Below, in pieces: positions 1-51,931 of a stretch of 51,931 bases of DNA. The notes below the pieces were generated by a model. It worked only from the letters and a program-made list of their open reading frames with translations, was not told the DNA's origin and searched no databases. The position numbers and the translations under genes are program-made. Source of the stretch: Clostridia bacterium (GTDB taxonomy: Bacteria; Bacillota; Clostridia; Peptostreptococcales; JAAYPU01); assembly GCA_016278615.1 (NCBI GenBank), contig JADQBM010000052.1:1-51931 (forward strand), written 5' to 3'. Every line of letters begins with the position of its first letter. Positions within the stretch are counted from its first letter, which is position 1.

Positions 1-91
1 AATCTATAGGTATATGTCAAGGAAATGCCTTGAGTTTTAATTGTTAATATATGGGGGTATTCAAGGGGTTAGAAGATTCTTTAGATAACCC

Positions 92-119
92 TTGCAGATT
101 ATTAATAATGTGATAAAAT
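92..119 (+). promoter_or_regulatory. Probable psuK-psuG promoter
   Basis: TTGCAG at 92-97 and TAAAAT at 114-119, separated by 16 bp, resemble a vegetative promoter just upstream of the psuK Shine-Dalgarno (AGGAGG near 156-162). The first 90 bases hold nothing else that I recognise. Confidence 0.45.
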
Positions 120-167
120 GTAACTTAATAAAAGCTTACTGTGTAATTAAATGTTTAGGAGGGCTTT

Positions 168-1256
168 ATGACTGGACGCGAAAAGGAATTATTAGATTTA
201 ATCAAACAAAATCCATTAATATCTCAAAAGGAAATAGCTGAAAAACTAAATATTACACGTTCCTCTGTTGGTGTACACATTACAAATTTAAATAAAAAAG
301 GATATATAAGAGGAAGAGGATATGTCATGAATCAAAAAGATTACGTGACTGTAATTGGCGCCGCAAACTTAGATATTCATGGTTTCACTGAAGAAAAACT
401 TATTTTGAATGATTCAAATCCCGGTGCAATAAAAATTTGTCTGGGTGGTGTAGGACGTAACATTTCAGAAAATCTCACCAAAATGGATATTGATACTAAA
501 TTGATCACAGCAACTGGCGGGGATTCAAATAGCAAAAAGTTAATAGAAGAATGCACATCGTTAGGGATAGATATGGATAACACTTTAATACTACAAGATA
601 TGAATGCTTCTATATATCTTGCCATAATTGATGAAAATGGCGATATGGCTTTAGCCCTATCTGATATGAGTGTTTTAGATAGAATGACGCCTGAGTTTAT
701 AAAATCTAAATCCCATATTATCAAAAATTCTAAAATAATTATTTTAGATGCCGGTTTATCGAGTGAGGTCATCGAATACATTCTAATGAATTTTAAAGAT
801 AATAAAATCTTTTTAGATCCTGTTTCAATTAAGAAAGCTCGAAAAATCAAAAACCTTATCGGTAAGTTTCATACAATTAAACTTAATAAAATGGAAGCAG
901 AATACTTATCAGATATTAAAATTGAAGAGGACGATGACCTTCATAGAGTTTCAAAGTATTTCATGGACGAAGGCGTAAAACGTATATTTATTACTTTGGG
1001 AAAGAAAGGTGTCTATTACAGAGAAGGTGATTATAAGAATTTATTACATTCTTCTGAGGTACAGGTAAAAAACGCCACAGGTGCAGGCGATGCTTTTATG
1101 GCTGGCATCGTATATAGTAGCTTGTTTGAAAATGATATGGAATATATCGCCAAATTCTCTGCCGCCGCATCCATTTTAGCATTATCTCACGAAAATACTG
1201 TTAATCCAAATATAAGCGTAGAACGTATTGAAGAAATTATAAAGGAGATGTTTTAA
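168..1256 (+). CDS. psuK: Pseudouridine kinase with N-terminal winged-helix domain
   Basis: A 362-residue PfkB-family sugar kinase expected to phosphorylate pseudouridine to pseudouridine 5'-phosphate in the cytoplasm. Residues 1-58 form a helix-turn-helix (IAEKLNITRSSVGVHITNL), followed by the ribokinase fold from about residue 60. The PfkB signature NATGAGDAF at 302-310 contains the catalytic Asp308. The ATG start has a clear AGGAGGG upstream. The stop overlaps the psuG start by one base, so the two are translationally coupled. The psuG partner makes pseudouridine the likely substrate rather than another nucleoside or sugar. The HTH-kinase fusion is common for this family in Firmicutes and may give autoregulation; that role is inferred. 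Confidence 0.88.
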   Translation: MTGREKELLDLIKQNPLISQKEIAEKLNITRSSVGVHITNLNKKGYIRGRGYVMNQKDYVTVIGAANLDIHGFTEEKLILNDSNPGAIKICLGGVGRNISENLTKMDIDTKLITATGGDSNSKKLIEECTSLGIDMDNTLILQDMNASIYLAIIDENGDMALALSDMSVLDRMTPEFIKSKSHIIKNSKIIILDAGLSSEVIEYILMNFKDNKIFLDPVSIKKARKIKNLIGKFHTIKLNKMEAEYLSDIKIEEDDDLHRVSKYFMDEGVKRIFITLGKKGVYYREGDYKNLLHSSEVQVKNATGAGDAFMAGIVYSSLFENDMEYIAKFSAAASILALSHENTVNPNISVERIEEIIKEMF

Positions 1257-2167
1257 TGATTAATAAATATGTAGATATCAGTGAAGAGATACAAAAAGCA
1301 TTAGATGAAAACAAACCTATTGTAGCCCTGGAATCTACCATCATATCTCATGGCATGTCTTATCCAGAAAATATAATAAGCGCTAAAAAATCTGAGGAAA
1401 TAATCAGAGAAGAGGGTGCGATTCCAGCGACTATAGCCATCATAAAAGGTAGAATTAAAGTAGGCGTTACCGAAGAAGAATTGAACTACCTTGGTGAAAA
1501 CAAGAATATAAGGAAAGCAAGCAGAAGAGACATGGCTCTAATTTTAGCAAAAGAAACAGACGGTGCAACCACCGTGGCTACTACTATGCTCATTTCAAAT
1601 TTAGTAGGCATAAAAATATTTGTAACAGGTGGAATTGGGGGCGTTCATAGAAATGCTCAAACAACATTTGATATTTCAGCTGATTTAATGGAATTAGCTA
1701 ATACCAATGTTGGCGTCGTCTGTGCTGGGGTTAAATCAATATTGGATATTGGGTTAACATTAGAATATTTAGAGACTCAAGGCGTCCCTGTAATCGGCTA
1801 TCAAACCACGGATTTTCCTGCTTTTTATACCAGAAAAAGCGGTTTTAAAGTTGATTATAAAGTTGACTCCTATGAAGAAATTGCAAAAGCGCTGAGAATT
1901 AAATGGGACTTAAACTTGAAAGGCGGCATGGTAATCGCTAACCCCATACCAGAGAAATACGAAATGGACCATGACCTAATTACTACGGCAATTAATGATG
2001 CAATACGCGAAGCTGAAAAGAATGGAATTAGAGGAAAAGAAATAACCCCATTCATACTGGCAAAAGTCCATAGCATTACAGAGGGTAAAAGCTTGTATTC
2101 CAATAAAGAACTGGTTTATAATAATGCAAAAGTTGGAGCAAATATCGCAAAAGCGCTGTTTAAATAA
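1256..2167 (+). CDS. psuG: Pseudouridine-5'-phosphate glycosidase
   Basis: A 303-residue enzyme of the PsuG (indigoidine synthase A-like) family. It reversibly splits pseudouridine 5'-phosphate into uracil and ribose 5-phosphate, completing pseudouridine salvage with the upstream kinase. Family signatures are clear: ALESTIISHGM near residue 24, the TVATTM segment, the glycine-rich VTGGIGGVHR motif near 123, and VIGYQTTDFPAFY near 178. Length matches the family. The start overlaps the psuK stop (TAATG), with an upstream AAGGAGATG as ribosome binding site. A strong hairpin follows the gene. Confidence 0.93.
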   Translation: MINKYVDISEEIQKALDENKPIVALESTIISHGMSYPENIISAKKSEEIIREEGAIPATIAIIKGRIKVGVTEEELNYLGENKNIRKASRRDMALILAKETDGATTVATTMLISNLVGIKIFVTGGIGGVHRNAQTTFDISADLMELANTNVGVVCAGVKSILDIGLTLEYLETQGVPVIGYQTTDFPAFYTRKSGFKVDYKVDSYEEIAKALRIKWDLNLKGGMVIANPIPEKYEMDHDLITTAINDAIREAEKNGIRGKEITPFILAKVHSITEGKSLYSNKELVYNNAKVGANIAKALFK

Positions 2168-2193
2168 TAAACTTCAAGTTCCTTTAAAGTTAC

Positions 2194-2235
2194 ACAAAAG
2201 GACATTCATCTCAAGAATGTCCTTTTGTAATTTTT
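2194..2235. terminator. Bidirectional terminator between psuG and coat genes
   Basis: A perfect 14-bp inverted repeat (ACAAAAGGACATTC at 2194-2207 with GAATGTCCTTTTGT at 2215-2228, 7-nt loop) is followed by a T-rich run. It lies between convergent genes and its A/T flanks would serve both strands. Confidence 0.85.
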
Positions 2236-2267
2236 AACATCTTTTTGCTTTTCGAATCAACTCTTCT

Positions 2268-2573
2268 TTATTGTTGTTGCATATGTCTCATTGCTGATTC
2301 TACTTTTCCATAAACAGCCGATAATTGTTCTCTGGGTTCACTATACGGGTGACCCCATTCTCTTTTAACACCTAATTCTGTTAAGGCAGCATTTTCACTA
2401 ATAATTTGACTTAAGCTAGAAGCATAAAGCGCTCTCACTTCAGGTGTAGAACTGGTAAGAAGCGCATTAAGATATGCCGTTGCAGATGCCATGGAAGAAG
2501 TAAGCATCGTTTTTGCAATAACCTCATCCGAAAGATCCATGCTATCTTTTGCCCTGTTTTCTAAAAATGACAT
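2268..2573 (-). CDS. Spore coat F-like protein
   Basis: A 101-residue protein resembling the coat F (CotF) family: an all-helical, ferritin-like core with DEVIAKTMLTSSMASATAYL and a segment ending in a conserved-looking GVKREWGHPY. Such proteins are small spore coat components or relatives of unknown biochemical role. Its start follows AAGGGAGG closely, and only one base separates it from the upstream 72-residue gene, so the pair is one operon and the products probably associate. The C-terminus is Met/Gln rich (MRHMQQQ). Family assignment is from sequence resemblance; coat location is inferred. Confidence 0.75.
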   Translation of the reverse strand: MSFLENRAKDSMDLSDEVIAKTMLTSSMASATAYLNALLTSSTPEVRALYASSLSQIISENAALTELGVKREWGHPYSEPREQLSAVYGKVESAMRHMQQQ

Positions 2574-2574
2574 A

Positions 2575-2793
2575 TTAATGTACCTCCCTTATTTCCGTGA
2601 CTCGATTTTCATTAATAAATTGCTGGATCCCTTTTATTCTTCCTTCACAAGCTAATATACCTGATTCTCCTTGTTTCTTTAATTGGTCATCGGTAATTAC
2701 TTTTTGCATGGCTTTTGATACGATTAATCCATTCTTTTCCATCTCAAGAATGCTTGCCATTGACAATAATTCAATTTCTGAAAGATTTCTCAT
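2575..2793 (-). CDS. Small coat F-related protein
   Basis: A 72-residue helical protein beginning MRNLSEIELLSMASILEMEK, with a GGAGG ribosome binding site just upstream. It is the first gene of a two-gene operon with the coat F-like protein. In clostridia a short partner of this kind commonly accompanies CotF-type genes, and the two together resemble the halves of a longer coat F protein. No catalytic motif is visible; a structural role in the spore is inferred from the pairing. Confidence 0.65.
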   Translation of the reverse strand: MRNLSEIELLSMASILEMEKNGLIVSKAMQKVITDDQLKKQGESGILACEGRIKGIQQFINENRVTEIREVH

Positions 2794-2887
2794 AGTCTGT
2801 CCTCCAATATATTTTTTCTTCCCTTATATAGTTTGCATTTTATCATTTTTAATATTCTAATTTTGAGCCATATCTATAAACATATTA

Positions 2888-2947
2888 TTGCAAAATATAA
2901 ATAGTTTTGTTATATTATTATTGTTATTCGATATCGCATTTCGATAT
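2888..2947 (+). promoter_or_regulatory. PadR-fetAB promoter and candidate PadR operator
   Basis: TTGCAA (2888-2893) and TATATT (2911-2916) with 17-bp spacing form a good vegetative promoter. Just after the expected start site, ATATCG (2931-2936) and CGATAT (2942-2947) make an inverted repeat, within a region that also repeats TTCGATAT directly. The position suits an operator for the PadR protein encoded immediately downstream. Confidence 0.5.
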
Positions 2948-2970
2948 TTAAAATCTAACGAGGTGGAAAA

Positions 2971-3282
2971 ATGCAAGACCAAATTATCAGAAAACTATTC
3001 CTTGGATTTATCCAAATACATATACTCCATCATGCAAAGAAAGAACCTTTTTTTGGATCTTGGATGATGGAAGAGCTTCAGTCTCATGGATATGATATGA
3101 GCTCTGGGACACTCTATCCCATACTTCACAACATGGAATCAAAAGGACTTTTAGAAAGAGAAGCTCAAAACGTAGGAGGTAAAATTAGAAAGTACTATAA
3201 AATCACCCACATGGGAAACAAAGTATTAGAAGAAGCTAAAACAAAAGCCTATGAACTTATAAACGAAATTAAAGAGGAATAG
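2971..3282 (+). CDS. PadR family transcriptional regulator
   Basis: A 103-residue winged-helix protein of the small PadR (PadR-s1) class. The core has the family pattern MMEELQSHGYDMSSGTLYPI near residues 31-50 (recognition helix), then KYYKITHMGNKVL (wing). It starts at ATG after GAGGTGG. It is the first gene of an operon with an ABC exporter (16-22 nt to the next gene), so it probably represses its own operon and responds to the exported compound or metal. The ligand cannot be read from sequence. Confidence 0.88.
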   Translation: MQDQIIRKLFLGFIQIHILHHAKKEPFFGSWMMEELQSHGYDMSSGTLYPILHNMESKGLLEREAQNVGGKIRKYYKITHMGNKVLEEAKTKAYELINEIKEE

Positions 3283-3304
3283 CTTTAAGCAGAGGAGATT
3301 GGTT

Positions 3305-3943
3305 ATGTTTCGATTTGAAGACATCAAATATAAAGAAATTCTTGATATAAAACAATTAACCATTCCACTCCATCAAATCACTTGTATTGTTGGTGAAAGT
3401 GGTAGCGGAAAAACAACCCTATTAAGACTGCTAAACAAGATGATTTCTGCTACTGAAGGAGAAATCTACTATCATAATACACCCTTAAGTTCAATGGATT
3501 CCATAGCTTTAAGACGCGAAATTGTGATGCTTCCACAAACGCCAGTCATTTTTACAGGAACTGTTAAAGATAACTTATTAATCGGTTTAAAATTTTCAGA
3601 GAAAACTCTACAAAATGATGAGAAGCTTATAGAAATATTGAAAATGATTGATTTAAACAAGCCTTTAGAAGAAAGCATTGAAAATCTCTCTGGTGGAGAA
3701 AAACAAAGGTTGGCATTAGGACGTGTTGTTTTGATGGAGCCCGAGGTCTTTTTATTAGATGAACCCTCATCAGCCTTAGATGAAGATACCGAAAAAGTCG
3801 TCATTGAACAATTTGTTCACTTTTCAAAACAACACAATAAGACACTGATTATGGTGACACATTCAAAAGCAATTGCGCAAGCCTATTCAGATTATCAGGT
3901 GGAAATTAAAAATGGACAAGTAGTCAGTCAGAAAGGAGAATAG
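3305..3943 (+). CDS. ABC transporter ATP-binding protein, FetA-like
   Basis: A 212-residue ABC ATPase. Walker A is GESGSGKT at 30-37, the ABC signature LSGGE at 128-132, and Walker B VFLLDEPSSALD from 148. The ATG at 3305 is preferred over an in-frame TTG six bases earlier because it sits 7 nt from AGGAG. It lies three bases before a UPF0014/FetB-type membrane protein, which makes the pair a FetAB-type exporter; in Escherichia coli FetAB exports iron and helps under oxidative stress. The substrate here is inferred only from that similarity. PadR control is unlike the E. coli system. Confidence 0.85.
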   Translation: MFRFEDIKYKEILDIKQLTIPLHQITCIVGESGSGKTTLLRLLNKMISATEGEIYYHNTPLSSMDSIALRREIVMLPQTPVIFTGTVKDNLLIGLKFSEKTLQNDEKLIEILKMIDLNKPLEESIENLSGGEKQRLALGRVVLMEPEVFLLDEPSSALDEDTEKVVIEQFVHFSKQHNKTLIMVTHSKAIAQAYSDYQVEIKNGQVVSQKGE

Positions 3944-3946
3944 GAG

Positions 3947-4723
3947 ATGGACAAAGTAATGGATCTTCAAATATGGCAAATGGCTGCTGCCTATATCTTT
4001 ATTATTATCTTATTATTTATTGTTCGACTAAGAGGCATCGCAAGGGAAAAAGAAATACTCATTTCTTCTGTAAGAATGACTTTACAATTGATTTTAACAG
4101 GTTATGTTCTCATGTATCTATTTGACAATAGCAACCCGTTTCTTACGATTCTCATGATTGCTGTTATGGAAGTATTTGCTGTTTATAATATCTTTAAACG
4201 CGTTAACGTAAACCTTTCTCAAAAACTTAAAAAAATAATAGCCATTTCCATGGTAGTAGGAACAACCGCAAGTCTTCTATACTTTATCTTTGTGGTAATC
4301 AACTTGTCTCCATGGTATAATCCAAGATACTTTATTCCCATTGCTGGAATGCTGATTGGTAACTCTATGACTGGAATCTCCTTAGGCGTCAACAGACTGG
4401 TCGATGGCATGACAACTCAAAAACACTTAATAGAATCTTCACTTATGTTGGGCGCTACACCTAAGGTGGCTTCAAAAGAAATTGTTGATAACGCCTTTGA
4501 TTCTGCAATCTTACCTACCATTAATTCTATGGTGGGCATGGGTATTGTATTTTTACCTGGAATGATGACAGGACAAATTCTTTCCGGAACATCTCCAGTC
4601 ACCGCTATCGGCTATCAGATTGCCATCATGCTTGGCATACTGGGTAGTGTAGCCTTAACCGTTATCTTATTTGTTCAATTAGGATATAAGACATTTTTTA
4701 ATGAGCAACAACAGCTTATATAA
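3947..4723 (+). CDS. FetB-like ABC transporter permease (UPF0014)
   Basis: A 258-residue membrane protein of the UPF0014/FetB family with about seven hydrophobic segments. Characteristic stretches are IAGMLIGNSMTGISLGVNRL and the loop LGATPKVASKEIVDNAF, which resembles an ABC coupling helix. It has its own Shine-Dalgarno (AAAGGAG) inside the 3' end of the ATPase gene. With the upstream ATPase it forms a half-exporter pair, probably for iron or another metal or amphiphile. No extracellular binding protein is present, consistent with export. Confidence 0.85.
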   Translation: MDKVMDLQIWQMAAAYIFIIILLFIVRLRGIAREKEILISSVRMTLQLILTGYVLMYLFDNSNPFLTILMIAVMEVFAVYNIFKRVNVNLSQKLKKIIAISMVVGTTASLLYFIFVVINLSPWYNPRYFIPIAGMLIGNSMTGISLGVNRLVDGMTTQKHLIESSLMLGATPKVASKEIVDNAFDSAILPTINSMVGMGIVFLPGMMTGQILSGTSPVTAIGYQIAIMLGILGSVALTVILFVQLGYKTFFNEQQQLI

Positions 4724-4746
4724 ATGAAAACAGCTAAAACTTATGC

Positions 4747-4870
4747 TATAATGAAGTGAGACCCATCAGTGGGAGTTTCAGACTCTCCACTAATGGCAAG
4801 ACGAACAAATTTCGAATTTAGCAGCTCTTGATCTCGCCACCTATAGAGGTGGGAGTCTTAGAGCTGTTTA
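4747..4870 (+). other. Structured RNA-like element upstream of the HD-GYP gene
   Basis: An extended -10 (TGCTATAAT, ending 4752) precedes two strong hairpins. The first pairs 4763-4776 with 4782-4796 (CCAT, AGTGG and GAGT with complements, loop TTCAG). The second pairs CAGCTCT at 4822-4828 with AGAGCTG at 4860-4866 and encloses CCACCT (4837-4842) with AGGTGG (4847-4852). The element ends about 25 nt before the ribosome binding site. It does not match c-di-GMP-I, c-di-GMP-II or T-box consensus as I know them. It may be a cis-regulatory leader, or a remnant of a palindromic IS200/IS605-type non-autonomous element. Confidence 0.5.
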
Positions 4871-4905
4871 ATGAGATAAAAATAAAAAAAAGAAGGAGAT
4901 GCATT

Positions 4906-6090
4906 TTGAAAATATCTTCTAATGATGCTAACAATATTTATAAGAAGAAGAAAATCAAAGATCTTGTTGCAGGTGATTTTTTATTACATCCTATCTATCG
5001 ATCAGATGGGCTGATGCTTATCACAAAAAACAAAGTACTCTCTTCATCTTTAATAAACATTATAAAAAAACATGCCGATCTTTCAAGCTCGGTTCTTATA
5101 ATTTCTGATAAAGATATGCTAAATGAAATATCAGAAAAAGACTTGTTTTCTACCCCCGCATTTATTGAAGACTTGGAAGAAGTCGTACATCACTTCAATA
5201 GTAATGCAAATATCCAAACTTCCATTGCGGCTTATATGCACGAAGATGCCCTTGGCCTTAGTCGTGAATTAGATAACAATTTTTATGCCAACCTCTTATC
5301 TAATTATCCTATGTGGTATTCTCTGGGACAAAAACTGGAATCCAAACAACTGAAGCTCAGGTCTGATAGAGTTAAAAAGAGGCTGTTAAATTATATAATA
5401 GATGATGATACCTTTAACAACTTGTTTCAATCTTTTAAAAGCTATGATGACATCTTATTTTTACACAGCATCAACACAACCTGTATTTCTCTTATGATCG
5501 GCTTGACCCTCGAATTAAATGATGATGAGTTAATTGATTTGGCTATAGCCGCATTATTTGCTAATATCGGTTTTTTAGATATTTCCAAAACAGACTTTAA
5601 AGATTTCTTGAAAAATAGTACTATAAATCATGAAATAATCATTAAACACTTAGAAATGTTCTCTAAAATGACTTTTACTTCACCCTATTTAAGAAAGGAA
5701 GCTATCATTTACGGCATATTAGATCATCATGAACACTATAATGGTCAAGGATTTCCTCACGGTAAAAAAGGGGAGGATATTAGCCTGTACGGAAGAATTC
5801 TAAATTTGGCTCAGAGTTATGATGAATTAGTAGGTGGTTATAAGTATACCAACGGGCTTTCTCCTATGGAATCACTTAAATTAATATATGAAAACAAAGA
5901 AAATATATATGATCAAAATATTTTAAATGCTTTTATTCATAGGACAACTTATTTTAAACTTGAAGAAACCATTATTCTTGCTAACGGCATCAAGGGTACT
6001 ATTATTGGTTTTGAAAACTTTCTGAAATATCCAAATCTCCCTATGGTTGTGTTGGAGAATGGACAAGTCTTAAATTTGCATAAAGATTAG
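4906..6090 (+). CDS. HD-GYP-like domain protein with degenerate HD site
   Basis: A 394-residue protein resembling HD-GYP c-di-GMP phosphodiesterases. The TTG start at 4906 is chosen because GGAG lies 7 nt upstream. The N-terminal 140 residues resemble the uncharacterised domain often preceding HD-GYP. The C-terminal half keeps DHHEHYNGQGFPHG, the analogue of the HHExxDGxGYP motif. Where a typical protein has LHDIGK, this one has FANIGFLDISK, so the His-Asp metal ligands are missing. It may be a c-di-GMP sensor or scaffold rather than an active enzyme; that is inference. The gene ends convergently with recQ, overlapping by 3 bases. Confidence 0.78.
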   Translation: MKISSNDANNIYKKKKIKDLVAGDFLLHPIYRSDGLMLITKNKVLSSSLINIIKKHADLSSSVLIISDKDMLNEISEKDLFSTPAFIEDLEEVVHHFNSNANIQTSIAAYMHEDALGLSRELDNNFYANLLSNYPMWYSLGQKLESKQLKLRSDRVKKRLLNYIIDDDTFNNLFQSFKSYDDILFLHSINTTCISLMIGLTLELNDDELIDLAIAALFANIGFLDISKTDFKDFLKNSTINHEIIIKHLEMFSKMTFTSPYLRKEAIIYGILDHHEHYNGQGFPHGKKGEDISLYGRILNLAQSYDELVGGYKYTNGLSPMESLKLIYENKENIYDQNILNAFIHRTTYFKLEETIILANGIKGTIIGFENFLKYPNLPMVVLENGQVLNLHKD

Positions 6091-8282
6091 GCGGATAATT
6101 TATTTTTTGCAATAACAATATGAATATCCGGATAGGTGATATGTTCAGAAACTCTTTCCTTTATAGCTTTAATCCCATGACTGCCTATTTTGTTAATAAT
6201 CTCTAAGATTTCATTTTCTTTAGTTGTATCGATAAATCTCTCCCATTCAATCAAAGAACCTTCTTGATCGAGCCTCTCAAGATGTTTCACGATAGTGCTC
6301 TGGGTCAGTTTCCTATACTTGGATATTTCTTCAAGACTATAACCCATCTTATAAACTTCATAAGTGAGTTTGTATCTATCTTTCCCCTCATTCCTCATTT
6401 CAACAAGGTCATCTCCATCACTTTCCTCATACATTTCATTACTTCTTTTATCAATATCTTTAGGTTCAATGTTTTTTTCTACCATAAAATCATTAATTAT
6501 TGCAATGAATGCTTCCCCATAATTCTCAATCTTTTTCTCTCCAACCCCTTTTATTTCCATAAAAGCTTCTTTACTTGTTGGCATATAATAGGCCATTTCT
6601 TCCAATGCTGTATTGTGGAAAATGACATAGAGGGGTACTTTTTTTGCTTCAGCGATTTCTTTTCGCTTTTCAGTCAAAAGTTTCAATAAATCCTGATTAA
6701 ACTCTAAATCCGTCTTTCTTTTTTGCTGATACTTCTTTTTGTTCTTTATATTCATAATCTCTTTTTTCACCAGTATTTTTTCTTGGCCTTTCAAAATACA
6801 CCTGGCATTCTCTGTTAATTTAAGGACTGGAAAAGCATCTGTTGTCATGAAGATATAGCCCCTTGCAATGAGATTCATAATGAGCTCTCGCAAAGTCCCT
6901 TCGGATGAATCTGCCATGATGCCATAGGTTGAAAGCTTGTCTAATTTTAATTCAACTATTCTTTGATTGCGAGATCCTCTAAGAGTCTGAATTATAATAT
7001 TAATGCCGTATCTTTGATTGGCCCTAAAGATGCAGGATAAAACCTTCTGCGCTTCCACTGTCATATCCACATACTCAGAATCATCAAGGCAATTTCCACA
7101 ACTTTCACAATTGTCCAAAGGTGTCTCTTCACCAAAATATCCTACTATTTCGCTCCTTAAGCATCTGTCTGTATGACAAAAATTCACTAAATACTGAAGG
7201 TTTTCAAACTGTATTTGTTCTCTTTCTTTTGATAATTCATTTTGAGCAATAATGAGTTTTTGTTTTACAATATCAGAAGGTGAATACATTAAAATGCAAT
7301 CACTTTTTTTACCATCTCTTCCAGCACGACCTGCCTCCTGGTAATAGGCCTCCATGTTCTTTGGCATATTATAATGAATAACAAACCTCACATCAGGCTT
7401 ATCAATGCCCATTCCAAAAGCATTTGTCGCAACAATTATTTTGGTATTATCCAACATGAAGCTTTCTTGCACACGATTACGCGTTTCGCTATCCATGCCC
7501 CCATGATAGGACCCAACAGAAAATCCACTTTGGCTCAATTTATGGCTCAATGATTCAACGGTTTTTCTTGTAGAACAGTATATAATCCCTGAGCCACTTG
7601 TGAATGACCCATTTAAGTACTCTTTTACATATTTAAACTTATCATTTGGCTTAATAACCTTATAAAATAAATTGGGTCTGTCAAATCCTGCAATTAATTC
7701 AAATGGTTTTATGAGACCTATTAATTCCTTAATTTCATCAATAACCGTTTCTGTTGCAGTGGCTGTAAATGCTGCAATCACCGGTCGCTGCTCTAACAAT
7801 GATATGAATTTGGGAATTTCTCTATAGCTTGGTCTAAAATCATGCCCCCACTGGCTGATACAATGTGCTTCATCTATTGAAATAAATGGAATTTTTATCA
7901 CTTTGCTCAAATTGAAAAAAATGTCTGTTAACAATCGTTCAGGTGCCACATACAATAATTTATACTTGCCGTCACGGATTGCGTTTATACGTTTATTAAT
8001 TTCTTTATCCGATAGCGTACTGTTTATAAAGGTCGCTTGAATGCCCATCTCAACCAAACCATCCACTTGATCCTTCATAAGAGCAATCAATGGAGAAATG
8101 ACAAGGGTAACACCTTCTTCAAACAACAAGGCAGGTAACTGATAACACAAAGACTTCCCCCCACCCGTAGGCATAATCCCCAGCACATCTTTATGACTCA
8201 AAATACTATCTATAATGTCTTCTTGTCCGTTTTTAAATTCATCGTAACCAAAATTCTTTTTCAGCAGTTCATATTTTCCCAA
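6087..8282 (-). CDS. recQ: ATP-dependent DNA helicase RecQ
   Basis: A 731-residue superfamily 2 helicase. Walker A MPTGGGKS is at 37-44, the DEAH box at 137-140 followed by CISQWGHDFRPSY, and motif VI QEAGRAGRDG near 320. A zinc-binding RecQ-C-terminal region follows with four cysteines (CHTDRC...CESCGNC). An HRDC domain covers roughly 530-600, then a C-terminal helix-turn-helix of the kind seen in Firmicutes RecQ. It unwinds DNA in recombination and repair. The start is TTG, 7 nt after GGGAG. An unusual hexanucleotide tandem repeat lies about 20 bp upstream of the start. Confidence 0.95.
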   Translation of the reverse strand: MGKYELLKKNFGYDEFKNGQEDIIDSILSHKDVLGIMPTGGGKSLCYQLPALLFEEGVTLVISPLIALMKDQVDGLVEMGIQATFINSTLSDKEINKRINAIRDGKYKLLYVAPERLLTDIFFNLSKVIKIPFISIDEAHCISQWGHDFRPSYREIPKFISLLEQRPVIAAFTATATETVIDEIKELIGLIKPFELIAGFDRPNLFYKVIKPNDKFKYVKEYLNGSFTSGSGIIYCSTRKTVESLSHKLSQSGFSVGSYHGGMDSETRNRVQESFMLDNTKIIVATNAFGMGIDKPDVRFVIHYNMPKNMEAYYQEAGRAGRDGKKSDCILMYSPSDIVKQKLIIAQNELSKEREQIQFENLQYLVNFCHTDRCLRSEIVGYFGEETPLDNCESCGNCLDDSEYVDMTVEAQKVLSCIFRANQRYGINIIIQTLRGSRNQRIVELKLDKLSTYGIMADSSEGTLRELIMNLIARGYIFMTTDAFPVLKLTENARCILKGQEKILVKKEIMNIKNKKKYQQKRKTDLEFNQDLLKLLTEKRKEIAEAKKVPLYVIFHNTALEEMAYYMPTSKEAFMEIKGVGEKKIENYGEAFIAIINDFMVEKNIEPKDIDKRSNEMYEESDGDDLVEMRNEGKDRYKLTYEVYKMGYSLEEISKYRKLTQSTIVKHLERLDQEGSLIEWERFIDTTKENEILEIINKIGSHGIKAIKERVSEHITYPDIHIVIAKNKLSA

Positions 8283-8300
8283 AGCAAATCTCCCTTATCA

Positions 8301-8334
8301 CACTTACACTTACACTTACACTTACACTTACACT
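8301..8334. repeat. Hexanucleotide tandem repeat upstream of recQ
   Basis: Five perfect copies of CACTTA (8301-8330) plus a partial CACT (8331-8334). The array lies in the 5' untranslated or promoter region of recQ, 19 bp before its start codon. Arrays of this type can change copy number by slippage. Confidence 0.95.
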
Positions 8335-8470
8335 CATTCTACCATTAAGTAAAATTATTTCAAATCATTTATTTGTATTTATTATGTATTAATGTATTTT
8401 TTTGTAATGATTCTTCTTTAGTTATGAGATATATCTGTACTAGGGATGAGGGTTCCATGATTAAACCACA

Positions 8471-8491
8471 AAAGATTATGTTATAATCTTT
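8471..8491 (+). promoter_or_regulatory. fliB promoter with overlapping palindrome
   Basis: An extended -10 (TGTTATAAT, 8479-8487) lies within a perfect inverted repeat: AAAGATTAT (8471-8479), 3-nt centre, ATAATCTTT (8483-8491). A regulator bound here would cover the -10 element. It is 45 bp upstream of the fliB start. Confidence 0.5.
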
Positions 8492-8535
8492 AAAGAGAAT
8501 CTATCAACCCCATAAAACACGAGGTGCTATATATA

Positions 8536-9780
8536 ATGGATAAGATAAAAAGAATTATTAGAATGCCCCAGTATATGAAAAACTTTAAATGCATAGGACC
8601 TAATTGCCAGGATAACTGCTGCATTGGGTGGGATGTGGACATTGATAAAAAAACATTTAAAAAATATAAAAAAGTACGAGATGGTGAATTGACAAGGCTT
8701 TTTAATAAACACGTCCACCATAACCCTTTTGCCTATAGCAATGAAATAGATTTTGGAAAAGTAAAATTGTTGAAAAATAAAAAATGCCCTTTTCTTAACG
8801 ATAATAGGCTTTGCAGAATTCAATTAAAGTTGGGAGAAGAATACCTCTCAAACGTCTGCTCAACTTATCCCAGAATAATAAATAAGCTCAATGATGTATT
8901 TGAGTATTCTGCTACAGTATCCTGCCCTGAGGCTGCCAGGCTTATTTTGCTAAATCCAAAGGGAATATGTTTTGTACAAGAAGAAGGAATTGAAACAAGA
9001 AATATTATAAATGATTCCTTCAATACCCATGAGTCTTCTTATGGCGAGACCCCCATTAAGTATTTAGAGGAGCTTAGAAGTTTTACCATTTGGGTACTTC
9101 AGGACAGAAGGCATCTTTTATGGGAAAGACTGCTTGTATTAGGCTATTTCTTTGAAAAGCTTCAACATCATATTAACAAAAATTTGATTGATGAAATCCC
9201 AGAGTTGCTTGATTCATATAGAGCTATGATTAAAACTGGCTCATTTAAAAATGTCTTTTCAGATACACCCATACAGTATTCTACCCAGATAAGTGTGCTG
9301 AAAGAACTCGTTGATAAGCTAAATGTTTTTTCTGAAATTGACAGCAAAAAATATGTTGAGTTTACTAAAGAATTTCTAAAAGGGCTTGGATATAATCAAA
9401 AAGACAAAACAGAAACAAATGGACAAAGATATGCTTTGGCCTGCGAAAAGTACTATGCACCTTTTATGAAAGACCATAGCTACATCTTAGAGAATTATCT
9501 TGTGAACCATGTTTTTGAAAACTTGTTTCCTTTTTCAGAAACGGACAAGCCCTATGATGCCTACATGATATTGGTCATAAGATACGCTCTTATTAAGCTA
9601 AATCTTGTTGGCATTGCAGCCTATCATAAGGGTCTAACAGAAAAACTTGTGGTGGAATTCATTCAATCCTTTTCAAAAACCGTGGAGCATCATAAAACAT
9701 ATTTGGGGGATATTGTGGCGCATATGAAACAAAAAAAATACAATACCATAGAATATATGGAACTACTTTTAAAAAATTAG
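8536..9780 (+). CDS. fliB: FliB-family flagellin lysine N-methylase
   Basis: A 414-residue protein of the FliB family, which methylates surface-exposed lysines of flagellin in Salmonella. The N-terminal cysteine cluster is typical: FKCIGPNCQDNCCIGWDVDI, with Cys19, 24, 28 and 29, then CPFL, LCRIQ and VSCPEAAR. These cysteines probably bind an Fe-S cluster. The ATG at 8536 is chosen over a GTG 12 bases earlier because GAGGTG lies 9 nt before it. No flagellin or other flagellar gene is nearby, so the substrate is inferred from the family; clostridial homologues often stand apart from the flagellar cluster. Confidence 0.82.
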   Translation: MDKIKRIIRMPQYMKNFKCIGPNCQDNCCIGWDVDIDKKTFKKYKKVRDGELTRLFNKHVHHNPFAYSNEIDFGKVKLLKNKKCPFLNDNRLCRIQLKLGEEYLSNVCSTYPRIINKLNDVFEYSATVSCPEAARLILLNPKGICFVQEEGIETRNIINDSFNTHESSYGETPIKYLEELRSFTIWVLQDRRHLLWERLLVLGYFFEKLQHHINKNLIDEIPELLDSYRAMIKTGSFKNVFSDTPIQYSTQISVLKELVDKLNVFSEIDSKKYVEFTKEFLKGLGYNQKDKTETNGQRYALACEKYYAPFMKDHSYILENYLVNHVFENLFPFSETDKPYDAYMILVIRYALIKLNLVGIAAYHKGLTEKLVVEFIQSFSKTVEHHKTYLGDIVAHMKQKKYNTIEYMELLLKN

Positions 9781-9820
9781 ATTCGAAACATTCATGACTA
9801 CCATTTTTCTATGAAAGCAT

Positions 9821-10588
9821 TCAAAAAAGATCGTAAAACAGGTCTGTAATATCTACTGATAGCCCTTTAAATAAATGAGACTGAGCAACATCTCCCTTTT
9901 CACAAACTTTAAATCTACCAATTTCAGAATCATCAAAATTATATACCATAACCTGCTCCTGTCGCGGGTCTATAATCCAGTATTCTCTCACATCAGATAA
10001 CCTATAGGTATTTAACTTATCAATCATATCCTTGCTGCGTGTACTATCCGATAATATCTCTAACACCAAAGCTGGGGTCCCCATATATCGACCCTTTTCT
10101 GTCACATTGTTTTTCAGATCGCAGGCTACCAATACATCCGGCTGCATAACATCTGGTTCTTTAATATCCTTTTTTCTGAAGTGAACATCAAAAGGTGCTA
10201 AAAAAACTTTGCATTTTTTCTCTTTAAAATATTCGCTAAAAAAAAGATGTAATCTCCCAAGGATTTCCTGATGCCCTATGCTCGGCGAAGACAATAAATA
10301 GATCTCTCCATTAATCAGCTCCATTCTAAGAGTGCTTTTTTCATAAATTTCCATAAACTCTTCATAGGAGACTTTCTTTCCCCCATATTGATAATCTAAT
10401 GCCTTTTCTCTAACCACAAAATACTGTTCTATGTCTGTTACATAAGGCGTTATCCGGGCAATTTTATTACCATTCTTTGTAATCACCACATCATTTTGCT
10501 CTTCAACATAGTCTAAGTATTTTCCTAAATTTTGTTTTAGTTCTGTTGCCGTTATGACAACTCCCTCTTGATAATTAATGGATTGCAT
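9821..10588 (-). CDS. Phd/YefM antitoxin-like domain fused to Uma2 endonuclease-like domain
   Basis: A 255-residue two-domain protein. Residues 8-50 match the DNA-binding part of Phd/YefM antitoxins (ATELKQNLGKYLDYVEE, then VVITKNGNKIARITPY). Residues about 75-245 form a Uma2/DUF820 domain of the PD-(D/E)XK nuclease superfamily: MELINGEIYLLSSPS, EPDVMQPDVLVACD, ALVLEILSDSTRSKD and REYWIIDP. The acidic residues of the last three segments are the likely metal site. A single chain carrying an antitoxin-like DNA-binding module and a nuclease-like module suggests a self-regulated element, but the activity of Uma2 proteins is little known. The start follows GGAGGTGAT closely. Confidence 0.82.
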   Translation of the reverse strand: MQSINYQEGVVITATELKQNLGKYLDYVEEQNDVVITKNGNKIARITPYVTDIEQYFVVREKALDYQYGGKKVSYEEFMEIYEKSTLRMELINGEIYLLSSPSIGHQEILGRLHLFFSEYFKEKKCKVFLAPFDVHFRKKDIKEPDVMQPDVLVACDLKNNVTEKGRYMGTPALVLEILSDSTRSKDMIDKLNTYRLSDVREYWIIDPRQEQVMVYNFDDSEIGRFKVCEKGDVAQSHLFKGLSVDITDLFYDLF

Positions 10589-10637
10589 ATCATCACCTCC
10601 AAGAATATTTTATCATTCCCGGATGATTTGCGCAATA

Positions 10638-10673
10638 AATTAGTACGATATTATTAAAATAATCGCACTAATT
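10638..10673 (-). terminator. Probable hisC terminator
   Basis: Imperfect inverted repeat between ATTAGTACGATATTATT (10639-10655) and AATAATCGCACTAAT (10658-10672), 47 bp beyond the hisC stop. On the minus strand it runs into TTTATT. It could also be an operator for the downstream Phd-Uma2 gene. Confidence 0.5.
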
Positions 10674-10719
10674 TTTACTATTTTTAGTTTATTTGAAACT
10701 GCACTAAGAATTGCTCTGC

Positions 10720-11826
10720 CTAAAGATTGTTTTGTAATACTTTATCCAGTTTATTAATAAAAACTTCTGTTTGCTGGATGGTCCCCGTTGAAACTCTAAT
10801 GTACTCATCATATCCCCATAGAAAGCCCGGTCTGATAATGACACCTTCTTTTAAAAGCGCCTCATTGACAATCCTTGTATCACAGCAAACATTTACCCAA
10901 ATGAAATTGGCGTTTGAGGGTACATAGCTGAGGCCTTTCTTGTTAAAATAATTTTTCATCATCTCTAAAGATTCATAGTTCAGATGAACAGTCCCATCAA
11001 TGTGTGCTTCATCGTCTAGGGCTGCGATAGCGGCAGCTTGTGCAATTCTATTAGAGTTAAATACATTCTTAACTTTAGACATTTCGTCAATAATGCTTTT
11101 ACTTGAGATCAAATATCCTACACGTAAGCCTGCTAAGCCAGCAACCTTGGAGAAAGTTCTGATAATAATTGTGTTCGGTCTTTTTTTAAGAATATCAAGC
11201 CCATCTGGATAGTCAGGATTTACCTTTGCATACTCAAAATAGGCTTCATCCAGGACCAGTAAAACATCTTCGGGTATATGATTAACCAGATATTCCACCT
11301 TGTTTCTGTCCATAATGTTCCCTGTAGGGTTGTTGGGGTTACAGACAAATATGATTTTCGTTTTTGTATTTACTTTCTCAATAAATGCTTCAAAATCATG
11401 CTCAAAGTCCTTTGTCAAAGGCACTCTAACTGAAACGCCTCCCATAAGATTTACTGCCATTTCATATAAGTCAAAGGAAGGGACTGCATAAATAACTTCA
11501 TCTCCGTTATCTATAAATGCATAACCAATCATTTTAATGATTTCCTCGCCACCGCTGCCTAACATAATGCTGCCAGCACAAACACCCAGCTTCTCTGCAA
11601 GCTTTTCTCTTAAATGTGCCGCGCTTCCATCCGGATATATATGAACATTCGCAGCTTCATTTTTTATGGCGTCAATCGCTTTAGGGGATGGCCCCAATGG
11701 GTTCTCATTAGAAGCCAACTTTATTACTTCTGTGAGATTATATTCCCTTTTTACTTCTTCCATAGGCTTGCCAGGGGTATATTTTTTTAATATGTCCAAT
11801 TCAGGTCTTGATAATTTCTTAGTCAT
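10720..11826 (-). CDS. hisC: Histidinol-phosphate aminotransferase
   Basis: A 368-residue fold-type I PLP aminotransferase. It has the N-terminal substrate motif SNENPLGPSPKA (39-50), the cofactor motif CNPNNPTGN (162-170), DEAYFEY (193-199) and RTFSKVAGLAGLRVGY with the PLP lysine at 227. HisC converts imidazole acetol phosphate and glutamate to histidinol phosphate in histidine synthesis; relatives also use aromatic amino acids. It stands alone with no other his genes, so an aromatic or broader aminotransferase role cannot be excluded. The start is preceded by AAGGGAGG. Confidence 0.88.
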   Translation of the reverse strand: MTKKLSRPELDILKKYTPGKPMEEVKREYNLTEVIKLASNENPLGPSPKAIDAIKNEAANVHIYPDGSAAHLREKLAEKLGVCAGSIMLGSGGEEIIKMIGYAFIDNGDEVIYAVPSFDLYEMAVNLMGGVSVRVPLTKDFEHDFEAFIEKVNTKTKIIFVCNPNNPTGNIMDRNKVEYLVNHIPEDVLLVLDEAYFEYAKVNPDYPDGLDILKKRPNTIIIRTFSKVAGLAGLRVGYLISSKSIIDEMSKVKNVFNSNRIAQAAAIAALDDEAHIDGTVHLNYESLEMMKNYFNKKGLSYVPSNANFIWVNVCCDTRIVNEALLKEGVIIRPGFLWGYDEYIRVSTGTIQQTEVFINKLDKVLQNNL

Positions 11827-12025
11827 TCCCGTTTCCTCCCTTTCTGATTTATTATAATCATTTTAACCTATTATTTCAGACTCTCCAAGTGCATTAAACC
11901 GTTATTTCTATATTGTCCACACGGTGGGTGACCGAGGCGGTGTATTCTGTTGTGCTTGGTGTAAAGACTCAGATGTTATTAATAATATTTAATGAAAACT
12001 CATAAGTCAAATTCATCATAAAAAA

Positions 12026-12052
12026 TAAATGAGAGCAATTTGCTCTCATTTA
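12026..12052 (-). terminator. Terminator of the C69 peptidase gene
   Basis: A perfect 12-bp inverted repeat (TAAATGAGAGCA at 12026-12037, TGCTCTCATTTA at 12041-12052, 3-nt loop), read on the minus strand into TTTATTTTTTATG. It lies 44 bp past the peptidase stop. Confidence 0.85.
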
Positions 12053-12095
12053 CTATAGGCTACTTACTTTAAAATATAACTGTTATTTTATCCTA

Positions 12096-14051
12096 TTATT
12101 CTATACTTTGTAACAAACGATATAGCATAACAGCCGTTTGAGCTCTAGTCGCAGTTGCTTTTGGGTCTATCTTATCATCATTTCCCAACACAATGTTGTT
12201 GGCAATCATTAAAGATACTGCTTCTTTTGCATAGTTGGATACAACCCCGCTGTCGGAAAACACGGAAAGATCAGCTCCTATCTCTTTAAGTGTTATCTTT
12301 TTGCTATCCAAGGCTCTGGATACAAACACCATCATATCCTCTCGTTTAATGGGTTCTTTAGGAGCAAACAAATCAGAAGATTTGCCTGATGTGATTCCAA
12401 GGGCTTTTGCGATTCCTATTGAATCATAATAATAAGAATCCATATTAACATCAGAAAAATTATTGTTAACATCAGCCTGAAGCCCCAATGCTCGTACAAG
12501 CATTACCATGAAATCTCCCCGAGGTATGATATGATCTGGTGCAAATTCTTTTTCAGCAACTCCATCTATTACTTTCTTTTCATATAGTGAATTAATGGCC
12601 TCAATGGCCCAATTCTTATCTTCAATATCATAAAAATATTTAACTGCATCTGCTTTTAAGTCTGATAGAAGTTCTTGAGCAACCTCATAGCTATATTCAC
12701 CCATGGTATTGGAATATTCATTGAGAAATTGAGCAGCTGCTGCAGGACCTGACTCCTTGTAAATCTTAATAGCCTCAGCCTCTAAGCTATCTTGTTTCTC
12801 TATCTCTTGAGCTTCAAGAGTAGCCCACGTATCTGTGACCCTATCAATGGTCCTTGAATAGTTTTTATCTACGTACTTTCTTAACTCATCAAACACCCAG
12901 TAAGCAGAATCCTCTTTATCCTCCATAGTCCCTCTTGTATAAGGTTCCGGGAAACTCTCTGCCCCGAAATACCATGGCACATACGGGCTTGTTTTGGAAG
13001 TGCAGAGACTCCACCACATAACGCCCCCTATTTCAGGTGGTAGCCAACTTCGGAGTTGGACAACATTTGTTACCTCAGTATTGGTACGGCTAATTGTTCT
13101 GATGTCTGTATGAAATGGTGATCCCGTGCTTGGATCTGCTTTGTAATATTCCGTTCCTTCATAGGCAGTTCTTAATATTTCCATTAAATGCGTCTTAGAA
13201 ATTTCACCGTAATCTCTTAGCATTTCATATACCATTTGATGCCTCAGCGTATTATAGGAATCTTCCTGGACGGATGGCTCGCCATAGACCTCTGCAAAAC
13301 TAAAAGGTCCTTTTTCAGGATCATACCAGCCTTTATCCATTGCATGCTGAACCAAATCAGGGGAATGCAATATATCCGGGCTCTCTAAATCCACAACCCC
13401 TATTCGAAATGAATTGGCACGCATGTCAAAGCCGTCATCCGGCACTCTCTGAGCAATCCATTGACCGTCTATTGCTATTTCTATGAACCAACCTTCCTTT
13501 GGATCTGCAATGCCATACATGGTACCTGGGTCACAGCTGAGGGTATATTCTTCACAAAGCTGACCCATGAGCTCTACCCCTTCACGTGCTGTTTTACATC
13601 TTTCCAGTACCAATTGAGTAAATTCCGTCCAAAAGACACCTCCCTCAACGACATCCCATGCTGTATCTTCTGGTACATCACGAGTCCAAGACATATTGTT
13701 TGCAACAGAGACCTGATATTCATTGATTCCTGTTGTGAAGTCTCCTGGATAGTAATCCTTATCAAAGATAGTAGATGCTATATAAGCATAGGTTACCTCT
13801 GGTTGAGGAATTTCAGCACCGGAATAACTTATATACATTTCGCCTGGCTCATGAGTTTTCCTTGGAACCACCACAAGGTGCTGAGGTGAATCGCCCAATT
13901 CTTCACTGTGCGCCATCATAACAGAACCATCTACCGTTTGATCCTTTCCAACAATAACAGTAGTGCATCCCATAGCTGTCTCAGTAACCATGGTAAAAAC
14001 AAGCATGAACACCAGTCCCACTACAGCTAATCTACCCGCTTTTTTCTTCAT
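12096..14051 (-). CDS. Secreted C69-family dipeptidase with three S-layer homology domains
   Basis: A 651-residue exported protein. A signal peptide (MKKKAGRLAVVGLVFMLVF...AMG) ends just before Cys29 (CTTVIVGKDQTVDGS), the expected N-terminal nucleophile of peptidase family C69 (PepD-like). The Ntn hydrolase domain runs to about 460. Three SLH repeats follow, from about 475 to 650 (ending near VRALGLQ, VSRALDSKK and MLYRLLQ), which would anchor it to cell-wall polymer. It probably digests peptides at the cell surface. Cleavage of the signal peptide would itself expose the catalytic cysteine. It is monocistronic, with its own terminator. Confidence 0.88.
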   Translation of the reverse strand: MKKKAGRLAVVGLVFMLVFTMVTETAMGCTTVIVGKDQTVDGSVMMAHSEELGDSPQHLVVVPRKTHEPGEMYISYSGAEIPQPEVTYAYIASTIFDKDYYPGDFTTGINEYQVSVANNMSWTRDVPEDTAWDVVEGGVFWTEFTQLVLERCKTAREGVELMGQLCEEYTLSCDPGTMYGIADPKEGWFIEIAIDGQWIAQRVPDDGFDMRANSFRIGVVDLESPDILHSPDLVQHAMDKGWYDPEKGPFSFAEVYGEPSVQEDSYNTLRHQMVYEMLRDYGEISKTHLMEILRTAYEGTEYYKADPSTGSPFHTDIRTISRTNTEVTNVVQLRSWLPPEIGGVMWWSLCTSKTSPYVPWYFGAESFPEPYTRGTMEDKEDSAYWVFDELRKYVDKNYSRTIDRVTDTWATLEAQEIEKQDSLEAEAIKIYKESGPAAAAQFLNEYSNTMGEYSYEVAQELLSDLKADAVKYFYDIEDKNWAIEAINSLYEKKVIDGVAEKEFAPDHIIPRGDFMVMLVRALGLQADVNNNFSDVNMDSYYYDSIGIAKALGITSGKSSDLFAPKEPIKREDMMVFVSRALDSKKITLKEIGADLSVFSDSGVVSNYAKEAVSLMIANNIVLGNDDKIDPKATATRAQTAVMLYRLLQSIE

Positions 14052-14232
14052 ACCATTACCCCCCTTGTTTGAATTATTTTATACACAGTTTCTCTCTTAC
14101 CCTTCTTTCTACTCTAAATATTATTAAAGTTTGGACAACTTAATTACTTAAATCCATATAAATTATAAGAATTTATTTTCACTATAACGAAATATTTTAG
14201 GAAAAGCTAAAAGTGTCCTGAAATGAAGGAAG

Positions 14233-14238
14233 TATAAT
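14233..14238 (+). promoter_or_regulatory. Candidate -10 for the DUF3892 gene
   Basis: TATAAT lies 40 bp before the start of the small DUF3892 gene. No convincing -35 is visible at the proper distance. Confidence 0.35.
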
Positions 14239-14278
14239 ATAAAGGAAATAAGTGATAATAAAACTTAGGAGGGATATT

Positions 14279-14512
14279 ATGAGTGATAAAGCAAAAATAA
14301 CAAAAATTAAAAAAAATCCAGAGGGAGACATAACTGATGTCATGTTGGATGATGGAAATGTTTATGCTATTAATGATGCCATCATGATGGCAAAAGATGG
14401 TTTGATAGAAGGTGTCAACGTTGGTAAATCTAGACAAGGACGTGAATTCTTAAGAAGTAACCCTAATGATGTGGAAAAGGACAATCTTGACAATCTACCA
14501 TCGTTTTCTTGA
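14279..14512 (+). CDS. DUF3892 domain protein
   Basis: A 77-residue cytosolic protein of the DUF3892 family (MSDKAKITKIKKNPEGDI, then VMLDDGNVYAINDAIMMAKDG and the ending FLRSNPND). The ATG at 14279 is chosen because AGGAGGG lies 5-6 nt upstream; an in-frame ATA-rich extension is not likely. The family is small, widespread in Firmicutes and of unknown function. It is monocistronic, between its own TATAAT box and a strong terminator. Confidence 0.8.
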   Translation: MSDKAKITKIKKNPEGDITDVMLDDGNVYAINDAIMMAKDGLIEGVNVGKSRQGREFLRSNPNDVEKDNLDNLPSFS

Positions 14513-14555
14513 TAGGCCAAAGGAATATCACTGTACAATAAAAACTTTAACTAAA

Positions 14556-14600
14556 AAGGCCGGTGAATAAGCTATTGCACATTCACCGGTCTTAGTTTTT
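14556..14600. terminator. Bidirectional terminator after the DUF3892 gene
   Basis: AAGGCCGGTGAAT (14556-14568) pairs with ATTCACCGGTCTT (14581-14593) with one G-T pair, followed by TTTTTT. It separates convergent genes and its right end touches the stop of the minus-strand neighbour. Confidence 0.85.
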
Positions 14601-14812
14601 TATACTTTATATTTTACAAATGTCTTATATATAATCCAAATATATGTGATAATCGCTATCACCCATACAACCGTAATGTATTTCAAAAAGAAACTGGAAA
14701 AGTAAGCTCCCAGAATAATGCCCAATGCAACAAGACAAGTTTTAAGCCATGCATAGTCCCAAGCATTGTACTTTTTTGCTGCACTTAATGTCTGTTTCAA
14801 TAATTTTTCCAT
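14600..14812 (-). CDS. Small membrane protein
   Basis: A 70-residue protein with a basic N-terminal segment (MEKLLKQTLSAAKKYNAWDY) and two predicted transmembrane helices (about 28-45 and 47-64). A good GGAGG-type site (AAAGGAGGC) precedes the ATG. I do not recognise a characterised family. It is convergent with the DUF3892 gene and transcribed alone. Confidence 0.65.
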   Translation of the reverse strand: MEKLLKQTLSAAKKYNAWDYAWLKTCLVALGIILGAYFSSFFLKYITVVWVIAIITYIWIIYKTFVKYKV

Positions 14813-14964
14813 AGATAACAGCCTCCTTTATATTTGTCTTTAGTACTTCTATTATATACTTATTACCCGAAAATCAAGCCTATAAACCTATTTACTTTTT
14901 TACAAAAATTTCTATATATTCCACTAAGCCCAAATCTTTAAAGAATTCTCTCACCTTTCTTTAT

Positions 14965-15429
14965 TTAAATAGATTCGATGGTTATCCAAATCTTCAATAC
15001 TTCAGTTAATATCAATTTGTCAACATGTATTTTATATTCCTTATTTTCTATCATCAGAATTCGATTATCGACTACTTCTCCAATAATATCTCCATCGATT
15101 TCTTCAACTTTTTTCCCAAGTAATGATCTGTACTTTTCTTTCACTGTCTTTTCAATGCTTATTTTATCAATTTCATCTCCGTCGAAAACCAATAAGACTT
15201 CTATATCTTTAAGTATCAGGCTTTGGGTATTAATGGATTCTTCGAGTTTTTCAAGTTGAGAATCTTTATCCTGAATTGTGCTTTCCAGATAGGCAATCCT
15301 TTGATAAGACATATCCATTCTATAACTAACAAGAATAGATAAAATAGCCATTCCCATTAATATACCAAGCGTTATGCCTGTGATAAAGCATAACCCATAC
15401 TTAAAGCCACTTTTCTTTAACTTCCCCAT
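14965..15429 (-). CDS. ytrI: YtrI-like sporulation membrane protein
   Basis: A 154-residue protein with one N-terminal transmembrane helix (YGLCFITGITLGILMGMAIL), then a coiled coil (about residues 45-75) and a small C-terminal domain. In Bacillus subtilis YtrI works with YtrH in the forespore or spore membrane. The assignment rests mainly on pairing with the upstream YtrH and on topology, since sequence resemblance to YtrI is weak. The ATG at 15429 (nine bases after AAAGGTG) is preferred to a GTG at 15441; it overlaps the ytrH 3' end, indicating translational coupling. Confidence 0.6.
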   Translation of the reverse strand: MGKLKKSGFKYGLCFITGITLGILMGMAILSILVSYRMDMSYQRIAYLESTIQDKDSQLEKLEESINTQSLILKDIEVLLVFDGDEIDKISIEKTVKEKYRSLLGKKVEEIDGDIIGEVVDNRILMIENKEYKIHVDKLILTEVLKIWITIESI

Positions 15430-15761
15430 ATTGCGCCGCACCTTTGAATCAATCGAATCACACTATATCCAATATTCGCCCCTACAAGAGCACTCACCAC
15501 ATATATGGCTTGCTTTATAATAGATTTGAACTCCCCTTCAAACAAACCTTTATCAATTATTTCAAAGGAGGAGAACGTGCCACCAAGCGCGGCTACCAAA
15601 GCCCATATCTTTATAGACCCTCCTATTTCAAGCATGGTTTTAAGGGGTGGATGATCCGTCACAATTGCACCTATTCCCGCAAAAATACTTGCTCCAGTGA
15701 CAACGCCAAAGGCAATAAAAAAAATATGTGTTACATTTGTATAAAAAGCATTCAATCCCAT
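15417..15761 (-). CDS. ytrH: YtrH family sporulation protein
   Basis: A 114-residue membrane protein with three hydrophobic segments: FFIAFGVVTGASIFAGIGAI, WALVAALGGTFSSF and AIYVVSALVGANIGYSVI. The first segment, followed by TDHPPLKTMLEIG, matches the YtrH family. YtrH is made in the mother cell of sporulating Firmicutes and is needed for full spore formation. The second of two nearby ATGs is chosen because AAGGT lies 6 nt before it. It forms an operon with the overlapping ytrI-like gene. Confidence 0.8.
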   Translation of the reverse strand: MGLNAFYTNVTHIFFIAFGVVTGASIFAGIGAIVTDHPPLKTMLEIGGSIKIWALVAALGGTFSSFEIIDKGLFEGEFKSIIKQAIYVVSALVGANIGYSVIRLIQRCGAIWGS

Positions 15762-15833
15762 CACCATACCTTACAGACTTTTTTATAAAAGATATGATAA
15801 CTTTGCTCCCTTTATGTAAATGTTTTATTTGTT

Positions 15834-16262
15834 CTATTTTTCCCATTTCATTATATATTCTACAAATCCAGTCTCTTCGTTGGATTGTTCTTTCGCGATC
15901 CTAAAACCACAATAATTATAAAAATTGACCGCCTTTTTATTTTCTTTGTATACACCCAATCCTAAATCTTGGTGCAATGATTTACAATAATCTATCAATT
16001 TTTTACCGATGCCTTTTCCCTGATAATCTTCTAAGACAAACAATGCACCGATAAATGAGTTATCCATAATACTAACAAATCCTTTAATCACATGATCTTC
16101 GTCGTATACAAAAGTCCTAGAAATAGGTATGTATTCATTTATAACCACATCATATTTATCAATCCAATACTGTCCATTGATAAAATTATGAGCTGTCAAA
16201 TTTGTCTTTAACCAAATATCCATTACTTCTTTTATTTTAGAATCTTCTAATGGTTTTATCAT
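15834..16262 (-). CDS. GNAT family N-acetyltransferase
   Basis: A 142-residue acetyltransferase of the GNAT fold. The acetyl-CoA motif is visible as VLEDYQGKGIGKKLIDYCK (Q/RxxGxG/A), and the C-terminus has NFYNYCGFRIAKEQ, typical of YjaB-like enzymes. The substrate cannot be told from sequence. The start is taken at the ATG directly after a GGGGGG tract; an in-frame ATG lies 12 bases upstream. It is the first gene after the convergent-free gap beside ytrH and has no obvious functional partner. Confidence 0.82.
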   Translation of the reverse strand: MIKPLEDSKIKEVMDIWLKTNLTAHNFINGQYWIDKYDVVINEYIPISRTFVYDEDHVIKGFVSIMDNSFIGALFVLEDYQGKGIGKKLIDYCKSLHQDLGLGVYKENKKAVNFYNYCGFRIAKEQSNEETGFVEYIMKWEK

Positions 16263-16332
16263 ATTGCCCCCCATTGCCCATTTTCAAAATCCCGGGTCAC
16301 ACCCTGGAATTGCAACAGTTCCATAATTATAA

Positions 16333-17706
16333 TTAATTTTGGCCTTTAATCCAACGCGAAATGTAATCAATAACTTCCTCAGATACATTTCCCTTAACCG
16401 AATATTCCTGTGGAGTGGATTTCCCTTCTCCCTCTATAAAGATATGATTAAGATTTGGAAATGATTTGAAGTCGACTTTTTCTTTGTTCTCTAAAGCTTT
16501 TTTCCAATTCTGAAAATCTACCATGGTTACTTGGTAATCCCTTTCACCTTGTAAAACAAGTATGGGTCTATCAATCTCTTGTGCAACTTCAGTGGGGTTA
16601 TAGTTTTTTAAATCAAGCCAATATTTAGCATTTATACCCATTAGATTCTGAGCGCCTGGATTACTATCTTCATCAAGATTCTTAATATTTTGTCTGGCCT
16701 CATTCAATGAAGCTATTTGAGCCTCTTCTTCTTTTGACAATTCTCCATCTAAGTAAGCGATGTATTCAACCTGCTCAACGATTAAATCTTCCATGGGTCT
16801 TGTGGAGCCTGCAAGAATGATAAATCCTGAGACTTCTTCATTCTGCATCCCTATTTTAGGCAATAAATATCCTCCCATACTATGTCCTAACACATAGATA
16901 TTCTCTCCATCTATCCTCTCATGGTCTTGTAATAAATGAACAGCATCCATAACATCTTCTATGACTTCTTCCTTTACTGTAATTTCCTCCATCATAGATT
17001 GCATACGTTCCATATGTACATTGGTTCGCTTATCATATCTTAATACGCCAATACCTTCTGCAGCTAAGCCCCATGCAATATCTCTAAATGGTTTATTAGG
17101 TCCTATGGTTTCATCTCTATCATTTGGTCCAGAACCATGAACCAATACCACCACAGGCACTTTATCTGTTCCCTTTGGTAAAGTTAAAGTGCCTGGAAGC
17201 TCCCAAGCACTGTTCCCTATAACGACTTCGTATTCTTCTACATTATCAGGCCGATCCTCACTGCCTATGTTATCTGTATCTTCCGGATTTGAAATGTTAA
17301 ATCCTCCTATTTTATTTTCCTGATTAAATACGACGTTCATATTGATATTGTTATTCTCAAATTCACATGTTACTACAATGATATCATAGCCTCCCTGAGC
17401 TGCCCTGTTTGTTTTTTCAATGCCCTTAAAGCTGCCCAATGTGCTATTTAACTGCTCCATTATTTGTCTATAGAAATCTACACTTACAGCATTTTTCATT
17501 TCCTCGCTATAATCATAATTATTATAAACCTCCTCATAATTCTCATTAACTAAATCTGTTACAAAGGATTTGGCCGTTTCTTCTTGTGCCTTCATACCAT
17601 TCTCATCTCCCTCATTGGCTCCATCCCCACTATTACAGGCTGTAAAACTTAGGATTAATACCATTACCAAAACAAACAAAATAATAATTCTCCAACTTTT
17701 ATTCAC
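16333..17706 (-). CDS. Lipoprotein with DUF3887-like domain and alpha/beta hydrolase domain
   Basis: A 457-residue exported lipoprotein. The lipobox FTAC puts the lipidated cysteine at residue 24. Residues about 40-140 resemble DUF3887, a small NTF2-like domain often joined to hydrolases. Residues about 160-455 form an alpha/beta hydrolase with oxyanion motif HGSGPNDRD (190-198), nucleophile elbow GHSMGG (274-279, Ser276), a late acid and LNHIF as the likely histidine. It probably acts as an extracellular membrane-tethered esterase; the natural substrate is unknown. It lies 39 bp after a nitroreductase gene on the same strand. Confidence 0.82.
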   Translation of the reverse strand: MNKSWRIIILFVLVMVLILSFTACNSGDGANEGDENGMKAQEETAKSFVTDLVNENYEEVYNNYDYSEEMKNAVSVDFYRQIMEQLNSTLGSFKGIEKTNRAAQGGYDIIVVTCEFENNNINMNVVFNQENKIGGFNISNPEDTDNIGSEDRPDNVEEYEVVIGNSAWELPGTLTLPKGTDKVPVVVLVHGSGPNDRDETIGPNKPFRDIAWGLAAEGIGVLRYDKRTNVHMERMQSMMEEITVKEEVIEDVMDAVHLLQDHERIDGENIYVLGHSMGGYLLPKIGMQNEEVSGFIILAGSTRPMEDLIVEQVEYIAYLDGELSKEEEAQIASLNEARQNIKNLDEDSNPGAQNLMGINAKYWLDLKNYNPTEVAQEIDRPILVLQGERDYQVTMVDFQNWKKALENKEKVDFKSFPNLNHIFIEGEGKSTPQEYSVKGNVSEEVIDYISRWIKGQN

Positions 17707-17745
17707 AGTAACCTCCTTAAATCTGGCTTGCTTTTTAATTTAATT

Positions 17746-18345
17746 TTATTTAAATATCTTTACTCTTTCTTCCAACGACATAAAATCCTTGTCACCAGCA
17801 GGAGCAGTTGGATTACCAAAGGGCATTTGAGCAATTAGTTTCCAATCCTTAGATATATGCCACTGTTTTTTTACCTCATCTTCAATAAGTTCATTATAGT
17901 GTTGCAATGATGCTCCCAATCCTTCCATTTCTAATGCGGTCCAGATAACAAATTGAAGCATACCATTTGATTGTTGAGACCAAAGTGGGAAATTATCTTT
18001 GTAAGTCACAAATTGTTCTTGTAGTGATTCAATTACACTCATATCTTCAAAGAATAAAATTGTACCGTATCCACTACCAAAGGAATCAATTTTCTCTTCC
18101 GTAGAAGCAAAGTGGTCTATTGGTACAATTTTTCTTAAGAAATCTTTCGTTATATCCCATAATCTATTATGATTCTCGCCAAAAAGAACAACAACCCTTG
18201 CACTTTGAGAATTGAACGCTGAAGGCGTATATTTTACAGCTTCATTAATCACTTCTTCAATTTTTTCATCTGAAACAGTTGTTTCTTTGCTAATACCATA
18301 AATCGTTCTTCTTTTTTTCATAGCAGTGTAAAAATCTCTTGCCAT
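17746..18345 (-). CDS. Nitroreductase family protein
   Basis: A 199-residue flavoprotein of the nitroreductase superfamily, resembling the FRP/YdgI-type group: MKKRRTIYGI at residues 9-18, then YTPSAFNSQSARVVVLFG and WTALEMEGLGASLQHYN. It is expected to bind FMN and reduce nitro or quinone compounds with NAD(P)H. GGAGGATC precedes the start. It is probably co-transcribed with the downstream hydrolase lipoprotein. Confidence 0.85.
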   Translation of the reverse strand: MARDFYTAMKKRRTIYGISKETTVSDEKIEEVINEAVKYTPSAFNSQSARVVVLFGENHNRLWDITKDFLRKIVPIDHFASTEEKIDSFGSGYGTILFFEDMSVIESLQEQFVTYKDNFPLWSQQSNGMLQFVIWTALEMEGLGASLQHYNELIEDEVKKQWHISKDWKLIAQMPFGNPTAPAGDKDFMSLEERVKIFK

Positions 18346-18576
18346 TTTAGATCCTCCTTCTTTTGTTAAAATAACGCATCACATTTATTATATCTTTTCC
18401 ATAAAATTTAGTTTGATAACATCTTGTTACCCAACTTTCGTTTAATTTATAGTACTGAAATATAAAAAAGGTTTATTTATACAATACTTCCAAATCTTAA
18501 TATGGATTATAACATACCTTCTACCTAATAAACATGAAGCTGTTTTATCTAATCCCCATACCCTAAAGAAAAAGAA

Positions 18577-18604
18577 GCTATCTCATTTTTTATTTTGAGA
18601 TAGC
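18577..18604 (-). terminator. Terminator of the LysM-CAP gene
   Basis: GCTATCTCA (18577-18585) pairs with TGAGATAGC (18596-18604). On the minus strand it runs into TTCTTTTTCTTT. It lies in the 315-bp gap between the LysM-CAP gene and the nitroreductase gene; the rest of that gap is AT-rich with no other feature I can support beyond the nitroreductase leader. Confidence 0.8.
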
Positions 18605-18660
18605 CTCTTTTGAATCTTCTTCTATTTGATTTAGATATTTACGAGTTAAATTTTTAGATA

Positions 18661-19278
18661 TTATCGGATAAACATTTGTGTCCAATAAGGTGTTCCATTT
18701 GATTTAACTGCATAACCTACACCGATTTGGGTAAAGTTAGCATTTAAAATGTTTTGTCTATGTCCTGGAGAGTTCATCCAGCCATTCATTACTTCTGCTG
18801 CACTTCTTTGGCCCATTGCAATGTTTTCACCAGCAGCAGTATACCTTATTCCAAAGTTCTTCATCATATCAAATGGAGATCCATAGGTAGGTGACGTATG
18901 AGAAAAATATCCCCTATCCCTCATGTCCATTGACTTAAACCTTGCTACTCTTGAAAGCTCCCAGTTTTCTGCAAGGGGCTTCAACCCATATTTTGATCTT
19001 TCTACATTTACTAATCTTACTACCTCTAACTCAAATGCTCTACCTGATGATTGATTAGGTATTGAGATTTTCATTCCCGGATAGATAAGATCAGGGTTTT
19101 GTAACTGGGTATTTATATTGATTAATTCTGTTACACCTACTTGATACTTTACAGCAATCTTCCAAAGAGTATCTCCCCACACAACTGTATGGGATTGAGT
19201 ACTGGCTTCGACACTTAATGGGGCTACTCCTATGGAAAGGAATAACACAAGTGTACATCCAACTAAAAACTTCTTCAT
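18661..19278 (-). CDS. Secreted LysM and CAP (SCP-like) domain protein
   Basis: A 205-residue exported protein. The signal peptide is about 1-26 (MKKFLVGCTLVLFLSIG). One LysM domain follows (HTVVWGDTLWKIAVKYQVGV, ending MKISIP), then a CAP domain (VNVERSKYGLKPL, DMRDRGYFSHTSPTYGSPF, GENIAMGQ, WMNSPGHRQNIL). This is the YkwD/SafA-like arrangement found in spore coat or wall-associated proteins of Firmicutes. The His and Glu of the CAP cleft are kept. Its messenger leader can fold into a hairpin that covers part of the ribosome binding site. Confidence 0.88.
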   Translation of the reverse strand: MKKFLVGCTLVLFLSIGVAPLSVEASTQSHTVVWGDTLWKIAVKYQVGVTELININTQLQNPDLIYPGMKISIPNQSSGRAFELEVVRLVNVERSKYGLKPLAENWELSRVARFKSMDMRDRGYFSHTSPTYGSPFDMMKNFGIRYTAAGENIAMGQRSAAEVMNGWMNSPGHRQNILNANFTQIGVGYAVKSNGTPYWTQMFIR

Positions 19279-19288
19279 AATTATCCCT

Positions 19289-19322
19289 CCTCATGAATAA
19301 TTATAACTAATTATTCACGAGG
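19289..19322 (-). promoter_or_regulatory. Leader hairpin covering the LysM-CAP ribosome binding site
   Basis: TGAATAATTA (19294-19303) and TAATTATTCA (19308-19317) are perfect complements around a 4-nt loop. One mismatch outward, CCTC (19289-19292) pairs with GAGG (19319-19322). On the minus-strand transcript the 3' GAGG belongs to the Shine-Dalgarno GAGGAGGG of the gene. Confidence 0.6.
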
Positions 19323-19426
19323 AGTAACCCCTCATTAATTGTAATCAGGACTATATATATCCAGTTTTATGGAAAAAAGGACCAAGGGAGGTAAGGAGAT
19401 ATGCCCTTTGGCCCCTCTTGACTCCT

Positions 19427-20209
19427 TTATTGAGTTGACTTAGCTTGTAAAAGAGAAAACTTATCTGTTAACATTCCAACAATTCTTTTTAGAAAACCAA
19501 GTTTGACCTCATAATAATATTGAGAATCAAACCATCCTTTTTCCTTATAATACTGATAATCTCTTGTGAATTCTTTACTTGGGTTGTTCTCGTGAAAAGT
19601 CCGAACCAACCTAAACATACATAAACCCTTTATTGAAGGTTTTACTGGTTTTTCAGTAATTAGTACTTCAGTGAAAGTTTTAGCTTTCCTATATAATTCT
19701 TTGTTTATCTTTTCTCTTTCACGTTCCAACACTTCATTAACGGGTAATGTAAAACGAATACCCTCACAAACATTAAATCCCCAGAAACTTCCTAAAGTAT
19801 TTAAGTATTTTAATATATCCTTGCCTCCATATGCACCTTCTACAACTATTGGAATCCAAGCTTTATGAAAAAAGCATGGTCGGTGGAAAACATATGCTAA
19901 ACGATCAAAAAATATTTTTGTAATAGATGAAACCTGTAGTGCATAGTTAGGGGTAGCAATAATAACGCCATCTGACTCTATCATTTTTTTAAAGAGAATA
20001 GGGGTATCATCTTTAAGGGGACAATATTCTTCGCCTTTTTTGAGACACAACTCACAGCCTTTACATGAAGTAATATTGTAATCTGTCAAATATACATACT
20101 CCATATTAATATCCATAACTCTCTTAATGTTCTCTTCAAACATTTTTACAACTTTATGAGTTCTTCCTGATTTTCTTGGGCTCCCAATAACCGCTATTAT
20201 TTTTTTCAT
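19427..20209 (-). CDS. Flavodoxin-like NAD(P)H-dependent oxidoreductase
   Basis: A 260-residue protein of the NADPH-dependent FMN reductase/iron-sulfur flavoprotein type. It has the FMN phosphate loop VIGSPRKSGRTHKV (7-20) and a compact cysteine motif CKGCELCLKKGEEYC near 49-63. It then has the aromatic-loop region IIATPNYALQVSS. The cysteines could bind an Fe-S cluster. It is the second gene of an operon headed by a TetR regulator 78 bp upstream and is probably induced by that regulator's ligand. Confidence 0.8.
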   Translation of the reverse strand: MKKIIAVIGSPRKSGRTHKVVKMFEENIKRVMDINMEYVYLTDYNITSCKGCELCLKKGEEYCPLKDDTPILFKKMIESDGVIIATPNYALQVSSITKIFFDRLAYVFHRPCFFHKAWIPIVVEGAYGGKDILKYLNTLGSFWGFNVCEGIRFTLPVNEVLEREREKINKELYRKAKTFTEVLITEKPVKPSIKGLCMFRLVRTFHENNPSKEFTRDYQYYKEKGWFDSQYYYEVKLGFLKRIVGMLTDKFSLLQAKSTQ

Positions 20210-20287
20210 AATAAATAATCCTCCTTATATTTATAGCTTTACATGCTCTAAATTTATTTATTTTAATTAGCACTTTTGATTAGTTTA

Positions 20288-20914
20288 CTAATCTATTAAT
20301 CCTTTTACATCCTCTTCACCCAGTATCACTTGTATGTGCTCTATCATCTTTTTGTATATGGGTTTTGTATCATGGTTTTCTATTTTTGCTAAATTGTATT
20401 CTAATGAAATGGAAAACAGCCCATAACTCATAGCCGCTGCCATTTTTTTAGCATTTCTCTTGGGGATAATGTTTTGATCCATCATTTTTTGAAGTACTCT
20501 ATAATATAATTCTTCTTGCTTTTTCAAAAGGTCTTCAACAACAAACTTTCGTGCTCTTACATTTCGGAATTGCTCCATAAATATAATTCGAAAAATATTA
20601 TCCATTGTATCATCAATCTGCCTACCAAATTCGAATACAATCTGTTGAAAAAACATTTCAGGTGATAGTATTGATAACTGATCATCAATCATCTCATTTG
20701 ACGGCGAAATCTTTTCCATTCTTGAATGAAAATAATTAAAAATATCATCTAAAAGACTTTCTTTGCTTTTATAGTGATTATAAAGAGAGCTCTCCTTAAT
20801 TCCTACTTTTCTTGTAATCTCCCGAATAGAGACTGCATTGTATCCTTTTGCTGCAAAAAGCTCAACGGCAGCATCAAGTATTTTTTCTTTTGTTGTTTTT
20901 TTTATCTCTTGCAT
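20288..20914 (-). CDS. TetR/AcrR family transcriptional regulator
   Basis: A 208-residue repressor. The N-terminal HTH is typical: ILDAAVELFAAKGYNAVSIR, then KVGIKESSLYNHYKSKESLL. The C-terminal helical domain would bind an unknown ligand. A perfect 20-bp palindrome in the spacer of its own promoter is the probable operator. It is followed by a flavodoxin-type reductase gene on the same strand, the likely regulated target along with itself. The start follows AAGGTGGG. Confidence 0.9.
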   Translation of the reverse strand: MQEIKKTTKEKILDAAVELFAAKGYNAVSIREITRKVGIKESSLYNHYKSKESLLDDIFNYFHSRMEKISPSNEMIDDQLSILSPEMFFQQIVFEFGRQIDDTMDNIFRIIFMEQFRNVRARKFVVEDLLKKQEELYYRVLQKMMDQNIIPKRNAKKMAAAMSYGLFSISLEYNLAKIENHDTKPIYKKMIEHIQVILGEEDVKGLID

Positions 20915-20973
20915 TTCTAATTCCCACCTTTTAATATAGTTAATAAATTGTACAATATATTGTCATATTTGAT

Positions 20974-21003
20974 ATAATAAACTAACGATCGTTAGTTTGT
21001 CAA
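20974..21003 (-). promoter_or_regulatory. TetR-flavoprotein operon promoter with operator in the spacer
   Basis: On the minus strand TTGACA (20998-21003) and TATTAT (20974-20979) are 18 bp apart. The perfect palindrome AAACTAACGATCGTTAGTTT occupies 20979-20998, filling the spacer. Bound repressor would exclude RNA polymerase, a classic TetR arrangement. Confidence 0.8.
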
Positions 21004-21084
21004 GTGGTTTTTTTATATCTTTTTATAAAGTTAAAAAAAAACTATTTTTCTTTCCACACAACAATGTTTTCTCAGAAATTAAAA

Positions 21085-21113
21085 CTTGAGGTAGATTTTA
21101 CCTCTACCTCAAG
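21085..21113 (-). terminator. Terminator between the 102-aa gene and the TetR promoter
   Basis: CTTGAGGTAGA (21085-21095) pairs perfectly with TCTACCTCAAG (21103-21113). On the minus strand it is followed by TTTTAATTT. The 342-bp gap 20915-21256 otherwise holds the TetR promoter and operator and AT-rich sequence. Confidence 0.75.
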
Positions 21114-21256
21114 AAAAATGGATTTTTATACATATTATTAATAATAGACTAACAAGGTGCCTAACACTATTGATTCTTTATTTTTCATTTTAACTTAAGT
21201 ATAAACGCCATATGTAAAATCAGGGTCCTCCCCTAATACAAGGATCTCCATCTTCT

Positions 21257-21565
21257 CTATTTAACTTTGATGCTTTGTATAAATTCAGCATTAATCAATT
21301 CGCTACCTTTTTTGGTTTCAACCTCAATCCAATTTTCATTTATCTCGATTATCTTTCCTGTTACATTTGTTCCGTATGGTCCTGTAGATATCTTGCAATT
21401 CTTTCCTATATATTTTTTAATAATTTCATTGGTCATCATTCTTAATCTCCTTCTTCTCATGTTTTTTAAAATGATTGATTTTTGTAATATGTGTTGTTGG
21501 GGTATAACAATAAAAAATATTATAAAAAAAGGCATATATATTGCAATCCATGTTCCAGAGCTCAA
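21257..21565 (-). CDS. Small membrane-anchored protein of unknown function
   Basis: A 102-residue protein. An N-terminal hydrophobic helix (IAIYMPFFIIFFIVI) is followed by a basic stretch (NMRRRRLR) and a small beta-rich domain (GKNCKISTGPYGTNVTGKI...WIEVETKKG). The overall plan resembles YajC and small SH3-like domain proteins, but I do not recognise a specific family. Translation probably begins at TTG, nine bases after GGGAG. An internal ATG (MMTNEIIKKY) could yield a soluble form. Confidence 0.6.
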   Translation of the reverse strand: MSSGTWIAIYMPFFIIFFIVIPQQHILQKSIILKNMRRRRLRMMTNEIIKKYIGKNCKISTGPYGTNVTGKIIEINENWIEVETKKGSELINAEFIQSIKVK

Positions 21566-21629
21566 TAAGCAGCACTCCCTTTCATCTTACTTTTAAACTT
21601 CACAACCAGAATACGCCAAGGAAAATCAC

Positions 21630-22613
21630 TCATCTGATTATATAATAAATATATCGTCCATTTATTAATTCATAATTCACGAGACCTTTATACCTTAAAT
21701 GCTCCAGATGTGATAAAGCTTCCCCCACTGCAAACCATTTTTGAGTAACGGGAAATTCACTCCAGTTTTTAGCTCTGATAGACCATGTCATTTGTGAAGC
21801 AACTTCATAAGGCGTTAATCCTTTGGCATTCTTTAGAACCTTCTCTACTTCTGCAAGTCTATCCTCATGATGGCAGATTAATTCATCCACCCTACCGTGG
21901 TAATCACCCATTACTTTTCTATGTGCTGAAAAGGTAAACTGGATACCAAGTTCTTTAGTTTTTAATAAACTATCCATATAAAGACCCAAATAGTCTTTAT
22001 CAAAATCCCAAGAAGTGATATTGGGCGTAATATCAAATATTATATGATCCCCACTAAAAAGAATCTTGTGTTCTTCATTATAAAGACACATATGTCCAGG
22101 CGTATGCCCAGGTGTCTCAAAACACTTTAATTTGTAATAACCTAAATCGAATTCAAATCCATTCTTTACCCCTATATAGCCTTTCTCCTTTGCAGGCAAA
22201 AAAGCGCTGGCTGGATTGATGCTTTCATTTTCAGCCAATTCCTCTCTTGACATGCCTAAGGAAAAGTATTTTTCATCAACTTGATTCCAGTATTCAGGCT
22301 GAAATAAATTAACCAGAATATCCCCATCTGTCTCACCAATGAATATCTTGGTGCTATCTGAAGCGATAGATGCAGATAATCCAGTGTGATCAGAATGCAA
22401 ATGCGTTAAAAAGATATCTGTGTTTTTCATGTCAGCTTTTAGTTTATCCAAACCAGATGTCAAAGCATCATAGCATGCTTTTGAGTTGAAGCCTGTATCA
22501 ATCAACAGGTTTCTCTTTGCTCCTTTGATAAAATAGCTGTTGAGATCTTTTAACGGATTATTGGGAAGGGGCACCTTAATAACAAATATATCTTTTAATA
22601 ATTCTTCTACCAT
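21630..22613 (-). CDS. MBL-fold metallo-hydrolase
   Basis: A 327-residue hydrolase. The HxHxDH metal motif is THLHSDH with His71, His73, Asp75 and His76. Further ligands are ETPGHTPGHMCL and FSGDHIIF, and a C-terminal winged-helix-like segment (SHLEHLRYKGLVNYE) is typical of the YflN/lactonase-like group. The ATG at 22613 with GAGGACT upstream is preferred over an in-frame extension of 12 basic residues. The substrate is unknown; glyoxalase II-like or lactonase-like activity is possible. Confidence 0.85.
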   Translation of the reverse strand: MVEELLKDIFVIKVPLPNNPLKDLNSYFIKGAKRNLLIDTGFNSKACYDALTSGLDKLKADMKNTDIFLTHLHSDHTGLSASIASDSTKIFIGETDGDILVNLFQPEYWNQVDEKYFSLGMSREELAENESINPASAFLPAKEKGYIGVKNGFEFDLGYYKLKCFETPGHTPGHMCLYNEEHKILFSGDHIIFDITPNITSWDFDKDYLGLYMDSLLKTKELGIQFTFSAHRKVMGDYHGRVDELICHHEDRLAEVEKVLKNAKGLTPYEVASQMTWSIRAKNWSEFPVTQKWFAVGEALSHLEHLRYKGLVNYELINGRYIYYIIR

Positions 22614-22794
22614 TTTTAGTCCTCGCCTTTTCTTCATTACTTTTAACAAAATTAAAAGCCAAGCTCTTCTCCAATGATGATAACATGGAAATCAGAATTC
22701 AGCGGTCTTTTATTATATTCTTAAAGTATATCATAATCAGACTTCGATTTTTAAGTTCCTTTCTCTTGTCTATCTTAAATTCCCCTTAACATAA

Positions 22795-22825
22795 AGAAAG
22801 ATTTTGCCTCAAGCAAAACCCTCTT
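22795..22825 (-). terminator. Possible terminator after the double-LysM gene
   Basis: TTTTGC (22802-22807) and GCAAAA (22813-22818), with AAAG/CTTT outside, form a modest hairpin. On the minus strand it runs into a T-rich tract. It is weaker than the other terminators here. Confidence 0.4.
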
Positions 22826-22862
22826 TAATTGTTCATTACTAATTACTCTATTTATTTTCATG

Positions 22863-23204
22863 TCAGCGCAAAGAAGCGGTTACCACTAGCTCCTGCCCAA
22901 GGAATATATAGTTGGGATTATCCAGATAATTAAAAGCCATTAGATTTTGGACAGATGTTCCGTATCTTTGAGCGATTGAATAAAGCGCATCCCCCGGTCT
23001 GACCGTATAAATAATGGCTTCCGGAGGGGATTCTGCGATAAAGATACACTGTCCTGGATAAATGATATTCGGATTTGGGATACAATTAAATTTCAAGATA
23101 ATGGGAACTGTCGTGTTGAATTTTCTTGCTATAGTTGATAGTGTCTCTCCCGGTTCAATCACGTATACAAAGCTTCCTAATTCAGGCCTCATCAGTATAG
23201 GCAT
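22863..23204 (-). CDS. Double LysM domain protein
   Basis: A 113-residue protein made almost wholly of two LysM repeats. The first is [20 protein letters not shown], ending PGQCIFIA; the second is [20 protein letters not shown], ending LGQELVV. No signal peptide is visible. The ATG at 23204 lies 6 nt after AGAGGTG. It probably binds peptidoglycan or spore cortex; in sporeformers such short LysM proteins often accompany spore assembly, but that is inference. Confidence 0.85.
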
Positions 23205-23328
23205 AAAAATCACCTCTTACTGTCATTATATTTGGAAACGCCTATTAGGTTACTTCTATTCCCTCAATCGCACTGCTCAATGCAGAAATTCTGATACCTT
23301 AGATTAAATCTTAATAAATTTGTTATCC

Positions 23329-24123
23329 TTATATTACAAAAAGTTCCGCTTCATTTCTGTGTGGCAACCTATCGTATTTTTCGCCTTTGGGATAACCAAA
23401 TGCTAAGGCACCGTAAACTACCATTGAGTCATCAAGACCAATCAATTCTCTTATCTTTGGATTTGCGTTTGTAAGTCTTGTAAGATATCCTGCCCAACAA
23501 GCACCTATGGATTTAGAATGAAAAAGCAAATCAACATCTGTAAGCGCGATTGTCGTATCCGTATAGGGATTGATGGCGCCTTCTTTTGGAGCGATGCCAA
23601 ACAAAAGATGAGGCGCATCCAAAGTAACAACATTATTTCCGATTTCATATTCTGAAACAACCTCTTTAGAAATTTTATTTTCTTTTACATACTCTAAAAT
23701 GTAGGACATGATTTCTTTAACCTTTTTTGTATCATGAACCAAAATCCACTTGTTCAAATGGTTGTTTTTTGCGCTTGGAGCGAAGTCAGCCACTTTTAGA
23801 ATATCCCTGATTTCATCCAAGGGTACTGGTTGTTCCGAAAAGTTTCGAATGGAACGGTTACTTGAAATCAAACCCTTCAATTCATTGTATGAAGCTGAAG
23901 TTGGATTATCAGCCATTTTTTGTCCACTAGATATATCTTCAAAGGAAATTGCCTTTACAGGGCATATGGAAGCGCAGTGCATACATAAAAGACATGCCTT
24001 TTCTTTTTCTGCTATTGTAGAAGGACATCCCTCATTCATTTCCAATATGGTAAAAGGGCATATTCTAACACATAAACCGCATTGAGTACATATGGATTGA
24101 TCTACTTTTACTACTTTATTCAT
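23329..24123 (-). CDS. Ferredoxin-nitroreductase fusion protein
   Basis: A 264-residue protein. Residues 8-60 hold a 2[4Fe-4S] ferredoxin domain (Cys12, 15, 18, 22 and Cys44, 47, 50, 54). A nitroreductase domain covers about 80-255 (SNRSIRNFSEQPVPLDEI, FAPSAKNNHLNKWILVHD, GACWAGYLTR, AFGYPKG). Such fusions in anaerobes let low-potential ferredoxin clusters feed an FMN reductase. The substrate is unknown. It starts at ATG with AGAGAGGT upstream and is transcribed alone. Confidence 0.9.
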   Translation of the reverse strand: MNKVVKVDQSICTQCGLCVRICPFTILEMNEGCPSTIAEKEKACLLCMHCASICPVKAISFEDISSGQKMADNPTSASYNELKGLISSNRSIRNFSEQPVPLDEIRDILKVADFAPSAKNNHLNKWILVHDTKKVKEIMSYILEYVKENKISKEVVSEYEIGNNVVTLDAPHLLFGIAPKEGAINPYTDTTIALTDVDLLFHSKSIGACWAGYLTRLTNANPKIRELIGLDDSMVVYGALAFGYPKGEKYDRLPHRNEAELFVI

Positions 24124-24232
24124 TTTCTTACCTCTCTAAGGTGTCAGCCACCCAACTTATCCCAGTATTTTTTTATCAAAATGTATCACAGATATTTTCA
24201 TTTTATACAGGTTAACCCTGCTTATGATTCTA

Positions 24233-24769
24233 TTAAAATAATGGTAAATATTCTAAGAAAATAATATCATTTCTATCAGCAGCATTACCTTCTGCTAAAA
24301 TCGCTGCCTTTGCTGCAATAATTCCACCAGCTGCTTCTACAAGCCTTTCTATGGCTAAGAGTGATTCACCCGTGCTAATGACATCGTCAATTATTGCTAC
24401 ACGTTTTCCTTGAATATACTCAGCATCTTTTTTATCAAGACATAATAATTGTTTTTTCTGTGTCGTAATGGATTCAACTTCATCAACAATAGGCGTATCC
24501 ATATAGGGTTTTATGCTTTTTCTGGCTACAATATAATTTTTCATATCTAATAACCTTGAAATTTCAAATACTAGAGGAATACCTTTAGCTTCCGCCGTTA
24601 TCAAAACATCTACTTCGGGTAATTTTTCTGCCAATTCCTTTGCTGCAGCACATACTAATTCTGTATCACCAAGAATAACAAAACTAGCAATGCTTAACGT
24701 CTCAGTTATTCTAATAATAGGAAGATCACGAGAGATGTTTCCGATTTTTAATGCATATGTTTTATCCAA
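24233..24769 (-). CDS. Apt-like phosphoribosyltransferase
   Basis: A 178-residue type I phosphoribosyltransferase. The PRPP-binding motif is VAIIDDVISTGES (124-136), and the N-terminal half has LITAEAKGIPLVFEISR (57-73), as in adenine and xanthine phosphoribosyltransferases. It would transfer phosphoribose from PRPP to a purine base. The exact base is uncertain: the sequence is shorter and more divergent than housekeeping adenine phosphoribosyltransferase. It is monocistronic, with AGGAGGTTTTT before the start. Confidence 0.8.
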   Translation of the reverse strand: MDKTYALKIGNISRDLPIIRITETLSIASFVILGDTELVCAAAKELAEKLPEVDVLITAEAKGIPLVFEISRLLDMKNYIVARKSIKPYMDTPIVDEVESITTQKKQLLCLDKKDAEYIQGKRVAIIDDVISTGESLLAIERLVEAAGGIIAAKAAILAEGNAADRNDIIFLEYLPLF

Positions 24770-24930
24770 TAAAAAACCTCCTAAATGTTACGTCCCTATG
24801 ACTAGTACTCGTTCTATATTATAAGTTAAATTCTGTTATTATACAATATTTTATCAGCATCTAGCTTTTGTTGATTGTTGAGCGCCTCAGTTTCCCAAGG
24901 TTCATTTTTTCTCCTCTTCAACCTTCCTTA

Positions 24931-25746
24931 TTAGCTTATCCATGTAATTTCAGCTTTTTTTACTTCCCATTGGTCCCCTTTGTATTCTAAAATACAATTT
25001 ACTCCTATTGCTCCTAAACCTGAGCGGTATTTAGAACCTTCTATAATAATCTTTTTATCCGAAGCCATTTTTATATCATCGATACTTAAGAGAATTCCTT
25101 CTAGGCTTAGTGTTTCTTCATTAAATAAACCCTTTTCTTTTAATTCGTCAAAGCTGGCATCCATAACTTCCACATCATAATTTTGAAAATACTTCAATAG
25201 TTCTGATTTATTACTTTCTCGTAAGTGTTTAAGGGTACTTGTATCAATAGAAATATATTTCATTCCTCCGTTTAATCCCTCATCCAAATTTACTAAGGAG
25301 TCCAGAGCAGCTATGTAGACATCTACAATCCTGCCCTCTATATCTAATCCATCCCCTTGCTCGGTTTCCCCTGATAGATGGCTTTCGTACCATTCCCTTC
25401 CACTACTCCATGTCCTATTTTCTTGGTTCTCGCCCAATATTTCAGAGCAAATTACAGCCATAACATATTCTGTTAAACCATTTTCATTTGTGCTATCAAA
25501 TTTTTGAAGCAGGTATTTTAATGCCTTATCTCCTTGATCGACTATATATTCATAATCCTCATTCCCTTTTACATAGTCGTAAGGATTAGAAGAAGCTGCA
25601 ACATTTGAATTAGATACAATAGCTTCCAGCTTCTCATCTATAATTGCTTCAACATCTTCTTGTTGAGTTGAATCACACCCAATACTTACAAGTAAAATAA
25701 ATATTACCAAAACAAATATGGGTAAATTTACATTCTTCTTTTTCAT
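24931..25746 (-). CDS. Hypothetical lipoprotein
   Basis: A 271-residue exported protein with signal MKKKNVNLPIFVLVIFILL and lipobox SIGC (Cys24). Residues 40-160 are mostly helical and resemble small HEAT-like lipoprotein domains (ALKYLLQKFDSTNENGLTEY, then EILGENQENRTWSSGREWYE). The C-terminal part is beta-rich and similar in plan to NTF2-like lipoprotein domains (EGSKYRSGLGAIG, EYKGDQWEVKKAEI). I do not recognise a named family. It lies alone on the minus strand. Confidence 0.65.
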   Translation of the reverse strand: MKKKNVNLPIFVLVIFILLVSIGCDSTQQEDVEAIIDEKLEAIVSNSNVAASSNPYDYVKGNEDYEYIVDQGDKALKYLLQKFDSTNENGLTEYVMAVICSEILGENQENRTWSSGREWYESHLSGETEQGDGLDIEGRIVDVYIAALDSLVNLDEGLNGGMKYISIDTSTLKHLRESNKSELLKYFQNYDVEVMDASFDELKEKGLFNEETLSLEGILLSIDDIKMASDKKIIIEGSKYRSGLGAIGVNCILEYKGDQWEVKKAEITWIS

Positions 25747-25944
25747 AACATCTAATCTCCCATCTATTTTAACTTACCATATAGACTTTATCTGGAAGCC
25801 AAATGTTCCGATTGACAAAGATACCATGTGAATAATAATAAGTGCCTGCCTGTTGTATACTATCTGCATTACCTCCAAAGATTTCTGAACAAGACGTTCG
25901 CTTTCATTGCAGAAGTTGCTTCGTCCAAAATATTAAAATTATTA

Positions 25945-25982
25945 TTCTACAAAAAACAAGAGCACCTCTCATCAGGGTGCCC
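25945..25982 (-). terminator. Terminator of the GNAT gene
   Basis: GAGCACC (25960-25966) pairs with GGTGCCC (25976-25982) with one G-T pair. The minus-strand transcript then reads TTGTTTTTTG. The gap 25747-26035 contains no other feature that I can support. Confidence 0.7.
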
Positions 25983-26035
25983 GCTAAAATGTGGTCTTAG
26001 TCTGTATAACCCCAGATCGCTATCTATAGTAGGTT

Positions 26036-26527
26036 TTAGATTTTCAATTCTAAATACCTTGTTCCTTCTACTGGGTTATACACATATGGTTCAATATCAT
26101 AGAATCCTAAATATTTATACAAATTCTGCGCCTCTTTCATTGTGGGCAAAGTATCAAGTCTTATAAATTTGTATTTTCGTTTTGAAGCTTCATCAATTAC
26201 TTTGTTTATCAGTTTTTTACCAATTCCTAACCCTCTATAGCTATCACGGACATAAAGTCTTTTCATTTCACAAATTTCATCTGATATCCTACGAAGAGCT
26301 ACACAACCCGCATTCCTCCCGTCTACTCTTGAAAGAATTAAAACCCCATCAGGCGGACCATATTTTTCCAACAGACTATTTAATTCTTCATCAAAGTTTT
26401 GAAAACAAAGATCTACTGAAAGGGATTGTGCATATTCTCTAAACAGCTGCTTAACTTCTCCAAGCAAGTCTTTTCCTATTATATAAACGAATTCTATTTC
26501 GGGCTTATTTTCACTAATATGATTCAA
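26036..26527 (-). CDS. GNAT family N-acetyltransferase
   Basis: A 163-residue acetyltransferase. Motif A is visible as EMKRLYVRDSYRGLGIGKKL, with the acetyl-CoA loop RGLGIG, and motif B as FIRLDTLPTMKEAQNLYKYLGF near the C-terminus. The order matches the carbonic anhydrase-associated/YjcF-like GNAT group. The substrate is unknown. The TTG start is 8 nt from GGAGGG. It is transcribed alone, with a terminator after it. Confidence 0.85.
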   Translation of the reverse strand: MNHISENKPEIEFVYIIGKDLLGEVKQLFREYAQSLSVDLCFQNFDEELNSLLEKYGPPDGVLILSRVDGRNAGCVALRRISDEICEMKRLYVRDSYRGLGIGKKLINKVIDEASKRKYKFIRLDTLPTMKEAQNLYKYLGFYDIEPYVYNPVEGTRYLELKI

Positions 26528-26667
26528 ATGCTTTTCCCTCCATTTCGTTGATTAGGCTTTACAAGACAACGAAAGACTATTTATATTATAACATTTATAA
26601 GACTCACCTTTTCAAATTTTCCTGAATAAAATGATATACAAACTAAATTGAAAAGGAGTTAATAATC

Positions 26668-27057
26668 TTGGGCAAAATTTATGATACCAGTGATGAAAAA
26701 AAAGCAGATGATATGAACATAGTGAAACAACAAAGAGATCCCTTCCCTACGTTCCCAGAGAGACCGGGTATTCCAGAAAGACCTGAAAGGCCGGAAAGGC
26801 CTGAAAGACCTGAACGACCTGAAAGACCTGAAAGACCCGAAAGGCCAGAGAGACCCGAAAGGCCAGAAAGACCGGGTGGACCAGGGCAATTTCCGGGGCC
26901 AGGACCATTCCCAGGACCGGGGCCATTTCCGGGACCAGGACCATTTCCAGGACCAGACCATTTCCAGGGCCAGGACCATTTCCAGGGCCAGGACCATTTC
27001 CGGGACCAGGTCCGGGGCAGGCGCCTACATCTCCGCCTCCACGTTTTTCACCATTAG
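26668..27057 (+). CDS. Proline-rich repeat protein, frame lost in the repeat
   Basis: A TTG start 9 nt after GGAG opens a protein beginning MGKIYDTSDEKKADDMNIV. It continues into about a dozen ERP tripeptides and then FPGPGP repeats. At 26956 one G is missing relative to the repeat consensus, and translation continues out of frame (DHFQGQDHF...) to a stop at 27057, giving 129 residues. Restoring one base gives a product of about 199 residues ending in an aromatic-rich domain. Similar Pro-rich proteins with aromatic C-termini occur as surface or spore proteins in clostridia; that role is inferred. Confidence 0.7.
   Translation: MGKIYDTSDEKKADDMNIVKQQRDPFPTFPERPGIPERPERPERPERPERPERPERPERPERPERPERPGGPGQFPGPGPFPGPGPFPGPGPFPGPDHFQGQDHFQGQDHFRDQVRGRRLHLRLHVFHH
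26764..27020 (+). repeat. ERP and PGPGPF coding repeats
   Basis: Short tandem repeats: GAAAGACCT-like 9-mers encoding Glu-Arg-Pro (about 26770-26870), then 12-18-mers of CCAGGACCATTT type encoding Pro-Gly-Pro-Phe (about 26885-27015). The Phe units are nearly identical in DNA, so slippage is likely. Confidence 0.9.
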
Positions 27058-27266
27058 CGCCTCAGTATGAGTCCGGCTATTACGGTATAAGACGTTGTTT
27101 ATTTCGCAACACTTATATATGGCTATATTACAGAGACAGCTTTTGGTTCTATCCAATATTTGTAGGTCCTCAATGGATTTTTGGATACCGTTGGAGTTGG
27201 GAAAGATTTAGATGGACTTTCTCTTTTGTGGAATTAAGACAGATACTTTCATATCAGTGCTATTAA
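26958..27266 (+). pseudogene. Out-of-frame C-terminal part of the proline-rich protein
   Basis: In the +1 frame after position 26957 the repeats resume (PFPGPGPFPGPG), followed by GQAPTSPPPRFSPLAPQY. An aromatic-rich domain then follows: YYGIRRCLFRNTYIWLYY, FWFYPIFVGPQWIFGYRWSW and a C-terminal SYQCY, with stop TAA at 27264-27266. The domain resembles the C-terminal domain of clostridial proteins that follow a collagen-like or Pro-rich region. No start codon or ribosome binding site of its own is visible, so it is expressed only after a frameshift or if the deletion is an error. Confidence 0.75.
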
Positions 27267-27270
27267 ACTC

Positions 27271-27298
27271 AAGGGGGCACTCTGTCCCCTTCTTTTAT
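27271..27298 (+). terminator. Terminator of the proline-rich gene
   Basis: AAGGGG (27271-27276) pairs with CCCCTT (27286-27291), followed by CTTTTATT. It begins 5 bp after the stop of the restored frame and well after the premature stop, which supports 27266 as the original gene end. Confidence 0.7.
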
Positions 27299-27315
27299 TG
27301 ATGTCATTTAGTTTT

Positions 27316-27828
27316 TTATAGGTATAAATCACTTGATTTAATCACTTGTACCCCTTCATCTTTCAATTTTTTATTCCATTCATGAATTAACTCTTCTGCC
27401 TTTTTATTAAAGCTACTATGTCCATCTTCAATCAATATGACTTTATTTCCCCTCTTTAAACCTCCTAAACATGCAGCCTTCACACATCCATGTGTAACCA
27501 ATCCAGTAATCACCAAGGTATTGATATCGTTTTTCTTGATATAATCTGGGAGTGTTTCTTCATCAAAGACATTACTTTTACTTTTGTTGATTGCTATATC
27601 ATTATCTGAGTATTCTAATTCTGAATGTATTTTCCATTCATTAGAACCTTCTTTAAGAATATTCTTATTTGTATGGCGAATAAAAATAATTGGATACTTT
27701 TTATCTCTGAACCTTCTGATTAATGTGTTAATGATTGAAATCAATTCTTCTTCTTTATAAACCTTCGTTCCCTTATTAAATAAACCTTGTTGTACATCTA
27801 AAATGATTAATGCTATATTTGATATCAT
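27316..27828 (-). CDS. Isochorismatase family cysteine hydrolase
   Basis: A 170-residue cysteine hydrolase of the isochorismatase/nicotinamidase superfamily. The catalytic triad is visible: Asp11 in LDVQQG, a lysine in AINKSKSNVF (near 82-84) and Cys115 in VTHGCVKA. Members hydrolyse amides or vinyl ethers; the substrate here is unknown. The start at ATG has AAGGAAGTGAAG upstream. It is convergent with the proline-rich gene and is not part of an operon. A second family member sits in the 34-51 kb cluster. Confidence 0.88.
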   Translation of the reverse strand: MISNIALIILDVQQGLFNKGTKVYKEEELISIINTLIRRFRDKKYPIIFIRHTNKNILKEGSNEWKIHSELEYSDNDIAINKSKSNVFDEETLPDYIKKNDINTLVITGLVTHGCVKAACLGGLKRGNKVILIEDGHSSFNKKAEELIHEWNKKLKDEGVQVIKSSDLYL

Positions 27829-27939
27829 ACTTCTTCACTTCCTTCTCATTATGATAATATTTTTTTTTAACTCTATTAAAACCTTGCAATACGTATGTTA
27901 AAGATATCAATACATTAATCTATCCTTTGTACAGCAGCT

Positions 27940-28452
27940 CTAGATAGTTTTCAATAGTGATGCTATTTTTCTTGCCTTTAGAAATAGAATTAATCCAAAT
28001 ATTATGGTTATTATTTTGAAACCAATCCTCCACTTTAATAAATTTAATGAATCTTCCATCATACCATTTTGTGTGTATACAAGAGCTAGTCCATCACCAA
28101 GAACTTGAAAATTGAAAAATACAATAATTAATCCTATTAATGAAAGTGCTAATGTTTGGATATCTACTAGCATTTCTTTACAATCATTTATTTCTTTTTT
28201 CTCGTAAGTATTATAGCTTGGAATAATAAAATTTGAAATCTTCTCAGTTTTAAACCAAAGTATAATTCCTACAATTAAATATAATACATGAGAAAACATT
28301 GCAAAAAATAAACTAAGATCCAAATTTGAATGCCAATCAGAATAAATCATTAACCTGTTACCTAAATATAAGGTCCCATCAGTTAGTCCCTTCATAATAA
28401 AATAAATACTTAGAACTTTTACTGAAATACATGCTATGTCTTTACTATTCAT
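27940..28452 (-). CDS. Hypothetical membrane protein
   Basis: A 170-residue protein with four predicted transmembrane helices: VKVLSIYFIMKGL, FAMFSHVLYLIVGIILWF, IQTLALSLIGLIIVFF and GFKIITIIFGLILFL. A charged cytoplasmic loop lies between the second and third (TYEKKEINDCKEM). No family or motif is recognised. It is a single gene with a run of AT-rich DNA before it (28453-28768), in which I see only weak promoter-like sequence for queG. Confidence 0.65.
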   Translation of the reverse strand: MNSKDIACISVKVLSIYFIMKGLTDGTLYLGNRLMIYSDWHSNLDLSLFFAMFSHVLYLIVGIILWFKTEKISNFIIPSYNTYEKKEINDCKEMLVDIQTLALSLIGLIIVFFNFQVLGDGLALVYTQNGMMEDSLNLLKWRIGFKIITIIFGLILFLKARKIASLLKTI

Positions 28453-28768
28453 TTTTTACCTTTTCTCCCCCTTTTTTCTTTTGAAATACCTTTTTTTCTA
28501 AACTCATCTTGCTTTGGTTTTAATCATTTATCTAAATCAGTTGTTTTGTTCTTTTGTTAAACTTCAACTCTCTCTGTAAAATTATACCATTTTATTTATT
28601 ATCGGGACAAGACTTATTATTCATTGAATATTATCTTTAAAATGAACCACTAAATTAAATTCTTTTTGTAGAGCCACCCTTGGTTTTTTTTATTCATAAC
28701 ATTTTTTCTTATAAAATATGTTAAACTTAAATCTAGTGTTAGAAGTTTAAATGAAAGGCATGATACAT

Positions 28769-29662
28769 ATGAACGATGTTAAAAAACGTATTGAGTTACT
28801 GGCACAAGAAGCTTTTATAGATGAAGTAAGGTATATTGATGCTGAGGATTTAGAACCAATAGAACTATTTCAAGGAAGACAACCTAAAAATCTCTTGCCA
28901 AATGCTAAGAGCATCATTCTTTTCAGTGTTTATATTGGCGCATTTTACTTTAAAAATTGGATTCCGGAAACCTATGTTAAGACCAGCAGGTTAGCGCTTT
29001 CAGGTTTTTATTTTAATGTTGCTGAGCCTTTAAAACCAATCCAGGAATATTTGATATCCAAAGGCCATCAAGCCTTTATATGTGATGGTTCTCTAGAAGC
29101 CAACTGTATTCCTCTTAAAAATGCTGCTGTAAAGGCTGGCCTTGGTTGGATAGGAAAGAACACATTGCTCATTAATCGCAAATACGGAAGCTGGCAGGCA
29201 TTAGGTGCAATCATCACAGATTTAGATCTTTCTGAGGAGTACCCCTTAGAGAAGAATTTATGCGGGACATGCACTGCCTGTATTTCCGCCTGTCCGTTGC
29301 ATGGATTAGATAAGCCCAGTCAGTTAGATAGAAGCGGTTGCCTTTCTAACTTATTAGAGGAAGAAGAAATTCCCGAGGAAGTACAATATATAAAACATAG
29401 CTATGTTTTAGAATGTGATATATGTCAAGAGGCATGTCCGTGGAATAAAACTCATACAAATAATCCCCTAGATACGCCCATGGGTAGAACGTTTACGAAC
29501 AAAAATGAACTTTTAAAGCTTTTTAAATATGAGGAACTTTTAAAGATGAATGAGACCGATTATTTAACAAAATTGGTTCCTAACCTTTCAGGGCTAATTA
29601 TTCCTTATGAAGTCTTTAGAAGAAACCTGATGCTTGTATATAATATGTACCAAACTGATTAG
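28769..29662 (+). CDS. queG: Epoxyqueuosine reductase QueG-like protein
   Basis: A 297-residue protein of the QueG family, which reduces epoxyqueuosine to queuosine in tRNA with a cobalamin and two [4Fe-4S] clusters. Signatures are KNAAVKAGLGWIGKNTLLIN near the centre, then CGTCTACISACPLHGL and CDICQEACPWN for the two clusters. The ATG at 28769 is preferred; another in-frame ATG lies 18 bases earlier. The protein lacks the longer C-terminal HEAT extension of some QueG proteins. No other queuosine gene is nearby, so the label rests on family resemblance. Confidence 0.8.
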   Translation: MNDVKKRIELLAQEAFIDEVRYIDAEDLEPIELFQGRQPKNLLPNAKSIILFSVYIGAFYFKNWIPETYVKTSRLALSGFYFNVAEPLKPIQEYLISKGHQAFICDGSLEANCIPLKNAAVKAGLGWIGKNTLLINRKYGSWQALGAIITDLDLSEEYPLEKNLCGTCTACISACPLHGLDKPSQLDRSGCLSNLLEEEEIPEEVQYIKHSYVLECDICQEACPWNKTHTNNPLDTPMGRTFTNKNELLKLFKYEELLKMNETDYLTKLVPNLSGLIIPYEVFRRNLMLVYNMYQTD

Positions 29663-29700
29663 GCTGAAACAAAATTAAAAAGAATTCCCAAGAGACAGCA

Positions 29701-29731
29701 AAAAAGTCATTCTAGAATTGAATGACTTTTT
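29701..29731. terminator. Terminator after queG
   Basis: AAAAAGTCATTC (29701-29712) pairs with GAATGACTTTTT (29720-29731), a perfect 12-bp stem. Its A/T flanks allow termination on both strands between convergent units. Confidence 0.8.
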
Positions 29732-29781
29732 ATCATTTACTCTATTTTTGTTTACTAACAACACAAAAATTTTTTTTGATT

Positions 29782-30120
29782 TCAATATGAAACATATGCC
29801 GCTGCTTTTACAAGTCGTTTTATATCCCTAAGTCCAATTTTTCCTGTAAAATACTGATTTTCTTTATTCACTCTATCAAGTTTACTACATAATTCATCTG
29901 CATTAGCTTTTGAAACCATCTCCGTATTATTATATCCTGTGGAAAATAATACCCTAGCTACAATTGGACTAATCCATTGTATTCTTGTGAGATCAATCAA
30001 AACATGAATAGATTCAATAAACTCTTGATCAAATCCTAGGTCATCAATCATTTTTGATTTTGTTTCAGGAGAGCTCAAGGATTCAAATAATAGAACCGAA
30101 TTCTTATAACCAATATTTTC
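29782..30120 (-). pseudogene. 5'-truncated DUF4332 gene remnant
   Basis: The frame reads ENIGYKNSVLLFESLSSPET, then DDLGFDQEFIE, TRIQWISPIVARVLFSTGYN and KIGLRDIKRLVKAAAYV, which matches the C-terminal helix-hairpin-helix half of DUF4332 proteins. The frame is open up to a TGA at 30121-30123, ten bases before the end of the upstream acetyltransferase gene. The N-terminal half is therefore missing. The only possible start is a TTG at 30078 without a ribosome binding site. It looks like a remnant left by a deletion, though a short expressed protein cannot be excluded. Confidence 0.65.
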
Positions 30121-30131
30121 TCAATCGCTCA

Positions 30132-30698
30132 TTATTCGGTTGTTTTTATTAGCACTTCAGTATCCTCAAATCCATAGTCACCATCCCCATATTCACTTAT
30201 ATATTCAGGGATTAAATAATCATTAATAGTTTTTTGCCTCTCATCTTTTTCTACTTTTTTAAAGCCGGCTTTTTCATATGCCCTAATGGCACGAGTATTT
30301 CTAACAGAAGGTCTAATAATAAAATTCTTAATATTGTAAACTGCTTCTAGATATTCGCACAGATTAATTAAAGCGTTTGTACCATAACCTTTTCCGCAGT
30401 ATTCTTTACTCTTTAGCCAGATGTCTAATTCTGCCGCCTGTGGCTTGAGATGGAAGCAAGCATAGCAAAGACAGCCAATCTCCTCCATATCATTATTAAT
30501 TATCATAACTGATCCCTTTTTTCTAGTTTCTTCTAAATAATAGAAATCCTCAAAGTCTTCTTTAAACTCAGACCAATCAGGAATAGGACTATTGGGATAA
30601 TCTGGATTACCCATATGCATTTGAGCTGTATCAGACAAACAAAGCCATTCATATGATTTATACTTTTCAGATATACTTGCGTGTCTAAATCTAATCAT
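30132..30698 (-). CDS. GNAT family N-acetyltransferase (RimJ/RimL type)
   Basis: A 188-residue acetyltransferase of the Acetyltransf_3 type. Key segments are ELDIWLKSKEYCGKGYGTNA (motif A, with the acetyl-CoA loop GKGYGT) and NTRAIRAYEKAGFKKVEKDE (motif B). Its layout, with a long N-terminal acceptor region, resembles aminoglycoside 6'-acetyltransferases and their relatives, but a resistance role cannot be assigned from sequence. The start has AAGGAGAAAAAATT upstream. It is followed directly by the truncated DUF4332 remnant. Confidence 0.82.
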   Translation of the reverse strand: MIRFRHASISEKYKSYEWLCLSDTAQMHMGNPDYPNSPIPDWSEFKEDFEDFYYLEETRKKGSVMIINNDMEEIGCLCYACFHLKPQAAELDIWLKSKEYCGKGYGTNALINLCEYLEAVYNIKNFIIRPSVRNTRAIRAYEKAGFKKVEKDERQKTINDYLIPEYISEYGDGDYGFEDTEVLIKTTE

Positions 30699-30802
30699 AA
30701 TTTTTTCTCCTTAACTATTTTAATAGAAATCAATCATTGGTTTTAAAGCAAAGATCCCCAGTTTCTTTATCTAATTTGAAAAGACCGTTAACATGGTTTT
30801 TA

Positions 30803-31627
30803 TCATCTTTTTTGCTCTTCGATATTTTTGGCACTAATCTCTGGATGAACATATCTACCGCTTTTCTCTGTATAAAGTCCCTTTACTAAAACCGACTGTA
30901 TAGGACAAAAATTGAAACAAGCATAGCAATAATAACATTGAACTGCCGTTGACCAGGCTGGTTTATGCTCGACCATCTTAACTTTTTTTGATAAACAGAC
31001 TTTTTCACAGATGCCACAACCGTTGCAATTATAATCTGCATAGAAAGGAATCTCATTTTTAATGTTTTTAGTCAACGATGACATGATGGGCTCGAGAAAA
31101 TAATAATGAAAAACAGATACTCCCTCTTTATGGCGCTTTTCTTTATTAATAATACAATCCTTTATTAAATCAAGCTTTTTTTGGACTTTGCACTCCAAAT
31201 CATCTATCTTTTCTTTTTCTATTTTATTAATCCATTTTTTATCGGCAATAGGTCTTAAACCTGTTGGTGAATTATTGGCCATATTTATCATAAAAGATGC
31301 ATCTAATGTTTTCCCTTGTTTTTCTAATGCCTTCTTTGTAAAAGTATTTGCAGTACAAAAAGTCCCAATTCGAGTTACGATAGAAAAAGTATACGTACTT
31401 GATTTCAAATCCAGCTGGTTAATAAATTTCCTTATAGGTGCAGGTACTGATGTGAGATAAGTGGGAAAAACAAAACCTACTGTTTGAGCATTGGTTGTTA
31501 TTACATTATCTAAAGAGGCAATAATCGGTATCAATTTTATTTCTGGTATCCGCTTTTGTAATTCTTTTGCGACATGCAATGAATTCCCTGTCCCAGAAAA
31601 ATAATAGATTTCAATGTTATGCATCAT
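30803..31627 (-). CDS. EFR1-family flavodoxin-ferredoxin protein
   Basis: A 274-residue fusion. Residues 4-160 form a flavodoxin-like domain with the FMN phosphate loop YYFSGTGNSLHVAKEL. Two [4Fe-4S] motifs follow near the C-terminus: CNGCGICEKVCLSKKV and CYYCYACFNFCPIQSV. This is the EFR1 family arrangement, common in anaerobic Firmicutes and thought to move electrons between carriers; the partner is unknown. AAGGAGACGA precedes the start. It is 41 bp downstream of the DUF3795 gene and may be co-transcribed with it. Confidence 0.87.
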   Translation of the reverse strand: MMHNIEIYYFSGTGNSLHVAKELQKRIPEIKLIPIIASLDNVITTNAQTVGFVFPTYLTSVPAPIRKFINQLDLKSSTYTFSIVTRIGTFCTANTFTKKALEKQGKTLDASFMINMANNSPTGLRPIADKKWINKIEKEKIDDLECKVQKKLDLIKDCIINKEKRHKEGVSVFHYYFLEPIMSSLTKNIKNEIPFYADYNCNGCGICEKVCLSKKVKMVEHKPAWSTAVQCYYCYACFNFCPIQSVLVKGLYTEKSGRYVHPEISAKNIEEQKR

Positions 31628-31667
31628 TCGTCTCCTTTATATTTTGTACCAAAATGGTCCTCTTCTA

Positions 31668-32228
31668 TTATTTGCGTAGTTTTAATTTGTACATTTTCTT
31701 ATAGGCGATTTCATCTAATATCTTATGAAGAATTTCCGATTTGCCTTTAACATCTAAATCATTAGAATCATTTTTTGCTTTTAGTACTGCCTCTTCTAGT
31801 TCTTTAATTTCCATAACCGTTGCTGCAATACAATAATAGCTTTTTGAACGCCCCTCATTAAAATTATCTAACATATCTTTAAGAATTTCTTCCCGTTTGT
31901 TTTGATTTCTCAGAAATAGTTCAATTCCATTATTTTGTATAAAACGAATGTCATCCTCAAGCTTTTGATAACACTTAAACGAATCACCTTTCTTTCCTGC
32001 TTCTCTATGTTTTTCCCATTTTTCACAATTAACGCTTTCATTGCATTCCCAACAAAATTCAATTCCTTTTTTCTTTACAGCACAGGTAATAAACTTGCAA
32101 CCTAAGCCCATTCTTGTCTCAGATTTACATCCTTCACATTTGCTTTTACTTTTACTATCCATATGATACATCGGGCATAAATTGCAAGAAAGACCACATA
32201 TACCTATTTGGGGGTATTTTATTTCCAT
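31668..32228 (-). CDS. DUF3795 domain protein
   Basis: A 186-residue cysteine-rich cytosolic protein. The N-terminal 75 residues match the DUF3795 pattern: IGICGLSCNLCPMYHM, KCEGCKSETRMGLGC, CAVKKKGIEFCWECNE. The paired cysteines probably bind zinc or an Fe-S cluster. The C-terminal half is helical and without recognisable features. Function is unknown; a redox or metal-related role with the following flavodoxin-ferredoxin is possible but inferred. GGAGGTATC precedes the start. Confidence 0.8.
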   Translation of the reverse strand: MEIKYPQIGICGLSCNLCPMYHMDSKSKSKCEGCKSETRMGLGCKFITCAVKKKGIEFCWECNESVNCEKWEKHREAGKKGDSFKCYQKLEDDIRFIQNNGIELFLRNQNKREEILKDMLDNFNEGRSKSYYCIAATVMEIKELEEAVLKAKNDSNDLDVKGKSEILHKILDEIAYKKMYKLKLRK

Positions 32229-32282
32229 ATTGATACCTCCTCCGTATCTTTTATTATAAATTTCTTTTTGCTTAACTTATAC

Positions 32283-32320
32283 AAAAAACCAGCCAACAAT
32301 TTCTCACTGCCAAGCTGGTT
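32283..32320 (-). terminator. Hairpin with T-run, possible terminator
   Basis: AACCAGC (32287-32293) pairs with GCTGGTT (32314-32320). On the minus strand it runs into TTTTTTG. It lies between sleL and the DUF3795 gene, so it could stop read-through into the latter. Confidence 0.5.
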
Positions 32321-32518
32321 CTCCAATCTCTTTTTATATGTATTCCCCCTCATAATTAATCCCTGATTCCTAACCTTAATTATAAGGTAAATTATGTAAG
32401 TATACAATATTTTGTCAGCATATCTTTTTGGATAATTTGTAGTTCGGGGTTTGAGGATTTAAGTTCATCGGAAAAGATAAAAGAATATAATCCTGAGTTC
32501 GACACTTGATAAATATAT

Positions 32519-32559
32519 AAAGCCTGCAAATCATTGATACCCAAGGATTTACAGGCTTT
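32519..32559 (-). terminator. Terminator after sleL
   Basis: AAAGCCTGCAAATC (32519-32532) pairs with GATTTACAGGCTTT (32546-32559), 14 bp with one G-T pair, then TTATATATTTATC on the minus strand. It begins 17 bp after the sleL stop. The 347-bp gap 32229-32575 holds this hairpin, the one at 32283-32320 and short reading frames I do not trust. Confidence 0.7.
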
Positions 32560-32575
32560 ATCCATTCTTTCTATA

Positions 32576-33862
32576 CTAATACTTTTTGATATCAAACATC
32601 TCTGACAGTATATACCAGGTAGCAGGCAATGGCTGACTAAGAATCCAGTAAAATACACCTCTAAGGTCATATTCCTTTACCAACTGATATTTTAAATAAT
32701 GACTTAGAGCATTTACGAACCATATTCTATGTTCATTTCCTGCAGCATCCACATAATCCATATAGGGCTGCCCTACCTCCACATCAAATTTTATGCTGGC
32801 ATTATATCTCTTTGCCAAATTCCAAACCTCTGGCAACGTAATTGCTCTGGCAAGATTCTGTGGCGTATCGGGCAATGTCCAATCATATCCGTATAAGGTC
32901 ATTCCCATTAAAATTTTATCTGGGGGTATGTTATTTTCAATAGCATAATCCAAAGCTCTTCTTACATATTCTAAAGGTGTAGTAGCCCTTGGAGGTCCTT
33001 CTCTCCACCCCCACTCGTAAGTCATTAAAGCAGCAATATCAATCAAAGGACCTAGGGCATTGTAATCAAAAAATCCAACCCAGTCCCTCTCTGCCCATTC
33101 TTCCCATTTCGGAGGCATGTTTAAAATTAGTTTTTTATTGTTATTATGAAGACTTTCTGAAAGGTCCTCAATAAAGCTTGTAAATATATCTCTATCCTCA
33201 GGATTTAGGTTTTCTATATCAATTATTACACCCTGAAGATCATATGTGCTAAGCAGAAACAAAATATTATTAATAAGATTTTCCCTTCTTGAGGGGTCTG
33301 ATAGTACAATATTGCCAAGTTCAGGGCTAAAGATCCCCTGTACAAGATTGGTTATTACAGGCATCATTAATACATTTTTCCTTCTTGCCACCAATAGAAT
33401 TTCTGCATCGATTGTTCCAATTACATCTCCTGTTTCAAGAAAGGGAAAATCAAATATTCCTAAATAGGTTAGATACTCCCCTAAGGAGTCTATTATATAG
33501 GTCTTATCCTGAACACTTGAAGGATTATAATATCCCAGAGTTTCTATTACAGGCTTATCCTCAGTAGCATCTTCTGAGACAATCAGCCTTTGCCCAAGGT
33601 AAATTGGGTAGGGAGGCCTTAGATTGTTTAGGAAAATGAGAGTGGCTATTGAAATATTAAATTTAGCTGCTATTGTCCGAAGAGAATCTCCTAGTTTGAC
33701 TGTATAGGTCTCCGCCCTACTTGGTATAACTAAGTCCATTCCTATAACTAAGTTACCTGAATCAGTTAACCCATTAACCTGAATAATTGACTGTACAGGA
33801 ACATTAAATCTTTGTGCTATTCGCCATAAACTATCCCCTGGCTTCACATTATAAATTTCCAT
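32576..33862 (-). CDS. SleL/YaaH-type spore peptidoglycan glycosidase
   Basis: A 428-residue protein with two N-terminal LysM domains (YNVKPGDSLWRIAQRFNVPV and YTVKLGDSLRTIAAKFNISI) and a glycosyl hydrolase 18 domain from about residue 105. The catalytic DxxDxDxE-type motif appears as LQGVIIDIENL, with the terminal glutamate as acid. This is the layout of SleL/YaaH, a cortical fragment-lytic N-acetylglucosaminidase used in spore germination. No signal peptide is present, as expected for a coat-assembled enzyme. The ATG at 33862 follows GTGTGGGG. Confidence 0.85.
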   Translation of the reverse strand: MEIYNVKPGDSLWRIAQRFNVPVQSIIQVNGLTDSGNLVIGMDLVIPSRAETYTVKLGDSLRTIAAKFNISIATLIFLNNLRPPYPIYLGQRLIVSEDATEDKPVIETLGYYNPSSVQDKTYIIDSLGEYLTYLGIFDFPFLETGDVIGTIDAEILLVARRKNVLMMPVITNLVQGIFSPELGNIVLSDPSRRENLINNILFLLSTYDLQGVIIDIENLNPEDRDIFTSFIEDLSESLHNNNKKLILNMPPKWEEWAERDWVGFFDYNALGPLIDIAALMTYEWGWREGPPRATTPLEYVRRALDYAIENNIPPDKILMGMTLYGYDWTLPDTPQNLARAITLPEVWNLAKRYNASIKFDVEVGQPYMDYVDAAGNEHRIWFVNALSHYLKYQLVKEYDLRGVFYWILSQPLPATWYILSEMFDIKKY

Positions 33863-34050
33863 AGTTTTACCCCACACCATTAAAATTATACATTATATAG
33901 ATATGCAATAAACAAGAAAAAAGACGCTGAACATATTTTTTACTTTAACTTATCAAAGAATAATTATAATGTAGTTTTCATCTCTTAGATTATTATTTTT
34001 AAGTCACAAAAATATTTTATTTTTTGTTTTGCATTTTCTTCAGAAATATT

Positions 34051-34110
34051 GTACACTTTTTGTATACAATAAAATATAACCATAATAAATTTACGTCAAG
34101 AATTATTCTG
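34051..34110 (+). promoter_or_regulatory. Candidate GntR operator upstream of lpdD-ubiX
   Basis: TGTACACTTTTTGTATACAA (34050-34069) contains the palindrome TTGTATACAA (34060-34069). GTCAAGAATTATTCTG follows at 34095-34110. Both strings recur almost exactly upstream of the GntR gene (51777-51841). They lie in the 305-bp gap between divergent sleL and lpdD, which otherwise shows only AT-rich sequence. Confidence 0.65.
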
Positions 34111-34167
34111 AACTCTGAATGATATGGTTAAAATGTAATAAAAATGAATTTCAGCGAGGGCACAACT

Positions 34168-34551
34168 ATGGAAATCACATTTGAAGAAACAAGGGGAAGG
34201 ATTCATGCTTCCCTACATTTAAACTCAATCGGACCTGATGCGCTAATAACTATCACTGGAGGAGATATGCCGCATATAGGTGTTGTATATACCGGTGGAA
34301 AAGATGGTATCTTCCAAAGGTCTGTTTTTGAGCATCATAAAGAAGAAATTATAGTTGAGAAAATTGCAATGGAATTATTAGCAGGGCAATGGTTTGAACA
34401 TTTTGTGGTTATTGGAGGAATTCATGTGCAAAAAATAAGTTTGGCAGAAATTAAAGAAGTTATTTCCATATCTGATATATTAAGGAATCGTATGAAAGAA
34501 TATTTAATTCAAAACCCACCATTCTCCATTATGGAAAAAGGGGCTGTTTAG
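34168..34551 (+). CDS. lpdD: LpdD-like prenylated-flavin chaperone
   Basis: A 127-residue protein resembling LpdD/PAC-type accessory proteins of UbiD-family decarboxylases. Visible family features are ALITITGGDMPHIGVV, FEHHKEEIIVEKIA and HFVVIGGIHVQKIS. It would help pass prenylated FMN to the UbiD enzyme or protect it. The ATG at 34168 is chosen because GAGGG lies 6-7 nt upstream; the ATG at 34144 lacks a ribosome binding site. It is one base from ubiX. The pair stands apart from ubiD but shares its putative operator, so a joint role is likely. Confidence 0.68.
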   Translation: MEITFEETRGRIHASLHLNSIGPDALITITGGDMPHIGVVYTGGKDGIFQRSVFEHHKEEIIVEKIAMELLAGQWFEHFVVIGGIHVQKISLAEIKEVISISDILRNRMKEYLIQNPPFSIMEKGAV

Positions 34552-35118
34552 ATGAAAAGGATTGTTGTTGGCATTTCTGGATCAACAAGTGTCATTTATG
34601 GCATACGACTAATTCAAACTCTTAAAGAACAGACTGATATTGAAATACATTTAGTTATGAGCAAATGGGCAGAAGAAAATATCCGAATAGAAACAAACTA
34701 TCTTCCAGAAGATATCCGTGCAATGGCAAACAGAGCTTATCTTCCTAACGAAATGGACGCTTCTATAGCTAGTGGTTCATTCCAGGTGGAAGGAATGATT
34801 ATTCTTCCATGCAGTATGAAAACCTTGAGCGCTGTAGCCAATGGATACTCCAATAATCTCATTACTAGAGCGGCTGATGTGATGATTAAAGAAAAGCGTT
34901 TATTAGTCATGAGCCCCCGTGAGACTCCCCTTAGCTCAATTCATTTAGAAAACATGTTGAGACTAAGCAGACTGGGAGTGTGTATTATTCCCCCTATACC
35001 CAGCTTTTACAGTCATCCAAAATCAATAGATGATTTAATACGTCATCATATTATGAAGATATTGGATCAGTTTAAAATCTCTGTGTATGAATCATGCCGT
35101 TGGAAAGGAAATTTATAA
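34552..35118 (+). CDS. ubiX: UbiX-family flavin prenyltransferase
   Basis: A 188-residue flavin prenyltransferase, which makes prenylated FMN from FMN and dimethylallyl phosphate for UbiD enzymes. It has IVVGISGSTSVIYGIR near the N-terminus, SGSFQVEGMIILPCSMKTLS around 75-94, and RETPLSSIHLENMLRLS near 122-138. The usual GASGA loop reads GSTSV, keeping a hydroxyl residue. It is the only intact copy in this window, as the second, within the main operon, is frameshifted. It therefore probably serves the UbiD at 37 kb. The C-terminal NL ending is normal for the family. Confidence 0.85.
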   Translation: MKRIVVGISGSTSVIYGIRLIQTLKEQTDIEIHLVMSKWAEENIRIETNYLPEDIRAMANRAYLPNEMDASIASGSFQVEGMIILPCSMKTLSAVANGYSNNLITRAADVMIKEKRLLVMSPRETPLSSIHLENMLRLSRLGVCIIPPIPSFYSHPKSIDDLIRHHIMKILDQFKISVYESCRWKGNL

Positions 35119-35255
35119 TACAATCTAAAGAAAAGTAAAATAGCCATTATCAGACATATAAACACCCTAAGATAGGGTTAGCTGAACGATTTAGCAATTC
35201 AGTGAAATATACATATTTTTGTTTTAAAAATTACTTTGACAACATCCATATAAAA

Positions 35256-35652
35256 TTAGACAAAAGAACCCGTAGGCATCGCTCTAGATTCAGCACCCAG
35301 AACGAACTGCAGTGCAACTGAGCTGTCAGTTGTTTCTGCAAGCTTTGTCTTGAGGCTACAAAGGCCATATTTTCTCTTAGCATTGCCATAGGTGCCTTCA
35401 ATGGCGTTTCGTATTCCTATGTCCAGCTTTTCTCGCATCTTTTGATCTTTCATAAGTGACTTGGCTGGATGTCCAAGTTTCGGTCCGCTAATCCTGATGC
35501 CCTTTTTCTTTAGCCAAGCCAAGTTGTTGCGGTTTCTGAATATTGTATCTACCATGACGGCTTTGGGATAGAATTCAAATCGTTCTTTATAGTTTTCTAC
35601 CGCTTCGATGAGAAAGTTGCCTTCGTTAAAACTTTTGATTTTAGTTTATATT
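35256..35652 (-). pseudogene. IS1182/IS5-type transposase remnant
   Basis: The frame encodes KSFNEGNFLIEAVENYKERF, then FYPKAVMVDTIFRNRNNLAW, RISGPKLGHPAKS and RNAIEGTYGNAKRKYGLCSL, which is the C-terminal third of an IS1182/IS5-group DDE transposase. The last acidic region (RNAIEG) is visible, but the N-terminal two thirds are absent; the frame stops at TAA near 35653. The C-terminus ends early in a non-standard tail. It is a dead relic between ubiX and the DUF401 gene and shows past insertion or rearrangement in this cluster. Confidence 0.8.
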
Positions 35653-35681
35653 CCCTAATCATCTATATTTTACAGCAAATT

Positions 35682-36911
35682 TCATATTGTTTCCAATAAG
35701 TATAAAACTACAATCACTACTGTTGGTATAGGTAAAGCCATCATAAATTTCTTTTGAACATGAAGTAAGCTTGCCTTAAAGTATTCAACAGATAACAAGA
35801 CTGAAGAATTAACAGGTGACAAAATGACACCTATCTTACTTAAAGAATAAACCACACCTACTGAAATAATCCCTAAATTATAACTTTGTATTATAGGTGT
35901 TAATAACGCAAAGGTAACAGCAACAGCACCTGAATAAGCACCAACAACCCAACCTATCAATAATGGTAATATTAAAAGCAGAACTTCTACGGGCATTCCT
36001 AACTGTACCCATAATGAACTTATTCCTTCTATAATAGAACTTTCTTCTACTATTATACTAAAAAACATCATTCCAAAAACTAAAGTAGCCATTTTCCAAG
36101 AAAAGCCCTTACGGAATATCTTTAACAAATCATGCAAAGTAATCTTTTCCTGGATATATACCAACAATAAAGAAAGTCCTATGGCCCACGACATCCTAAA
36201 GTCAAGTATTAGTGTTGAAAATAAAATCAGTAACAAAAAAGAACAATTCTTTAATAAAACAAAAATAGATTTTAAAATCTTCTTCTCATTTGATTCAACA
36301 CGTACAAAACCATCGACTTCTCGTGGGAGCTTCTTTAACTCTAACAAGTAACCGGAAAATAGCATAATTATAGTTAGAGGCAATTGCATTAAAAACAATT
36401 GCTTGGTATTTACATTAGTCAAACTAATAGCTATGATAAAGGCAAATGATATAGGGTTACAAAAATGAATTGCTGCTCTAAACCAAAAGTTAATAAAAGC
36501 TTTCTTGTTTGGTGGAATTACTTCTTTTGATACTTCTTCTATCATAGGAGCTGTTAACATAACTACCCCAGGACCTGGTATCAAAGCAATAACAGAAGGA
36601 ATAATCATTAGCAAAGTCCTAAAATCAGAAAAGATCTCATATAGAGATTTTACAACGCGTTTCATTCTTCCAGTTTCCCTAATCATGTAGCCTAGAATCT
36701 GTATAAGCGAAACTGCAATTAACAACTCTAAAGTAGTGTTATTAGTTAAAGTCAAAAATAAATAATACGATATAGCAGAAAATCCAAAATTAGAAATAAC
36801 CAATATAATCGCACCAATTATAAGAGTAAGCCCTAAAGGAAATTTTTTTTTGTTCAGTACAACGATCATTAACATTACTAAAATTAAAATTATTAATCTT
36901 AATAACAACAT
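35682..36911 (-). CDS. DUF401 family permease
   Basis: A 409-residue polytopic membrane protein of the DUF401 family, with about eleven hydrophobic segments. Conserved-looking loops include SVIALIPGPGVVMLTAPMIE and LGIISVGVVYSLSKIGVILS. The family is related to GntP/citrate-type carriers, and some members sit beside metabolite pathways. Here it is the last gene of the main operon, after ubiD, so it may take up or export a pathway acid. The ATG at 36911 is separated by only two bases from a run of ten G, which also supplies the ribosome binding site. Confidence 0.75.
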   Translation of the reverse strand: MLLLRLIILILVMLMIVVLNKKKFPLGLTLIIGAIILVISNFGFSAISYYLFLTLTNNTTLELLIAVSLIQILGYMIRETGRMKRVVKSLYEIFSDFRTLLMIIPSVIALIPGPGVVMLTAPMIEEVSKEVIPPNKKAFINFWFRAAIHFCNPISFAFIIAISLTNVNTKQLFLMQLPLTIIMLFSGYLLELKKLPREVDGFVRVESNEKKILKSIFVLLKNCSFLLLILFSTLILDFRMSWAIGLSLLLVYIQEKITLHDLLKIFRKGFSWKMATLVFGMMFFSIIVEESSIIEGISSLWVQLGMPVEVLLLILPLLIGWVVGAYSGAVAVTFALLTPIIQSYNLGIISVGVVYSLSKIGVILSPVNSSVLLSVEYFKASLLHVQKKFMMALPIPTVVIVVLYLLETI

Positions 36912-36913
36912 AA

Positions 36914-36923
36914 CCCCCCCCCC
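36914..36923. repeat. Ten-base poly-G tract at the DUF401 start
   Basis: Ten consecutive C on the plus strand (G on the coding strand), two bases upstream of the ATG. The run overlaps the ribosome binding region. If the in-frame TTG at 36929 were used, it would be inside the coding sequence. Confidence 0.9.
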
Positions 36924-36950
36924 GAGCAAATAAAATGTCTTTTATTACAC

Positions 36951-36987
36951 ATGGTGGTGTACGAAAATTTAATAGGTATACCACCAT
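36951..36987 (-). promoter_or_regulatory. Hairpin between ubiD and the DUF401 gene
   Basis: ATGGTGGTGTAC (36951-36962) pairs with GTATACCACCAT (36976-36987) at 11 of 12 positions, with a 13-nt loop. No T-run follows on the minus strand, so it is more likely an mRNA processing or stabilising element, or an operator, than a terminator. Confidence 0.55.
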
Positions 36988-36998
36988 TAATTTCTATA

Positions 36999-38432
36999 CT
37001 ATTTTATATTATAATCTTCTAATTTAATTCTGTTGAAAACATCCATATCTACTTCACAAACTTCTGAGAAAGGTTCACCATAAGGTCGGGTAGCATCTAT
37101 ACCCATTCGAGTTACTAAAGGTTTCTTGGATTCCAAATTGGTGGTTGGGTCAAGTGATGCACCCATACAACCTTTAATAAAGAAAATATCCTTTTCTGCC
37201 CATACTCTTGAGTTGACAGCCCATAAAACTTCTTTATCATTATATATGTCAATATCTGAATCAACTACAATACCATATTTTATATGCCAATCACTTATAA
37301 ATGCTGCTAATATTGCATCTTTTGCTTCCCCGGCCACTCGCTGATCTAATGATAAATAAACCATATACCTACCCATCCCAGCAGGTGATAAATGAACTGC
37401 CTTTAACCCCGGGCAAGTTGCTTTAGCCTTTTCATAAATAACAGCTTCCTTGGGGATAGAACCTATTAAACTATGCTCAGAATGGCCTATCCAGCAAGAC
37501 TGATAAATTGCATCTTTTCTTCTCGTTATGGCAGTAACCTTAACTAAAGGGTCCATACGTATATCAACTTTTCCATCACGAATAGTTTTATAATAACGTG
37601 TATGTTCACCAACCGGTCCTTCTTCCACCATTTTATCGGGATAAACATAACCTTCAATTATCATTTCAGCTTCAGCAGGTACCATTAGATCTTTACCATA
37701 GGTAACCGATGGCACAATTCTTAGAGGCTCCTGCATTGCAGCACCCACTACTTCATATTCATTTTTACCAAAAGGCCCTTCCCATTGACTACCTAGATAA
37801 AATGATGGATGATGTCCAACAACAATAGCGAATGGCGCTGGCTGTCCTGCATCCAGATATTTTTTCACTAACATACCAGAATGATGATGGGGCTCGGCAT
37901 GAACTGCTGAGGTATCTTTACCCTTAACATTAAATCGAATCATGGCTATATTATACTTGCCAGTGTCAGGATCCTTGATTACCATTGAACCACTCAAAAT
38001 GTAAGGTCCTCCATCTTTTGCATGATGAACTGGTATTGGGTATTTTGTCAAATCAACATCATCACCCTGCTCTATTACTTCTTGTACTGGTGCATCACTT
38101 ACTTCGATTGGCTCATAAAGTTTTTGGTACATTTTAGATAGAGCTAAAGGCAACTCCATTTTATCTTCATCAGCCTTTAATCCTAAGGCCATTGCTAATT
38201 TGCGACGGGTTGCAAAAGCATTGAATAATAGTGGTGTTTCTGATATTTCCCCATTAATACCTTTTACCTTATTAAAAATAGTAAGTGGCAACCTGTCTTC
38301 CAGCTCTAACTTACGTAAAATAGCCGTCGCTTCATGTTTTGAATCAACTTCTTTGTCAATATGAAGTATTTCACCTGGAGCAGCTTCTTCTAAGTATTGA
38401 AGAAAGGTTCGCAAGTTCTTTGGCATTTTCAA
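36999..38432 (-). CDS. UbiD-family decarboxylase
   Basis: A 477-residue UbiD-family decarboxylase that would use prenylated FMN to remove CO2 from an unsaturated acid. Family features are NIAMIRFNVKG near 180 (Arg of the catalytic triad), the metal and cofactor region VGHHPSFYLGSQ, and IIEGYVYPDKMVEEGPVGEH near 260-280 carrying the acidic residues. It lies between tctA (28 bp upstream) and the DUF401 permease. The substrate is not readable; aromatic acids are common for the family, but the genes around it suggest an aliphatic unsaturated acid. It depends on the UbiX/LpdD pair at 34 kb. Confidence 0.87.
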   Translation of the reverse strand: MKMPKNLRTFLQYLEEAAPGEILHIDKEVDSKHEATAILRKLELEDRLPLTIFNKVKGINGEISETPLLFNAFATRRKLAMALGLKADEDKMELPLALSKMYQKLYEPIEVSDAPVQEVIEQGDDVDLTKYPIPVHHAKDGGPYILSGSMVIKDPDTGKYNIAMIRFNVKGKDTSAVHAEPHHHSGMLVKKYLDAGQPAPFAIVVGHHPSFYLGSQWEGPFGKNEYEVVGAAMQEPLRIVPSVTYGKDLMVPAEAEMIIEGYVYPDKMVEEGPVGEHTRYYKTIRDGKVDIRMDPLVKVTAITRRKDAIYQSCWIGHSEHSLIGSIPKEAVIYEKAKATCPGLKAVHLSPAGMGRYMVYLSLDQRVAGEAKDAILAAFISDWHIKYGIVVDSDIDIYNDKEVLWAVNSRVWAEKDIFFIKGCMGASLDPTTNLESKKPLVTRMGIDATRPYGEPFSEVCEVDMDVFNRIKLEDYNIK

Positions 38433-38460
38433 TTCCTCCTTAGTTTGATTGATTTAAATA

Positions 38461-39933
38461 TCATTTACTATATCTGCTTATTAATTTTTTTACATCTATA
38501 AATGAAGTAAATAAAATCAATAACACTATTATAAATAAAATTATCGCTAAAGGTCTTTCAAAAAATAGTGATAAATCACCACCTGATATTCTTACTGATC
38601 TGTGGAAATTAGATTCTGCCATATTTCCAAGGATTACTCCCAACACCATACAGGGGAGTGGGAACTTATTTTTTACCATAATATATCCAATGAACGCAAA
38701 AATAATCATTAACATAACGTCTAAAATCTGATTACGATAGGAAAATGCTCCTATGATTGCTAACAGTCCTACCAACGGCGTTAATAAGGAATTAGGAATC
38801 AACGTAATCTTCGCAACTCTATTAGCAAAGACCAAGCCCAAAATCAAAAATGCCACTTGTCCAAAAATGAATCCCCAAATCAAAGTTGGTACCATAGGGT
38901 CAGTAAAGAAAGCATTCCCTGGCCTTAACCCATGTATCATCATAGCACCCAGGAATATAGCCGCTGAAGATCCTCCAGGTATCCCTAAAGCAAATGCTGG
39001 AATGAGAGTAGCCGTTGATGTTGCATTATTGGCCACTTCTGGAGCCATCAGACCATCTATGCTACCTTTACCAAAACTTTCTGGATCCTTCGCAAATTTT
39101 TTAGCCACCAAGTAAGAAACAAAATTAGATACATTGATACCAACACCAGGCATAATTCCTAAAACTGTACCCACTATAGCTGAACGTATTAAAGTAACAG
39201 GGCGTTTTAATACTTCTTTAGCACCGTCTAATAAGCCACTTACCTTTGAAGCCTTCGCTATAGAGCCTTTTTCATCACTCAAAAGCAACGCTTGTGAAAG
39301 TGCAAAAATACCGATTACAAAAGGAACAAAGGCTATACCTTCTTCCAAATAATAAGTGTTCATAGTAAAACGATTAGTACCTGTAATTACGTCTCTACCA
39401 ATAAAAGATAGCATTAATCCTAAACCACCCATTATTAAACCACGCTTTGTATCTCCACGTCCTGTAACGGCAACTAAGGAAATTCCAGCTAAAGTAAGCA
39501 TGAATAACTCGGCAGTACCAATCTTTAGAGACCACTCTCCTAACATTGGGCCTAAAAAAGCAAGCGCCAACACACCAATTATGCCGCCAATGAAAGAACT
39601 CATTGTAGATATCCCAAGGGCTTTTCCACCTTCACCTTTTTGTGTCATGGGATAACCATCAAAAGTGGTAGCAATAGAACCAGGGGTTCCTGGAGTATTG
39701 AGCAATATAGCTGTAATACCTCCACCAAATACGCAGGAAGCGTATGTGGCTCCCAGAAATACTAGAGCTTCTACTGGGGTCATACCAAATGTTAATGGTA
39801 AGAAAATGGCCAGTGCAAAGACAGGTCCAAGACCTGGCAATATACCTAATACTAATCCGCCCACAGATCCGGCAAGAAGGTAAAGCAAAGTATATCCTTC
39901 GAACAATAACAATAATCCATCTAACAACTTCAA
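38461..39933 (-). CDS. tctA: Tripartite tricarboxylate transporter large permease TctA
   Basis: A 490-residue integral membrane protein of the TctA family with about twelve helices. Clear signatures are GLVLGILPGLGPVFALAIF, GATYASCVFGGGITAILLNT and PGTPGSIATTFDGYP near residues 40-105, plus ALGIPGGSSAAIFLGAMM further on. It is the main transport subunit of a TctABC system, which imports carboxylic acids with a periplasmic-type binding protein. A TTG start at 39933 (AAAGGA upstream) is chosen; longer in-frame starts would overlap tctB by 58 bases. Confidence 0.92.
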   Translation of the reverse strand: MKLLDGLLLLFEGYTLLYLLAGSVGGLVLGILPGLGPVFALAIFLPLTFGMTPVEALVFLGATYASCVFGGGITAILLNTPGTPGSIATTFDGYPMTQKGEGGKALGISTMSSFIGGIIGVLALAFLGPMLGEWSLKIGTAELFMLTLAGISLVAVTGRGDTKRGLIMGGLGLMLSFIGRDVITGTNRFTMNTYYLEEGIAFVPFVIGIFALSQALLLSDEKGSIAKASKVSGLLDGAKEVLKRPVTLIRSAIVGTVLGIMPGVGINVSNFVSYLVAKKFAKDPESFGKGSIDGLMAPEVANNATSTATLIPAFALGIPGGSSAAIFLGAMMIHGLRPGNAFFTDPMVPTLIWGFIFGQVAFLILGLVFANRVAKITLIPNSLLTPLVGLLAIIGAFSYRNQILDVMLMIIFAFIGYIMVKNKFPLPCMVLGVILGNMAESNFHRSVRISGGDLSLFFERPLAIILFIIVLLILFTSFIDVKKLISRYSK

Positions 39934-39956
39934 AACATCCTTTCTTTTGCAGTCTA

Positions 39957-40475
39957 CTATCCAAATATTCCCATTGGTAATGGAACATAAAAGAAGCGTC
40001 CAAAGATCAACCATACAGTAATTGTAGCAATTACAGCTGTTAAAATAATTACTTTTTTATTTCGGTAACCTAACAACCAAGGACTAATAAGTAAATAAAC
40101 TATGGTAACTGGATAAAAGCCTACAGGCTTTAATAATAAATAATAAACTATGACTAGCATTAATACTAATAGCCAATTAATACCTACTTCTTTCTTCTCC
40201 AATTGTTGGTCTTTACTTTCTTTACCTTCTTTAGTTTCAGCTATATCTTCAGCTTCAATCTTTTTTTTCTTTTTATAACGGGTTATAAATTCAAGGACAA
40301 TCATAAAAAATGTAAATACAGATACTGCTTGAGGAAAACGTGCTGCTTCCTGTGGGAAAGAATAGGAGAAAGCAAAAATAACTACAGAAAAAACAGCAAT
40401 ACAATACAATAGAAAGGTGTCGGCATCAATTAGTAATTTCGTAGCAACTTTTGCCAGTGATTTTATTCTCATCAT
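39957..40475 (-). CDS. tctB: Tripartite tricarboxylate transporter small permease TctB
   Basis: A 172-residue protein with four transmembrane helices, as expected for TctB (DUF1468). A charged middle region (KKKKKIEAEDIAETKEGKES) lies between the second and third helices and is longer than usual. It sits between tctC and tctA in the standard order. The start follows GGAGGAGGATTAG. A 15-bp stem-loop separates it from tctC. Confidence 0.87.
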   Translation of the reverse strand: MMRIKSLAKVATKLLIDADTFLLYCIAVFSVVIFAFSYSFPQEAARFPQAVSVFTFFMIVLEFITRYKKKKKIEAEDIAETKEGKESKDQQLEKKEVGINWLLVLMLVIVYYLLLKPVGFYPVTIVYLLISPWLLGYRNKKVIILTAVIATITVWLIFGRFFYVPLPMGIFG

Positions 40476-40512
40476 CTAATCCTCCTCCTTAATAAGTTAT
40501 TTTTTTCAATTC

Positions 40513-40545
40513 ATTCACCAGGTAGGGTAACCCTACCTGGTGAAT
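40513..40545 (-). promoter_or_regulatory. Perfect 15-bp stem-loop between tctC and tctB
   Basis: ATTCACCAGGTAGGG (40513-40527) and CCCTACCTGGTGAAT (40531-40545) with a TAA loop. On the minus-strand transcript no T-run follows, so it is likely an mRNA 3'-end stabiliser or attenuating structure that keeps tctC more abundant than tctBA. Confidence 0.75.
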
Positions 40546-40554
40546 TTTATAAAG

Positions 40555-41577
40555 TTATTCAGAAATGCCTGATAGTTTAAGTAAGGTCTCCTTATATTCA
40601 TTCGCATACTTGTACAAATTAGACTGTGCAGCTTTGAGCTCTGTAGAATCCAGAGGTCGTAAACCAAAGGAGCCACTGGCAGCTTCTTGGAATTCCGGAT
40701 CATTTACAGCTTGTTTAGCTGCATCTTCTAGTATCGCTAATATTTCAGCAGGAGTTCCTGGAGGTGCTACTAGAGGATTTACTATTTCAGCATAAACATC
40801 GGGATAATATTCATTAAACATGGGTAGATCAGGCAAAACTTCATCTCTTTGTGAAGCAAAACCAATTATAGTCTTTGCTTTACCATCTGCTTCCAAATCA
40901 CGGGCTCTAACGATACTGGCCATAGTCAAATCAACGTGACCCCCAATAGCAGCATTTATCGCATCTCCACCTGAATCATAGGGAACTATATTAAACTCAA
41001 TCTCTACGTTTTCTGTAAGCATAGCTAAGGCTAACTGGCTATTGGAAATACCTGATGTTGTACCTAAGGTAAGGGTACGTTCCTTTGCTGCCTCAAGCAC
41101 ATCCTCTAATGAATCTAAATCAGAGTCTGCACTCGTAATTAATGCATTATAATCTCCTCCGGCAACATTATAAAGTGCTTCAAAATCTTCATAGTTGTAA
41201 TCTACATTAGGGGCAAGAGTGTCTGTCAATAAGTCAGATGGCCAGTTTCCTAATAATAAGGTGTATCCATCAGGGTCTGCATGATATGCAGCTGAAGTAC
41301 CAATTTTAGTACCACCACCTGACATGTTTTCAACTATAACATTAGCTCCTAGATACTTTTGAAAATAAGGCTGAAATGTCCGAGCAACAACGTCAGTACT
41401 ACCACCGGCGCCACGAGCAACTAATATCTTGACAGGTCCATTGGGGAAATCAGTGCTTTCTTCCACATCTTCGTTAACTTCTGCATCACTAGCACTTTGA
41501 TTGGTACACCCCATCACTAATACCAATACCATCATCAAAGAAACCACCAACAAGAAAAACTTGCTTTTACGTAACAT
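40555..41577 (-). CDS. tctC: Tripartite tricarboxylate transporter substrate-binding protein TctC
   Basis: A 340-residue lipoprotein of the TctC/BUG family. The signal peptide ends at lipobox VMGC (Cys24). The mature protein carries FPNGPVKILVARGAGGSTDV (ligand loop at the domain interface), ENMSGGGTKIG and ANPDGYTLL-like HADPDGYTLLLGN. It captures an extracellular carboxylic acid for TctAB. The ligand cannot be named from sequence; the pathway genes suggest a di- or tricarboxylate. The start follows AGGAGGAAG. Confidence 0.92.
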   Translation of the reverse strand: MLRKSKFFLLVVSLMMVLVLVMGCTNQSASDAEVNEDVEESTDFPNGPVKILVARGAGGSTDVVARTFQPYFQKYLGANVIVENMSGGGTKIGTSAAYHADPDGYTLLLGNWPSDLLTDTLAPNVDYNYEDFEALYNVAGGDYNALITSADSDLDSLEDVLEAAKERTLTLGTTSGISNSQLALAMLTENVEIEFNIVPYDSGGDAINAAIGGHVDLTMASIVRARDLEADGKAKTIIGFASQRDEVLPDLPMFNEYYPDVYAEIVNPLVAPPGTPAEILAILEDAAKQAVNDPEFQEAASGSFGLRPLDSTELKAAQSNLYKYANEYKETLLKLSGISE

Positions 41578-41668
41578 TAAACTTCCTCCTCTTTAATAGT
41601 TTTTTACAGAGATTACCTGAAAACAATACAATGCCCTATTCAATACGCACCACCACCTTTCTTGTCAT

Positions 41669-42364
41669 TCATTTCAAGTTTTGTAAATATTCTTTAATTT
41701 CTTCTGCTCTAACCACATTAGCAAATTTAGCCTGCATGTCAAAAAGGTTTATACAGTGACTTGTTTCTATCCTGTCAAATACAGCCTCCTCTACAACAGT
41801 AACGTTATAACCGTAAGAAAACGCATCAATAACACTCGCTCTAACACAGCCACTGGTTGTGCCACCTGTTACTATCAAACTGTCTACATTCAATTTCTTT
41901 AGATAGTAGATAAGAGGCGTACCCCAAAAAGCACTTGGTGCATGCTTTGTAATTACTAATTCCCCAGGTTTCGGTTCAATTCCACTAGGAAATCCCATTC
42001 CCCTTAACCTTATTTCTTCATCTAGCGTCTGCCACTTATTCCCCTCTTTCTTACCACTCCAAGGATCTAGTATATTTGATTTTGTAGTTCTATCAACATT
42101 AGTATAAATAACTGGAATATTCTTGTTTCGGCAAAGAGGTATTAACCCCTTAATCACATCGACACTCTTCCAGCCAATTTCTCCGCAACTGGTAGGGAAC
42201 GTTTCTATTGATTCAAGTATGGGTTTTGGCTCAAACCCGACAAACTCATAGGTCACATCTATAACCAACAGTGCAGGCTTTTGTCCCATCTCTTGACGCT
42301 TACCATAGCCAGCTTTTTTAAAAACTTTTTTATCTCTTTCTGTTAGCAGCTTTTCCCAAACCAT
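41669..42364 (-). CDS. Isochorismatase family amidohydrolase
   Basis: A 231-residue cysteine hydrolase resembling N-carbamoylsarcosine amidase and maleamate amidohydrolase. The triad is Asp36 (VIDVTYE), Lys140 (VITKHAPSAFWGT) and Cys173 (TTSGCVRA). Such enzymes release ammonia from an amide or N-carbamoyl group, here perhaps to give the free acid handled by the rest of the cluster. The ATG at 42364 is 7 nt after AGGAG. It lies between tctC and the MmgE/PrpD gene in the same direction, with a larger gap of 112 bp to the latter. Confidence 0.85.
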   Translation of the reverse strand: MVWEKLLTERDKKVFKKAGYGKRQEMGQKPALLVIDVTYEFVGFEPKPILESIETFPTSCGEIGWKSVDVIKGLIPLCRNKNIPVIYTNVDRTTKSNILDPWSGKKEGNKWQTLDEEIRLRGMGFPSGIEPKPGELVITKHAPSAFWGTPLIYYLKKLNVDSLIVTGGTTSGCVRASVIDAFSYGYNVTVVEEAVFDRIETSHCINLFDMQAKFANVVRAEEIKEYLQNLK

Positions 42365-42476
42365 AATATCACTCCTCATCGGACTTATAGTGAGACACCG
42401 TCTCGTCCAATTTAGATAACAAATTCAAAATTGTAACTAAATTTTAATAGCCTTTTAGGGACTAATCTCTGCAGAC

Positions 42477-43883
42477 TTATTTAGCAGGAAAAGCCATAAG
42501 CTTTGTTAATTCTCCTAGGTCATCTAGTTTTTCAATGTTCCAGACAGTATTAAATATCTTATTAATTTGATCTTCATCCATATATTTTTGGGCCATATCC
42601 TTAAATTTCTCTTCCAACTCTTTATCAGTAAGAGGGTCGTCACCAAGGCCATGGGGAGTGTAAATACGCTTTGTATACTTCATACCATCTTTTGTGGTAA
42701 TTTCTGAAATTGCTTGGTATTTTGATAAATTTGGGTCCCCTTCTACCGTTATCTTTTCTATTAAATCCAGAATAACTGGGTCTGTGAAATTCTCTGGTTG
42801 AATTGACTCTGGTCCAAAGTGTCTCTCTTTAATAGCAAAGGCGTTGGCATAGAAAGTACTATGATCTGCACTTTCTGCATTCCTAGGATATTTTTTTGCA
42901 GGAGTGACTGTATGTTGTGCTTGTCGTGGAATAGCCGTAATTTTTACCGACGAAATATCCTCAGGTTTGAGATCGTGTTCTTTAACAATAGACAAAGTTG
43001 CAAGGACAGTCCCAGAATTTGTACCATTTGTACATAGTACCTTAAATCTAGTATCAAGAATACGCCAGCCACTGAAGTCTAGTAGGCGCTCATAGTCCAT
43101 TTCACCTTGCAATACAGCCTGGCATAAGCCTGAGTCACCCTCAACAACACGAATTGGACCAGTAAACCCTTTCCTGGCAAGAATACATGATAGTACAGCA
43201 TTGTAAGACACAATTCCAAAACGAAGATTTTTTGCATTAACACATTCTTCCCTATGGGCATCTAATACATTAAGTGGGTTACTTTGACTGGCACAGATTC
43301 CAATTGCGTTGGCTATTTGTTCTTCAGTTAAGCCCATCAATATTCCTAGAGATGGAGGTATACTTACTCCTCCTCGAATGTCGAAACACCATCCTCGCTC
43401 CTGTAAAGATGACCCTTTGGCAGAGTCGGTAAACCTTTGACCTAGTTCATAAGATGTAACTAGAGATGTTAGGAAATCTTTTCCATTAGATTTCTCTCGT
43501 TCAGCCACAGCAAGAATGCTTGGTAAGGCGTCGCTATTATGGCCGCCACCCCCTAAATCATTGTAATCAAGAAAGCGTACAAGGAATCCATTATATAATG
43601 TAGCGTTGAGTGCATTTGTCCTTATTCCTGAACCAAACAGCGTAGCTTCTTCCTTTCCACCTAGCTCTAATACCGTATCCTCGCAAATAGAACGCGCCGG
43701 AGCTACATGAGCACCAATTGCACAGCCCAATGTATCAAGTAAAATTCGCTTAGCCTGATGCACAACCTCTTGAGGTAAAGTTTCATAGTTAAGACTAATA
43801 GCATAGCGAGCAAATTTGCGTGAAACGCTAGCTTGATAGTCTGCTTCAATATTTTGCCAAGCTAAATTACGTTGTAATGTCAT
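42477..43883 (-). CDS. MmgE/PrpD family protein
   Basis: A 468-residue protein of the MmgE/PrpD family, which includes 2-methylcitrate dehydratase, cis-aconitate decarboxylase and iminodisuccinate epimerase. Typical segments are LDTLGCAIGAHVAPA near residue 45, FLDYNDLGGGGHNSDALPSI, and the C-terminal EKITVEGDP region. The enzymes act on hydroxy- or unsaturated tri- and dicarboxylates, so it probably dehydrates or isomerises the imported acid. The ATG at 43883 is chosen from GGAGAG upstream; the longer start has no such site. Confidence 0.86.
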   Translation of the reverse strand: MTLQRNLAWQNIEADYQASVSRKFARYAISLNYETLPQEVVHQAKRILLDTLGCAIGAHVAPARSICEDTVLELGGKEEATLFGSGIRTNALNATLYNGFLVRFLDYNDLGGGGHNSDALPSILAVAEREKSNGKDFLTSLVTSYELGQRFTDSAKGSSLQERGWCFDIRGGVSIPPSLGILMGLTEEQIANAIGICASQSNPLNVLDAHREECVNAKNLRFGIVSYNAVLSCILARKGFTGPIRVVEGDSGLCQAVLQGEMDYERLLDFSGWRILDTRFKVLCTNGTNSGTVLATLSIVKEHDLKPEDISSVKITAIPRQAQHTVTPAKKYPRNAESADHSTFYANAFAIKERHFGPESIQPENFTDPVILDLIEKITVEGDPNLSKYQAISEITTKDGMKYTKRIYTPHGLGDDPLTDKELEEKFKDMAQKYMDEDQINKIFNTVWNIEKLDDLGELTKLMAFPAK

Positions 43884-43936
43884 GACTTTCTCTCCTTTGT
43901 GATTTATTTTTTCTCCTACCTTCACGATATTCAAAA

Positions 43937-45313
43937 CTAGTCATTCAAGCCGTACTTCTGTTTCAGAAAACGCATTCCATTAACTGGATCAATAGCGTAT
44001 ATTAAGATATCGCCCATATCTCGAGCAATTCCCCTTGTAGCTTCTTCAGCTTTGTCCAATTCAGGTTCAAGGAGATCAGCAGGTCGGCAAGTGATCGGTG
44101 TGTCCCCCTTTTCATAGTTCTTCAATATCATTTTCTGAACATCAGGATCAATTGGATATGGGGGTTTTCCATATAGCCCATAAACATAATCTTTAATTTG
44201 ACGAGAAACCATTTTATATCTGCCCCCAAGTAATACATTCTGTACTGATTGAGCAACAATCATCTGACTGGCAGGTGTAGCCAAAGGTGGATAACCAAGT
44301 TCACTACGTACACGCGGTACTTCTTTACACACCTCTTCATACTTGTCCTCTGCTTTAAGTTGCTTTAATTGGAATAGTAAATTGGTAAGCATCCCTCCGG
44401 GCACCTGGCTAACTAATGCATTAATATCAATTGGCGATATTTTTTCAGGCATAAACTCCTTATATTTTTGGGCAACTCCCTCTAAATGATCTGATATCTT
44501 CACCAATTGAGAGATATCAAAACCTGGATCTCTAGAAGTCCCTTTTAGTGCAAAAGCCATAGTCTCCGTAGCAGGAAACGAGGAACGTACGGCAAAAGGT
44601 CCCGAGGCTGTATCAATAATATCTACCCCTGCTTCAATTGCTTTAAGGTAAGCCATTGATGCCATACCACTGTTGTTATGGGCGTGAAGACCCACAGGAA
44701 TTTTTATGGCCTTTTTAAGAGCCTTAATCAAATTGTAGGCATCGTCTGGAGAAGGCATACCACAAGTATCTGCGATACTAATACTGTCGGCTCCCATTTT
44801 CTCAACAATTTTTGCTTTGTTTACATAGTAATCAATATTATATATAGGACCACCTAGTTTCAGTCCAGTTAGAGAGTACTGTAATTGGATTTGGACTTCT
44901 TTGCCACATTCCTTAACTGCTTTAATACAAGTCTTTAAGTTTCTTTCGTCATCTAGAGCGTCAAACATTCTAAAGATATCGATGCCTTGTTTTGAGGCAT
45001 GATGAACAAAAGAATTTACAACATCATCTGGGTACTGTCGATAACCTACTAGATTTTGTCCTCTAAAATGCATCTGGAGTTTTGTATTGGGCATTAGTTC
45101 CCTTAAGATACGTATTCTTTCCCAGGGATCTTCATTAAGATACCTGATTGCAACATCAAATGTGGCACCTCCGGCAACCTCTGAACAATAGAAGCCCACT
45201 TTATCCATTTCAGAGGCAATAGCTTTCATATCTTCAGTTCTCATCCTTGTGGCTATAATGGATTGTTGACCATCACGGAAAGTTTCATCTGTAAATTTTA
45301 CAGGTTGTGTCAT
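43937..45313 (-). CDS. Oxaloacetate decarboxylase alpha-like carboxyltransferase
   Basis: A 458-residue TIM-barrel protein homologous to the carboxyltransferase domain of OadA and pyruvate carboxylase. It has TDETFRDGQQSIIATRMRTE near the start, FRMFDALDDERNL, ADTCGMPSPDDAY and the metal motif VGLHAHNNSG. No C-terminal biotinyl domain with an MKM lysine is present, and no separate biotin carrier or OadB is in the window. It may work with carriers encoded elsewhere, or as a DRE-TIM lyase acting directly on a keto acid. It is 31 bp after the broken ubiX copy. Confidence 0.8.
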   Translation of the reverse strand: MTQPVKFTDETFRDGQQSIIATRMRTEDMKAIASEMDKVGFYCSEVAGGATFDVAIRYLNEDPWERIRILRELMPNTKLQMHFRGQNLVGYRQYPDDVVNSFVHHASKQGIDIFRMFDALDDERNLKTCIKAVKECGKEVQIQLQYSLTGLKLGGPIYNIDYYVNKAKIVEKMGADSISIADTCGMPSPDDAYNLIKALKKAIKIPVGLHAHNNSGMASMAYLKAIEAGVDIIDTASGPFAVRSSFPATETMAFALKGTSRDPGFDISQLVKISDHLEGVAQKYKEFMPEKISPIDINALVSQVPGGMLTNLLFQLKQLKAEDKYEEVCKEVPRVRSELGYPPLATPASQMIVAQSVQNVLLGGRYKMVSRQIKDYVYGLYGKPPYPIDPDVQKMILKNYEKGDTPITCRPADLLEPELDKAEEATRGIARDMGDILIYAIDPVNGMRFLKQKYGLND

Positions 45314-45344
45314 TATATTCTCACTCCTTTATAGTCGTTATTAA

Positions 45345-45923
45345 CTAGAACAGTTTTCTTATAACCAAAGTTCTGTGCTTCCTCAACGTTTTACCTTCTA
45401 CCTCTATGTGAAATATATCTAAAGTCCTACCAACCGACTGCATCAGTATATCTTCTATAGTTTCAGGCTCGGAATAGAAAGTAGGTACTGGGGGAACAAT
45501 AAAGACTCCTTCACGAGAAAGTTTAAGCATATTTTCTAGATGTATAGTGTTAAGCGGAGACTCTCGAACCAAAAGAAAAAGTTTTCTTCTTGCTTTCAAG
45601 TTAACATCTGCTGCACGAATAATTAGGTCATTGGAGAATCCATTTGCAATTCCTGAAACAGTCTTCATGCTACATGGCGCTACTATCATTCCATCACACC
45701 TAAAGGAACCACTGGCAATAATAGCAGCCAAGTTATTCGGTTCATGGCAGTAAGTTGCCTTTTTTTACCTCTTCAACAGAAAACTGTGTTTCATGTTATA
45801 TAGCCATTTAACCCAATCCCTAATTATGAGATGTGTTTCTACTTTATGTTTTTGTAATTGATCTAATATTCTGATACTATATATCGCACCTGAAGCCCCT
45901 GTTATAGCTAGTACTAATCTCAA
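45345..45923 (-). pseudogene. Frameshifted second copy of ubiX
   Basis: From a TTG at 45923 the frame reads LVLAITGASGAIYSIRILDQ and on to TAA after KR. Downstream the same frame resumes with KKATYCHEPNNLAAIIASGS and continues intact to 45345, including PCSMKTVSGIANGF, RESPLNTIHLENMLKLS. Between them, HETQFSVEEVKK lies in another frame; at least two shifts exist, one in a 7-A run near 45765. The copy has the standard GASGA loop. It is therefore an inactivated UbiX gene inside the operon, and the intact paralogue is at 34552. Confidence 0.82.
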
Positions 45924-45972
45924 GATTTCATCTCTCTTCTTAATAGAGATTCAAAATCAATAGAATCATTTT

Positions 45973-47262
45973 TTATAAACCCTTTGGCCAAAAGTCTTCT
46001 GGTGCTAATTCTGGATGAGCAGAAGACATAGCTTGGAAATGTTCGAGCTCATTATCTCTTTCTATCATTTCTATTGCATCTACAGGACATACTTGACTAC
46101 ACAAACTGCAGCCTGCACAATTTTTCTTAATAACACCTGCTTTTTGTCCAAATGCTAATGCATCATACCAGCATACTTCTATACATCTTTTGCATCCTAT
46201 ACATTTATCAGGTCTCACTTTTGCATATAGGGGTTTAACTTTATCAACTAATTCTTGATTCGTATATATCTGGTTCAAGGCCATATCTTTGAAATCATTT
46301 ACTGAGTCATATCCTTTTCTTTTCATAAAGCCTTCAATACCATCTAGAAGTTCTTTTACATATCCTAATCCTCTTATCATTATAGGTGTACAATACTGAA
46401 CAGCTGAAGCCCCTGACATAATAAACTCAACCGCATCTTGCCATGTCGAAAGCCCCCTATTACCCATAACTGCAATGTTACATTCTCCTGCTATCTCAGC
46501 AGTCCATCTCATGCTTAAAGCTTTTAATCCTGGACCTGTTCCAGGTGCAAAACCATAAATATTTGGTTTCCCTGTCTCAATATCCACTCTTAAAGTTTTA
46601 TTGTTTGCAAACATTGTTACCCCATCGGCACCTGCTTCTTCAAAAAGCTTACACACTTCTTTAAAATTACTGCCATCTGGGCTCATTTTTACAAATAAAG
46701 GAATATTTACAATACTTCGAATGTGCTTAAGTACTTTTACAGCTTCATGAGGATTTTTTGTATAATGAATGCCGATATTTAAATCTAATTCACTTTTCGT
46801 TAATCCATCTGGAGGAAAAGGACAACAAAAGTTCAGTTCCAAAGCATCACAACCAGCCTTTTCATAAGCTATCGCTATCTCTTCCCATTCCTCAATGGTT
46901 CTTGCCGAAAAATTTCCTATAATGGCACAGTTGTGCTTTTTCGCATATGGAGATGCTTCCTCGATAATCTTAGCGAATTGAAGAGGGGGATAGCATGAGT
47001 TATGTTCTCTATGCATCCAAAAATAACTATCAGGAGTATTATAGGGCTTCATTTTATCTTTTTTGTAGTCCAACAAACTATATAATGGCTTTGGATAGCG
47101 TTGTAAGTACCATACAGTGGAGGTAGTTTTTGTTACTATTCCTCCCAAACCAGCATCTACACAATCTTTGATATGTTCGACAGTACCCGCTAAAGGTCCG
47201 CCTGCTGCAACAATTGGATTCTTTAAATCTAAATTTCCTAATTTTACTGATAAATCTATCAT
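45973..47262 (-). CDS. PreA-like FMN/Fe-S oxidoreductase
   Basis: A 429-residue protein resembling the PreA subunit of NAD-dependent dihydropyrimidine dehydrogenase. The dihydroorotate dehydrogenase-like barrel is seen in LKNPIVAAGGPLAGTVEHI, LNFCCPFPPDG and VKMSPDGSNF. Two [4Fe-4S] motifs close the protein: CIGCKRCIEVCW and CAGCSLCSQVCPVDA. The catalytic-cysteine region reads CCPFPPDG rather than CPHG. No PreT partner is nearby, so electrons must come from elsewhere. It would reduce or oxidise an unsaturated intermediate. The ATG at 47262 follows GGAGGATATT. Confidence 0.82.
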   Translation of the reverse strand: MIDLSVKLGNLDLKNPIVAAGGPLAGTVEHIKDCVDAGLGGIVTKTTSTVWYLQRYPKPLYSLLDYKKDKMKPYNTPDSYFWMHREHNSCYPPLQFAKIIEEASPYAKKHNCAIIGNFSARTIEEWEEIAIAYEKAGCDALELNFCCPFPPDGLTKSELDLNIGIHYTKNPHEAVKVLKHIRSIVNIPLFVKMSPDGSNFKEVCKLFEEAGADGVTMFANNKTLRVDIETGKPNIYGFAPGTGPGLKALSMRWTAEIAGECNIAVMGNRGLSTWQDAVEFIMSGASAVQYCTPIMIRGLGYVKELLDGIEGFMKRKGYDSVNDFKDMALNQIYTNQELVDKVKPLYAKVRPDKCIGCKRCIEVCWYDALAFGQKAGVIKKNCAGCSLCSQVCPVDAIEMIERDNELEHFQAMSSAHPELAPEDFWPKGL

Positions 47263-47302
47263 TTTATAATATCCTCCGCTATTTTTATTAAATGAAAACA
47301 CT

Positions 47303-47713
47303 TTACAACTCTTTCTTGTGAACTTCGACTGTCCCTTCATCTGCATTTATAATTAAATAGTCGCCAGTATTAATTAAACTGATATCAATTTCATCTACCA
47401 TTGGTAGATCTGATACAATAGCTCCGATAACAACTATCGATTCCGCTTCAATATTTACAATTCCTAAAGGACCAACACCATTTTTAACCACATCAAAGAG
47501 CATATATGAGCCTCCAGTAGATCCCTTGGATTGAGGGAAAACAAGAATTTTTCCTTGCATACATTCACCTTCAAGTTCATGGCCACGTTCAATAATATAA
47601 CCAGTTTTAGGATTCATACTTCCCATAAAAGACAAGGGTTCTTTACTAACAAGTGCTTCGCCCTCTACTTTTCCTTCTACTATTTTTCTACCTTTTAATA
47701 TCATAGTATCCAC
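47303..47713 (-). CDS. Aconitase X small (swivel) subunit
   Basis: A 136-residue AcnX swivel-domain protein (formerly DUF126). It carries FPQSKGSTGGSYMLFDVVKN and IVNIEAESIVVIGAIVSDLP, with the serine in the SKGSTGGS loop matching the substrate-binding loop of aconitases. It pairs with the large subunit 12 bp upstream. Known AcnX enzymes dehydrate cis-3-hydroxy-L-proline in bacteria and phosphomevalonate in archaea. The start is taken as GTG at 47713, six bases after GGGGG; an ATG at 47704 is possible. Confidence 0.86.
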   Translation of the reverse strand: MDTMILKGRKIVEGKVEGEALVSKEPLSFMGSMNPKTGYIIERGHELEGECMQGKILVFPQSKGSTGGSYMLFDVVKNGVGPLGIVNIEAESIVVIGAIVSDLPMVDEIDISLINTGDYLIINADEGTVEVHKKEL

Positions 47714-47725
47714 GGTCTACCCCCT

Positions 47726-48922
47726 CTATTCTCCATCTATTCCTGCTTGGATACAGTCTTCCAACTGAATTAATGCTGTCTTAACATCCCACAGGCCAGG
47801 CATATAATGTGCTAACTTTCCGGAATTTGTAACAACCTGTTTGTAGCCTCTATCTAAAGTTGGGCTTAAAACAGGACAGGTATCACATATTATCTCTGCA
47901 CCTGATTTCTCAATTATTTCTGTGTATCCCATAGTATCTGATAATACTTTAATCTGTCTTGATGTACACACCCACATATCAGATTTTAACTTTTTACCTG
48001 ATAGCAATTCTGATATTTTTTTCATCTCTTCGATAGAACAGTGAGGACAACCTACTACTACAATATCTACCTTGCCCTTAATACTGAATTTTTCACTTAC
48101 CTGATTAAACTCTTCTTGAGCAAATACGAGTATTTCATAGTTATCTTCAAGAACATTTTCTTTTAGAGCTTCTGGTGTTACATTCTCAATATGATACAGA
48201 GCAACCGCTCCCGACGATGCGAGTGCCGCACCTAAAGCTTTTAAATTATCAATTGTAGGATTCTTTATGCCCCGAAATACTGGCACTCTTTTTCCTACTT
48301 TCTGTCCAATATAATAGCCCAAAGCCGCATAATCACAATCTGATTCTAATGCTATTTCCACTTCAACTAAATGTGTTCCTTTTCTGTTTTCATCTAAATG
48401 GTAACCATATGCTGGAACTCTCCCTGTTATTGCTGCTGCTAAAGCACTGGGGCCACCTTCCCGATTAGTTCTTGCACCTATAACGGAGTTAGCAAAAACG
48501 ATGGCAGATGATTCTCCCCATGCAATATGTTCACCAAATCTCGGCAAATTACCTACCAGATAAGGGGTGCAGGTATTCGTACAAAAAGCACCCATTTTTT
48601 TATATGCGTCTACTAATTCAACCTGTTTCTGAGAAAAATCTGCAGGAAACCCAATTTTTTCCCAATCCTCTACATCAATTCCTATGGTATTTAATGTAAC
48701 AGGCGTAATAAAATATCCATTTATACTGGCTTCCTTTACATAATTTAATCCTGCATCTCCAGTGACTCTATAGGATACTCCTGGAGAGTGGACATTTTTT
48801 ATTTCTATCATTTTTTCTGCTCCATATATTTCACCTAATGCCACTAAGACTTTCATGTTCTTTTGAACAATTTCTCCGAAATCACCGTTAAGCATCTTTT
48901 TTTCTTTGTCAGTAAGATACAT
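47726..48922 (-). CDS. Aconitase X catalytic subunit
   Basis: A 398-residue AcnX catalytic protein (formerly DUF521). Signature segments are CTNTCTPYLVGNLPRFGEH, ESSAIVFANSVIGARTNREG, CPHCSIEEM and CDTCPVLSPT; the cysteines would hold the [4Fe-4S] or [2Fe-2S] cluster used in dehydration. It forms a heterodimer with the downstream swivel subunit. The substrate is unknown and the family is broad. The ATG at 48922 is chosen because GGGAGGA lies 7 nt upstream. Confidence 0.88.
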   Translation of the reverse strand: MYLTDKEKKMLNGDFGEIVQKNMKVLVALGEIYGAEKMIEIKNVHSPGVSYRVTGDAGLNYVKEASINGYFITPVTLNTIGIDVEDWEKIGFPADFSQKQVELVDAYKKMGAFCTNTCTPYLVGNLPRFGEHIAWGESSAIVFANSVIGARTNREGGPSALAAAITGRVPAYGYHLDENRKGTHLVEVEIALESDCDYAALGYYIGQKVGKRVPVFRGIKNPTIDNLKALGAALASSGAVALYHIENVTPEALKENVLEDNYEILVFAQEEFNQVSEKFSIKGKVDIVVVGCPHCSIEEMKKISELLSGKKLKSDMWVCTSRQIKVLSDTMGYTEIIEKSGAEIICDTCPVLSPTLDRGYKQVVTNSGKLAHYMPGLWDVKTALIQLEDCIQAGIDGE

Positions 48923-48977
48923 AATATTTCCTCCCAAACTATCGTTACTTAATAGTTTCTACCAATATCTAACAATT

Positions 48978-49649
48978 TTACTCTTCACGTGTCTGCAGTC
49001 GATGATAACCAGAACTGGCACGTGCTTCTTTTAATGTGAAGCCTGCTTTTATCTTTGCCTCAATTTGGGATTCAACTTCCGCAATGCCTTGTGCCACTTT
49101 GAGTACTTCTTCTGCTCTTTCAATAGGAATGACCACAACACCTGTTTCATCTCCAACTATTATATCTCCCGGCTTCACTTGAATTCCTGAAACAGACACA
49201 GGAACATTGATAGCATCCATATATACTCGATCCTTACCAGTAACCATATAGCTTCCTTTTGAGAAAATAGGATATCCAAGCTTTCTGATTGCTGGAATAT
49301 CACGACACACACCGTCAATAATTGTCCCTTCAATACCCATTCGCATTGAAATCATAGACATTAAATCGCCCCATACCGTGCAATATTCTCTGCCTGAATT
49401 ATCAATAACAACAACCTGTCCAGACTCTACATCATCAAGAAAGTCACCTACAGTACCTTTCACATTTCCACAAGGAACATAGTGAATCGTAAAAGCTTGA
49501 CCACAGACTGTTGTGCCACTTGATATGGGTTTTATTCCTAATAAACCGCCCTTAATGCCTAACTTATCTAAAGCATCTGAAACGCAGGTAGTGTCTAATT
49601 CCTTATAACCCTCTAAAATGGATTGATCTATTTTAGGCACTTCATTCAT
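48978..49649 (-). CDS. RraA-like aldolase/decarboxylase (1)
   Basis: A 223-residue RraA-superfamily protein. It has the motif TIIDGVCRDIPAIRKLGYPI and the closing QVKPGDIIVGDETGVVVIP; the Arg-Asp pair of the first motif is kept. Members of the family include 4-hydroxy-4-methyl-2-oxoglutarate aldolase, which yields pyruvate, and oxaloacetate decarboxylase. It overlaps the upstream RraA-like gene by four bases (ATGA) and is the third of three such genes. Pyruvate or oxaloacetate release is inferred from the family. Confidence 0.83.
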   Translation of the reverse strand: MNEVPKIDQSILEGYKELDTTCVSDALDKLGIKGGLLGIKPISSGTTVCGQAFTIHYVPCGNVKGTVGDFLDDVESGQVVVIDNSGREYCTVWGDLMSMISMRMGIEGTIIDGVCRDIPAIRKLGYPIFSKGSYMVTGKDRVYMDAINVPVSVSGIQVKPGDIIVGDETGVVVIPIERAEEVLKVAQGIAEVESQIEAKIKAGFTLKEARASSGYHRLQTREE

Positions 49650-50290
49650 TTCTTATTCCCTCCTTCTTGCTCGATGATTTTATCAAAACCATATATTTCG
49701 AGTGTTGTTTTACCTGATCTTAGCATTTCTATAATTTTTACTTCTTTATCAGCTATGGCTTGTGCTTTTTGAAGGACTTCTCTTGCTTTTTCCTTTTGAA
49801 TAACTACAATGCCATCCGCATCACCAACGATTATATCTCCTGGATGTACAACACATCCTGCACATTCAATGGTTTCATTTATAGCCCCCAAGCTTTTCTT
49901 TACTGTTCCCCCTGGGTTAAAGCCTTTACAAAAAAACGGGAAATTTAGTTTTTCTATTTCCAATGAGTCTCTACATGTCCCATTTATTACAATGCCTGCT
50001 ATACCTCTTTCTTGACATGCTATAACCACGATTTCACCTATAGGTCCGGCTCCTGTATATCCGTGTGCATCTATGACGAGTACTGAACCAGGCTCAGCAC
50101 AATATATTGCTTGATGAATGGTCAGGTTATCTCCGGGAGGGCATCGGACTGTGACGGCTGGCCCGGTAAGGGTACTCGTTTTGTCTATTGGTTTAATAGA
50201 GGCTTCCATATTACCTCTTTTACCATTAGCATCACATACGTTTCCTGTGGGTAACTTAGAAAATTGCTTTAGTTCTTCTTTTGATAACAT
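49646..50290 (-). CDS. RraA-like aldolase/decarboxylase (2)
   Basis: A 214-residue RraA-superfamily protein. It has GIVINGTCRDSLEIEKLNFP in the position of the catalytic DG/NG-x-CRD motif and HPGDIIVGDADGIVVIQ near the end. Asn replaces the Asp of DGxxRD seen in both neighbours (ING against IDG). It is the middle member of the tandem and overlaps the downstream gene, so the products may form a mixed multimer, though homohexamers or trimers are usual for the family. Substrate unknown. Confidence 0.82.
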   Translation of the reverse strand: MLSKEELKQFSKLPTGNVCDANGKRGNMEASIKPIDKTSTLTGPAVTVRCPPGDNLTIHQAIYCAEPGSVLVIDAHGYTGAGPIGEIVVIACQERGIAGIVINGTCRDSLEIEKLNFPFFCKGFNPGGTVKKSLGAINETIECAGCVVHPGDIIVGDADGIVVIQKEKAREVLQKAQAIADKEVKIIEMLRSGKTTLEIYGFDKIIEQEGGNKK

Positions 50291-50310
50291 ATATACCTCC
50301 TTTATACATC

Positions 50311-50973
50311 CTATTTATTTAACATTTTTTCATAACTAAATTTATCATCCACTTCAACCATGGTTTTGCCTGATAAAATTTCATTTATCATTTCTTCTTC
50401 TTTATCATAAAGCTCTTCTGCTTTTAGAACCACTTCTTCCAAATTTTCTTGTGGTATAATCACAACACCGCTACGATCACCAAACACAATATCTCCTGGT
50501 CTTACTTGTACATGTCCAAACTGTATCATGACATTTGTAGCCTCTTCCATGATTCTTCCTCGTGCCGTCGCTACAACAGACCCTCGGGCATAAACAGGAA
50601 ATTTTATGTCTACATAATCGTCAACATCTCTACATGCACCATCAATTACCACACCGCTAACGCCTTTCATTTTAGCACCATTAGCTAGAATACCTCCCCA
50701 GCAAGACGTATCCAAACGCCCACCATTATCAATAATGATAACATCGCCCTCTTTCGCTGCATCAATAGCCTTAACCCCTAAATGATTCTTTCCTTTAGTC
50801 AATCCTGCCGCAGTAATCTTAATTGTTACAGCTTCTCCAACAATTTTATTGGTTCCTTCCCAAATGGGGCGTATCCCATACGTAGCCCCTTTTAGTCCGA
50901 ATGCGTCAAGTGCATCCGAAACATTTGTAGATGATAGTTTCATAAGTCGCTCCCGATAATGTTCAAATGACAT
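50311..50973 (-). CDS. RraA-like aldolase/decarboxylase (3), first gene of the operon
   Basis: A 220-residue RraA-superfamily protein. It shows GVVIDGACRDVDDYVDIKFP, then VRPGDIVFGDRSGVVIIP, and a C-terminal extension (EMINEILSGKTMVEVDDKF) shared with the other two. It leads the large minus-strand operon and lies 102 bp downstream of the TTGTATACAA palindrome. Together with its two paralogues it forms an unusual triplication. AGGAAGGTAGAGAGG precedes the start. Confidence 0.83.
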   Translation of the reverse strand: MSFEHYRERLMKLSSTNVSDALDAFGLKGATYGIRPIWEGTNKIVGEAVTIKITAAGLTKGKNHLGVKAIDAAKEGDVIIIDNGGRLDTSCWGGILANGAKMKGVSGVVIDGACRDVDDYVDIKFPVYARGSVVATARGRIMEEATNVMIQFGHVQVRPGDIVFGDRSGVVIIPQENLEEVVLKAEELYDKEEEMINEILSGKTMVEVDDKFSYEKMLNK

Positions 50974-51064
50974 GCCTCTCTACCTTCCTTTCGTTTTCTC
51001 CAATACCACCAAATTAGTTCCACTCGTTTGAGTTTACAAATTACAAAATATTTTTTTGCTAAAT

Positions 51065-51087
51065 TTTGTATGCAGATTGTATACAAT
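51065..51087 (-). promoter_or_regulatory. Candidate GntR operator upstream of the RraA operon
   Basis: The perfect palindrome ATTGTATACAAT (51076-51087) is next to a partial copy TTTTGTATGCAG (51064-51075). It lies between the GntR gene and the first RraA-like gene, as expected for a site controlling the operon. Confidence 0.65.
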
Positions 51088-51104
51088 TTAAAACTTAAAA
51101 AATA

Positions 51105-51755
51105 TCATCTATAATACATCTTTCTGCAAGCTTCCATTGCACTCTCTCTTACATTATTGATATGTGTTTTCAAGAGATGTTCTGTTTTTAATAAGTCCCT
51201 ATCTTTCAGAGCACGTACAATTGCAAGGTGTTCTTCTTTAGATTTATCCAACCTTTGGGGTAAGAGTGATGATATTATTCTGACTCTTTCTATTTGAATG
51301 TTGATATTGTTTAAAAAGTTTTCCAATCTTCGGTTGTCTCCATTATGCACAATCACATGGTGAAGCAATCTGTCATATTTATAAAAATCATCTGCGGAAC
51401 TGTTTGTATCTAGTTGCAATATGGAATTCTCTAGTTCTTGTAATTCATCATCGCTTATTTTGTTATAAGCAATTTGCAATGCTAAAATTTCAAGGGCTAC
51501 CCTCAGCGAAAAAATCTCTTCTATATCTTGAACAGTCACTTCACTGACAAAGGAACCTCTTCCAGGGATATGACGCACCAACCCTTCAGCTTCCAGTTTT
51601 TTTAGAGCTTCTCTTATAGGCGTCCTGCTGATACCAAGCGTATCCGATATTTGCTGCTCGGTTATAGGATCGCCAGGTTTCAAAAGATTGCTGACAATTG
51701 CTTCGCTTAGATATTTATATGCTGTTATGTTTCTATTCTTATTTTTATTTTGCAT
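51105..51755 (-). CDS. GntR family regulator with FCD domain
   Basis: A 216-residue FadR-subfamily regulator. The winged-helix half is clear: PGDPITEQQISDTLGISRTP, IREALKKLEAEGLVRHIPGR. The C-terminal FCD domain (about 80-210) has LLHHVIVHNGDNRRLENFL and EEHLAIVRALKDRD, carrying metal- and ligand-binding residues; FCD proteins often respond to carboxylic acids such as citrate, gluconate or pyruvate. It heads the catabolic cluster on the same strand, and palindromes with TTGTATACAA occur at its own promoter and at two others in the cluster. It is the likely local controller. Confidence 0.9.
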   Translation of the reverse strand: MQNKNKNRNITAYKYLSEAIVSNLLKPGDPITEQQISDTLGISRTPIREALKKLEAEGLVRHIPGRGSFVSEVTVQDIEEIFSLRVALEILALQIAYNKISDDELQELENSILQLDTNSSADDFYKYDRLLHHVIVHNGDNRRLENFLNNINIQIERVRIISSLLPQRLDKSKEEHLAIVRALKDRDLLKTEHLLKTHINNVRESAMEACRKMYYR

Positions 51756-51776
51756 AGATTTTTCCTCGAAAGTTAT

Positions 51777-51841
51777 TGCACACTTTTTGTATACAATTTG
51801 ATTTTAGCATAATCGAATCAATAGTGTCAAGAATTATTCTG
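51777..51841 (-). promoter_or_regulatory. Candidate autoregulatory GntR operator region
   Basis: TGCACACTTTTTGTATACAA (51777-51796) and GTCAAGAATTATTCTG (51826-51841) match the pair upstream of lpdD: 19 of 20 bases for the first string, all 16 for the second. The palindromic core is TTGTATACAA at 51787-51796, 32 bp before the GntR start. Confidence 0.65.
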
Positions 51842-51877
51842 TATTTTTCTTTATTTCACATGCCCATAAACAAAAAG

Positions 51878-51931
51878 GTCGAGTAGACGCCACCTCACGG
51901 TGGCAACCCCTCACAGAACCGTGCTTGCGGT
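51878..51931 (-). mobile_element. 3' end of a group II intron, cut by the window edge
   Basis: Read on the minus strand, the last bases give CCGCAAGCACGGTTC, the 3' strand of domain V. A domain VI stem (GCCACC, loop GTGA, GGTGGC) follows, then GTCTACTCGAC, which holds the branch-site A a few bases from the 3' terminus. The intron body and any reverse transcriptase lie beyond the window. Its 3' exon is the DNA upstream of the GntR gene. Confidence 0.72.

Follow-up and report, generated by a model that had tools for sequence, protein, structure and literature searches.

Known systems related to the cluster

The cluster reported here lies on a 51,931-nucleotide stretch of DNA from a Clostridia bacterium (the window, below), and parts of it resemble several described systems. 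In the modified mevalonate pathway of archaea, AcnX of type IIb dehydrates mevalonate 5-phosphate and a UbiD-type enzyme acts as the decarboxylase; UbiD was nearby in five of seven archaeal loci, and two of these five also had UbiX. The window likewise encodes AcnX as two subunits, with the three Cys ligands and the residues binding carboxylate and hydroxyl groups unchanged, but it differs in having Val for Asn53, a UbiD of another clade, and an added RraA triad, PreA-like enzyme, importers, and GntR regulator. In the lower pathway of protocatechuate/gallate 4,5-cleavage (LigK), where LigJ carries out the hydratase step, the likeness lies in the RraA2 lineage and in a hydro-lyase gene near the aldolase gene. 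In contrast, neither a LigB-type dioxygenase nor an Amidohydro_2 protein was found in the 14 AcnX loci compared (several of these stretches are cut), which have AcnX instead and two extra RraA lineages. Among solved structures, 6h6v scores best against the window UbiD (248 bits); we take it to be TtnD, the tautomycetin decarboxylase, a biosynthetic enzyme of Streptomyces, and the window UbiD falls in a separate clade.

In the available part of PMC12746152, the lower part of lumichrome/riboflavin degradation (LumE, LumW, LumY, LumX) runs through hydrolysis, hydration, and retro-aldol cleavage to pyruvate, as we propose below, but it is O2-dependent, and its hydratase LumY is cupin-annotated; the main text of that paper does not contain the word RraA. 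The aerobic pathway for lignin in the available part of PMC12673573, which includes UbiD and HMG aldolase, is different from the window cluster. The preliminary description, made from the letters alone, had proposed a carboxylate-type catabolic cluster unlike any described pathway, and both points held: no pathway using the whole set was described in the literature searched (open-licence full texts).

Gene content and layout

Annotation with Pfam and NCBIfam recovered a set of about 18 genes for acid import and breakdown at 34144-51755, confirming the gene content previously named at 34051-51841. The features are as follows.

34060..34069: operator-like palindrome TTGTATACAA, before lpdD-ubiX1
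34144..34551, + strand: LpdD-like protein (presumed name), PF21758 PAC_bac, 65.7 bits, cut-off 27
34552..35118, + strand: intact UbiX (UbiX1), flavin prenyltransferase, TIGR00421 242.8 bits, cut-off 108.9
35256-35555: IS remnant, DDE_Tnp_1_2, between ubiX1 and the DUF401 gene
35682..36929, - strand: DUF401 membrane protein, putative transporter (Pfam)
36999..38432, - strand: UbiD prFMN decarboxylase, type-A clade (Pfam, NCBIfam, structure match, tree)
38461..40014, - strand: TctA, 433 bits
39957..40475, - strand: TctB (profile match)
40555..41577, - strand: TctC solute-binding protein (profile match)
41669..42379, - strand: isochorismatase-fold hydrolase (profile and solved-structure match)
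42477..43934, - strand: divergent MmgE/PrpD family protein (Pfam, NCBIfam, solved-structure match)
43937..45313, - strand: OadA-like carboxyltransferase, HMGL and PYC_OADA (Pfam, NCBIfam)
45345..45947, - strand: second UbiX, frame broken (profile match and frame check)
45973..47262, - strand: PreA-like FMN/4Fe-4S oxidoreductase, DHO_dh and 4Fe-4S (cofactors by family)
47303..47713, - strand: AcnX small (swivel) subunit (Pfam, NCBIfam)
47726..48937, - strand: AcnX large catalytic subunit, type-B clade (profiles, tree)
48978..49649, - strand: RraA3 (profile, alignment, tree)
49646..50290, - strand: RraA2, HMG/CHA aldolase lineage (profiles, tree)
50311..50973, - strand: RraA1 (profile, alignment, tree)
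51077..51086: operator-like palindrome TTGTATACAA, before the rraA1 operon
51105..51755, - strand: FCD-domain GntR regulator (profile match)
51787..51796: operator-like palindrome TTGTATACAA, before gntR

Fifteen same-strand genes follow one another no more than 97 nt apart, and gntR lies a further 131 nt away. These 15 leftward genes, lpdD-ubiX, and the GntR gene look like one regulated unit. The contig stops 176 bases past gntR, and the cluster may therefore be truncated at this end. The open reading frame of the PreA-like protein starts at 47346, with similarity beginning at 47262, and the second UbiX has an internal stop within a short out-of-frame stretch. An Rfam search of 28000-51931 gave 0 matches. 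The host is probably an anaerobe, a lifestyle that we infer.

AcnX and its possible substrates

In alignment, the window AcnX keeps the three cysteines of TkAcnX (110, 283, and 342) together with Glu129, Ser130, Lys361, and Tyr365, whose roles are given in the available part of PMC8184944; in the Aeropyrum enzyme, three such cysteines are the ligands of a [4Fe-4S] cluster (available part of PMC10040528). By its cysteines, the AcnX pair is thus predicted to be a hydro-lyase of the [4Fe-4S] kind. The nearest solved structure is the Thermococcus enzyme (355 bits versus 226 for the hydroxyproline enzyme), and this match, like the pairing with UbiD in five of the seven archaeal loci, would suit a modified mevalonate pathway operating in a bacterium as it does in archaea. 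However, the phosphate-binding pair of the type IIb dehydratase is incomplete in the window: Asn79 is kept, but position 53 has Val throughout the 13 bacterial cluster AcnX, whereas Asn stands there in TkAcnX and in the five archaeal AcnX paired with UbiD (three further AcnX rows have Val at 53, so it is not unique to the clusters). In addition, the window UbiD groups apart from the archaeal ones in the tree, and importers, a GntR regulator, and RraA proteins are ill-suited to isoprenoid synthesis, so we consider this pathway very unlikely.

It is also highly improbable that the cluster serves catabolism of cis-3-hydroxyproline or a related amino acid via AcnX. The cis-3-hydroxyproline dehydratase model is the sole NCBIfam match of the large subunit, and in the G947 genome the AcnX-RraA set adjoins sarcosine-oxidase-like amine dehydrogenase genes, but the score of 316 bits is below the cut-off of 700, and the residue at TkAcnX position 47 is Pro rather than the Asp of the hydroxyproline enzyme (the reference row comes from a mutant of the Agrobacterium enzyme). 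No proline-pathway gene was recognized in the window cluster with Pfam or NCBIfam. According to the available part of PMC8184944, AcnX subclasses IIc-IIf have the landmark residues of neither known function and are still to be characterized.

Three RraA lineages

The three RraA proteins of the window belong to three separate lineages in the tree. RraA2 groups with the Pseudomonas putida HMG/CHA aldolase and with an Aminobacter protein that scores above the LigK cut-off, although its own scores fall below the equivalog cut-offs (172.9 versus 179 for NF006731 and 152.8 versus 304.5 for TIGR02798); RraA1 and RraA3 score lower still on the HMG/CHA aldolase models, likewise under the cut-offs. Arg123, Asp124, and Glu199 of HMG/CHA aldolase (RraA/LigK) are present in all three window proteins, and Arg123 and Asp124 are kept in 33/33 rows of one RraA alignment and in 29/29 printed rows of another; the roles of these residues and the aldolase reaction are described in the available part of PMC5065237. 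Columns 71 and 75, on which two RraA alignments disagreed, were left unused. The third RraA of G947, which has a very long branch, was excluded from both the tree and the triad count, and the RraA copy at G947:C2 was excluded from the tree.

An RraA1-RraA3 pair is also carried by eight plasmid loci without AcnX, seven of which have an Amidohydro_2 protein and five a ring-cleaving LigB-type dioxygenase. Because these pairs sit in AcnX-less, amidohydrolase/LigB plasmid clusters, we read AcnX as a hydro-lyase that would feed an RraA retro-aldol stage, yielding pyruvate and probably also oxaloacetate. Aldol cleavage to these products had been suggested previously, and the lineage of RraA2 makes it more likely; the gene order cited for it is no evidence for the order of reactions. 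The three separate lineages co-occur, and the triad may act together.

UbiD, PreA-like, and accessory enzymes

The UbiD protein has three UbiD domains (TIGR00148 299.7 bits, cut-off 244.85) and keeps the Arg and three Glu columns that we presume to be catalytic; the VdcBCD/LpdBCD cut-offs were not reached (VdcB 260.1 versus 290 and VdcC 244.6 versus 650 bits). The PreA-like protein is under the equivalog cut-off for PreA of dihydropyrimidine dehydrogenase (DPD; 202.5 versus 335 bits), and in a pairwise alignment only, the active-site Cys of DPD, presumably Cys671 of the pig enzyme, aligns to no Cys, so the reaction of this enzyme is uncertain.

Two assignments were narrowed. The gene called an amidohydrolase is present, but its fold is that of isochorismatase, with N-carbamoylsarcosine amidohydrolase as the nearest solved relative; the G574 and G764 clusters have relatives of it (49% and 42%), and the former also has a DUF401 relative. 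The OadA-like protein has the expected carboxyltransferase domains, but Pfam found no biotinyl domain in it, and no biotin carrier was recognized in the cluster; a 143-aa frame with a biotinyl/lipoyl domain lies elsewhere in the genome. For the MmgE/PrpD protein, the nearest solved structures are IDS-epimerase and cis-aconitate decarboxylase.

Recurrence in relatives and mosaic ancestry

A neighborhood search returned a recurring core: AcnX in two subunits, a PreA-like enzyme, and RraA of three lineages, usually with UbiD. Its occurrence across Synergistota, Spirochaetota, and the phylum of the window is sporadic, and the full set varies. Among the 14 AcnX loci (13 clusters followed plus Cupriavidus), RraA1 is in 13, all three RraA lineages in 11, the PreA-like enzyme in 10, and UbiD in nine. 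RraA1 was found in 6/398, 2/20, 1/10, and 2/185 genomes, the matches of the 20- and 10-genome sets being also within the 6/398. In the stretches covered for L034, G947, and Cupriavidus, AcnX and RraA are present without the PreA-like enzyme and UbiD, which therefore need not share one reaction chain with them. Among relatives, PrpD, OadA, the isochorismatase-fold hydrolase, and the transporter are lacking or give way to LeuCD with IMDH, an SdhA-like flavoprotein, or transporters of other kinds, and OadA is confined to the window cluster among the loci compared. The whole set is thus not one fixed pathway, contrary to the preliminary description.

The nearest AcnX (77%) is that of G294, where UbiD is also present; no RraA was found on its 15.6-kb contig, which begins inside ubiD. 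The RraA1 copy at G947:C2 stands among genes read by eye as 5-oxoprolinase, in a stretch without AcnX. A related cluster occurs in a genome putatively of the cultured anaerobe Thermacetogenium phaeum; the main text of its genome paper mentions neither UbiD, aconit- terms, nor tricarboxylate, and in the part of the T. phaeum literature available, a supporting-figure legend assigns ubiD1 and ubiX to quinone synthesis.

A tricarboxylate pathway, as implied by the preliminary description, seems rather doubtful. It would start from an acid of the citrate, aconitate, tricarballylate, or itaconate type and proceed by AcnX/PrpD dehydration, UbiD decarboxylation, and an RraA/OadA split. TctABC, PrpD, and OadA are present in the window, and LeuCD with IMDH occur in 5/14 AcnX loci; in G111 these score as homoaconitase/isopropylmalate-isomerase family members and, below all cut-offs, as relatives of homoisocitrate/isocitrate/tartrate dehydrogenase. 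On the other hand, PrpD matches the 2-methylcitrate and cis-aconitate enzymes weakly (64.5 versus 950, 48.4 versus 575, and 40.8 versus 458 bits for the 2-methylcitrate dehydratase cut-offs), the relatives' transporters differ (TRAP/TAXI-like and Liv-like, by eye; NCS2 in G574), and the RraA1-RraA3 pair points toward ring-cleavage-type acids. LeuCD/IMDH encoded elsewhere in the genome were rejected as a missing part, as no orthologue of the relatives' genes was found: the best copies reach 43%/40% at C100 (adjacent, leucine-type by reading) and 33%/39% at C25 (aconitase/ICDH-like by reading), versus 47-67% for LeuC and 54-62% for IMDH between clusters. Two further candidates were set aside: a protein in G574 (L089:15367-16440) suspected by look of being NicX-like, for which neither Pfam nor NCBIfam returned a match at the limits applied, and PanB of G136, which is PanB by score and is followed by tungstate-transport/cofactor-like genes (by eye).

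In the trees, the operon is a mosaic, with AcnX of one cluster type (type-B) and UbiD and PreA of the other. Mosaic ancestry, the broken ubiX2, the IS remnant, exchangeable accessory genes, and the sporadic RraA1 would all fit a partly decaying island that is a patchwork of unrelated acid-degradation modules with no single pathway. This is unlikely, however, given that the core is kept across several phyla, that one operator-like motif stands on all three units of a tightly spaced cluster, and that one intact UbiX remains behind this motif.

Operator-like palindrome

Perfect TTGTATACAA occurs in the window in three copies only, one ahead of each transcription unit, versus 0.07 expected per 17.8 kb at the density of the rest of the genome, for a motif picked post hoc. 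It is found without mismatch at equivalent places in the relatives G111, G136, and G460, and was not found with up to one mismatch ahead of the clusters of G498, G574, G764, L033, and L034. As a specific 10-mer alone the motif fails (17 genome sites versus 10 for the reversed pattern), and its weight lies only in its placement and longer shared flanks. The GntR protein would bind these sites and thereby control the island. The shared operator, the mosaic origin, and the broken second UbiX are absent from the preliminary description.

Proposed pathway

We give even chances to the reading that this is a GntR-controlled acid-catabolic island of an anaerobe, combining import, UbiD/PreA steps, an AcnX hydro-lyase, and RraA retro-aldol cleavage. 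TctABC, and perhaps DUF401, would take up the acid. Its decarboxylation and a redox step may then fall to UbiD, which would use prFMN from UbiX1 with the LpdD-like protein as a putative helper, and to the PreA-like FMN/4Fe-4S enzyme, and the AcnX pair would add or remove water at a beta-hydroxy acid. The RraA triad could split a 4-hydroxy-2-oxo acid of the HMG/CHA kind into pyruvate and a second oxo acid, e.g., oxaloacetate, from which OadA might take off CO2 if a biotin carrier is borrowed. The isochorismatase-fold hydrolase and PrpD would perform accessory steps in the window's variant.

More tentatively, the island could be an O2-independent counterpart of the meta-cleavage lower pathway, in which a (hetero)cyclic acid is opened without a dioxygenase through PreA-type reduction, UbiD decarboxylation, and, in some variants, the isochorismatase-fold hydrolase, with AcnX as the hydratase and the RraA lineages forming one hetero-oligomeric aldolase. 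If the substrate is aromatic or heteroaromatic, this would be a further route for anaerobes. Where known pathways have a single aldolase, the RraA trio common to anaerobe-type and ring-cleavage clusters suggests that this enzyme can belong to a larger unit, and this group of bacterial AcnX gains a context and a testable reaction.

Organization of the gene cluster

The window corresponds to contig C62 of an assembly of 3.5 Mb and 128 contigs (GCA_016278615.1, 98.97% complete), and the gene families named in its acid-catabolism cluster by the preliminary description were matched by Pfam and NCBIfam. Fifteen genes run leftward from rraA1 (50973) to DUF401 (35682), no gap between them exceeding 97 nt, and 131 nt separate rraA1 from the gntR gene upstream. 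Other features of the cluster are as follows:

From 34144, + strand (rightward), lpdD-ubiX1
35256-35555, insertion sequence (IS) remnant
45345-45947, - strand, second UbiX, inside the operon, disrupted by an internal stop where a short segment is out of frame

Because this second UbiX is broken, prFMN must be supplied by UbiX1, which is intact at 34552, or from elsewhere. A tRNA search of the whole window and an Rfam search of 28000-51931 returned no tRNA and no family, respectively. The contig extends 176 bases past gntR, and by impression only, 51797-51931 resembles a mobile element; a divergent portion of the cluster may be missing beyond this end. Outside the cluster, 28751-29662 (+) encodes an Fe-S protein resembling QueG and reductive dehalogenases, which scores 135 bits against QueG (cut-off 200).

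The cluster genes are apparently co-regulated. The operator-like motif TTGTATACAA occurs without mismatch three times in the window, upstream of lpdD, rraA1, and gntR, where its density in the rest of the genome predicts 0.07 copies in 17.8 kb (P of three or more, ~6e-5, a post hoc figure for a motif picked after being seen); the 10-mer alone is not specific (17 genome sites versus 10 for a control). Among relatives, perfect copies lie in the gntR/acnX gap of G111, the gntR/rraA2 gap of G136, and, in G460, the gap separating gntR from the neighbouring preA, and one-mismatch copies lie upstream of gntR or the operon in G111, G136, G460, G755, G947, and L038. Within one mismatch, no copy was found upstream of cluster genes in G498, G574, G764, L033, or L034, and that of G294 is far from cluster genes. 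Elsewhere in the window's genome, a perfect copy (C31:56735, stretch L073; second site C31:60434) lies near a DapA-family gene (306.5 bits) and a 2Fe-2S/FAD/ferredoxin set that by eye resembles the set adjoining AcnX in G947.

Two cluster types and a mosaic operon

Gene content was compared across 14 AcnX loci and eight plasmid loci without AcnX, chosen by the author. Type A (window, G111, G136, G498, and G574) has the window-type PreA-like oxidoreductase (44-72% identity to the window protein) and UbiD in all but G136. Type B (L033, L038, G460, G755, and G764) has a distinct PreA (28-29% to that of the window for the L033 and L038 copies; two preA genes in G460), an SdhA-like flavoprotein, and a sister UbiD in all but L038. 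In trees, the window UbiD clusters with type A and its AcnX with type B (both 100/100). Since AcnX sides with type B and UbiD and PreA side with type A, the window operon looks like a recombinant of the two. Placement of the window AcnX in one clade with G111, L034, G498, G574, and G136 was rejected (p-AU 1e-60, with test groups named after the tree was seen).

Residue roles in AcnX follow PMC8184944, in which subclasses IIc-IIf are described as bearing none of the landmark residues of the two known functions. In the window AcnX, the ligands and binding residues known from TkAcnX, the Thermococcus mevalonate 5-phosphate dehydratase, are conserved, except that Val replaces the phosphate-binding Asn53. 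Val occupies this position in all 13 cluster AcnX aligned and, outside clusters, in two Bathyarchaeota rows and one G065 row; Asn53 is kept in TkAcnX and five archaeal AcnX paired with UbiD. In a Diapherotrites archaeon (L036:7842-11530), ubiX, ubiD, an lpdD-like gene, and both AcnX subunits stand in a row; LpdD-like proteins are therefore found with archaeal AcnX-UbiD pairs too.

Three RraA lineages and the proposed role of AcnX

RraA1, RraA2, and RraA3 each formed a group of their own in three trees (33, 45, and 58 rows; unrooted, midpoint-drawn), with support of 100/99 for RraA3 throughout, 100/100 for the separation of RraA2 from all other rows, and 92/61, 88/78, and 98/93 for RraA1. The RraA2 group includes the Pseudomonas putida HMG/CHA aldolase and an Aminobacter protein above the LigK cut-off (345.7 versus 304.5). 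Arg123 and Asp124 are present in every RraA row of the printed alignments, and Glu199 in all except two, both RraA1, from Cupriavidus and one Bradyrhizobium. The nearest relatives of the window RraA1-3 are in G111 (84, 77, and 76%), and the two cluster types are not separated in the RraA tree.

RraA1 adjoins RraA3 in all eight plasmid loci without AcnX, and RraA2 is present in four; these are eight of 43 matched records, a non-random sample in which Novosphingobium and Croceicoccus are close kin. Seven of the eight stretches carry an Amidohydro_2 protein and five a LigB-type dioxygenase (Pfam names confirmed on the Aminobacter and Novosphingobium proteins only, the others assigned by similarity); Streptosporangium has three RraA and neither of these. 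The S. roseum stretch (L105, 16.6 kb of the 28-kb plasmid pSROS01) has the three lineages in a row and no other annotated catabolic gene. No Amidohydro_2 or LigB relative (1e-10) was found in the stretches examined of the 14 AcnX loci; Cupriavidus necator C39 has AcnX and all three RraA with no Amidohydro_2 relative. Mainly on account of this exchange, we infer that AcnX is the hydro-lyase feeding the RraA proteins. Alternatively, the Amidohydro_2 protein may be a pyrone hydrolase.

Of 391 genomes in the class, own included, 34 have a relative of the AcnX large subunit (E <= 1e-20), and a genome-contig scan that reaches close relatives only gave 14 loci. An RraA relative lies nearby at two of 29 class loci (G111 and G136; window's own excluded, ~1.5-kb flanks) and three of 14 contig-scan loci (L033, L034, and L038); eight wider stretches round other AcnX copies held none (G222, G348, G065, G335, G228, G371 twice, and G387). 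Six of the 398 genomes from the phylum, counting the window's own, carry RraA1 (E <= 1e-60), among them two of 20 in the class of G460 and one of 10 in that of G574, as do two of 185 in the phylum of L033. In the five carriers of the 398-genome set other than the window's genome, both AcnX subunits accompany it. G947 has two RraA1 copies, one with AcnX. The latter (L093, G947:C4) shows the core in a third context, an RraA1-RraA3-RraA2-like-AcnX row adjoining subunits of a sarcosine-oxidase-like amine dehydrogenase; the other (L094:9883-10587, G947:C2) lies amid genes resembling 5-oxoprolinase subunits by eye, on a stretch without AcnX.

Accessory genes and possible substrate

The accessory genes vary. 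The cluster with most in common with the window is that of G574, which also has relatives of DUF401 and TctABC and, after ubiD, a gene for an NCS2 permease. An isochorismatase-fold gene is present in the window, G574, and G764 clusters, and relatives (1e-15) occur in two of 11 cluster genomes besides the window's, both in or beside the cluster. The PreA-like enzyme of both types, this hydrolase, the NCS2 permease, and the link to ring-cleavage clusters hint at a cyclic or heterocyclic acid, which we slightly favour as substrate. A tricarboxylate, slightly less favoured, is hinted at by TctABC, PrpD (window, G498, and G574; 27-28% to the window's), OadA (window cluster only in the gene-content matrix), and LeuCD with IMDH. 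The last two occur in G111, G136, G498, G574, and L034; they are absent from the window cluster, and its genome has no close copy.

The cluster is a conserved catabolic system made of known enzyme families, and it was not described in the papers searched. Its points of interest are a bacterial AcnX without an assigned function and the RraA triad.
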